Shown here in pieces: positions 1 through 32,166 of a DNA stretch of 32,166 nt. Positions within the stretch are counted from its first letter, which is position 1, and every line of letters starts with the position of its first letter. A model generated the notes under the pieces. It searched no databases, was not told where the DNA came from, and worked only from the letters and a program-made list of their open reading frames with translations. The translations under genes and the position numbers were made by a program. Source of the stretch: Paludibacteraceae bacterium (GTDB lineage: Bacteria > Bacteroidota > Bacteroidia > Bacteroidales > Paludibacteraceae); assembly GCA_017401985.1 (NCBI GenBank), contig JAFPNK010000058.1, forward strand, positions 1 through 32,166, read 5' to 3'.

Positions 1-1524
1 CGAACCCAACGGAATCATCGAGGTGGCTAAAGAAATATCCTTGCGGTCCAGACGCTTGAGATAACGCATCAATTCCGTTTCGGTATGGTACTTCTTAAAC
101 ACCTCAGCCTGCAGATAATCCACCTCGCGCACGCGGTTCTCGTCGATAGCCCACAAGCCTTCGAACGCCTCATCGCTCTCTTCGTACTGCGCCATGTTTC
201 CGGAAGCCTCAGCGAAGAGTTCAATCAGGTCATTCATATCATCTATATCGACCGTCTCATCAATCGACAAGCCGATCCACCCTTCGGGTGCATAATAGAG
301 GTTGATACCCAGTTCTTCGGCTTTCTCACGCAAGTCTTTCAACTTTAAACTTTCATCGTTCAACCTTATCTTCAGCGTATCGAAGAACTCCGCATTCTCC
401 TGCTCGTACCCGTATGCCTGAAGCATCTCACTCAGGTAAACGGCTTTGCCGTGAATGCCTTCGGCTATCTCGCGAATACCCTGTGCACCGTGATAAACGG
501 CGTACATACCGGCCATCATGGCAGAGAGGGCTTCCGCGGTGCAGATGTTCGAAGTAGCGCGTTCGCGCTTGATATGTTGCTCGCGGGTCTGGAGCGCCAG
601 ACGATACGCAGGGTGCTCGTATTTATCTTTACTCAAACCGATGATACGTCCCGGCATCTCGCGTTTGTATTCATCGCGTGTAGCCATATAACCGGCTGTC
701 GGGCCACCAAAGCCCATCGGCAGACCGAATCGCTGTGCCGTACCGCACATGATATCCGCGTTAAGCGGTTTGAGCAGTGCGAGCGCCATGAGGTCAGCCA
801 CCACGGTCACTTTGAGTCCGGCTGCATGACAGTCGTCAATGAAGGTCTCGTAGTCCTCGATAGCACCATCGCTGTTCGGCCACTGAACGAGTGCGCCGAA
901 GAACTCTGCATTCGGTTCAAAATCCGCATAACTGCCGGTAACAATCTCTATACCTTGTCCGGCCGCGCGCGTGCGTAATACAGACAATGTGTTCGGCCAT
1001 ATTTTCTCATCCACAAACACTTTGCACACATTGGCCTTCACCTGTTCGCGACTGCGGAGGTTACGCATCATCGTGACCGACTCGGCAGCAGCAGTCGCTT
1101 CATCGAGCAACGAGCAGTTAGCGAGCGGCAGACCGGTCAGGTCGCTGATCATGGTCTGGAAAACAAACAGCGCTTCGAGACGCCCCTGGCTCACCTCTGC
1201 CTGATACGGAGTGTAAGAAGTGTACCACACGGGGTTCTCCAGTATATTGCGACGAATAACGGCAGGTGTGATCGTGCCGTACCATCCGCGTCCGATATAA
1301 GAGCGGTAAGGCTCGTTTTGCAGCAAGGTGTTCTCCGCTACCTCCAGTTGTACCTGCTCGGTACGGGGTTCGTCCAGTTCAATCGGTTCCGGCAACAGGA
1401 TATCCGCAGGCATCGTCTCGCGCACTAACGCGTCCATCGATTCGGCACCGATGGCTTCTAACATCTGTTTCTCGTCTTCCGAAGTGAGTCCAATATGTCG
1501 CGACTCAAGGTAATTTACATTCAT
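1..1524 (-). CDS. gcvP: Glycine dehydrogenase (glycine cleavage P protein), N-terminal part, cut by window edge
   Basis: P protein of the glycine cleavage system: decarboxylates glycine with PLP and passes the aminomethyl group to the lipoyl arm of GcvH. About 508 codons are visible, roughly the first half of a usual ~950-residue single-chain GcvP. The start (MNVNYLESRHIG) fits the family N-terminus with its RHIGLT-type motif. Further on are family-like stretches: AYTPYQAE-like (YTPYQAEVSQGRLEAL), DEATAAAE, and the GFGGPTAG loop. The reading frame is still open at base 1, ending in an SMIPLGS segment that in the family precedes the C-terminal half carrying the PLP lysine, so that lysine is outside the window. 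Only 16 bp separate it from the upstream aminotransferase, so the two are probably co-transcribed. A lipoate ligase-like gene lies just beyond. Single-chain rather than split GcvPA/PB is inferred from the lack of any stop up to residue 508. Confidence 0.95.
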   Translation of the reverse strand, partial: MNVNYLESRHIGLTSEDEKQMLEAIGAESMDALVRETMPADILLPEPIELDEPRTEQVQLEVAENTLLQNEPYRSYIGRGWYGTITPAVIRRNILENPVWYTSYTPYQAEVSQGRLEALFVFQTMISDLTGLPLANCSLLDEATAAAESVTMMRNLRSREQVKANVCKVFVDEKIWPNTLSVLRTRAAGQGIEIVTGSYADFEPNAEFFGALVQWPNSDGAIEDYETFIDDCHAAGLKVTVVADLMALALLKPLNADIMCGTAQRFGLPMGFGGPTAGYMATRDEYKREMPGRIIGLSKDKYEHPAYRLALQTREQHIKRERATSNICTAEALSAMMAGMYAVYHGAQGIREIAEGIHGKAVYLSEMLQAYGYEQENAEFFDTLKIRLNDESLKLKDLREKAEELGINLYYAPEGWIGLSIDETVDIDDMNDLIELFAEASGNMAQYEESDEAFEGLWAIDENRVREVDYLQAEVFKKYHTETELMRYLKRLDRKDISLATSMIPLGS

Positions 1525-1540
1525 ATAGTAGTATTTTTTA

Positions 1541-2728
1541 TTATCCGTTATAAGCTTCGAGGGCTTTGCGTAGCACGATCATCGCTTTGGCGAGGTCCTC
1601 TTTATTGAGCACATAGGCCATACGTACCTGATGACGGCCGTCTTCCGGGTGGGTATAGAAACCAGTTCCCGGTGCCATCATCACGGTAGAACCTTCATAC
1701 TGGAAGTCCGTCAAGCACCATTTACAGAATTTCTCTACATCATCTACCGGCAACTCCACCATCACGTAGAACGCGCCGGTCGGAGCGGGTGCAAACACAC
1801 CGGGGATCTGATTCAATTGGTCAATCAGGAAATTACGACGGCTCAGATACTCATCGTACACCTCCTGCATGTACTCTTCCGGCGTGGAGAGGGATGCTTC
1901 CGCAATCACCTGACCGAAGAGCGGAGGACTGAGGCGCGCCTGACAGAATTTCATCACTGCCTCGCGGACTGCTTTGTTCTTCGTGATCAGCGCACCGATA
2001 CGAATACCGCATTCGCTGTAGCGCTTGGACACACTGTCCACCAGCACCACATTTTGCTCGATGCCCTCCAGGTGGCAGGCGGAGATATACGGCGACTTTG
2101 TGTAGATGAACTCGCGGTACACCTCATCGGAAATAAGATAGAGGTTGTATTTCTGCACAAGGTCACGTATCTGCCGCATCTCCTGCTTGGTGTACAGATA
2201 ACCCGTCGGGTTATTGGGGTTACAGATGAGGATAGCACGCGTCTTGGGCGTAATCTGCTTCTCGAACTCCTCCACCGGCGGTAACTTGAATCCGTTCTTG
2301 ATATCCGTCTTCACCGATTTGACTACCGCGCCGGCCGAGATAGCGAACGCCATGTAGTTCGCGTACGACGGATCGGTCACAATGATCTCATCGCCCGGGT
2401 TAAGGCAACTCATATAGGCAAACATGATGGCTTCCGAACCACCGGCGGTGATGATGATCTCATCCGGGGAAAGGTCAATGCCGTACTCGGCATAATAACT
2501 CACCATCTTCGTTCGAAGAGACTTAAGCCCCTGGGACGGCGAATAGGCCAGAATATCCTGGTTGAAGTTCTTCACCGCCTCCATGGCTTGAGGAGGAGTC
2601 TTGATGTCCGGCTGACCGATATTGAGGTGATACACATGCACACCGGCCAGTTTGGCCTCGTCGGCATATTTAGCCAATTTACGGATCGGCGATTCCGGCA
2701 TTGATTGCGCACGAAGAGATATTTCCAT
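1541..2728 (-). CDS. PLP-dependent aminotransferase, class I/II (AspC-like)
   Basis: Fold-type I aminotransferase of 395 residues, a normal family length. Visible landmarks: the N-terminal NIGQPDI segment (~36-42), GGSEAI phosphate-binding loop (~96-101), NPNNPTG (~170-176), SDEVY with the cofactor-contacting Asp201 and Tyr204, and the PLP Schiff-base lysine K235 in SVSKRYSECG. The substrate cannot be read from sequence; relatives annotated as aspartate or aromatic aminotransferases are the closest guess. The gene has its own promoter (2748-2779) that fits in the 51-bp gap after the lipoate ligase gene, leaving a very short leader of about 14 nt, and probably also drives gcvP. The start at 2728 is the only ATG compatible with that promoter and with a normal N-terminus. 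Confidence 0.93.
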   Translation of the reverse strand: MEISLRAQSMPESPIRKLAKYADEAKLAGVHVYHLNIGQPDIKTPPQAMEAVKNFNQDILAYSPSQGLKSLRTKMVSYYAEYGIDLSPDEIIITAGGSEAIMFAYMSCLNPGDEIIVTDPSYANYMAFAISAGAVVKSVKTDIKNGFKLPPVEEFEKQITPKTRAILICNPNNPTGYLYTKQEMRQIRDLVQKYNLYLISDEVYREFIYTKSPYISACHLEGIEQNVVLVDSVSKRYSECGIRIGALITKNKAVREAVMKFCQARLSPPLFGQVIAEASLSTPEEYMQEVYDEYLSRRNFLIDQLNQIPGVFAPAPTGAFYVMVELPVDDVEKFCKWCLTDFQYEGSTVMMAPGTGFYTHPEDGRHQVRMAYVLNKEDLAKAMIVLRKALEAYNG

Positions 2729-2747
2729 ACTATTCCAAATTACGCTG

Positions 2748-2779
2748 CAAAATTACTATTTTTTTTGCATATGTGCAAA
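2748..2779 (-). promoter_or_regulatory. Bacteroidetes-type promoter for the aminotransferase-gcvP unit
   Basis: Read on the minus strand: TTTG (2779-2776), 20 bp, then TAATTTTG (2755-2748), matching the primary sigma factor consensus TTTG / TAnnTTTG of Bacteroidetes. It starts immediately upstream of the stop codon of the lipoate ligase gene (2780-2782) and about 20 bp before the aminotransferase ATG. Match is by eye; no start site was measured. Confidence 0.8.
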
Positions 2780-3406
2780 TTATTTTCTATAAAAAAGAGC
2801 CAACGCTTCTTCCAAAACTTGGCGGAAAGACTGCGTGTTGCCCAGGTCATGGATCCGGCGGAGGTTGATCACCCGCTGACGAACGGACTGAACGGCATGT
2901 TTCTCCAGTTTGGCAGCGGAAGGGGTGATGGCCTGTTGGAGCGCATCGAGGTTGATGTCATAGACGATGGAGGCATGTACGACCGTACCCGTAGGCGTAG
3001 TGTAACACGCTGTTCCCGCCACTTTGCGTTCGCCAACCAGCACATCGTTATGTTGCGTAGTGACCGCATCGTAACCCAATTGTCGGAAAGCGCCGGCAAG
3101 GAGTTGAAGAAACGTGTCAAACACCTCTTGGCTGTGGGTGGAAGGGGAGATGAAGGAGACCATGAGGTTACCCCCATCCGCATAGACACATCCTCCTCCA
3201 CTCTGCCGCTGCACAACGCTTATGCCGTGCGCCGCACAGTAGGCTTCATTCACCTCCTGCTCGCGAACCTGATGGCGGCCGTAGATGACTGTTGGTGCCA
3301 CGATCCACGTAAAGAGCGTCGGCTCTTTGACCGTCTTCACCATCTCCGCCTCCAACGCCAAGTACTCCGTAAGCGCCAAGCCTTCTGAAAATCTTACTAC
3401 TTTCAT
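2780..3406 (-). CDS. Lipoate-protein ligase A family protein, short form
   Basis: Belongs to the BPL/LplA/LipB fold. The motif RQSGGGCVY (~67-75) matches the lipoyl-AMP binding loop, GERKVAGTA contains the probable catalytic lysine (K128), and VHASIVYDIN (~143-152) matches the H-x-S-x-x-x-D stretch that follows it. At 208 residues it consists of the catalytic domain only; E. coli LplA has an additional C-terminal accessory domain, so activation and transfer may be split or the enzyme may act as a transferase. Likely role: attaching lipoate to GcvH or 2-oxoacid dehydrogenase E2 subunits, in keeping with gcvP nearby. It is the last gene of the operon beginning at 9367, and its ATG directly follows a 42-bp heptamer array. 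Biotin or octanoate as substrate cannot be excluded from sequence alone. Confidence 0.85.
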   Translation of the reverse strand: MKVVRFSEGLALTEYLALEAEMVKTVKEPTLFTWIVAPTVIYGRHQVREQEVNEAYCAAHGISVVQRQSGGGCVYADGGNLMVSFISPSTHSQEVFDTFLQLLAGAFRQLGYDAVTTQHNDVLVGERKVAGTACYTTPTGTVVHASIVYDINLDALQQAITPSAAKLEKHAVQSVRQRVINLRRIHDLGNTQSFRQVLEEALALFYRK

Positions 3407-3448
3407 CTTACACTATACACCTTACACTGTACACCTTACACTGTACAC
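3407..3448 (-). repeat. Heptamer tandem array between guanine deaminase and lipoate ligase genes
   Basis: Six 7-bp units fill 42 of the 44 intergenic bases. On the minus (coding) strand they alternate GTGTACA, GTGTAAG, GTGTACA, GTGTAAG, GTGTATA, GTGTAAG, and the ATG of the ligase gene follows at once. Equivalent to three 14-bp units with one substitution. The GTGTAAG unit carries a TAA. Confidence 0.95.
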
Positions 3449-3450
3449 CT

Positions 3451-4728
3451 TTACATCACCGGTTCGGGCAGTTCGACACCGCGGCAGAAACGACGTTTGA
3501 TATCGCGGTCATCGCCGAGGTAGATATAGCGTTCGAGGCGTTGCTCGAGCGTGTAGTTATCATAATTGAGATACCGGTCATCAATAAGGAGCGCATCGAA
3601 TTCATAACCGGGTTCGAAGGAGCCGACCTTACCGAAGAACGAGCCGCCGCCTTTGGTAGCGAGATAGAACACTTCGCTAAGGCTAAGGAACTGCATCTCG
3701 CCGCGTGTCTGGGCGTAGTTGAGTTTGGATACCTGAATAGCGTACTGCATGACGCGCAGCATAGACATATGATGTCCAGCCGACACATCGGTTCCGAGCG
3801 CCACGTTGATACCGGCATTGAGGAACTTACGAATAGGCGCCATACCGGACGAGAGGTTACTGTTGGACATCGGGCAGTGTACTACGTACACGCCGTTGCG
3901 ACGCATGAGTTCCATCTCCTCGCCGTCGGTGTAGCAGCAGTGTGCCATGAGCGTAGGCGTCTGACCGAACAGACCGTATTTATCGTACGCGCCTCCGTAA
4001 CAGGTGGTGTCCGGTTCGAGTTCATGCACCCACATGATCTCCGAGCGGTTCTCTGAGAGGTGCGACTGCACGGGCAGACCGGTCTCTTTGGCGTATTCGC
4101 CGAGAGCGGTCAGCATTTTTTCTGAACAGGAAGGCACGAAACGCGGGGTGATGATCGGTTGCACCAGACCGTTGCCGTGCTCATCGAGGTGCGACTTGAG
4201 CATACGCATGCCTTCCAGCACTTCGGCGGTGGTGTTCTGTAGCGTGTCAGGACTGTTACGGTTCATGCCGACGAGTCCGACCATCGCACCCATGCCGGCC
4301 TGAATAAAGAGGTCAGCCAGGATACGAGTGGACTCCGGATGAATGGTACCGAAGACAGCACTACGCATCGTACCTTGCATCCACAACTCGTGCACAAAAC
4401 GGCGATACATACGCCGTGCGTAGTCCGGGTCGCGGTATTTGGTTTCCTCCGGGAACGTATAGGTATTAAGCCACGGCAGCAGTTCGAGGTCAAGCGCCAG
4501 ACCCATGTTCCGATACTGCGGTGCGTGCACGTGCAGGTCGTTAAAGGCAGGAATAAGGATCTTGTCTCCAAAATCCATCACTTGGCGACGCCAGTCCATG
4601 TTCTCCGGCAGTTCGCGATAGATACCTTCAATCAAGCCGTTGGACTTAACCACAATGTATCCGTGCTCGATGATTTCCAACTTCCCGGGTGTGGGAGTGA
4701 AAATGATGTTCGCTCTGTAGATTTTCAT
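3451..4728 (-). CDS. guaD: Guanine deaminase (amidohydrolase superfamily)
   Basis: Converts guanine to xanthine and ammonia with a single zinc. At 425 residues it is normal for the family. Zinc and catalytic residues are visible: H66 and H68 in DLHVHAPQY, H223 and E226 in SHLSE, H263 in LMAHCCY, and D314 in LGTDV. The segments GLALDLELLPWLNTYTFPEE (~76-95), MNRNSP and PRFVPSC are characteristic of guanine deaminase rather than of cytosine, adenine or chlorohydrolase-type relatives. Its ATG overlaps the stop of the upstream gtrA-like gene by 4 bp (ATGA), suggesting translational coupling. Purine salvage has no obvious link to the neighbouring envelope and tRNA charging genes, so the operon looks mixed in function. 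Confidence 0.92.
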   Translation of the reverse strand: MKIYRANIIFTPTPGKLEIIEHGYIVVKSNGLIEGIYRELPENMDWRRQVMDFGDKILIPAFNDLHVHAPQYRNMGLALDLELLPWLNTYTFPEETKYRDPDYARRMYRRFVHELWMQGTMRSAVFGTIHPESTRILADLFIQAGMGAMVGLVGMNRNSPDTLQNTTAEVLEGMRMLKSHLDEHGNGLVQPIITPRFVPSCSEKMLTALGEYAKETGLPVQSHLSENRSEIMWVHELEPDTTCYGGAYDKYGLFGQTPTLMAHCCYTDGEEMELMRRNGVYVVHCPMSNSNLSSGMAPIRKFLNAGINVALGTDVSAGHHMSMLRVMQYAIQVSKLNYAQTRGEMQFLSLSEVFYLATKGGGSFFGKVGSFEPGYEFDALLIDDRYLNYDNYTLEQRLERYIYLGDDRDIKRRFCRGVELPEPVM

Positions 4729-5150
4729 TTTTCTTCTTTTTTAAAGAATATAAGGCAAATAAGATAATTGATACATCCTCCGATGAAGATAACCACGTAA
4801 CTGATGTATTCTTCTTTCCATTCAGGCCACAGTTCGATGGCGAGAGGGAGTAGCGCGAACTGGATGATCAGATTGACAGCACGCGCGGAGAGGAATCCTC
4901 CGGCATTCTTCAGGCTGGGACGAGTACCGAAAGCGTACCAGTTGAGGAACAGGTAGTTCGGCACTATCTCTACCAGATAGCCGATGGCGAACGCCACGTA
5001 GTATAAGGCCACTCCTTTCTCCGGTTGTCCGAGTGCCCACAATGCCGCCTTGAACACCCAGGTCTGTACGAACATTCCTGTTGTTCCGATGACGGTAAAG
5101 CGAAGTGCACTTCGAACTTTGTCCGGCAGATAGGAAGAGGGTAACCTCAT
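4725..5150 (-). CDS. GtrA-like family membrane protein
   Basis: Small integral membrane protein of 141 residues with four predicted hydrophobic segments (approx. 15-37, 47-66, 85-105, 114-134), the topology of the GtrA family (PF04138). Family-like features are the RFTVIGTTG start of the first helix, the ..FLNWYAFG stretch after the second helix, and a basic C-terminus after the last helix (FFKKEEK). GtrA proteins are thought to assist transfer of lipid-linked sugars across the membrane, but the role of this copy is unknown. The gene starts 7 bp after alaS, inside a heptamer repeat, and overlaps guaD by 4 bp. Confidence 0.8.
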   Translation of the reverse strand: MRLPSSYLPDKVRSALRFTVIGTTGMFVQTWVFKAALWALGQPEKGVALYYVAFAIGYLVEIVPNYLFLNWYAFGTRPSLKNAGGFLSARAVNLIIQFALLPLAIELWPEWKEEYISYVVIFIGGCINYLICLIFFKKEEK

Positions 5151-5169
5151 TTATGATTTATGATTTTAA
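5149..5169. repeat. Heptamer array at the alaS / gtrA-like junction
   Basis: Plus-strand units ATTTATG, ATTTATG, ATTTTAA. Read on the coding minus strand, the array carries the alaS stop codon (TAA, 5160-5158) and its end touches the ATG of the gtrA-like gene (5150-5148). Three units only, the last imperfect. Confidence 0.75.
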
Positions 5170-7764
5170 ATTTGCGAGCAATTCCTCCATCGCGGCATTG
5201 AGGCCGTTGACGTCACGACCGCCGGCAGTAGCCATCCAGGGTTGACCACCTCCACCGCCTTGAATATTCTTAGCCGCGGACTTGATCATCGCACCGGCAT
5301 TCAGGCCTGCTTCTACGAGCGGTTGGCTCAGGAAGACAGCAATCGTCGGTTTGTTCTCGAACTGCGTAGCGGCTACGACGGCGAACTTCACATCGGTGAA
5401 CTTACCGCGCAGCAGCGGCATCACGCCACGAATCATCTCAGGATTAGCTTCGCCTTGCAGGCGTACCAGTTTGATATCACCGAAGTCCTCGGCACGTGCG
5501 ATCAGGTCATCGCGATAGCGCTCAATCTTCTCCGCCATGAACTCTTCGATCTGTTTCTTGAGTCCAGCGTTCTCGTCAATAGACTTGCGAATAGCCGCAG
5601 CGAGATCCGGGGCATTATTGAAGAGCGCTTTGAGGCCTGTGAGCGTGTCTTGCGCCATGTAATAGAGTTCATCGGCTTTAGCGGCCGTCACTGCTTCGAT
5701 ACGACGCACACCGGCTGCGATACTGGTCTCCATGAGAATACGTACCGAACCGATACGACCGGTGGAGGACACGTGACAACCGCCACAGAGTTCCACCGAC
5801 GGACCGTATTTGATGACGCGCACGTCGTCGCCGTATTTCTCACCGAACAGCGCCATGGCACCCATCGCTTTCGCTTCCGCGATCGGCGTGTGACGACTCT
5901 CCTCGAGATGAATATCCTGACGAATGAGTTGGTTAGCCAGCACCTCTACCTTACGCAGCTCCTCCGGTGTCACTTTCTGGAAGTGAGAGAAGTCAAAACG
6001 CAGGCTGTCCGGGGTTACCAAACTACCCTTCTGCTCTACGTGTTTGCCCAGCACCTCACGCAGCGCGTAATGGATGATGTGCGTAGCCGAGTGGTTGCAA
6101 GCAATCGCCTGACGGCGCTCGGCGTCTACGGTAGCGATGAGTGCCTCGCCAAGAATGGCGGGCAATTCCGTGAGGATGTGTACCGGGAGGTTGTTCTCGC
6201 GTTTGGTATCGATAACACGAACGTTGCCGAGCGTACCGGTATCTCCGACCTCACCACCCATTTCGGCATAGAACGGGGTCTTGGAGAGCACCACTTGATA
6301 GAACTCTTTGCCTTTCTGGCTGACCTTACGGTAACGGAGGATCTGTGTCTCGCAACTCAACTCGTCATAACCGACGAACTCAGTCTCGCCTTCAGCCAGG
6401 ACAGTCCAGTCGCCCAGGTCTTGCTTGTTCGCTTCGCGACCCATCGATTTCTGGTGCTCAAGGGCTTTGTTGTATTCCTCTTCGTTGGTGGTGAAACCGT
6501 TCTCACGGAGAATGAGTTCCGTGAGGTCGAGCGGGAAACCGTATGTATCTTTGAGCGTGAACACATCCACGCCGCTGATCTCTTTTTTGTTGGCCTTGCG
6601 TGCTTCGTCCATCAGTTTGTCGAGCAGACCGATGCCTTTATCGAGCGTACGCAGGAACGCTTCTTCCTCGGACTTGATGACCGGAGTGATCTGTGCCTGC
6701 TGCTTCACCAGTTCGGGATACGCCTCACCGAGGTCGGCAATCAGTTGCGGCACGAGTTGGTAGAGGAAGGCGGAGCGCATGTTGAGGAACGTGTAACCGT
6801 ACCGCACGGCGCGGCGAAGGATACGACGAATGACATAACCCGCTTTCTCGTTCGACGGCAACTGTCCGTCGGTGATGGCGAAGGCGATGGTACGTATATG
6901 ATCGGCGATAACACGCATCGCGATATCGGTCTTCTCGTCCTTACCGTATTCGCAACCACAGATAGCGCCGATCTTTTTCAGCATCGGTTGGAACACATCG
7001 GTGTCGTAGTTCGAGGTCTTGCCTTGAATCGTACGCACCAGACGCTCGAAGCCCATACCGGTATCAATCACTTTCTTAGCCAGCGGTTCGAGCGAACCGT
7101 CTGCCTTGCGGTTGTATTGCATGAACACGATGTTCCAGATCTCAATCACCTGCGGATGATCTTTGTTGACCAGTTCACGTCCCGGCACTTTGGCACGCTC
7201 TTCCGCCGAACGGCTGTCTACGTGAATCTCCGAGCACGGACCGCAAGGACCGGTATCACCCATCTCCCAGAAGTTATCGTGCTTGTTACCGTTGAGGATA
7301 TGATCAGCCGGCAGGTGTTTTGCCCAGATAGACGCAGCTTCATCATCGCGACTCAGTCCTTCTTCGGGCGAACCCTCAAAGACCGTTGCGTAGAGGTTTG
7401 CGGGATCAATCTTAAGCACATCCACGATGTATTCCCATGCGAAATCAATCGCTTCGGTCTTGAAATAATCTCCGAAGGACCAGTTACCGAGCATCTCGAA
7501 CATGGTGTGGTGGTAGGTGTCGTGTCCTACCTCCTCAAGGTCGTTATGCTTACCCGACACGCGAAGACACTTCTGACTGTCTGCCACGCGGGGATACTTA
7601 ATGGGGTCGTTGCCAAGGATGATACCCTTCCACGGGTTCATTCCTGCGTTGGTGAACATAAGGGTGGGATCATCTTTGATCACCATCGGCGCAGAGGGAA
7701 CGATCTGGTGTCCCTTCGACGCCATAAAGTCCAAGAAGGACTGACGAATTTGTTGTGATGTCAT
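5158..7764 (-). CDS. alaS: Alanyl-tRNA synthetase
   Basis: Charges tRNA-Ala. The 868-residue protein has the full domain set: class II catalytic core (1-~240, with the start [32 protein letters not shown] and [11 protein letters not shown] at 171-181), tRNA-recognition region, editing domain with the metal-binding HSATH (H558, H562) and CGGCH (C660, H664), and the C-Ala domain with the glycine-rich [14 protein letters not shown] near the end. All four editing-site ligands are present, so mischarged Ser/Gly should be cleared. It sits 6 bp after pdxA and 7 bp before the gtrA-like gene, in the middle of a probable six-gene operon. Its stop codon lies in a heptamer repeat. Confidence 0.98.
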
Positions 7765-7770
7765 TTATAT

Positions 7771-8862
7771 CTATTGATTTTGATTCTCGTTATATCTCGT
7801 TGTTTTGAAGTCTATGAATTCGCGTCGCGGTTTGCCTTCCGTATCCGCCCGCTCAATGAATGGCAGGGGATTAGCGGTGTTCTCGTCGTATTCCGCCCGC
7901 TCGCGAATCACATCAATTGCCATATAGATAGCGTGCCGCATCGAGGCCTCGTCGGCTTGGTTCTTACCCGCTATATCGTAACCGGTGCCATGGTCAGGCG
8001 AGGTGCGTACGACAGACAAGCCGGCCGTGAAATTGACTCCGCTCATATCAAGGGTCTTGAACGGAATCAGTCCCTGGTCATGGTACATCGCGAGCACGGC
8101 ATCGAAATGCTTGAAGTGTCCGGAACCGAAGAATCCGTCGGCAGCGTACGGTCCGAATGCCCATATACCCTGCTCTTTGGCCTTGTTGATAGCCGGCAGA
8201 ATGATCTCTTGTTCCTCCTTACCGAGCAGTCCCTGGTCACCGGCATGGGGATTGAGCGCCAGCACGGCGATACGCGGTTTCTCCAATCCGAAGTCCCGTT
8301 TGAGAGTGCGGTTGAGAATAGTCATTTTGGCGATTATCCGTTCCTCGGTTATCTGCGCAGGTATATCCGCGAGCGCCACATGATTGCACACTAACGCCAC
8401 GCGCAGGTTCTCCGAGCAGAGCATCATCAGGCTCTCACCTCCGAAGATCCGCTCGATATACTCGGTGTGACCGCCGTTAAGCGCCTCTTTGTTGAGCGGA
8501 GCCGTCACAAGCGCCTGCACACGTCCTTCTTTGAGATCGCGGCACGCGCGGTCGAGCGATGCTTTGGCGGCCTTGTTCGCTTCGTCCGTCATGGCACCGA
8601 ACTGCACCGGCACGTTATCCGGATAGCTGACGATAAGGTTCATACGGCCGTCTTTGGCTTGCTCCGGCGTATCGATGATATTCCACGTTACATTACGGTG
8701 ATCTTCATCCAGGGTCTGCAGGTGATGCTTAGCCACCGCTGCATTACCGTACACCACGGGGCGTAGCACTTCGAATATATGGGTCTCCAGCAGCGCTTTG
8801 AACAGCACTTCGTACCCCACTCCGTTGGTATCACCGGTTGTGATTGCTATGATAGGTTTCAT
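7771..8862 (-). CDS. pdxA: 4-hydroxythreonine-4-phosphate dehydrogenase
   Basis: Enzyme of the DXP-dependent vitamin B6 (PLP) route: oxidises 4-phosphohydroxy-L-threonine for condensation by PdxJ. 363 residues. The three metal-binding histidines are visible with family spacing: H161 (VCNHVALADIP), H206 (NPHAGDQG) and H261 (MYHDQGL), offset by 5 from my recollection of E. coli numbering. Substrate-binding GGHTEYI (~130-136) is also present. The start MKPIIAITTGD is canonical, so the 32-bp overlap with the 3' end of the upstream nitroreductase gene is real. The C-terminus is about 20-30 residues longer than usual and basic. Products feed the two PLP enzymes (aminotransferase, GcvP) at the far end of the window, but those have a separate promoter. 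Confidence 0.96.
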   Translation of the reverse strand: MKPIIAITTGDTNGVGYEVLFKALLETHIFEVLRPVVYGNAAVAKHHLQTLDEDHRNVTWNIIDTPEQAKDGRMNLIVSYPDNVPVQFGAMTDEANKAAKASLDRACRDLKEGRVQALVTAPLNKEALNGGHTEYIERIFGGESLMMLCSENLRVALVCNHVALADIPAQITEERIIAKMTILNRTLKRDFGLEKPRIAVLALNPHAGDQGLLGKEEQEIILPAINKAKEQGIWAFGPYAADGFFGSGHFKHFDAVLAMYHDQGLIPFKTLDMSGVNFTAGLSVVRTSPDHGTGYDIAGKNQADEASMRHAIYMAIDVIRERAEYDENTANPLPFIERADTEGKPRREFIDFKTTRYNENQNQ

Positions 8863-9367
8863 AATGTATTTTTTCGTACTTGAGTTTCGTTAAATCGTAG
8901 TCTTTTCGTTCCTCGTTCTTGTATCCCAGCGAGATGACGCAGAGGACGGTGCGGTCTTCGGGAATGGCGCAGAGGTTCTTAATGAGTTCCTCGGACGCTT
9001 CCCTGCAATAGACGTGACACCAGCACGCGCCGAGGCCTTGCTCCTCCGCCGCTAACAACAGGTGTTCGGCAGCTATCGCTCCGTCTGCCATCCAGGCATC
9101 GCTCAGGCTCGTATCCAGCGCCACCACGATAGCGGCAGTGGCGGTGTTGAACATCTGACTGCCGTACGTACGGCACCCGGCCATCGCACGCAGCTTAGCC
9201 TCATCGCGCACCACGATGAACTCCCATGGATTGGTGCGTTTAGACGATGGCGCCATCAGCGCGCAGCGCAACATATAATCTATTTTCTCCTGCTCCACCG
9301 GCCGGTTCGTATAGTTGCGTATCGACCGCCTTTTTTGGCATAATTCTAAAAAAGAGCCCATAATCAT
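8831..9367 (-). CDS. Nitroreductase family protein
   Basis: FMN-dependent nitroreductase-fold protein of 178 residues (176 if the second ATG at 9361 is used). The N-terminal CQKRRSIRNYTNRPV is the typical FMN phosphate-binding motif, followed by APSSKRTNPWEFIVV (~40-54) and the C-terminal GYKNEERKDYD. Members reduce nitro compounds, quinones or flavins with NAD(P)H; the natural substrate is not predictable. The frame is open further upstream to an ATG at 9505, but that extension would span the promoter at 9381-9411, so I chose 9367/9361. First gene of the probable operon leading into pdxA, with which it overlaps by 32 bp; divergent from lptD. Confidence 0.88.
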   Translation of the reverse strand: MIMGSFLELCQKRRSIRNYTNRPVEQEKIDYMLRCALMAPSSKRTNPWEFIVVRDEAKLRAMAGCRTYGSQMFNTATAAIVVALDTSLSDAWMADGAIAAEHLLLAAEEQGLGACWCHVYCREASEELIKNLCAIPEDRTVLCVISLGYKNEERKDYDLTKLKYEKIHYETYHSNHNR

Positions 9368-9380
9368 CCAAATTAGCGTG

Positions 9381-9411
9381 CAAAGATACAACTTTTTTTT
9401 GACATACGCAA
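9381..9411 (-). promoter_or_regulatory. Promoter of the nitroreductase-pdxA-alaS operon
   Basis: Minus strand: TTG (9411-9409), 20 bp, TATCTTTG (9388-9381), a canonical TAnnTTTG element. The predicted transcript start is about 8-15 nt from the nitroreductase ATG, an almost leaderless arrangement, and this decides against the longer upstream start. Confidence 0.82.
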
Positions 9412-9604
9412 GCCCGCGCGCGATTTTTCCTTTTTTTTCTTGTTTGTAAGCTTGCGCGGCGTAGGCGGCTAAAAGCGGGATTAGATTCGGTGAAACCGCC
9501 ATCACTCTCGTAAACGGCTCGTAAATGCCTCGATAATGGCAGGTAAATGACAGGTAAACGGCTCGATAAAGTTTTTGCGAATTTTTATAATTTTTATAAA
9601 AAAA
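9412..9604. other. Divergent intergenic control region
   Basis: About 190 bp between the two divergent promoters. It holds a GC-rich patch and a T-rich tract (about 9401-9445), a weak GCAAGC/GCTTGC inverted repeat (9408-9413 / 9450-9455), the five-unit 11-bp repeat (9510-9564, listed separately) and an A/T-rich stretch leading into the lptD promoter. I see no small gene in it. Confidence 0.6.
9510..9564. repeat. Five direct 11-bp repeats upstream of the lptD promoter
   Basis: Units in order: GTAAACGGCTC, GTAAATGCCTC, GATAATGGCAG, GTAAATGACAG, GTAAACGGCTC. The first and fifth are identical; a degenerate sixth (GATAAAGTTTT) follows. The period is close to one helical turn, placing each unit on the same DNA face, and the block ends 40 bp before the -33 element of lptD. 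It could be a set of protein binding sites or a phased bend. Confidence 0.8.
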
Positions 9605-9636
9605 TTTGCATATTTCAAATATTTGTAGTACCTTTG
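9605..9636 (+). promoter_or_regulatory. Promoter of lptD
   Basis: TTTG (9605-9608), 20 bp, TACCTTTG (9629-9636). The block TTTGTAGTACCTTTGCAC around the -7 element recurs identically in the prfB promoter (23843-23860). Predicted start of transcription near 9643, about 13 nt from the GTG start. Confidence 0.85.
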
Positions 9637-9655
9637 CACGCTAAATTGCGGTATT

Positions 9656-12547
9656 GTGTACATACGCGAGCGCATACATATGATAATGGGAGTGCTCCTA
9701 CTCTGCTCGATGGCAGCGTGGGGACAGGAGACGGTGGATAGCATTGCACCGCCTGCTACCGGTGTGGACAGTATAGCGCAACCGGTACCGAGAGACAGCG
9801 TAACAAGGCCGATACCGACAGACAGTATAGCGCGACCGGTACCGAGAGACAGCGTAACAAGGCCGGCGCCGGTACAGCCGAAGAAACCCAGCGCGTTGTC
9901 GGGACCGGTGCATTACCAGGCAAGCGATTCGATGATCATGATGGGAGACGGAACGGCGTTCTTGCACGGTAACGGCGATTTGAAATACGAAACGATGGAG
10001 TTGAAGTCCGAGTACATCCGCATGAACATGGACAGCAACCTCATCTATGCACGTGGCGTGTGGGACAGTCTGAATTACGAATGGCGTGGCCGACCGGTGT
10101 TCACGGAAGGGAATGACAGTTACGAGACGAGTGAGATCACGTATAACATCAAGACGCAGAAGGGTTATATCCGTCGCGTGGTGACGCAGCAGGGAGAGGG
10201 TTATATCATTGCAGACCGCACGAAGAAGATGAACGGCGATGTGATGACGATGGCCGGAGGACAATACACGACGTGTAGCGATCACGACCATCCGCATTTC
10301 TACCTGAAGTTAACGAAGGCAAAAGTGAAGCCGGGTGATTATATTGCCTCGGGTCCGGCGTACCTGGTGGTGGGTGATGTACCGCTGCCGCTGGCTATTC
10401 CGTTCGGTTTCTTCCCCTTCACCAACACCTACTCCAGCGGATTGCTCATGCCGCAGTTCGGTGACGATTACAGCCGAGGATTATACTTGAGCAACTTAGG
10501 TTACTACTTCGCCATCAACGATTATATGGATTTGCAGATCACGGGTGATATATACACGCGTGGTACCTGGGCTATACGAGCGCAGACGAAGTACATCTGG
10601 CGGTACCATTTCTCGGGTAGTTTGAGTGTCAATTACCGCAACGACGTAACGGGCGAACGCGGGTTGCCGGATTATTCGGCACACAAGAACTTCAGCGTAC
10701 AGTGGACACACACGCAGGATCCTAAGTTCAATCCGTACTGCACGTTCTCCGCGAGCGTGAACTTCTCCACGAGCGGTTACAACCGGAGTAACATCAACAG
10801 TTACTACAACTCCAGTCTGTATTCAGAGAACACGAAGAGCAGTACGATCAACTACACGCAGCGTTTCCCGGACAGTCCGTGGAGTTTGAGCATGAGTGCC
10901 AGTCTGACGCAGCGCACGAGTGACTCCACTATCTCGTTGACGGCACCGGAGTTGGCGGTGAACATGGCGACGGTCTATCCGTTCAAATCGCTGCGCCAGG
11001 CGGTGCTGAAGAAGAAAGGCAAACCGGCAGGTAAGGAACAGTGGTACGAGAAAATAAGCATGCGGTACACGATGAACGGCAAGATCGGCGTGAACAGCAT
11101 CAAGGAGAAGGATTTTCTGCATTCGAATTTCCTGCGCGACTGGCAAACGGGTATCAAGCACACGATGCCTATTAACGCCAGTTTCACGTTATTCAAGTAC
11201 CTGAACGTCACCCCAAGCGTGAGCATGACCGACCGTATGTACTTCACGCGAGTGGACAGACGGTGGGACGACGAAGCGCAGGCGTTAGCGATGGACACGA
11301 CCACGGGCTTTTACAACGTGTTCGATTTTAACGTAGGCGTGAGCATGAGCACTAAGTTATACGGATTCTACACGCCTATCCGCAAACTGTTCCCGAACGG
11401 AAGAGTGGAGAAATTCCGTCACGTAGTGACCCCGTCCATCAGTTTCAGTTACCATCCGGATTTTGCGAAAGAAGGTTGGGGCTATTACGGCAGTTACGAG
11501 CAACCGGTTTATACGAGCGAGATAGACAGCATCACGGGGCGTAAGATACAGAAGACGGACGATGCCGGTAATCCGATTTATCAGCATCAAGTCTATTCGC
11601 GGTTCCCGAACGGCGTGTACGGTAATGCGTCGAAAGGCATGGCCGCGACCCTCAGTTTCGGCGTGGATAACAACCTGGAGATGAAGGTCATCAACAAAGA
11701 GGACACGACGGGTAAGAATCCGTACAAAGTGATCAGCCTCATTGACCAGTTCCGAATATCCGGAGGATATAACTTCGCAGCCGATAGTATGAACTGGAAC
11801 AATTTTAACGTCAACATACGTTTGAAGTTCCCGAAGTTGAACAACTACACGCTGAACCTCAGTACGACGCTCGATCCGTACATGTACGAACTGAATGCGC
11901 TGGGTAGCCCTGTGCGCACCAACAAGCAGTACTGGCACAACGGCCGGTTCCCGCACTGGAGCGGATTTAGATGGAATTTCAGTTACACGCTCAATAACAC
12001 CACTATCAAGAAATGGAAAGATGCAGCTGCCAAACGCAGAGGCGAAAAGATAGAAGCGAAAGGTGATGAGGAGGGCGAACCGCTCACGCCTGTCGAAACA
12101 GATGGCGAAGGACTGGTGAGCGGCGCGAAGATAGGCGGCAGTCCTACGGCTGAGGTTGACGACGGATACGTGCGCACCGAGATTCCGTGGAGTATAACGA
12201 TCAATTATTCGCTATCGTACGCCAACGGCAACGTGTTCAATTACGACAAGATGCAGTACGACATGAAGTGGTTCAATTCCCTCTCCATGAGCGGTAACAT
12301 CGGTCTGGGTAAAGGATGGAAAGTGAGCGCGAGCGCAACGTATAACTTCGATTACATGAAACTGACGGCCTGCACGTTCAATATCAGTCGTGACCTGCAC
12401 TGCTGGAACATGACGGCCAGCATCAACCCAATCGGACCGTTCAAGAGTTACACGTTCCACATAGGCGTGAACGCATCGATACTGAGTGACCTCAAATATG
12501 ACAAAAATAGTAATCAATCGACCAACGCAAGAGTAACATGGTGGTAG
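9656..12547 (+). CDS. lptD: LPS-assembly outer membrane protein, LptD/OstA-like
   Basis: Outer-membrane beta-barrel that inserts lipopolysaccharide into the outer leaflet. From a GTG at 9656 it is 963 residues, with signal peptide MYIRERIHMIMGVLLLCSMAAWG. ATGs at 9680 and 9686 are alternatives but drop the basic n-region. After the signal comes a Pro-rich repeat linker (~30-75), then an OstA-like beta-jellyroll (~80-250: SDSMIMMGDGTAFLHGNG, ELKSEYIRMNMDSNLIYARG, RVVTQQGEGYIIADRTKKMNG, YTTCSDHDHPHFYL), then a long barrel rich in alternating aromatic strands that ends in RVTWW with the terminal aromatic residue typical of OM barrels. An acidic insert (~800-840, EEGEPLTPVETDGEG) is probably a surface loop. 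It heads a probable lptD-slyD-der unit. Confidence 0.88.
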   Translation: MYIRERIHMIMGVLLLCSMAAWGQETVDSIAPPATGVDSIAQPVPRDSVTRPIPTDSIARPVPRDSVTRPAPVQPKKPSALSGPVHYQASDSMIMMGDGTAFLHGNGDLKYETMELKSEYIRMNMDSNLIYARGVWDSLNYEWRGRPVFTEGNDSYETSEITYNIKTQKGYIRRVVTQQGEGYIIADRTKKMNGDVMTMAGGQYTTCSDHDHPHFYLKLTKAKVKPGDYIASGPAYLVVGDVPLPLAIPFGFFPFTNTYSSGLLMPQFGDDYSRGLYLSNLGYYFAINDYMDLQITGDIYTRGTWAIRAQTKYIWRYHFSGSLSVNYRNDVTGERGLPDYSAHKNFSVQWTHTQDPKFNPYCTFSASVNFSTSGYNRSNINSYYNSSLYSENTKSSTINYTQRFPDSPWSLSMSASLTQRTSDSTISLTAPELAVNMATVYPFKSLRQAVLKKKGKPAGKEQWYEKISMRYTMNGKIGVNSIKEKDFLHSNFLRDWQTGIKHTMPINASFTLFKYLNVTPSVSMTDRMYFTRVDRRWDDEAQALAMDTTTGFYNVFDFNVGVSMSTKLYGFYTPIRKLFPNGRVEKFRHVVTPSISFSYHPDFAKEGWGYYGSYEQPVYTSEIDSITGRKIQKTDDAGNPIYQHQVYSRFPNGVYGNASKGMAATLSFGVDNNLEMKVINKEDTTGKNPYKVISLIDQFRISGGYNFAADSMNWNNFNVNIRLKFPKLNNYTLNLSTTLDPYMYELNALGSPVRTNKQYWHNGRFPHWSGFRWNFSYTLNNTTIKKWKDAAAKRRGEKIEAKGDEEGEPLTPVETDGEGLVSGAKIGGSPTAEVDDGYVRTEIPWSITINYSLSYANGNVFNYDKMQYDMKWFNSLSMSGNIGLGKGWKVSASATYNFDYMKLTACTFNISRDLHCWNMTASINPIGPFKSYTFHIGVNASILSDLKYDKNSNQSTNARVTWW
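9767..9874 (+). repeat. 54-bp tandem repeat coding the LptD Pro-rich linker
   Basis: Two 54-bp copies (9767-9820, 9821-9874) differing at a few positions. Each holds two related 27-bp halves, giving 9-residue units DSIAQPVPR, DSVTRPIPT, DSIARPVPR, DSVTRPAPV, with a diverged unit just before. A flexible periplasmic spacer between signal peptide and jellyroll; copy number may vary among strains. Confidence 0.9.
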
Positions 12548-12566
12548 CGGATAGCATCCGCAGGCA
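12547..12566 (+). other. AGC-loop hairpin after lptD
   Basis: Stem GCGGAT / ATCCGC (12547-12552, 12556-12561) with a 3-nt AGC loop, followed by AGGCA. It begins on the last base of the lptD stop codon. A hairpin with the same loop and the same trailing AGGCA but a different stem follows porV (19723-19742). No U-tract, so not a classical terminator. Confidence 0.7.
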
Positions 12567-12605
12567 AACCGCCATTCGGATTAGTAACATAAATAAACAA
12601 CATAT

Positions 12606-13160
12606 ATGATAGAAGATTTGAAAGTAGTATCAGCAACGTACCAATTGTATATTGCTGATGAGAATGGAAAAGAAGAATTGATGGAGCAAGCGACGGAGCA
12701 GGCTCCGCTGGTATGGTGTCAGGGCGAGAAGATGATGCTTCCTGCGTTCGAAGCAGCCATGGCGGGTAAGCAAGTAGGTGACTCGTTCGACTTCGTGCTG
12801 CAACCGGAGGAGGCCTACGGCGAGTACCTGCAGGAGGGTCTGATGGATCTGCCGAAGACTATGTTCTTCAACGGCGACGGCGAGTTCGATGCCGAGCGTG
12901 TGTATGTAGGCGCTATCGTGCCGATGAACACCGTGGACGGACAGATCGTCAAGGCGCAGGTGTGCGAGGTAACGGACGACCAGGTGACTATTGACCTCAA
13001 TCATCCGTATGCCGGTGAAGCACTGCATTTCACAGGCACGATTCTGGATATCCGCGACGTGACGGAAGGAGAATTAAAAGCAATACGTAACCCGCATCAC
13101 TGCGGCAAATGCCACGGTGATTGCAATGATTGCGAGAAAGACTGCAATCATTGCAGTTGA
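12606..13160 (+). CDS. slyD: SlyD-like FKBP-type peptidyl-prolyl isomerase with metal-binding tail
   Basis: 184 residues with no signal peptide, so cytoplasmic. The FKBP domain with inserted IF flap is recognisable: GEKMMLPAFEAAMAGKQVGD (~36-55), LQPEEAYGEY (~61-70), LPKTMFF (~77-83), then DLNHPYAGEALHFTGTILDIR near 135-155, the signature of the SlyD group. The C-terminal tail has six cysteines spaced C-x2-C-x3-C-x2-C-x3-C-x2-C plus histidines (CGKCHGDCNDCEKDCNHC), fitting a metal-binding role as in SlyD, which supplies nickel to hydrogenase maturation in E. coli. It starts 58 bp after lptD and ends 28 bp before der. No promoter seen, so read-through from lptD is likely. Confidence 0.9.
   Translation: MIEDLKVVSATYQLYIADENGKEELMEQATEQAPLVWCQGEKMMLPAFEAAMAGKQVGDSFDFVLQPEEAYGEYLQEGLMDLPKTMFFNGDGEFDAERVYVGAIVPMNTVDGQIVKAQVCEVTDDQVTIDLNHPYAGEALHFTGTILDIRDVTEGELKAIRNPHHCGKCHGDCNDCEKDCNHCS
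13122..13155 (+). other. Perfect 12-bp stem-loop at the 3' end of slyD
   Basis: TGCAATGATTGC (13122-13133) is the exact reverse complement of GCAATCATTGCA (13144-13155), with a 10-nt loop. It lies in the codons of the Cys-rich tail, ending just before the stop codon. Not followed by a T-run but by the A/T-rich heptamer array. It could slow ribosomes or polymerase, stabilise the 3' end, or be a by-product of repeated Asn/Asp-Cys codons. Confidence 0.75.
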
Positions 13161-13188
13161 AAGTTTAAAGTTTAAAGTTTAAAGAACT
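13161..13188 (+). repeat. Heptamer array between slyD and der
   Basis: The gap is exactly 28 bp and consists of AAGTTTA, AAGTTTA, AAGTTTA, AAGAACT, then the der ATG. The junctions create TAA stops in successive frames. Confidence 0.95.
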
Positions 13189-14505
13189 ATGGCAAATATT
13201 GTAGCGATAGTGGGTCGTCCCAACGTTGGGAAATCGACCCTGTTTAACCGCTTGACGGGCACTCGTCGGGCGATAGTGATGAATACCGCGGGTACGACGC
13301 GTGACCGTCAGTACGGCAAAGCCGAATGGTGCGGACGTGAGTTCTCGGTCATTGACACCGGCGGATGGGTCGTTAACTCGGACGATACGTTCGAATCGGA
13401 GATCAACCGTCAGGTCGATCTGGCCATTCGTGAAGCGGATGTCGTGGTGCTGGTAGTCGATGTGAACCAAGGTGTGACAGAGTTCGATACCGAGGTAGCA
13501 CACCTGCTGCGTCAGGCGAAGAAACCGACTATCCTCGCGGTGAACAAAGTGGATACGTTCGAGAACCAATACGGTGCGGCAGAGTTCTACAAACTCGGTC
13601 TGGGAGAACCGTTCATTGTGAGCGCCGAGAACGGCTTAGGCACAGGCGATCTGCTGGACGAGGTAGTCAGTCGTTTCCGTAAGGAAGATAACAGCGACGA
13701 GGAGTTGGAAGAGCTGCCGCGTTTTGCGATTGTAGGACGTCCTAATGCCGGCAAGTCGAGCATTCTGAATGCTTTCATCGGCGAAGAGCGAACCATCGTA
13801 ACGGACATTCCGGGCACGACACGCGACTCCATCTACACGCGGTACAATAAGTTCGGCAAGGATTTTTACCTGGTCGATACAGCAGGTATTCGCAAGAAAG
13901 CCAAAGTGACGGAAGATCAGGAGTACTACTCGGTCGTTCGTTCCATTCGCGCCATCGAGAACAGCGATGTGTGTATTCTGATGATTGATGCCACGCGCGG
14001 TATCGAATCGCAGGACCTGAATATCTATTCGCTCATTCAGAAGAACAAGAAAGGGCTTGTGGTGTGCATCAACAAATGGGACCTCGTGGAGAGTAAAACC
14101 AATCAAGACATCAAAGCCTACGAGAGTGCTATTCGCGAACGCATTGCGCCGTTCACGGATTTTCCGATCATCTTCACCAGTGCGCTCACCAAACAGCGTA
14201 TCTTCAAGGTGGTAGAGACGGCGATTCATGTGTACGAGAACAAGAACAAGAAAGTGCCGACTGCGCAGCTGAATGAGAAGTTCCTGCCGCTGATTGAGAA
14301 CTATCCCCCACCCGCTTGGAAAGGTAAGTACATCAAGATCAAATACTGTACGCAGTTACCGAACACGCAGATTCCAACCTTCGTGTTCTTCGCGAACCTG
14401 CCGCAGTACGTCAAGGAGCCGTATCGCCGCTTTTTGGAGAACAAGCTACGCGAATGGTGGGACTTTAACGGCACGCCGGTACAGCTGTTTATACGAGCTA
14501 AATAA
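13189..14505 (+). CDS. der: Ribosome biogenesis GTPase Der (EngA)
   Basis: Essential GTPase for assembly of the 50S subunit. 438 residues with tandem G domains and a KH-like C-terminal domain. First G domain: GRPNVGKST (~8-16), DTGGW, NKVD. Second: GRPNAGKSS (~183-191), [12 protein letters not shown]. The C-terminal part (~355-438, ending in [15 protein letters not shown]) is the KH-like RNA-binding domain typical of Der. Start [17 protein letters not shown] is canonical. The gene is separated from slyD only by the heptamer array, with no promoter of its own visible. Confidence 0.98.
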
Positions 14506-14517
14506 AGGTGAAAGTTT
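14504..14517 (+). repeat. Short heptamer pair after der
   Basis: AAAGGTG then AAAGTTT, starting in the der stop codon. Only two imperfect units; listed because the period matches the other junction arrays and the same AAAGGTG unit follows the next gene. Confidence 0.5.
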
Positions 14518-14543
14518 AAGAAAAAGTTAACTTTTTCCTTAAA
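14515..14543. terminator. A/T-rich inverted repeat between der and the FAH-like gene
   Basis: TTTAAG-AAAAAGTT pairs with AACTTTTTCCTTAAA, 14 pairs with one bulged C; the core of 18 bp, GAAAAAGTT/AACTTTTTC, is a perfect palindrome. It sits 2 bp upstream of the next promoter. It may act as a weak terminator for der or as an operator for the following gene. Confidence 0.5.
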
Positions 14544-14546
14544 AAC

Positions 14547-14577
14547 TTGTATAATTCAAAAAAAAGTCGTAACTTTG
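14547..14577 (+). promoter_or_regulatory. Promoter of the FAH-like / porU / porV unit
   Basis: TTG (14547-14549), 20 bp, TAACTTTG (14570-14577), 19 bp before the ATG at 14597. Only a short leader is possible. Probably drives the FAH-like gene, porU and perhaps porV-ispF, since no other match to the consensus is seen downstream. Confidence 0.82.
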
Positions 14578-14596
14578 TGCGCTTTTTACGTGGCTA

Positions 14597-15124
14597 ATGA
14601 AAATTATCGGCTTTTTATATAGCGCAGAGCGGCCTTGGACGATGGTGCTCAAAGGTGATAGCTGTTTGCTGAACGGCCGCAAGCCTATGTTCATTCCGGA
14701 CTGGACGAACGAGTTAGGCGCGACGGAGTGCGTTATCCTGCGCGTGAGCCGGTTGGGAAAGGAGATCGCGCCTAAGTTCGCGGACCGGTATTACGATGCC
14801 GTGGCACCCGGAGTGGATTTTATTGCGATGGACAAAGCGCGCGAAGCACAGGCTGCCGGCCTGCCTTGGACACAAGCCATTGCGTTTGATTACTCGCTGG
14901 CCATAGGCGACTTTGTAACGGTGAGCGGTGAGCGGTTACCGGTTACGGGAGACTTCGTCCTGACACCCGAACAAGCCATCGCAGAAGCCAGCAGAGTGAT
15001 GACTATTCGGCAGGGAGATTTGATTTATATTCAGCGTCCACAGCTGCCGCGTAAGGTACAAAAAGAAGAAGTCATTCGTGTGGAATGCAACGGAGAAGAG
15101 AAACTTTATTGCAAGATAAAATAA
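14597..15124 (+). CDS. Degenerate fumarylacetoacetate hydrolase (FAH) fold protein
   Basis: 175 residues. The segment from FIPDW through RLGKEI, FADRYYDAV, GVDF, AAGLPW, AFDYSLAIGDFV to MTIRQGDLIY aligns by eye with small FAH-family proteins (PF01557). Two aspartates of the D-x4-D motif (VDFIAMD) remain. However, the H-x-E-x-E metal motif reads GATECV, so at least one glutamate is missing; the Lys usually before A/G-F-D is Ile; the N-terminal NY-x2-H motif is gone; and the TGTP-x-GVG loop is replaced by QRPQLPRKV. A catalytic hydrolase is therefore doubtful. An FAH-family gene precedes porU in P. gingivalis (from memory, PG0025), so the position looks conserved. Its stop is 2 bp before the porU start. 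Confidence 0.65.
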   Translation: MKIIGFLYSAERPWTMVLKGDSCLLNGRKPMFIPDWTNELGATECVILRVSRLGKEIAPKFADRYYDAVAPGVDFIAMDKAREAQAAGLPWTQAIAFDYSLAIGDFVTVSGERLPVTGDFVLTPEQAIAEASRVMTIRQGDLIYIQRPQLPRKVQKEEVIRVECNGEEKLYCKIK

Positions 15125-15136
15125 AGGTGAAAGGTA
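15123..15136 (+). repeat. Heptamer pair at the FAH-like / porU junction
   Basis: AAAGGTG, AAAGGTA. It overlaps the upstream stop codon and contains the proposed GTG start of porU (15127-15129). Two units only. Confidence 0.55.
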
Positions 15137-18100
15137 GATTACTAACCATATTGCTAACTTGGTGCGTATGCCTGTCTGCGATGGCAGGAATTCATTCGTA
15201 CACCTCCCGTTCGGTTTTGGCGGACGGTCGTTGGGTGAAGATTCGCGTGAGCGAGTCAGGCGTATGCCGTATGAGTTTCAGCGAACTGAGTAATGCCGGT
15301 CTGGATCCGCAGCAGTTGCGTGTCTATGGTTACGGCGGTGCGCAGTTGGAGCAGGACTTCAAGAAAACGAAGATAGATGACCTGCCGCAAGTACCGGTGT
15401 ACGTAGGCGACGGTTATGTGCTCTTCTGGGTGCAGGGTCCGATCAGTTGGACCTATACCGGTTCGCGTTTCTCCCACACACGCAACACCTATTCGGATTA
15501 CGGCTATTATTTTTTGACCGATAACGTGGGTTCGCTGCTCGCTCCGACTTACGGAACCGCTGTCAGCGGCACACCCAAGGACGTCACCACCTACCCGTTC
15601 TATCAGGTACACGATTACGATTCACTCAATCTGGTGGACCGCTCCGGTGTGTTTGGTGGCGGTCGTACGTTCTACGGCGAGCAGTTCACAGCCAATCAGA
15701 AACGTTCGTTCCTTTTCTCCACGCCTAACGCGACCGTTGGCGAAAGCAGCACGGTGCACGTAGAGGTAGCGGCGCATTCGGCGAGCGTATCGTATTTCTT
15801 AGCCAACCTCAACGGCGGCACCAACAAGAGCACGTATATGTCGGCCGCTCCGGACCACTACACGCTCGGTACCACAGGCGTGCTGGACTTCAGTCAGTCG
15901 TCGGCGTCCGGCAGTCAACGAGTGGAATTGACGCTTCAAGCATCGACCGCCAGCACCTTAGGATGGCTTAACTGCATTGAGTTAACCACCATCAGTGATC
16001 TGGTGATGACCGGCAGTTGGATGCCCGTGCGCACTACAGACAGTTACAAACAAGCCACACCGGTTCGATTCCATTTGAGCAACGCTAAGCAAGATATTCA
16101 AGTATGGGACATCACTTCGCTCGCCTCTATTCGCCGCATGGAGACGCAGTTCGCCAACGGTGAACTCACATGGGTAGGAACGCAGTCGGATGGTGTTCAC
16201 GAATACGTGGCGGTTGATCCGCAAGGCAGTGCGTTCGTGCACGCCGAAGTGATGGGTGAAGTCAGCGCACAGAATCTGCATGCGCTCAGTAACATCGATT
16301 TCGTCATCATCTGCCCGGCAGGGTACGAAGATATTGCTCGCGATCTGGCGAGGGCACACGAACAGAAACAAGCCATCACCTGGGCAGTCGTGACCGATCA
16401 GCAGGTGTATAACGAGTTCTCATCCGGCACTCCGGATGCGACGGCGTACCGATGGTTGATGAAAATGCTGTACGACCGCGCGAACAGCGGTATCGGACAG
16501 AAACCGCGCTGGCTGCTGCTGATGGGTAAAGGTTCGTTTGACAACCGTAAGCTGCTGCTTAACTCCGGCCTCAGTCTGCTGATGACCTACCAGGCCAAGA
16601 ACTCCGAGAACGAGATCAATGCATACGCTACGGATGATTATTTCGGATTCCTGGATGACAGCGAAGGCGAGACGGATACACAGGGACGTATGGATATAGG
16701 CGTCGGTCGTCTGCCGGTAACCAGCCCCGCGGAAGCGCGCGCTACTGTGGATAAGATCATTCGGTATATACACAACGAGAACACCGGTAAGTGGAAGAAT
16801 CAGATCCTATTCCTTGCCGACGACGGCGAACACGGCACCCACACCGAGACTGCAGAAGGCAGTGCGGAACGGCTGCGGGTGAACAATCCGAATTTTGTAG
16901 TGAACAAGATCTACCTCGATGCCTATCCGCAGGAAGTGAACGCCAGCGGAGAGAGTTATCCGCTTGCCCGCAATCGTGTGCATAACCTGCTACGAAGCGG
17001 CGTGCTGTTCTTCGATTACTCCGGTCACGGGGGTTCCAACTCCGTCACCAACGAATCGATATTGAACCAGAAGGATATCGAGAGCATGAGTAACCGCAAC
17101 CTGGCCTTCTGGCTCTTTGCTACGTGTAACTTCGGTGCATACGACGGAGGCAAACGTTCGGCTGCCGAATCGGCGGTACTCAACCCCAACGGAGGAGCCA
17201 TCGGTGTGCTGGCTGCTACCCGTACGGTGTTTGCCAATCCGAACACGACCCTTAACCGCAGCATTTGCGACAAGCTGTTCGCACATACGAACGCGACCCA
17301 ATACAACGCCACCTTAGGCGAAGCGATAGCCGCCGGCAAGAACGCGTTAGGCGGCGATGCCAATAAGATGGCATACGTGCTGATTGGCGACCCTGCTTTG
17401 CGGCTGAACTACCCCACCGATTATCAAGTTCAGACCACTACCGCCATCGATACGCTCAATGCCCTGAGCGTGCAGCACGTCGAAGGACGTATCATCGATG
17501 AAGATAGTCTGCTCGTTGAGGATTTTAACGGTAAGGTGGACATCACTATCTACGACAAACTGCAGGTCATCACCACACGCGATAATGATGACACTTCGGA
17601 TGACGCCAAGTATCTGTCGTATAACGATTACCCAAGCACTATCTTCTCCGGTGCTACAGACGTGAAGGACGGTTTGTTCTCTTACACGTTCATGGTGCCT
17701 AAGGATATCCGGTATAACTTCGGCAACGGCCGCATCGTCTATTATGCCGTTACCACCGACAGCCTCGAGACCGCGGAAGCAACGGGACACTTCGAGGACT
17801 TCATCATCGGCGGAACAGGAAACGTCCTGCTGGCAGACACCACCGGCCCGGAGATGCGTATTTATCTGAACACCCAAGCCTTCCAAAACGGCGACAAGAC
17901 ATACCCCACTCCGCGGTTCTTTGCCGACCTGCAAGACGAGCACGGAATCAACACCGCGGGTGCAGGTATCGGACACGACTTGATGCTCATTGTGGATGAC
18001 GACCCGAAGCAGATCTATTCGCTCAACGAGTATTTCACTGCGTCGAGCAACAGTTACCAGGCCGGACAAGTCAGTTACCTGATGGATGCGCTATCGGATG

Positions 18101-18477
18101 GCCCGCACAGCCTCACCTTCCGCGCATGGGACCTGCTTAACAACAGCACCACGCAGAGCCTGAACTTCATCGTGGAGAGCGGATTGGATCCGTCCATCTA
18201 CTCCGTCACGACGTATCCGAACCCCGTGCAGGAACAAGGCATCGTCAATCTGGTGGTCAACTACGACCAGCCGGATGAACTGATACAAACAGAGATCTAC
18301 CTGTTCAACCTGAGCGGACAAATGGTGTACAGCCATACGCAAGACAACCCCGACCAGGTGTCCATCAACTTAGCACAATTAGGACTCCAACCCGGAGTAT
18401 ATGTATATAACGTACGAATCAAATCTGCCTCCAGCAAGTATAGCACGACGGCAGGCAAAATCATTGTTACTAAATAG
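15127..18477 (+). CDS. porU: Type IX secretion system sortase PorU (C25 gingipain-like)
   Basis: Cell-surface sortase that removes the C-terminal domain of T9SS cargo and links it to A-LPS. With GTG 15127 it is 1116 residues and begins MKGRLLTILLTWCVCLSAMAG, a proper Sec signal; an in-frame ATG at 15085 overlaps the previous gene and would bury that signal behind a charged leader. N-terminal region of beta structure (~25-390), then the C25 peptidase domain (~395-760) with catalytic His634 in DYSGHGGSN and Cys667 in FATCNFGAYDGG, then Ig-like segments. The last ~85 residues (TYPNPVQ... to GKIIVTK) are a type A T9SS C-terminal domain, as also known for PorU itself. Followed by porV after 63 bp. 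Confidence 0.94.
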   Translation: MKGRLLTILLTWCVCLSAMAGIHSYTSRSVLADGRWVKIRVSESGVCRMSFSELSNAGLDPQQLRVYGYGGAQLEQDFKKTKIDDLPQVPVYVGDGYVLFWVQGPISWTYTGSRFSHTRNTYSDYGYYFLTDNVGSLLAPTYGTAVSGTPKDVTTYPFYQVHDYDSLNLVDRSGVFGGGRTFYGEQFTANQKRSFLFSTPNATVGESSTVHVEVAAHSASVSYFLANLNGGTNKSTYMSAAPDHYTLGTTGVLDFSQSSASGSQRVELTLQASTASTLGWLNCIELTTISDLVMTGSWMPVRTTDSYKQATPVRFHLSNAKQDIQVWDITSLASIRRMETQFANGELTWVGTQSDGVHEYVAVDPQGSAFVHAEVMGEVSAQNLHALSNIDFVIICPAGYEDIARDLARAHEQKQAITWAVVTDQQVYNEFSSGTPDATAYRWLMKMLYDRANSGIGQKPRWLLLMGKGSFDNRKLLLNSGLSLLMTYQAKNSENEINAYATDDYFGFLDDSEGETDTQGRMDIGVGRLPVTSPAEARATVDKIIRYIHNENTGKWKNQILFLADDGEHGTHTETAEGSAERLRVNNPNFVVNKIYLDAYPQEVNASGESYPLARNRVHNLLRSGVLFFDYSGHGGSNSVTNESILNQKDIESMSNRNLAFWLFATCNFGAYDGGKRSAAESAVLNPNGGAIGVLAATRTVFANPNTTLNRSICDKLFAHTNATQYNATLGEAIAAGKNALGGDANKMAYVLIGDPALRLNYPTDYQVQTTTAIDTLNALSVQHVEGRIIDEDSLLVEDFNGKVDITIYDKLQVITTRDNDDTSDDAKYLSYNDYPSTIFSGATDVKDGLFSYTFMVPKDIRYNFGNGRIVYYAVTTDSLETAEATGHFEDFIIGGTGNVLLADTTGPEMRIYLNTQAFQNGDKTYPTPRFFADLQDEHGINTAGAGIGHDLMLIVDDDPKQIYSLNEYFTASSNSYQAGQVSYLMDALSDGPHSLTFRAWDLLNNSTTQSLNFIVESGLDPSIYSVTTYPNPVQEQGIVNLVVNYDQPDELIQTEIYLFNLSGQMVYSHTQDNPDQVSINLAQLGLQPGVYVYNVRIKSASSKYSTTAGKIIVTK

Positions 18478-18540
18478 CCTATGAAACAAATCGCTTGAAG
18501 TATTGAATCGAAAATTAATAACAAACACAATAATTACAAA

Positions 18541-19722
18541 ATGAAAAAAATTCTTATTTCTCTCACAGCCGTTTTGTGCGCAGCGACGATGAGCGCACAG
18601 ACAGTAGATGACTCGATGAACCCGCTTATTACTTCCATGCCATCGCTCTCGATTGCGCCGGACGCACGTGCGGCAGGTATGGGTGATATCGGTGTGGCTA
18701 CCGCAGCGGACTTCAACTCCCAGTACTGGAACCCTGCTAAGTACGCTTACATGTACTCCAAGGGTGGTATCACCGCTAACTACACACCGTGGTTGCGCAA
18801 ACTGGTGAGTGATATCGATCTCGCTTATCTCGCCGGATTCTATAACTTCGGTGACCTCGGTGGCGGTATCGGTGCCAGCTTCACGTACTTCTCTATGGGT
18901 GACGTTGCCCTGACGGATGCTAACGGTCAGACGATTCAGAACGTACGTCCGAACGAGTGGGCTCTCGACCTCAGTTACTTCCGCAAACTGCATGAGTACG
19001 TATCAATGTCCGTAGCTGTTCGTTTCCTCTATTCGGATCTGAACAACGGTGTGAACAGCAGTTCCATGGGCGGTACGGAGATGCACGCTGCTTGGACGAT
19101 GGCCGCTGACATCGCGCTCTACTACCGTCAACCGATTGAGTTGCCTATGGGCGAGAGCCAGTTCGCTTTAGGTTTCAGTCTGAAGAACCTCGGTGGTAAG
19201 ATGACTTACGATCAGGTAACCAGCAATTTCATTCCGGCATCCATGAATATCGGTGCCAGCTACGAGTTGCCGTGCGATAAGTACAACTACCTGACCTTCA
19301 ACCTGGAGGCTAACAAACTGCTCGTTCCGAGCCGTATGTCTAAGTTCGCTCCGGATCAGACCACCGGCAAATATACGCAAGACGAGTACTCGGCTCTCAA
19401 CCCCGCTAAGGGTTGGTTCCAGTCCTTCGGTGACGCGCCGGGCGGACTCAAAGAGGAGTTCAACGAGGTACGTTGGGGTGCCGGTCTCGAGTACAGCTAC
19501 AACAAGCAGTTCTTCGCTCGTGCCGGTTACAGCTACGAGAACTACTACAAAGGTAATCGTAACTACCTTACCTTCGGTGCCGGTTTCCACCTCTCTATCG
19601 TGAGCCTGGATGTAGCTTACTGCGTAGGTCTGGCTGCTTCTAACCCGCTCGACCAAACCATGCGTTTCACCCTTGGCTTCGACCTCGCCGGCATCCAAGA
19701 CCTGGTGAACAACAAAAAATAA
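18541..19722 (+). CDS. porV: Type IX secretion outer membrane protein PorV (LptO)
   Basis: Beta-barrel that receives T9SS cargo and delivers it to PorU. 393 residues, signal peptide MKKILISLTAVLCAATMSAQ, then the typical PorV start: PSLSIAPDARAAGMGDIGVA (~36-55), FNSQYWNPAKYAY (~60-72). The rest is amphipathic beta strands (ARFLYS-like, FSLKNLGGKMTY, ARAGYSYENYYKGNRNYLTFGAGFHL) ending near the C-terminus with RFTLGFDL. The codon choice is more uniform than in neighbouring genes (repeated GGT, CGT, CTC), suggesting high expression. A 63-bp gap separates it from porU; I see no TAnnTTTG promoter there. An AGC-loop hairpin follows the stop. Confidence 0.94.
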   Translation: MKKILISLTAVLCAATMSAQTVDDSMNPLITSMPSLSIAPDARAAGMGDIGVATAADFNSQYWNPAKYAYMYSKGGITANYTPWLRKLVSDIDLAYLAGFYNFGDLGGGIGASFTYFSMGDVALTDANGQTIQNVRPNEWALDLSYFRKLHEYVSMSVAVRFLYSDLNNGVNSSSMGGTEMHAAWTMAADIALYYRQPIELPMGESQFALGFSLKNLGGKMTYDQVTSNFIPASMNIGASYELPCDKYNYLTFNLEANKLLVPSRMSKFAPDQTTGKYTQDEYSALNPAKGWFQSFGDAPGGLKEEFNEVRWGAGLEYSYNKQFFARAGYSYENYYKGNRNYLTFGAGFHLSIVSLDVAYCVGLAASNPLDQTMRFTLGFDLAGIQDLVNNKK

Positions 19723-19742
19723 CCGAATAGCATTCGGAGGCA
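19723..19742 (+). other. AGC-loop hairpin between porV and ispF
   Basis: Stem CCGAAT / ATTCGG (19723-19728, 19732-19737), loop AGC, then AGGCA. It starts immediately after the porV stop. Its 3' arm overlaps GGAGG (19736-19740), a possible Shine-Dalgarno sequence 5 nt before the ispF ATG, so the hairpin could limit ispF translation. Same architecture as 12547-12566 but with a compensated stem. Confidence 0.75.
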
Positions 19743-19745
19743 GAT

Positions 19746-20228
19746 ATGCGAATCGGCTTTGGATATGATGTACATCAATTCGCCCCTGACCGCAAACTGT
19801 GGTTAGGGGGAATTGAGGTGCCGTGTGAACGCGGACTACTGGGGCACTCGGACGCCGATGTGCTTATTCATGCGCTGTGCGATGCCCTGCTGGGTGCCGC
19901 CGCCATGCGCGATATAGGGTATCATTTCCCGGACACCAAAGGAAATGAGTACGAAGGCATCGATTCGAAGATCCTGCTGCGCCGCGTGATGGCTATGCTG
20001 CGGGAAGCCGGTTACGAACTCGGTAACTGCGATATCACTGTCTGTGCACAGGCGCCTAAACTGAACCCGCACATTCCTGCTATGCAAGCATGCCTGGCGC
20101 AGGTGATGAATGTGCAGCCGAATCAAGTCAGCATCAAAGCCACCACCACAGAGCATCTGGGTTTTGTCGGCCGCGAAGAAGGAATAGCTGCGTATGCCGT
20201 GGTGTTAGTGGTGAACGGTGATAGGTGA
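19746..20228 (+). CDS. ispF: 2-C-methyl-D-erythritol 2,4-cyclodiphosphate synthase
   Basis: Forms the cyclodiphosphate intermediate of the MEP isoprenoid pathway. 160 residues, standard length. Metal ligands are visible at the family positions D8 and H10 (GYDVH) and H42 (LIHALCDALLGAAA); HSDADV (34-39), DIGYHFPDT and the C-terminal KATTTEHLGFVGREEGIAAYA are signature stretches. It starts 23 bp after porV, and the last codons (NGDR and the stop) are formed by heptamer units. Adjacency to porV matches the gene order I recall in P. gingivalis. Confidence 0.98.
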   Translation: MRIGFGYDVHQFAPDRKLWLGGIEVPCERGLLGHSDADVLIHALCDALLGAAAMRDIGYHFPDTKGNEYEGIDSKILLRRVMAMLREAGYELGNCDITVCAQAPKLNPHIPAMQACLAQVMNVQPNQVSIKATTTEHLGFVGREEGIAAYAVVLVVNGDR

Positions 20229-20237
20229 TTGTTTAAA
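20217..20237 (+). repeat. Heptamer units at the ispF / DUF3256-like junction
   Basis: GGTGATA, GGTGATT, then the unlike GTTTAAA running into the next ATG at 20237. The ispF stop (TGA, 20226-20228) lies in the second unit and its last three amino acids in the first and second. Confidence 0.65.
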
Positions 20238-20623
20238 TGAAGAAACTCCTGCTCTCCATAGTACTCATTCTGCTTCCGCTCTGCATGCACGCAGAGGCGG
20301 ATGCCATCAAAGACCTATTGGTCAATTACAAGACCATAGGCGGTACGACTGAAGTGCTGGACGAGACCGGCGATTACCTGCGCGTGTCCTTAGGCGACAG
20401 TGCGTTCTTTGAGTTATACCTGGCGGATAACATCATCGTGGTGTACACCACATGCGCGCCCAAATGTTCCTCGTGCGCGCGTGTATATAATAAGGAGTGG
20501 GAATTTCTTTTCCCCCTCACTCCACCCTTCACGTCTCTTTTCCCGTTAGCCACCATGGATAAAGAGACCGGTCGTATCATCTGGACCGATAATGACGATT
20601 GGAATTATCAGGCAGAAAACTGA
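20237..20623 (+). CDS. Secreted DUF3256-like protein, short
   Basis: 128 residues with signal peptide MKKLLLSIVLILLPLCMHAEA. The middle (YLRVSLGDSAFFELYLADNIIVVYTTCAPKCSSCARVYNKEWE, ~50-92) resembles DUF3256 proteins of Bacteroidetes, which carry a CAP-x-CDS...FY-x2-W stretch; those are about 200 residues, so this one looks shortened. Three cysteines (C-x3-C-x2-C) could bind metal or form disulfides. The segment FPLTPPFTSLFPLATM (~95-110) is coded by an unusual pyrimidine-rich stretch (20508-20552) that resembles an eroded repeat. Function unknown. Last gene of the plus-strand group; its stop lies 3 bp from that of the convergent aroK. Confidence 0.55.
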   Translation: MKKLLLSIVLILLPLCMHAEADAIKDLLVNYKTIGGTTEVLDETGDYLRVSLGDSAFFELYLADNIIVVYTTCAPKCSSCARVYNKEWEFLFPLTPPFTSLFPLATMDKETGRIIWTDNDDWNYQAEN

Positions 20624-20626
20624 TTC

Positions 20627-21166
20627 CTACCCTTTTATAAATTTGTAAAGTTCTTCGGCGATGCGTTCGTCGGAGTCTTCGTCGCATATATCGACGTCAA
20701 GAATATGATTCGCCTTCGCGTAGAACGGCTCACGCGCCTCGAGTTGCGGAGCAATGAATGTCAACAACTCCTCTTCCGTACGGCCTTGTAACACAGGACG
20801 TTCGCTCAGATCGGTCAGGCTTAATCGTTTGGCCAGATGCTCCGGTTTCCAGCGGATATAGATGCTGGTACCCAACTCGCGCAAGCACTCCATATTATCC
20901 TCATAGCACGGATAACCTCCACCCGTAGCATAGATCACTTTCTCAAACGGTACTTGGTCTGCCAGATCCTCCAGCACATATTTCTCCTTACGCCGAAAAT
21001 CCTCCAATCCGAATTGGCGAATATACTCCGCCGTGGTGTAGCCGTGAATCTGCGCGAAAGCCTCGTCCAGATCGACAAAATGCCAGCCGAGTTTATCGGC
21101 CAGCAGGCGTCCGGCAGTTGTCTTTCCTGCCCCCATATATCCCACTAAATAGATTGGAAAAAGCAT
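20627..21166 (-). CDS. aroK: Shikimate kinase
   Basis: Phosphorylates shikimate at the 3-hydroxyl in aromatic amino acid synthesis. 179 residues. P-loop GYMGAGKTT (9-17), DLDEAF (~33-38) with the shikimate-contacting Asp, FRRKEK (~58-63), the GGG loop (ATGGGYPCY, ~80-88), and a lid region with RPVLQGR (~123-129). Usual bacterial form. End of the minus-strand group DUF349-ftsE-sufE-aroK; 14 bp separate it from sufE, inside a heptamer array. Convergent with the DUF3256-like gene at 3 bp, leaving no room for a terminator between them. Confidence 0.97.
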   Translation of the reverse strand: MLFPIYLVGYMGAGKTTAGRLLADKLGWHFVDLDEAFAQIHGYTTAEYIRQFGLEDFRRKEKYVLEDLADQVPFEKVIYATGGGYPCYEDNMECLRELGTSIYIRWKPEHLAKRLSLTDLSERPVLQGRTEEELLTFIAPQLEAREPFYAKANHILDVDICDEDSDERIAEELYKFIKG

Positions 21167-21168
21167 AT

Positions 21169-21196
21169 AAAGGTGATAGGTTATTGGTTATAGGCT
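21169..21196. repeat. Heptamer array at the sufE / aroK junction
   Basis: Plus-strand units AAAGGTG, ATAGGTT, ATTGGTT, ATAGGCT. The last five codons of sufE, including its stop (21183-21181), fall in the array, so the SufE C-terminus (AYNQ) is repeat-derived. Confidence 0.8.
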
Positions 21197-21600
21197 AGCG
21201 CGTATAGTTTCATTTGCTTGAGCATCGCTGCCACGCCATTACTACGCGTAGGACTCAAGTGTTCGCGCAATCCGATTCGGTCAATAAAATAGAGCTGCGC
21301 TTCTACGATCTCTTTCGGCGTATGCCCGCTGAGCACTCGCAGCAACAAGGCTACGATACCTCGTACCAGCAGCGCATCCGAGTCACCGTTGAAAACCAAT
21401 AACCCATCTTCCATGTGCGCGGTGAACCACACCGTCGATTGACATCCGTCTATCTTATTCTGCTCCGTCTTATCCGACTCCGGCAGCGGGTGGCGATCCA
21501 GATCTTTTGCATAATCAACAATCAGTTGATAGCGGTCCATCCAGTCATCGAACGCCTCAAACTCATCAATAATCTCGTCTTGTATCTCGTTGATTGTCAT
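21181..21600 (-). CDS. sufE: SufE-family sulfur acceptor protein
   Basis: Accepts persulfide sulfur from the cysteine desulfurase SufS for Fe-S cluster assembly. 139 residues. The acceptor cysteine is C53 in IDGCQSTVWF, and the family-like FNGDSDALLVRGIVALLLRVLSG (~77-99) and HLSPTRSNG near the end are present. I take the ATG at 21600 because it overlaps the ftsE stop as ATGA and gives [14 protein letters not shown], the usual N-terminus; an upstream ATG at 21639 would add 13 residues inside ftsE. No sufS or sufBCD is in the window. Confidence 0.95.
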   Translation of the reverse strand: MTINEIQDEIIDEFEAFDDWMDRYQLIVDYAKDLDRHPLPESDKTEQNKIDGCQSTVWFTAHMEDGLLVFNGDSDALLVRGIVALLLRVLSGHTPKEIVEAQLYFIDRIGLREHLSPTRSNGVAAMLKQMKLYALAYNQ

Positions 21601-22268
21601 TCGTCTACACTGTTTATCACGCCTTCCGTGAACACCCATTTTTTACCCGGATAGAGTTCGGGCCACAACCGATTATGCGTAGAGATGAGCACCGTGATGC
21701 CGGCCTTACTTATCGAATAGAGCAGTTCGATGATCTCCTGTCCGGTCTCGGCATCCAGGTTACCCGTCGGTTCGTCCGCCAGGATAATCTCCGGACTGTT
21801 GAGTAGCGCACGTGCGATCACCACACGCTGCTGTTCGCCTCCCGACAGTTCATACGGCTTCTTATACGCCTTGGTCTCCATACCGACCTGTTCTAACACC
21901 TCTTGCACATGCTCGCGCATCAACTTCTTGTCCTTCCATCCCGTGGCGCGTAACACGAACAGCAGGTTCTCCTCCACCGAACGATCGGTCAGCAGTTTGT
22001 AATCCTGGAATATGATGCCCAGACGGCGACGAAGGTACGGCAGTTTGCGGCGGCTGATGGTTCGCATGTCATAATCCAACACGCGCGCCTCACCGTCCAC
22101 AATAGGTAACGCACCGTAGAACGTTTTCATCAACGACGATTTACCGCTACCCACTTTGCCGAGCATATAAATCATCTCGCCCTGATCCACCGTCAGATTC
22201 ACGTTGCTGAGCACGATCTGATCGGCCTGATGAATCTCTACTCCCTTATAATCAATGAGTTGTGCCAT
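21597..22268 (-). CDS. ftsE: FtsE-like ABC transporter ATP-binding protein
   Basis: ATPase subunit of 223 residues. Walker [10 protein letters not shown] (~37-45), Q-loop [14 protein letters not shown] (~85-98, the wording typical of FtsE), signature LSGGEQQR (~140-147), Walker [13 protein letters not shown] (~160-171), and H-switch STHN near 195. FtsE works with FtsX in divisome-linked activation of peptidoglycan hydrolases. No ftsX is adjacent here; the upstream gene is a DUF349 protein (1-bp overlap) and the downstream one is sufE (4-bp overlap), so assignment rests on motifs, and a LolD-like role cannot be fully excluded. Confidence 0.85.
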
Positions 22269-23743
22269 TAGTCTTCCTCTTGATTGATTTTGTCTTGTAT
22301 CGTTGCCAACTGCTTCTTCAGGTCCTCAATCTTACGCTGCATGTCCTCTACCAACTTGTTGGCGTTTTTGGATTTGCCGGTGAAGAACAGAATATTGTTC
22401 TCCGCAGTCTTGATCTCCTGTTGCAGACGGTCGCGCATACGACGTAATCCATCCACTCCTTGATTAGCAGCCGCTTTAGCAGCCTTCGCAGCCCTTTCAC
22501 CTCTCACCTTTAATCGCTCACCCTTAGCCGCTTCCCGCTTGGCATTGAAGAACAAGTCGCAGGTCTCGGAGAACTGTTTCCATAAGTCATCCGAGTACTT
22601 ACGTGCCACCATTCCGACGGTCTTCCATTCGGCTTGCAGCGCCTGCAGTTTTTGCGTGCCCTCATCCCACTTTTCCTTCGTCCACTCACCATTGGCCCAT
22701 TCGCCATTAGCAACCGCCTTAGCCTGCTCAACCAACGAACGTTTATGCTTCAGATTAGTAGCAAACACATCACGTATCTCCTTGAAATACTCGGTTTTAG
22801 AGTGGAAGAACCGATCGCACTCAGCGCGGTACTCGTCATAGATGGACTGGTTGAATTTCTTCGGCGCGAAACCGATCTTACGCCATTCGCTCTGCACAGC
22901 CTGCACTTTCTCCGTAGCCTCGTCCCATTTTTTGGCACTCCACGCCTCACCGTTCACTATCGGCTCGTTAATCGCCTTCAGCTGCTCAATCAGCGCACGC
23001 TTGGCCTCCAGATTAGACTGCTCTTTGGCGTGCAGTTCATCGAAATAAGCCTGATGTTTCTTATTGATGATCGTCGAAGCCGCTTTGAATCGGTTCCATA
23101 AGTCCTCGCGCAACTCACGCGCCACAGGTCCTACCTCCGCCCACTCGTCGTGCAACTGCTGCAACGCACGAGACGCTTCTACGATATTATCATTGTTCTG
23201 CAAACGCTCTGCGGCTTCGCACAGAAGGGTCTTCAGTTCCAGGTTCTTCTTGAAATCCAGATCGCGCAATTCGATATTGATCTTCACCAGGTCATAGAAC
23301 TGCTCCTGGTACTGCTGATACGCCTTGCGAATCTCCTGGGTATGGGTAGCAGGAACCGCTCCGATTGTTTTCCAAGTGGCCTGCAACTCACGCATCTTTT
23401 GCAGATTAGCCATCACGCCATCCGCATCTGCGCTCTCCGCCATCTTCTGCATCTCCGCCAAGATAGCCTGCTTGCGCGCCAGGTTGTCCTCCAACTCCTT
23501 GGCCTGCTGAGCTGCCACTCCCGCACGTTTGGCTTTGTATTGTGAGAGCAAAGCTTTGAACTGCTCCTCAACCGGATCCACTGCCGGAACCTCGGCTTCT
23601 GCATCCGTTGCCTCTACCTCTGCCGCTTCATCACTGCTATAGAACTGCGTTTTGAGATGATCTACTTGGTCCTTCACGGCCATTACGTCCTGCTCGAGCA
23701 ATTGCTTCAGCTCTTCAATAATCTCTTGTCTTGTGTTTGCCAT
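22268..23743 (-). CDS. DUF349 domain protein
   Basis: 491-residue, highly charged helical protein made of repeated DUF349 modules (~75 residues each). Each has the wording L-Q-x-E-W-K-x-I/V-G followed by an aromatic-containing helix: TWKTIGAVP, HDEWAEVGPVARELREDLWNRF, SEWRKIGFAPKKFNQSIYDEY, AEWKTVGMVARKYSDDLWKQF. The C-terminal ~55 residues form a coiled coil (KIEDLKKQLATIQDKI). DUF349 proteins are common in Bacteroidetes; the molecular role is not established to my knowledge. Two stretches look repeat-derived: GERLKVRGERAAK from a heptamer array (22495-22522) and NGEWANGEW (22682-22709). It has its own promoter (23769-23800) and its stop overlaps the ftsE start by 1 bp. Confidence 0.85.
   Translation of the reverse strand: MANTRQEIIEELKQLLEQDVMAVKDQVDHLKTQFYSSDEAAEVEATDAEAEVPAVDPVEEQFKALLSQYKAKRAGVAAQQAKELEDNLARKQAILAEMQKMAESADADGVMANLQKMRELQATWKTIGAVPATHTQEIRKAYQQYQEQFYDLVKINIELRDLDFKKNLELKTLLCEAAERLQNNDNIVEASRALQQLHDEWAEVGPVARELREDLWNRFKAASTIINKKHQAYFDELHAKEQSNLEAKRALIEQLKAINEPIVNGEAWSAKKWDEATEKVQAVQSEWRKIGFAPKKFNQSIYDEYRAECDRFFHSKTEYFKEIRDVFATNLKHKRSLVEQAKAVANGEWANGEWTKEKWDEGTQKLQALQAEWKTVGMVARKYSDDLWKQFSETCDLFFNAKREAAKGERLKVRGERAAKAAKAAANQGVDGLRRMRDRLQQEIKTAENNILFFTGKSKNANKLVEDMQRKIEDLKKQLATIQDKINQEED
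22495..22522 (-). repeat. Heptamer array inside the DUF349 gene
   Basis: Four 7-bp units, plus-strand TTTCACC, TCTCACC, TTTAATC, GCTCACC (coding strand GGTGAGC, GATTAAA, GGTGAGA, GGTGAAA). Translated in frame as GERLKVRGER, a basic insert between the last DUF349 module and the Ala/Lys-rich linker. The GGTGAAA unit is the same family as the AAAGGTG units at several gene junctions. Confidence 0.75.
22682..22709 (-). repeat. Near-heptamer repeat coding NGEWANGEW in the DUF349 gene
   Basis: Coding strand AATGGCG, AATGGGC, CAATGGT, GAGTGGA; the TGG cores are spaced 7, 8 and 7 bp. It duplicates NGEW in the linker before the last module. It may be chance, but the period fits the other arrays. Confidence 0.5.
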
Positions 23744-23768
23744 AAGTAAATAAATACAAAATCGGCTA

Positions 23769-23800
23769 CAAAGATACTACAAAAAATTGGAATACACAAA
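23769..23800 (-). promoter_or_regulatory. Promoter of the DUF349-ftsE-sufE-aroK unit
   Basis: Minus strand: TTTG (23800-23797), 20 bp, TATCTTTG (23776-23769), 25 bp before the ATG at 23743. Divergent from the prfB promoter. Confidence 0.85.
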
Positions 23801-23826
23801 TGAATCTATTTTTTTTGCTTAAAATC

Positions 23827-23857
23827 TTGCAAATTTGAAAAATTTGTAGTACCTTTG
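23827..23857 (+). promoter_or_regulatory. Promoter of the prfB operon
   Basis: TTG (23827-23829), 20 bp, TACCTTTG (23850-23857). The -7 region is identical over 18 bp to the lptD promoter. The predicted leader is about 50 nt, longer than those of the other promoters here, and contains a hairpin. Confidence 0.85.
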
Positions 23858-23879
23858 CACCCAAATTGGCTTATTGCGT

Positions 23880-23898
23880 TATTTTAGGAACTAAAATA
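23880..23898 (+). promoter_or_regulatory. Leader hairpin upstream of prfB
   Basis: TATTTTAG (23880-23887) and CTAAAATA (23891-23898) are perfect reverse complements around a GAA loop, ending 16 nt before the prfB ATG. Only one G-C pair, so weakly stable. May tune prfB translation, or act as a protein-binding palindrome. Confidence 0.5.
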
Positions 23899-23914
23899 GT
23901 AACACATTTGACTT

Positions 23915-25021
23915 ATGATCACGATAGAACAATTAAAAGATGTACAACAGCGTGCGGATAAGCTGAAGACGTACTTGCAGATCGACGAGAAACGTATTCA
24001 GTTAGAGGAAGAAGAGTTGCACACCCAAGCCCCCGGTTTTTGGGACGATGCCAAAGCAGCCGAGGCGCAGATGCGTAAGGTAAAGGGCATCAAGCGCTGG
24101 ATTGACGGCTATGAAGGCGTGCGCGCTGCGGTCGAAGAACTGGCGCTCGCGTTCGATTACTACAAAGAGGAACTGGTGACCGAAGAAGAGGTGGATGCCG
24201 CCTACTCTCACGCGCTGCAAGAGGTGGAAGACCTGGAGATGAAAAACATGCTTTCGCATGAGGAAGACCAGATGCCGGCAGTGCTCAAGATTGTGTCCGG
24301 TGCCGGTGGTACCGAAGCACAAGACTGGGCCGAACAACTCATGCGTATGTACCAGCGTTACTGCGAGAAGCACGATTACAAGGTGACCATCGAGAACCTG
24401 CAGGAAGGTGATGAAGCGGGCATCAAGACCGTGACGTTCAATATCGAAGGGGATATGGCCTACGGTTACCTGAAGTCGGAGAACGGTGTGCACCGTCTGG
24501 TGCGCGTCAGTCCGTACAACGCGCAGGGCAAGCGTATGACCAGTTTCGCATCCGTGTTCGTCGTGCCGCTCATCGACGACACCATCGAGGTCGAAGTGAA
24601 CCCTGCCGGAATCAGTTGGGACACCTTCCGTTCATCCGGTGCAGGAGGACAGAATGTCAACAAGGTGGAGTCCGGTGTGCGTCTGCACTATAAGTTCATC
24701 AACCCGCTCACCAACCAACCGGACGAGATAGTGATTGAGAACACCGAGACGCGTGACCAGCCGAAGAACCGCGAGAATGCCTTGCGGCACTTACGGAGTC
24801 AACTCTATGAGTTGGAGATGGAGAAACGCCGTCAGGCGCAGGCACAGGTTGAGGCCGGGAAGAAGAAGATCGAATGGGGCTCGCAGATCCGTTCGTACGT
24901 GTTCGACGATCGCCGCGTGAAGGACCATCGCACCAACTACCAGACATCGAACGTCAACGCCGTCATGGATGGCGATATAGATGCATTCATTAAGGCCTAC
25001 TTGATGGAGTTCCCGGATTAA
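23915..25021 (+). CDS. prfB: Peptide chain release factor 2
   Basis: Terminates translation at UGA/UAA. 368 residues in one uninterrupted frame. The catalytic GGQ is at 244-246 (SSGAGGQNVNKVESGVRLHY). The stop-codon recognition tripeptide is SPY (199-201) where E. coli RF2 has SPF; the surrounding VSPYNAQGKRMTSFASVFV is RF2-like and I believe common in Bacteroidales. The site that in many bacteria holds the autoregulatory CTT TGA C frameshift (here KTYLQID, residues 18-24) reads straight through with no in-frame TGA, so that control is absent. First gene of a probable five-gene operon; its TAA overlaps the next ATG by one base. Confidence 0.97.
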   Translation: MITIEQLKDVQQRADKLKTYLQIDEKRIQLEEEELHTQAPGFWDDAKAAEAQMRKVKGIKRWIDGYEGVRAAVEELALAFDYYKEELVTEEEVDAAYSHALQEVEDLEMKNMLSHEEDQMPAVLKIVSGAGGTEAQDWAEQLMRMYQRYCEKHDYKVTIENLQEGDEAGIKTVTFNIEGDMAYGYLKSENGVHRLVRVSPYNAQGKRMTSFASVFVVPLIDDTIEVEVNPAGISWDTFRSSGAGGQNVNKVESGVRLHYKFINPLTNQPDEIVIENTETRDQPKNRENALRHLRSQLYELEMEKRRQAQAQVEAGKKKIEWGSQIRSYVFDDRRVKDHRTNYQTSNVNAVMDGDIDAFIKAYLMEFPD

Positions 25022-25383
25022 TGGCAGCTCAAGGCATATATAAGGATCGCGGCAGTAAGTTCTTAGGATTCGCTGAACCCATCAAGGACGAGGACGAAGC
25101 CAAGGCACGCATTGCATGGTACAAGAAGAAATACCACGACGCACGGCACGTGTGCTACGCCTACCGCTTGGGACCGAACCTGTGGCGAACCAAAGATGAC
25201 GGCGAACCGCACGGAACAGCCGGCGCACCTATTCTCCGCTCCATTGATGCCCGCGGACTGGATAATATACTGGTAGTCGTTGTGCGCTACTTCGGCGGCA
25301 CGCTCCTCGGAACAGGCGGTCTGATGGTGGCATATCGAGAAGCGAGCAAAGCAGCGCTTGATAATTGGAAGATTGAAGATTGA
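25021..25383 (+). CDS. YigZ/IMPACT-family protein reduced to its N-terminal domain
   Basis: 120 residues. Matches the Impact_N / UPF0029 domain: GSKFLGFAEP, YHDARHVCYAYRLG, DDGEPHGTAGAPIL, VVVVRYFGGTLLGTGGL. YigZ-type proteins are usually about 200 residues with a second domain (DUF1949); here the frame ends right after YREASKAALDN, with the last residues (WKIED) coded by the heptamer array. So the protein either lost its second domain when the array formed, or the domain was lost first. The N-terminus is also about 10 residues shorter than typical, starting on the prfB stop. The retained domain is complete, so I call it a shortened gene rather than a pseudogene. Function of the family is uncertain; IMPACT in eukaryotes opposes GCN2 activation. 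Confidence 0.8.
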   Translation: MAAQGIYKDRGSKFLGFAEPIKDEDEAKARIAWYKKKYHDARHVCYAYRLGPNLWRTKDDGEPHGTAGAPILRSIDARGLDNILVVVVRYFGGTLLGTGGLMVAYREASKAALDNWKIED

Positions 25384-25412
25384 AGATTGGAGATTGGAGA
25401 TTGAAGATTGGA
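25364..25412 (+). repeat. Seven-unit heptamer array at the yigZ / acyltransferase junction
   Basis: ATTGGAA, GATTGAA, GATTGAA, GATTGGA, GATTGGA, GATTGAA, GATTGGA, then GATTT and the ATG at 25418. Consensus GATTGRA. It codes the last residues and stop of the yigZ-like gene and fills the entire gap. The acyltransferase frame is open through it (back to an ATG at 25358), giving an alternative but unlikely repeat-coded N-terminus. Confidence 0.95.
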
Positions 25413-25417
25413 GATTT

Positions 25418-26422
25418 ATGGATAAGAGAGAATATCAATTTAAGGACATACGTGCGTACCGAGTGGGAGCACTGTTGTGGATCACGGATCTGCTGATCTT
25501 GTTCCCTATGTTGCAGTCCTGGTCCTGGCGACGGACGAAGAGTCTGAAACTGGCGTATTTGGGTGACCGCAAGCGCATAGAGCAAGATATCAAACGAGGT
25601 GCGTTCTTCATGACCAACCACCGCGATATCATCATGGACGCCACCTGGTTATCGTACCTGCTGCGTATCCGTTACGGCATCCGGCCGTTCATGGGTGTGG
25701 GTAATAACCTGTTCGCAAAGAAATGGATTGAAGTCGTGATGCGGTACTTGCGCTGCTTCGTGGTCAAACGCGGTGCAGGAGCGCATGCACAACTGGAGAA
25801 CGCAAAACAACTGTCCGCTTATATCCGCATGCTTCGCGAGCAAGGCAAGTCCATCTGGTTGGCGCAACGCGAGGGACGCGCCAAAGACAGCAACGACCTC
25901 ACGCAAACGAGCGTGCTGCATATGCTCACGCTGGGTGAGAATGACTTTTTCGAGAATGTCAAAGCGCTCAATATCTGTCCCGTCAGCATCACCTATGAGT
26001 TCGACCCCTGCGATTATCTGAAAGCCAAAGAGATGCAACTCAAGCGCGATAATCCCAAATGGCGCAAGCGGGCGAAAGACGATGTAGAGTCCATGCAAAC
26101 GGGTATTCGCGGGTACAAAGGTCGCGTTGTGTATCGCTTAACGCCCAGCATCAATCCCGAGGTGGATGCCCTGCTGACTGCCCATCCGGAACTGCGCAAG
26201 TCACAGACGCATGACCAACTGCAAGCGGTGTGTGACATCATCGACCGGCACATCCATCAGGGATACGAGATCTTCGAGCGTGGCACGGATTTTGATGCGT
26301 ATGTAGAGAGCAGAGTAGCGAAGATTGACATCCCGAATAAAGACGAAGCCTTCCTCCGCGAACGCATATACGAAATGTACAACAATCCGGTAATAAATTA
26401 CCAGAAAGCTATTAAAAATTAA
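25418..26422 (+). CDS. PlsC-like glycerolipid acyltransferase family protein
   Basis: 334 residues. The acyltransferase motif I is NHRDIIMD (the N-H-x4-D form, ~67-74), and motif III appears as AQREGRAKD (~148-156) with the substrate-phosphate-binding EGR. Members transfer acyl chains to glycerophosphate, lysophospholipids or other lipids; the long C-terminal part (~200-334, Lys/Arg-rich) does not tell which. No signal peptide; one hydrophobic stretch near the N-terminus (~14-32) may anchor it at the membrane. Start at 25418 follows the heptamer array and avoids a repeat-coded leader. The stop lies in another heptamer pair before coaD. Confidence 0.8.
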   Translation: MDKREYQFKDIRAYRVGALLWITDLLILFPMLQSWSWRRTKSLKLAYLGDRKRIEQDIKRGAFFMTNHRDIIMDATWLSYLLRIRYGIRPFMGVGNNLFAKKWIEVVMRYLRCFVVKRGAGAHAQLENAKQLSAYIRMLREQGKSIWLAQREGRAKDSNDLTQTSVLHMLTLGENDFFENVKALNICPVSITYEFDPCDYLKAKEMQLKRDNPKWRKRAKDDVESMQTGIRGYKGRVVYRLTPSINPEVDALLTAHPELRKSQTHDQLQAVCDIIDRHIHQGYEIFERGTDFDAYVESRVAKIDIPNKDEAFLRERIYEMYNNPVINYQKAIKN

Positions 26423-26430
26423 GAATTAAG
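26417..26430 (+). repeat. Heptamer pair at the acyltransferase / coaD junction
   Basis: AATTAAG, AATTAAG, then AATG of the coaD start. The acyltransferase stop (TAA 26420-26422) is in the first unit and the next ATG overlaps the start of a third. Confidence 0.7.
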
Positions 26431-26431
26431 A

Positions 26432-26881
26432 ATGAAAAGAGCAATATTTCCGGGATCATTTGACCCGTTTACCGTAGGCCACTTCGACATTGTGAAACGT
26501 GGCCTGGAGTTATTTGATGAGATTATTATCGGCATCGGCCGAAACAGCACCAAGAAAGAGACTTTCCCTATTCGCGAACGCGAGGAAGCGATACGTAAGA
26601 TCTTCGCAGACGATCCGCGTGTCAAAGTGGCTATTTACGACTGCCTGACGGTTGACTTCGCCAAAGAGCAAGACGCACAGTTCATTCTGCGCGGCATCCG
26701 TTGCGTGGAGGACTTCGAGTACGAGCGTAACATGGCGGAAGCCAACAAGCAGTTAGGCGGCGTGGAGACTATCATTCTCTACACCCGTCCTGAATACGCG
26801 CACATCTCCTCTACCCTCGTGCGCGACCTGTACGCATACGGCAAAGACGTGAGCGATTTTGTACCTAACACACTGCGTTAA
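26432..26881 (+). CDS. coaD: Phosphopantetheine adenylyltransferase
   Basis: Penultimate step of CoA synthesis: 4'-phosphopantetheine + ATP to dephospho-CoA. 149 residues, slightly short of E. coli CoaD. Nucleotidyltransferase motif GSFDPFTVGHFDIV with the T/H-x-G-H as TVGH (15-18), RGIRCVEDFEYERNMAEANKQL (~90-111), and the C-terminal SSTLVRDLYAYGKDVSDFVP with the I/V-S-S-T/S-x-V-R motif. Lies 9 bp after the acyltransferase and 1 bp before the protease gene; CoA is the acyl carrier precursor, though I draw no stronger link from that. Confidence 0.97.
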   Translation: MKRAIFPGSFDPFTVGHFDIVKRGLELFDEIIIGIGRNSTKKETFPIREREEAIRKIFADDPRVKVAIYDCLTVDFAKEQDAQFILRGIRCVEDFEYERNMAEANKQLGGVETIILYTRPEYAHISSTLVRDLYAYGKDVSDFVPNTLR

Positions 26882-26882
26882 T

Positions 26883-28463
26883 ATGAACCGACAAATAGTT
26901 ATAAGTCTTTTAGCCTTACTCCTTATTCCTTATTCGCTTTTCGCGCAGGATCGGCAGAAGACGGTGCGCGCAGACGAGTGCATCTCCATCTTCAACGATG
27001 TGCTCCGTCAGGTGGATGTCAACTATGTGGATACGCTCAATTATGAGGACCTCATAGAAACGGCTATCAATGCGATGCTGTATAAGATTGACCCGTACAC
27101 GGTCTATTATCCGCAGAAGCAGGAACGCGAACTGCGCATGATGACGACCGGCAAGTACGGCGGAATAGGTAGTATCATTCAGCAGAAAGACTCGTTCGGT
27201 ATCTTCATTGCCAATCCGTACGAAGGCAAACCTGCCCAGCGTGCAGGCATTCAAGCGGGTGACCGCATTGTGTCGGTGAATGGTATCAGCACCAAAGACC
27301 AGACAGTGAGCGACGTGAGCAATAACCTGCGCGGCGTGCCGGGAACGACGGTCACGATCGTGTTGGAGCGAGAAGGAGTACCTGAACCGTTTACGGTCGA
27401 AGTGGTGCGAGAAGACATACATTTGGACGCCGTCAGTTACTACACCGTCTTTGAAGCAGACAGCCTGTCCGAACCCGTGGGATACATCTCTTTCTCCGAG
27501 TTCACGGAAGGCTCCTCGCAGGCGTTCGCGAATGCGCTGGATGATATGTACTACAACCGCGGGGCGCGCAAACTTATCTTCGACCTGCGTGGCAACGGTG
27601 GCGGTCTGGTGAGCGAAGCGGTGCAGATTGTCAACCTCTTCGTCGATCGGGACCTGACGATAGTCGAGACGCACGGCAAGACCGCCAACAGTCATTACAC
27701 CTACAAAACGCGTAACACACCGCGGTACAAAGACCTGCCGTTGGTCGTCCTGGTGGATAAGAACTCCGCTTCCGCGAGCGAGATTGTGTCCGGTGCACTG
27801 CAGGACTTAGGCCGCGCACAACTGATTGGTCAACGCACGTTCGGCAAAGGACTGGTTCAGAATGTACGCTCCGTCGTGTACGGTGGACACATCAAGATCA
27901 CCACCAGTAAGTACTACCTACCCTCCGGACGCTGCATTCAGGCCATTGACTACAGCGAGCGGCAGAAAGGACACGCACTCAAACGCGACACGGCCGGAGG
28001 CATCCTACCGGACATCGTGATGAGCGATTCGGCCAAAGTGGATATATGCTATTCGCTCTATATCCATAACTACTTCTTCGATTACGCCACACGTTATCAC
28101 CGCCTGCACGACAGCATTGCCGCACCGGAGGTATTCGAATTGACGGACGAGGAGTTGGAAGATTTCTGTGCTTTCCTGGACGAGCGGCACTTCAAGTATG
28201 ACACCGAGACCAGTAAATATTTTGCCGACATGCTGAAGATGGCACGTAACGAAGATCTGGATTCGGCTACGATAGCTCGGCTGGAAGAGTTGCAACCTTT
28301 CCTCACACCCAATTTCCGGGAAGCGATTCAACGCAACAAGGACGAGGTAAAAGCTATGCTCGGCTCCGAAATCATACTTCGTTATTATTACCAACGCGGT
28401 CAAGCCGCATTCAATCTGCGCTTTGACAAGGAGTTGGAAAGAGCACTTCAGGAACTGAAGTAA
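26883..28463 (+). CDS. S41-family C-terminal processing peptidase (CtpA/Prc-like)
   Basis: Periplasmic serine protease, 526 residues from the ATG at 26883 (TAATATG junction with coaD). Signal peptide MNRQIVISLLALLLIPYSLFAQ, whose hydrophobic core is coded by a heptamer array. Order: N-terminal helical segment, PDZ domain (~90-175, with YGGIGSII and AGIQAGDRIVSVNG), then the S41 catalytic domain with the Ser in NSASASE (~294-300) and Lys322 in TFGKGLVQ, completing a Ser-Lys dyad. The ~130-residue C-terminal helical tail is longer than in E. coli-type cores and may regulate access. An upstream in-frame ATG at 26859 lies in coaD and would spoil the signal peptide. Ends at a convergent terminator. 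Confidence 0.92.
   Translation: MNRQIVISLLALLLIPYSLFAQDRQKTVRADECISIFNDVLRQVDVNYVDTLNYEDLIETAINAMLYKIDPYTVYYPQKQERELRMMTTGKYGGIGSIIQQKDSFGIFIANPYEGKPAQRAGIQAGDRIVSVNGISTKDQTVSDVSNNLRGVPGTTVTIVLEREGVPEPFTVEVVREDIHLDAVSYYTVFEADSLSEPVGYISFSEFTEGSSQAFANALDDMYYNRGARKLIFDLRGNGGGLVSEAVQIVNLFVDRDLTIVETHGKTANSHYTYKTRNTPRYKDLPLVVLVDKNSASASEIVSGALQDLGRAQLIGQRTFGKGLVQNVRSVVYGGHIKITTSKYYLPSGRCIQAIDYSERQKGHALKRDTAGGILPDIVMSDSAKVDICYSLYIHNYFFDYATRYHRLHDSIAAPEVFELTDEELEDFCAFLDERHFKYDTETSKYFADMLKMARNEDLDSATIARLEELQPFLTPNFREAIQRNKDEVKAMLGSEIILRYYYQRGQAAFNLRFDKELERALQELK
26915..26942 (+). repeat. Heptamer array coding the CtpA signal-peptide core
   Basis: CTTACTC, CTTATTC, CTTATTC, GCTTTTC: four units, the middle two identical. 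In frame they give LLLIPYSLF, the hydrophobic core and cleavage approach of the signal peptide. Confidence 0.7.
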
Positions 28464-28464
28464 A

Positions 28465-28485
28465 AGCTAAGAGTCAAGAGCTAAA
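28465..28485 (+). repeat. Heptamer units after the ctpA-like gene
   Basis: AGCTAAG, AGTCAAG, AGCTAAA, starting 1 bp after the stop codon and running into the A-tract of the terminator. Confidence 0.65.
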
Positions 28486-28486
28486 A

Positions 28487-28518
28487 AAAATAGAGCCACC
28501 TGAAAGCGGCTCTATTTT
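28487..28518. terminator. Bidirectional terminator between convergent genes
   Basis: Stem AAAATAGAGCC (28487-28497) / GGCTCTATTTT (28508-28518), 11 bp perfect, 10-nt loop, with an A-run on the left and T-rich sequence on the right, so it has the shape of an intrinsic terminator on both strands. Lies between the ctpA-like gene and the convergent surface-protein gene. Confidence 0.9.
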
Positions 28519-28521
28519 CTT

Positions 28522-30366
28522 TTATTCTACTTTTCGACCGAACAGGTCGTACCAGGCATCTCCTTTTCGGATCAGCACTTGTCCGTTACGTACGGTTTTG
28601 CGTACCGTGCCGTTCATTGGCGTGTCCTCCAAAGCTTGTGTATTCTGCTCCACAGTGAGGTGCAACACGTAGGTCGAGTCACAACCATGCACGGAAGTAT
28701 AAACAGCAACGAGCGTGGTGTCACCTACCGGCAGTTCACTCAGGTCAAAGCCCTGCCAGGTCTCCTGTTCACCCTCTACAATCGTGTTGTTGAGCGTCAT
28801 GGAAACGACCGGATAGACATAAACGACCAGTTCTACTATCGAGTCACCGCCAAACTGATTCGGCTGTGCCAACAGCACCGAGTCCGTTGTGGAGCGACGA
28901 TAGGTCTTACCTTCGTACGTATAGCTCTCACCTGCGCAGAGATGAATTGTGTCATTGCCATAGGTCGTGATATGCGGACGGACGGTAAGATGCAGCACGT
29001 AGGTCGAATCACAACCGGTAGTCGCGGTATAAGCAGCAACTAACGTCGTGTCACCTTCCGGCAATAGACTCAGGTCGGTGGCATGCCATGTCTCTTCGGT
29101 ACCAACCGTAATAAAACGGGTCTCTTCGAACGCATAAATCGGATTCACCGTGAGCGACAGACAGATGATCGAGTCACCGCCATACACCGAAGGCAGGGTG
29201 TCGCAGTACAGTCCGGCTTCGCTCAATTGAGCGAAGTTCTCATCCGAATAAATGTCACCCTCGCACATAGCACGCTCATAAGTATAGTGCACCTCAGCCG
29301 GATAGATGGTGATAGTGCGCACAACCGGCGTAGCTGCATTGTACAGATCATTGCCTTCTTGTGTCGCTGTGATGGCTACCACACCGTCCGACAACACCAC
29401 GAACGCACCGTTCTCATAGTTAACTATTCCTTCCGGCGCAAAGGTGTAATTCACCTCCAAACCGGACGAAGCGGTAGCCGGAACGATGGTGTCGGACGAA
29501 AGAATCGGTGTCTCCGGTTCCCAACTAATGGTCTGATTGATCTTGGTACCTGTTCCACTCACCGCCACGGTCGCAGTCGAAACACCGTCCGTGATGGTAA
29601 TAGTTGCTTCATACGTACGCACTTCTTGCGGTGTGAAATAGATATCGAAACCATAATTGTCTATCTTACCCAGACTCGCCCCACCGGCAGTTGCCGCCGT
29701 ACCGTTAGCCGATGCACACGCATTCGCACCCACAGCATACGTGAGCCCTGCCGTGTTATCCGATGCGCCGACACGGAAGATATCCGGCATCGAACTGGTG
29801 ACGGTAATGTCGCCCGCTGTAAGGAACGAACGAAGGTTCACCTTGTACGGCTCGGAAGCAGAAAGCGCCTCCACCGACTCAAAGTCATGCGTAGCACTGC
29901 TTGCACCGTACTCACCCGAAGCGAGCAAGATATGTTTTGCCAGGGGAAGATCCTGGTGATACACAATCACCTTATGCGTCGGACCACTCAAACCATGATC
30001 ATCCGGACGGTTATATTTAATCCAGTTGATGTTGGTAGAAGTAGTAAAATGCTCTGTCGTAGTACTGTTATTGGATGTGTTCTCCGCAAAAGTTCCCAGT
30101 TGACGTGTCGTACTACCACCGTTAGCGGACTCGAGCGCCTCGGTATCCACGTGCTTAAACACACCAATAAAAATGTGCATGTACTTCCATTGAACCGTTA
30201 GCGCGCCGGTAGTCGGAGCAAAGACCGAAGTCTCATAGTCTCCCTGCGTGTTCATCGTATGCTCGGTCTCGTCATACAACGAATACCACACACCGTTTTT
30301 GTAAGTCTGTGCAGATACGGCATACGCCATGATACACAGCATTGTTAATCCCAATATTCTTTTCAT
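28522..30366 (-). CDS. Secreted repeat protein with short C-terminal NGQ motif, probable T9SS cargo
   Basis: 614 residues, signal peptide MKRILGLTMLCIMAYAVSA. I do not recognise the N-terminal region (~20-190, starting YKNGVWYSLYDE). Then comes a beta-rich module (~195-290, ending VSGTGTKINQTISW), an Ig-like module (~290-365) of the kind with GLEVNYTF and AITATQEGNDLYNAA, and alternating repeats: type A (ETRFITVGTEETWHATDL to GCDSTYVLHLTV) and type B (CEGDIY or CAGESYTYEG to YGGDSI/FGGDSI). The last ~30 residues (VRKTVRNGQVLIRKGDAWYDLFGRKVE in outline) match the end of the upstream gene. With porU/porV in the same window, a T9SS-exported surface role is a reasonable inference. 3 bp separate it from the upstream gene. 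Confidence 0.75.
   Translation of the reverse strand: MKRILGLTMLCIMAYAVSAQTYKNGVWYSLYDETEHTMNTQGDYETSVFAPTTGALTVQWKYMHIFIGVFKHVDTEALESANGGSTTRQLGTFAENTSNNSTTTEHFTTSTNINWIKYNRPDDHGLSGPTHKVIVYHQDLPLAKHILLASGEYGASSATHDFESVEALSASEPYKVNLRSFLTAGDITVTSSMPDIFRVGASDNTAGLTYAVGANACASANGTAATAGGASLGKIDNYGFDIYFTPQEVRTYEATITITDGVSTATVAVSGTGTKINQTISWEPETPILSSDTIVPATASSGLEVNYTFAPEGIVNYENGAFVVLSDGVVAITATQEGNDLYNAATPVVRTITIYPAEVHYTYERAMCEGDIYSDENFAQLSEAGLYCDTLPSVYGGDSIICLSLTVNPIYAFEETRFITVGTEETWHATDLSLLPEGDTTLVAAYTATTGCDSTYVLHLTVRPHITTYGNDTIHLCAGESYTYEGKTYRRSTTDSVLLAQPNQFGGDSIVELVVYVYPVVSMTLNNTIVEGEQETWQGFDLSELPVGDTTLVAVYTSVHGCDSTYVLHLTVEQNTQALEDTPMNGTVRKTVRNGQVLIRKGDAWYDLFGRKVE
28652..28796 (-). repeat. Type A repeat copy 1 (GCDS module)
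   Basis: Codes a ~48-residue module with WQGFDLSELPVGDTTLVAVY and GCDSTYVLHLTV. Similar at DNA level to the copy about 330 bp away (28982-29122) and, more weakly, to one in the neighbouring gene. Confidence 0.8.
28982..29122 (-). repeat. Type A repeat copy 2 (GCDS module)
   Basis: Codes WHATDLSLLPEGDTTLVAAY and GCDSTYVLHLTV. The stretch around the GCDSTYVLHLTV codons is nearly identical in DNA to copy 1, suggesting recent duplication or conversion; the two are 330 bp (110 residues) apart. Confidence 0.8.
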
Positions 30367-30369
30367 CTC

Positions 30370-32166
30370 TTATTTGATTTTGATTCCTGAAATAGTGTAC
30401 CAATTATCGCCTTGACGGATGTATAGTTGTCCATTATACAGCACTTTCTCATACGCGCCACAGTTAGTGCGGACGGTCTCTACGTCTTGCGACGGGTTGA
30501 TGGGTTGCAGGTCTGCCGTTTGGCTGTCCTCAAACTCCACGCGGTAGAGTCTGTAGTCAAGCGTCTGCGCGTAGTCATCGGCTATCACATAAACCGCGAT
30601 ACAGCGGTGCTCGGCATCAAACGCAATGAAGGACTGTGCCGACACGCCGTTACCAAACGCCTCGTACGAAGCGCAGTCATCGCAATAGGTGTCGTTCACG
30701 TGCGCTACATATTGTTCAAAGTCCACCGCCTCAGCACCGTGGTAGAAAGCACGCAAGCGTTTGTTATAGACCATCTCCACATCGTCCACATACACCGAAT
30801 CCAACACATTGGTACGGTTCGAGCCAGTGGTGGTATAAGACGATCCGCCACCCGGCTGGTAGTTCGTGGTGAAGGTCGTCAGTACATACGCCGGCTTCGC
30901 ATTTGCCGTTGCAGCGCTGTAGGTGAAAGGCACTGCGATACGCTGCCAACCCATCTCGGCGGTAGCGCTGTAGTTCGTCCAGGCAGAACCTATCTTCACG
31001 TTGTCATAAGCTTCCGTTTCTTCGGGATCCTGGTAACGCGCATCGGTGGTGATGACCGTACTCATACGTGCTTTGTTCTCTGCATTGGTCACATTGCGGT
31101 CTGCCGGTACATACTTGGTCCAGAACACGATGGAGTCCGGACGACCGTGGAACGGCGTGTTGTAACCACTGTTCGATGGGTCGGAGAAATTATAATTGCC
31201 TGCGGCGTTACCTGCCGAAATAGAGCCGGCATTGATCTGTCCGTTCGTGCAGTTTCCGTTCGCCTTCACACCCATGATCATGTTCGACGACAGAAGAGCA
31301 CTCTGCGCACCGGTGCTTCCCGGACGCACTTCATACGACGGCACAAATTGGAAAGTGTTGGCCTTAACAAAATCAGCCATTTCGCCGGTAGCCGTTCCAA
31401 ACGAGTGCCAGCCTTTCGGTTCGTTGTTGGTCCATGCGCCTTCAAAACCACCGTTCGGCAAACGGTAGTTATTGTTTCGTACCGCATCGCCTTGGAAGAA
31501 AACAAGGATAGCTTCCGGCAAAGAGGGCGTTTCTATATACAGCACCACTTGTGCTTTGTCGTTCGCCAGCACGGAGTAATAGGTCACCGCACCTTCTTTG
31601 AGTCCGTTGATCATCGTCACGGTAGCGCGCTCGCTGATGGAGTCCAGATAGAGCGAACGGTTATCCAGCATCAACTGACCAACGGCGCTCATCGGTATAT
31701 TCGGCAACACGATATGTCCCAGTTTACCACCGTTGAACGTGAAATCAGGCAACACCAGTGTGATAGTACTGTCCATGGTGCCCGGCAACACGAACATCGA
31801 CTTGTCGGCATAAGGCGTTCCGCCTATATTGAGTTCACCGTCGTACCGACCGCATACATCGCTCATCGATACGCTGTCCGTTCCCGTCCAAGGCTTGGAG
31901 GTCGATAGCACGGTAAGGTGCAGTATGCGTGTCGAGTCGCAGTCATGGATGCTAAAGTACGATGCGTTCATGCTGATCACTCCTGCCGGCAGGGTACTCA
32001 GTTGGATACCTTCCCAAGTCTTGTTCTCCCCTTGACGGATAGTCATGTACTCTTCAATCGTATAATTGGGCAAGATCTGCACCGTGAGATGCACGATCGA
32101 GTCTCCGCCGTAGTGGTTGAGTTGCGCGAGTTGGATATCTCCTTCAAACGCCTGTGCATAATACAC
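30370..32166 (-). CDS. Secreted multidomain protein (calycin-like and PCMD-like domains), 5' end outside window
   Basis: C-terminal 598 residues of a longer protein; the 5' end is beyond base 32166. In order: a type B repeat end (YYGGDSIVHLTV-like, ~5-30), a type A GCDS-like repeat (~38-86, DCDSTRILHLTV), a calycin-like beta-barrel (~100-225: CGRYDGELNIGG, ITLVLPDFTFNGGKLGHIVLP), a PCMD-like carbohydrate-type beta-sandwich (~235-470: LPNGGFEGAWTNNEPKGWHSF, SIVFWTKYVP, LDSVYVDDVEMVY), a linker, and a C-terminal motif EKVLYNGQLYIRQGDNWYTI. Domain names are from memory of family patterns. The end motif resembles that of the next gene 3 bp away. Probably cell-surface, exported by the T9SS; ligand unknown. 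Confidence 0.75.
   Translation of the reverse strand: MYYAQAFEGDIQLAQLNHYGGDSIVHLTVQILPNYTIEEYMTIRQGENKTWEGIQLSTLPAGVISMNASYFSIHDCDSTRILHLTVLSTSKPWTGTDSVSMSDVCGRYDGELNIGGTPYADKSMFVLPGTMDSTITLVLPDFTFNGGKLGHIVLPNIPMSAVGQLMLDNRSLYLDSISERATVTMINGLKEGAVTYYSVLANDKAQVVLYIETPSLPEAILVFFQGDAVRNNNYRLPNGGFEGAWTNNEPKGWHSFGTATGEMADFVKANTFQFVPSYEVRPGSTGAQSALLSSNMIMGVKANGNCTNGQINAGSISAGNAAGNYNFSDPSNSGYNTPFHGRPDSIVFWTKYVPADRNVTNAENKARMSTVITTDARYQDPEETEAYDNVKIGSAWTNYSATAEMGWQRIAVPFTYSAATANAKPAYVLTTFTTNYQPGGGSSYTTTGSNRTNVLDSVYVDDVEMVYNKRLRAFYHGAEAVDFEQYVAHVNDTYCDDCASYEAFGNGVSAQSFIAFDAEHRCIAVYVIADDYAQTLDYRLYRVEFEDSQTADLQPINPSQDVETVRTNCGAYEKVLYNGQLYIRQGDNWYTISGIKIK
31910..32052 (-). repeat. Type A repeat in the upstream surface-protein gene
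   Basis: Codes WEGIQLSTLPAGVISMNASY and DCDSTRILHLTV: the same module as in the adjacent gene (28652-28796 and 28982-29122) but more diverged. Confidence 0.7.

Follow-up and report, generated by a model that had tools for sequence, protein, structure and literature searches.

Heptamer tandem arrays with genome-specific unit vocabularies in the spacers and variable gene stretches of a Bacteroidales genus

Why should the spaces between neighbouring genes of one bacterium be occupied, time after time, by tandem repeats with a period of seven base pairs? The question is raised by the window considered here, a stretch of 32,166 nt from a Paludibacteraceae bacterium, for which a preliminary description listed ten heptamer sites at gene junctions, with a period that is always 7 and a unit that differs at every site. 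Each of the ten sites has been scored against shuffled sequence, with a P value per site for sites that were chosen post hoc, and the arrays of the window have also been listed independently. Six of the ten are clear arrays, one of them with a true period of 14, and four are weak two-copy matches. At a score of at least 9, the window holds seven period-7 arrays compared with 0.14 in shuffles, one period-6 array, and none of period 8.

The first clear array (3409–3448; CTTACACTGTACAC) alternates two heptamers and occupies most of a 44-bp gap (3407–3450) between a lipoyl-ligase-family gene (2780–3406, − strand) and an amidohydrolase gene (3451–4728, −), both assigned by Pfam. Most clear arrays do have period 7, but here period 14 (score 28 over 3407–3448; TRF score 83) beats period 7 (score 9). 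The ATTTATG array (5149–5166, 2.6 copies, score 11) spans the join of a GtrA-family gene (4725–5150, −) and an alanyl-tRNA synthetase gene (5158–7764, −), and its unit family, ATTTATG/ATTTGTG, is found at several further sites in the genome. Four copies of AAAGTTT (13155–13184, score 20) lie in the gap between an FKBP-type gene (12606–13160, +) and der/engA (13189–14505, +). This gap is exactly 28 bp (13161–13188), which, like the length of the 44-bp gap, had been given correctly. At least eight stretches similar to this array occur elsewhere in the same genome, and the FKBP-der gap of relatives mostly carries different units or no array. A degenerate array of GGTGATA/GGTTATT (21171–21191, score 8, P = 0.0008) lies between a shikimate-kinase gene (20627–21166, −) and a SufE-family gene (21181–21639, −), its unit family being present twice more on contig C112 (L014). 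The longest heptamer array, seven copies of GAAGATT/GGAGATT (25368–25416, score 33), is located between a UPF0029 gene (25021–25383, +) and an acyltransferase-like gene, and 3.3 copies of ATTAAGA (26411–26433, score 13) precede a cytidylyltransferase-like gene (26432–26881, +).

The weak matches are AAAGGTG/AAAGTTT directly after der (14504–14517, score 4, P = 0.037), AAAGGTG/AAAGGTA (15123–15136, score 6, P = 0.0018), GGTGATA/GGTGATT (20217–20237, score 6, P = 0.0025) where an ispF-type gene (19746–20228) ends, and the heptamer-like AGCTAAG/AGTCAAG/AGCTAAA (28465–28485, score 5, P = 0.016). Three further period-7 arrays had escaped the earlier list. These are a weak one at 336–353 (score 8), three copies of CCTTATT (26914–26935, score 12) close to where an S41-peptidase gene is predicted to begin (its start codon is uncertain), and CGGTGAG/CGGTTAC (14919–14946, +, score 15), which lies inside the coding frame of a FAA-hydrolase-domain gene (14597–15124), in a hypervariable stretch around residue 113.

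The period-7 excess extends beyond the window. A scan of 426 kb from this genome gave 32 period-7 arrays versus 1 in shuffles. The noncoding DNA of 80 relatives' loci holds 144 period-7 arrays (shuffles, 0–2), with 2, 1, 35, 6, 3, and 5 arrays at periods 5, 6, 8, 10, 12, and 13. In four genomes, the period-7 and period-8 counts are 19/3, 16/9, 15/7, and 51/15, an excess of only 1.8–6.3 fold. The multiples 14 and 21 also appear beside 7 in both sets. Array density is highest in this genus, at 143/Mb, the figure for the order's other families being 23/Mb. The check set by the preliminary description, that period 7 should exceed periods 6 and 8, is passed, and a lineage-enhanced process with a strong step-7 preference is borne out by the 80 loci and the four genomes. 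The hosts form a group of bacteria from gut and rumen that have not been cultured.

That the unit differs at every site is roughly true of the window but not of the genome, in which arrays of AAAGTTT, AAAGGTG, ATTTATG, and GGTGATA/GGTTATA recur. The units are diverse and mostly A+T-rich, with 75 distinct canonical units among 149 arrays, headed by AAAGTTG, AAAAATT, and AAAGTCG. Pairs of arrays with an identical unit make up 292 of 8521 (3.4%) within genomes versus 111 of 16455 (0.67%) between genomes, and none of 1000 label permutations matches the within-genome value. Each of the four genomes alone (2.2–4.4%) exceeds every between-genome pair (0.25–1.1%). The corresponding counts are 52/1966 versus 17/3920 without genome G035 (again 0/1000 permutations), 114/2368 versus 40/4653 for noncoding arrays only, and 211/6902 versus 89/14419 once arrays with shared flanks are removed. 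A letter-permutation control gives 0.57% within and 0.24% between, and composition-matched single 7-mers from the same genomes give 0.60% and 0.26%. Imperfect 21-mers are common to unrelated sites in 44 of 9002 pairs within genomes or loci versus 70 of 100930 between them. Every genome sampled uses a unit vocabulary of its own, with within-genome sharing about five times that between genomes and beyond the composition controls. It is less in line with ectopic copying that arrays of a single 20-kb stretch share units more often (26/499) than do those of different stretches (185/6403).

In one species (genome G015), a heptamer composite has plainly been copied between sites. A hairpin of GTCGTTW and CCAAYGA heptamers is present at three junctions of one 21-kb locus, with a fourth at the locus end. 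The genome holds nine near-full copies, query included, of 54–77 bp and 82–100% identity, which have unrelated flanks and variable loops. The earlier argument that such arrays could not stem from a single ancestral repeat is not supported, given this composite and the units common to unrelated sites within a genome.

At orthologous sites the units mostly differ (38 of 1645 pairs are identical), and many species have no array at the listed junctions. The exact array unit was present at the site of the nearest short-gap relative in 2 of 40 cases (5%), compared with 7% for the units of other arrays; the local sequence does not appear to supply the array seed, although these relatives are often distant (0.055–0.66 substitutions/site in the der tree) and a seed may therefore have been lost. 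Clean gap contrasts are provided by L101 (3 bp) and L104 (38 bp, with an array) and by L057, L059, and L066 (3, 24, and 66 bp). Multiples of 7 are not over-represented among the gap differences between array-bearing species and their nearest short-gap relatives (7 of 40). Among copy-number comparisons, which are single pairs with one genome per species, the L037/L045 array differs by 14 bp and has the same base changed in all copies, L099 and L108 differ by 7 bp, and L059 and L066 by 42 bp. A systematic same-unit comparison yielded three close pairs only, one of which differed in length, by 14 bp. No donor/recipient pair with microhomology at the joins has been traced.

We give about an even chance to the reading that these dispersed, fast-turning repeats arise by ectopic tract copying, followed by slippage expansion and then by a selection filter. 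New sites would first receive copies of array tracts that already exist at other places in that genome, the most probable route being template switching or the addition of filler DNA during replication or repair. At the new site, slipped-strand mispairing would expand and contract the array in 7-bp steps and the copies would change together, and such expansion, contraction, and concerted change are seen in a few sister pairs only. Selection would then remove arrays wherever indels do harm, which leaves them in short spacers (intercistronic or convergent) and in a small number of variable gene-internal stretches; the distribution itself is documented and selection is its presumed cause. Together, copying, slippage, and selection would lead to what is observed, namely genome-specific vocabularies and units that, at a given site, mostly change from one related species to the next. 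It is probable that the arrays are by-products and not sites of regulation. A genome-specific slippage preference for certain motifs could mimic copying in the vocabulary. The copying model explains neither period 7 itself nor why periods 7 and 11 occupy different places.

Local slippage alone survives best among the rivals, although we consider it unlikely. Here DNA polymerase would tend to slip by 7 nt, a proposal that Mrazek and colleagues made for the heptanucleotide repeats of bacteria. Each array would begin on its own from whatever word happened to lie in a neutral spacer, and units found at several sites would reflect a mutational taste particular to the genome. The step-7 preference with its multiples 14 and 21 and the sister-pair differences of 7, 14, and 42 bp are as expected from such a polymerase. 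A MutS-type domain is present, yet 7-nt loops are poor substrates for mismatch repair. The efficiency of this repair is described as falling with loop length (PMC4060949), and heptamers are described as over-represented in many bacteria (PMC4679880, PMC4692102). Slippage alone is harder to reconcile with relatives that have no local seed, a vocabulary excess beyond composition and k-mer controls, shared imperfect 21-mers, and the evident copied composite of G015.

The same composite, together with other small hairpins dispersed in the same spacers and with the inverted partners (at least 12/14) of a few other arrays (14 of 468 versus 4 in the control), could suggest that the arrays are REP- or MITE-like palindromes or their remnants, moved by a trans-acting transposase. 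This is improbable. Most arrays have no inverted partner. Ten aligned G015 copies vary in length, in the loop, and at their ends, and inspection by eye reveals no fixed ends. Rickettsia palindromic elements and REP elements are small dispersed repeats, some in frame in protein genes, and the G015 composite is likewise a hairpin, whereas the arrays here are mostly non-palindromic. The marks of REP elements and MITEs, a palindromic sequence with fixed ends and a cognate transposase (RAYT/Y1 for REP), do not characterise these arrays and this genus. In a transposase search limited to the Y1 family, 2 of the 49 genomes from the genus have Y1_Tnp, versus 22 of 32 genomes of other families; it is absent from this genome, with 0 matches in G000 (82% complete), G015, and G035. 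The preliminary description suggested looking for a lineage-specific enzyme; among reverse transcriptases, Y1/RAYT transposases, and Y-family polymerases none tracks with the arrays, the exception being one reverse-transcriptase match in G015. As a precedent, a tandem repeat within a MITE is known from BrickBuilt of Porphyromonas gingivalis, also a dispersed element in a Bacteroidales genome, which is described with a 23-nt unit and inverted-repeat ends (PMC4596501); no such ends have been found here.

Among gaps of at least 14 bp at the 80 loci, arrays (score at least 9) are present in 125 of 584 co-directional, 15 of 50 convergent, and 8 of 92 divergent ones. The earlier view that arrays lie almost only between co-directional genes holds only in part: convergent, divergent, and intragenic arrays also occur, and a position "at gene ends" is too narrow. 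Arrays equally common within genes and between convergent genes had been regarded as speaking against a dedicated process, and this is partly what is seen, since both convergent gaps and intragenic stretches receive arrays. The 80 loci hold 144 noncoding and 67 coding-called arrays, though 88% of the DNA is coding, and G035 holds 51 of each; some coding-called arrays may reflect gene-caller start-site errors, and others lie inside conserved genes. Arrays inside mapped genes concentrate at few positions. In relatives' loci, the FAA-hydrolase-domain gene has 20 internal arrays, at residues 13–17 and 102–117. Several of its 13 aligned orthologs carry other in-frame heptamers (GGACAAT, AAAGGTG, GGCGAAT), and others have hairpins or unrelated sequence at the hypervariable stretch. 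No arrays were found inside der, fkbp, porV, ispF, aroK, sufE, and abc (343 kb).

A selected function on mRNA or DNA, in which arrays might space out translation, offer a ladder of stop codons, or be bound by a repeat-binding protein (cf. the suggestion for the TAACTGA repeats of Beggiatoaceae), seems to us a poor prospect. Co-directional arrays have their G-rich strand as the sense strand in 93 of 117 cases at the der loci, which are non-independent, and in 51 of 80 cases in the four genomes. Many arrays lie close to a stop or start codon, and periods 7 and 11 divide between short and long spacers, all of which a function could account for. Against it stand the rarity of identical units at orthologous sites, the many species with no array at the listed junctions, a stop-codon content equal to the permutation expectation (87 of 123 versus 85.4), and the arrays inside genes. 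An assembly artefact is practically inconceivable: the closely examined genomes are drafts and the named ones are labelled MAG or uncultured isolates, but most arrays (20–60 bp) are shorter than common short reads, several mutually independent projects have assembled them (RUG, UBA, RGIG, and SRR bins), and separate assemblies have identical spacers (L035/L086, L030/L031).

Heptamer arrays are known elsewhere, and the present ones are an unusually active variant. Many of the relatives used here are labelled Paludibacteraceae, the family to which Paludibacter propionicigenes presumably belongs. The statement that no Bacteroidales equivalent had been described is not quite right, as TAACTGA direct repeats are reported from Beggiatoaceae, some Cyanobacteria, and five Bacteroidetes including P. 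propionicigenes (MacGregor 2015, PMC4679880). As described there, that system has one fixed unit, and related heptamers are rarely repeated in the Beggiatoaceae genome, whereas here 149 arrays use 75 units, and the pattern of a TAACTGA unit with other heptamers rarely repeated does not apply. The TAACTGA repeats lie just upstream of start codons; here many arrays lie between stop and start and others are convergent or intragenic. The cyanobacterial STRR/LSSR (Calothrix, Nostoc, Microcystis) and the LSSRs of Mrazek 2007 are described as having a 7-bp unit, a largely intergenic position, and more than one unit family per genome, and a 7-bp excess, mostly noncoding arrays, and unit families dispersed within one genome are likewise found here. 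Compared with the published descriptions of the cyanobacterial repeats, the present arrays differ in their many units per genome, a vocabulary that changes with each sampled species of one genus, in-frame intragenic arrays, a period-11 class mostly in long spacers, and a Bacteroidales host. GGGAATC in Xanthomonas and GGGGA(C/T)T in Nostoc form dispersed arrays of 2–26 copies that, as here, vary in length and sequence between sister species at the same genes, but they are described with one G-rich consensus and quadruplex potential (PMC4692102).

Heptamers were found to be over-represented in bacteria in 2007, and the reason for the 7-bp preference is described as open since (PMC4692102, PMC4679880). 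This genus makes the question testable, with dozens of species, per-genome vocabularies, and aligned junctions with array presence or absence; the hairpin family multiplied in one species and the contrast between short spacers with period 7 and long ones with period 11 are also useful. The in-frame short-repeat DNA is a source of protein variation that ordinary gene comparison would take for fast evolution, and the array process points to a little-understood copying that quickly reshapes these genomes.

The second class of arrays has period 11 and is found mostly in spacers of at least 150 bp, while period 7 favours short ones. It is possible, if somewhat doubtful, that a hitherto undescribed short-repeat copying process templates heptad tracts from site to site genome-wide, including in frame in genes, with a repeat length set by context. 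Short spacers, which are probably transcribed, would take 7 bp, and long ones, which probably contain promoters, would take 11 bp, close to one helical turn. Each species would thereby draw on a vocabulary of its own to rewrite spacers and the variable stretches of proteins. In the window, the period-11 array (9507–9570; CTCGTAAATGG, 5.7 copies, TRF) lies in the divergent spacer between the genes at 8831–9505 (−) and 9656/9686–12547 (+). Of 65 relatives' loci, 18 have period-11 arrays (score at least 12) in the orthologous spacer and 2 have period-7 arrays there.

Tandem repeats were scored with a scheme of our own (match +1, mismatch −2), and genes were called with a purpose-written small hexamer caller rather than a standard tool. 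The draft genome that contains the window (G000) measures 1.95 Mb and is 82% complete, and its nearest named relatives by Der protein (98–99% identical) are rumen and gut MAGs, mostly labelled as uncultured Bacteroidales or Paludibacteraceae. The preliminary description listed ten sites with heptamer arrays at gene junctions, each with a different unit. Six of these are clear heptad arrays, one of which (3409–3448) has a true period of 14 formed by two alternating heptamers; the other four are two-copy matches only. A further heptamer array, missed there, lies inside a gene at 14919–14946. At a score of at least 9, the window holds seven period-7 arrays against 0.14 in shuffles, with none at period 8 and one at period 6.

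The preference for a 7-bp step extends to the rest of the genome, which was sampled over 426 kb (the window and 20 further stretches). At a score of at least 11, this sample contains 32 period-7 arrays, 19 noncoding and 13 within called genes, versus one in shuffled sequence. The counts at periods 5, 6, 8, 9, 10, 11, 12 and 13 are 0, 6, 3, 6, 0, 8, 2 and 0, so that the excess over periods 6 and 8 anticipated in the preliminary description is present (32 versus 6 and 3), and the multiples of seven are also populated (18 arrays at period 14 and 16 at period 21). In the noncoding DNA of 80 orthologous loci of relatives around der (1,476 kb), 144 period-7 arrays were found in 60 of the 80 loci, with 35, 15, 6, 3 and 5 arrays at periods 8, 9, 10, 12 and 13. 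Period 11 gives 62 arrays in 42 of the 80 loci, period 14 gives 73 and period 22 gives 50; shuffles of the whole DNA of these loci give 0–2 arrays at the periods counted. Period 7 is also ahead of period 8 in three more genomes of the genus (16 vs. 9, 15 vs. 7 and 51 vs. 15). Simple lag autocorrelation of intergenic DNA shows no distinct maximum at lag 7 (0.286, 0.290 and 0.299 at lags 6, 7 and 8), and the period-7 signal therefore resides in discrete arrays rather than in bulk spacer. With coding and noncoding DNA combined, the density of period-7 arrays is 75/Mb in the window's genome and 143/Mb in the loci of the genus, falling to 23/Mb in the order's other families (15 arrays over 660 kb, present in 9 of 40 loci), to two arrays in 160 kb in other orders of the class and to one in 240 kb in other classes. 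The abundance of these arrays is therefore a lineage-enhanced trait that is patchy elsewhere.

Arrays at a given junction are frequently replaced. Across species, the gap between fkbp and der carries arrays of ATTACGA, ATCGTAA, ATTGTAC, AATTAAG, AAAGTTT and other units, and in further species arrays of other periods or no array. The porV–ispF gap is reduced to 1–9 bp or to a gene overlap in many species; here and there a species has an array at this place instead, with GTCGAAA, CTGAATA, GAGTTAA or GGTACAA as its unit. Two relatives with nearly identical flanking coding sequence (L101 and L104) have 3 and 38 bp of intergenic DNA, and three others (L057, L059 and L066) have 3, 24 and 66 bp. Some units persist, such as GTCGAAA in the porV–ispF gap of distant species (L059, L066, L092 and L093) and AAAGTTK between gene 9656 and fkbp in several relatives. 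When all arrays are compared, the unit is identical in 38 of 1645 pairs from orthologous junctions versus 145 of 9350 non-orthologous pairs; the junction is therefore a weak predictor of the unit, and the genome is a better one. Length steps are visible in few sister pairs only, namely 7 bp (L099/L108), 42 bp (L059/L066) and 14 bp together with one base altered in every copy (L037/L045).

Pairwise comparisons of units among four genomes, with 277–426 kb sampled from each (with the all-N stretches L211 and L234 discounted, G040 contributes 276.7 kb and G017 contributes 348.0 kb), demonstrate that the vocabulary of units is genome-specific. Identical units were found in 292 of 8521 within-genome pairs versus 111 of 16455 between-genome pairs, and in 1000 label permutations the within-genome pairs averaged 137 and never exceeded 187. 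One genome, G035, accounts for half the arrays and for 77% of the identical pairs found within genomes; with G035 excluded, 52/1966 pairs are identical within genomes versus 17/3920 between them, and none of 1000 permutations is as high. The difference persists for noncoding arrays only (114/2368 vs. 40/4653) and after arrays with shared flanks are dropped (211/6902 vs. 89/14419). Control values are 0.57% within versus 0.24% between for letter permutation of the units, and 0.60% versus 0.26% for composition-matched single 7-mers from spacers of the sampled genomes. Imperfect 21-mers are shared in 44 of 9002 pairs within genomes versus 70 of 100,930 between them, the latter count being conservative because some der loci belong to G015, G035 or G040. 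Within a single 21-kb locus (L052), TCAGCCG occurs in two genes (four arrays) and again at the der–faah junction, faah being the FAA-hydrolase gene.

The clearest case of copying is a hairpin in genome G015. At its der locus (L076), GTCGTTW and CCAAYGA arrays are opposed around a short variable loop, and a first screen placed this structure at three junctions, with a fourth copy lying at the locus end. Four copies were folded, each giving a long hairpin, the best with one mismatch every seven bases. Genome-wide, nine copies of 54–77 bp were found among the 40 of 44 candidates that were scored, and there are at least 41 matches in all. In ten copies compared by eye the flanks are unrelated and no fixed ends were seen; the copies are dispersed and lack flank homology. 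Among up to 15 scored candidates per genome in 61 genomes (37 of the genus), a number that G015, G035, G000, G003 and G032 exceeded, near-full copies occur only in G015 and, once, in G035. As a side observation, pairing in the G015 hairpin (L076 and copies L259, L260, L266 and L267) runs in six-base blocks with every seventh position unpaired, most clearly in L266. Separately, a dispersed hairpin element of at least 66 bp (containing CGGGGTACCGGCCCC) lies in gene spacers of L081 (two copies), L085, L029 and L032; it has no Rfam match at the gathering threshold in L081, L085 and L029, and an Rfam search of five sources returned a single tRNA.

We propose that tracts are copied ectopically from arrays elsewhere in the genome, possibly when replication or repair switches template or synthesises filler DNA, that slippage would then expand them, and that selection would filter the resulting arrays. 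The preliminary description had advised looking for a lineage-specific polymerase, reverse transcriptase or recombinase. None of the reverse transcriptase, Y-family polymerase and Y1 families searched tracks with the arrays, and no dedicated enzyme is indicated among the families tested, most genomes being incomplete. A reverse transcriptase may have a role in G015, the genome of the copied hairpin, which has one match; as a general cause it is rejected by its absence from G000, G017 and G035, the array-richest of the four sampled, and it is found in 11 of 49 genomes within the genus versus 16 of 32 outside it. For a Y-family polymerase, 13 of the genus's 61 genomes, which are drafts, lack a match; of the five among these 13 with a locus, G052 and G022 still bear arrays (4 matches over 21 kb altogether), and a Y-family polymerase is weakly rejected. 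Birth by local duplication would leave the unit at the same site in a relative with a short gap (≤12 bp). For the 40 array-bearing junctions with a nameable nearest relative of this kind, the exact unit was present in 2 of 40 (5%) versus 7% for units of other arrays, and the mean best match was 5.48/7 versus 5.58/7. Duplication of the relative's site sequence, many relatives being distant, does not explain array birth, and a gap equal to the short gap plus a multiple of seven, striking at porV–ispF, holds in only 7 of 40 cases. Hairpin arms are a feature of a minority of the 468 arrays (32 vs. 23 in the control at ≥11/14, and 14 vs. 4 at ≥12/14). Stop codons are present in 87 of 123 sense-strand units, well over the 37% of spacer 7-mers, but a stop-codon ladder is rejected, since permuting the letters of these units yields 85.4. 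Replication-strand and transcription-strand biases are inseparable in four genomes (51/80 for both). Y1/RAYT transposition is rejected, with Y1 in just 2 of 49 genomes of the genus versus 22 of 32 others, and so is general loss of mismatch repair, the MutS_V domain, common to MutS and MutS2, being present in 100 of 101 genomes.

The arrays cluster at tolerant places. Many lie at co-directional junctions, as first described (125 of 584 gaps of at least 14 bp), and they are also found in 15 of 50 convergent gaps and within genes; convergent gaps are not avoided, and divergent (promoter) gaps, with 8 of 92, are. In mapped genes (score ≥10, ends trimmed), arrays occur in the FAA-hydrolase gene at residues 13–17 and 102–117 (n = 20), in gene 9656–12547 at residues 38–66 (n = 9) and 800 (n = 1), in gene 15181–18477 at residues 30 and 123–127 (n = 4) and in a DUF349 gene (n = 1). 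None lies within der, fkbp, porV, ispF, aroK, sufE or abc (343 kb, score ≥10). When 13 relatives were aligned at one FAA-hydrolase site, several had differing in-frame heptamer arrays and others a hairpin or unrelated sequence. Judged from alignment and position alone, the in-gene places are variable or tolerant. Indel tolerance is all that an array site would need, and arrays are not confined to gene junctions. The window also has a period-27 tandem repeat within gene 9656–12547 (9767–9866), overlapping about residues 38–66, the heptamer-array stretch of relatives.

A second class has a period of 11. In the four genomes, the period-7 arrays divide into 63 in gaps shorter than 150 bp and 23 in gaps of 150 bp or more, versus 0 and 28 for period 11 (Fisher P 6e-13); in the non-independent der loci the counts are 67/55 versus 10/48 (P 1e-6). 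Thus, period 7 occupies both kinds of gap and period 11 mainly long ones. The spacer upstream of gene 9656 is divergent in the window and holds a period-11 array at 9507–9570; among 65 relatives' loci, it contains period-11 arrays in 18, their units mostly unrelated, and period-7 arrays in 2. The period-11 class likewise has a genome-specific vocabulary. With arrays with shared flanks kept in, period-11 units are similar (≥9/11) in 10 of 159 within-genome versus 2 of 469 between-genome pairs (0/1000 permutations) and identical in 4/159 versus 1/469 (24/1000 permutations). The step is about one helical turn, and our guess is phasing in promoter spacers.

In published work, TAACTGA heptamer direct repeats are reported from five Bacteroidetes (MacGregor 2015, PMC4679880), dispersed GGGAATC arrays variable between sister species from Xanthomonas (PMC4692102) and a 23-nt tandem repeat within a MITE from Porphyromonas gingivalis (PMC4596501); a further study surveys repeats across phyla (PMC4060949). 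No further Bacteroidales account of heptamer arrays was found among the open-licence papers listed. We judge the present arrays to be a variant of heptanucleotide repeats that is new and unusually rich, and the species-differing vocabularies within a genus, the in-frame in-gene arrays and the 7/11 split to be features for which no description was found in the literature examined.

Several smaller features accompany the arrays. Repeats with alternating 7/8-bp steps (CATTTACCATTTGGT) occur in the 9656–fkbp gap of four relatives (L053, L067, L068 and L077) and in spacers of G035, and may add to noncoding counts at period 15. At 14517–14590, 3′ of der, lies a module that we take to be promoter-like, composed of a palindrome (TTAAGAAAAAGT..ACTTTTT..CTTAA) followed by TTG..TAACTTTG; at least 21 similar stretches of 31–56 bp (80–91% identity) occur elsewhere in the window's genome, and relatives have a similar module upstream of the orthologous gene. 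Small palindromes (CGGATAGCATCCG and CCGAATAGCATTCGG) lie in the spacers at 12548–12605 and 19723–19745, and palindromes resembling them are found in the porV–ispF gap of two relatives (L054 and L095).
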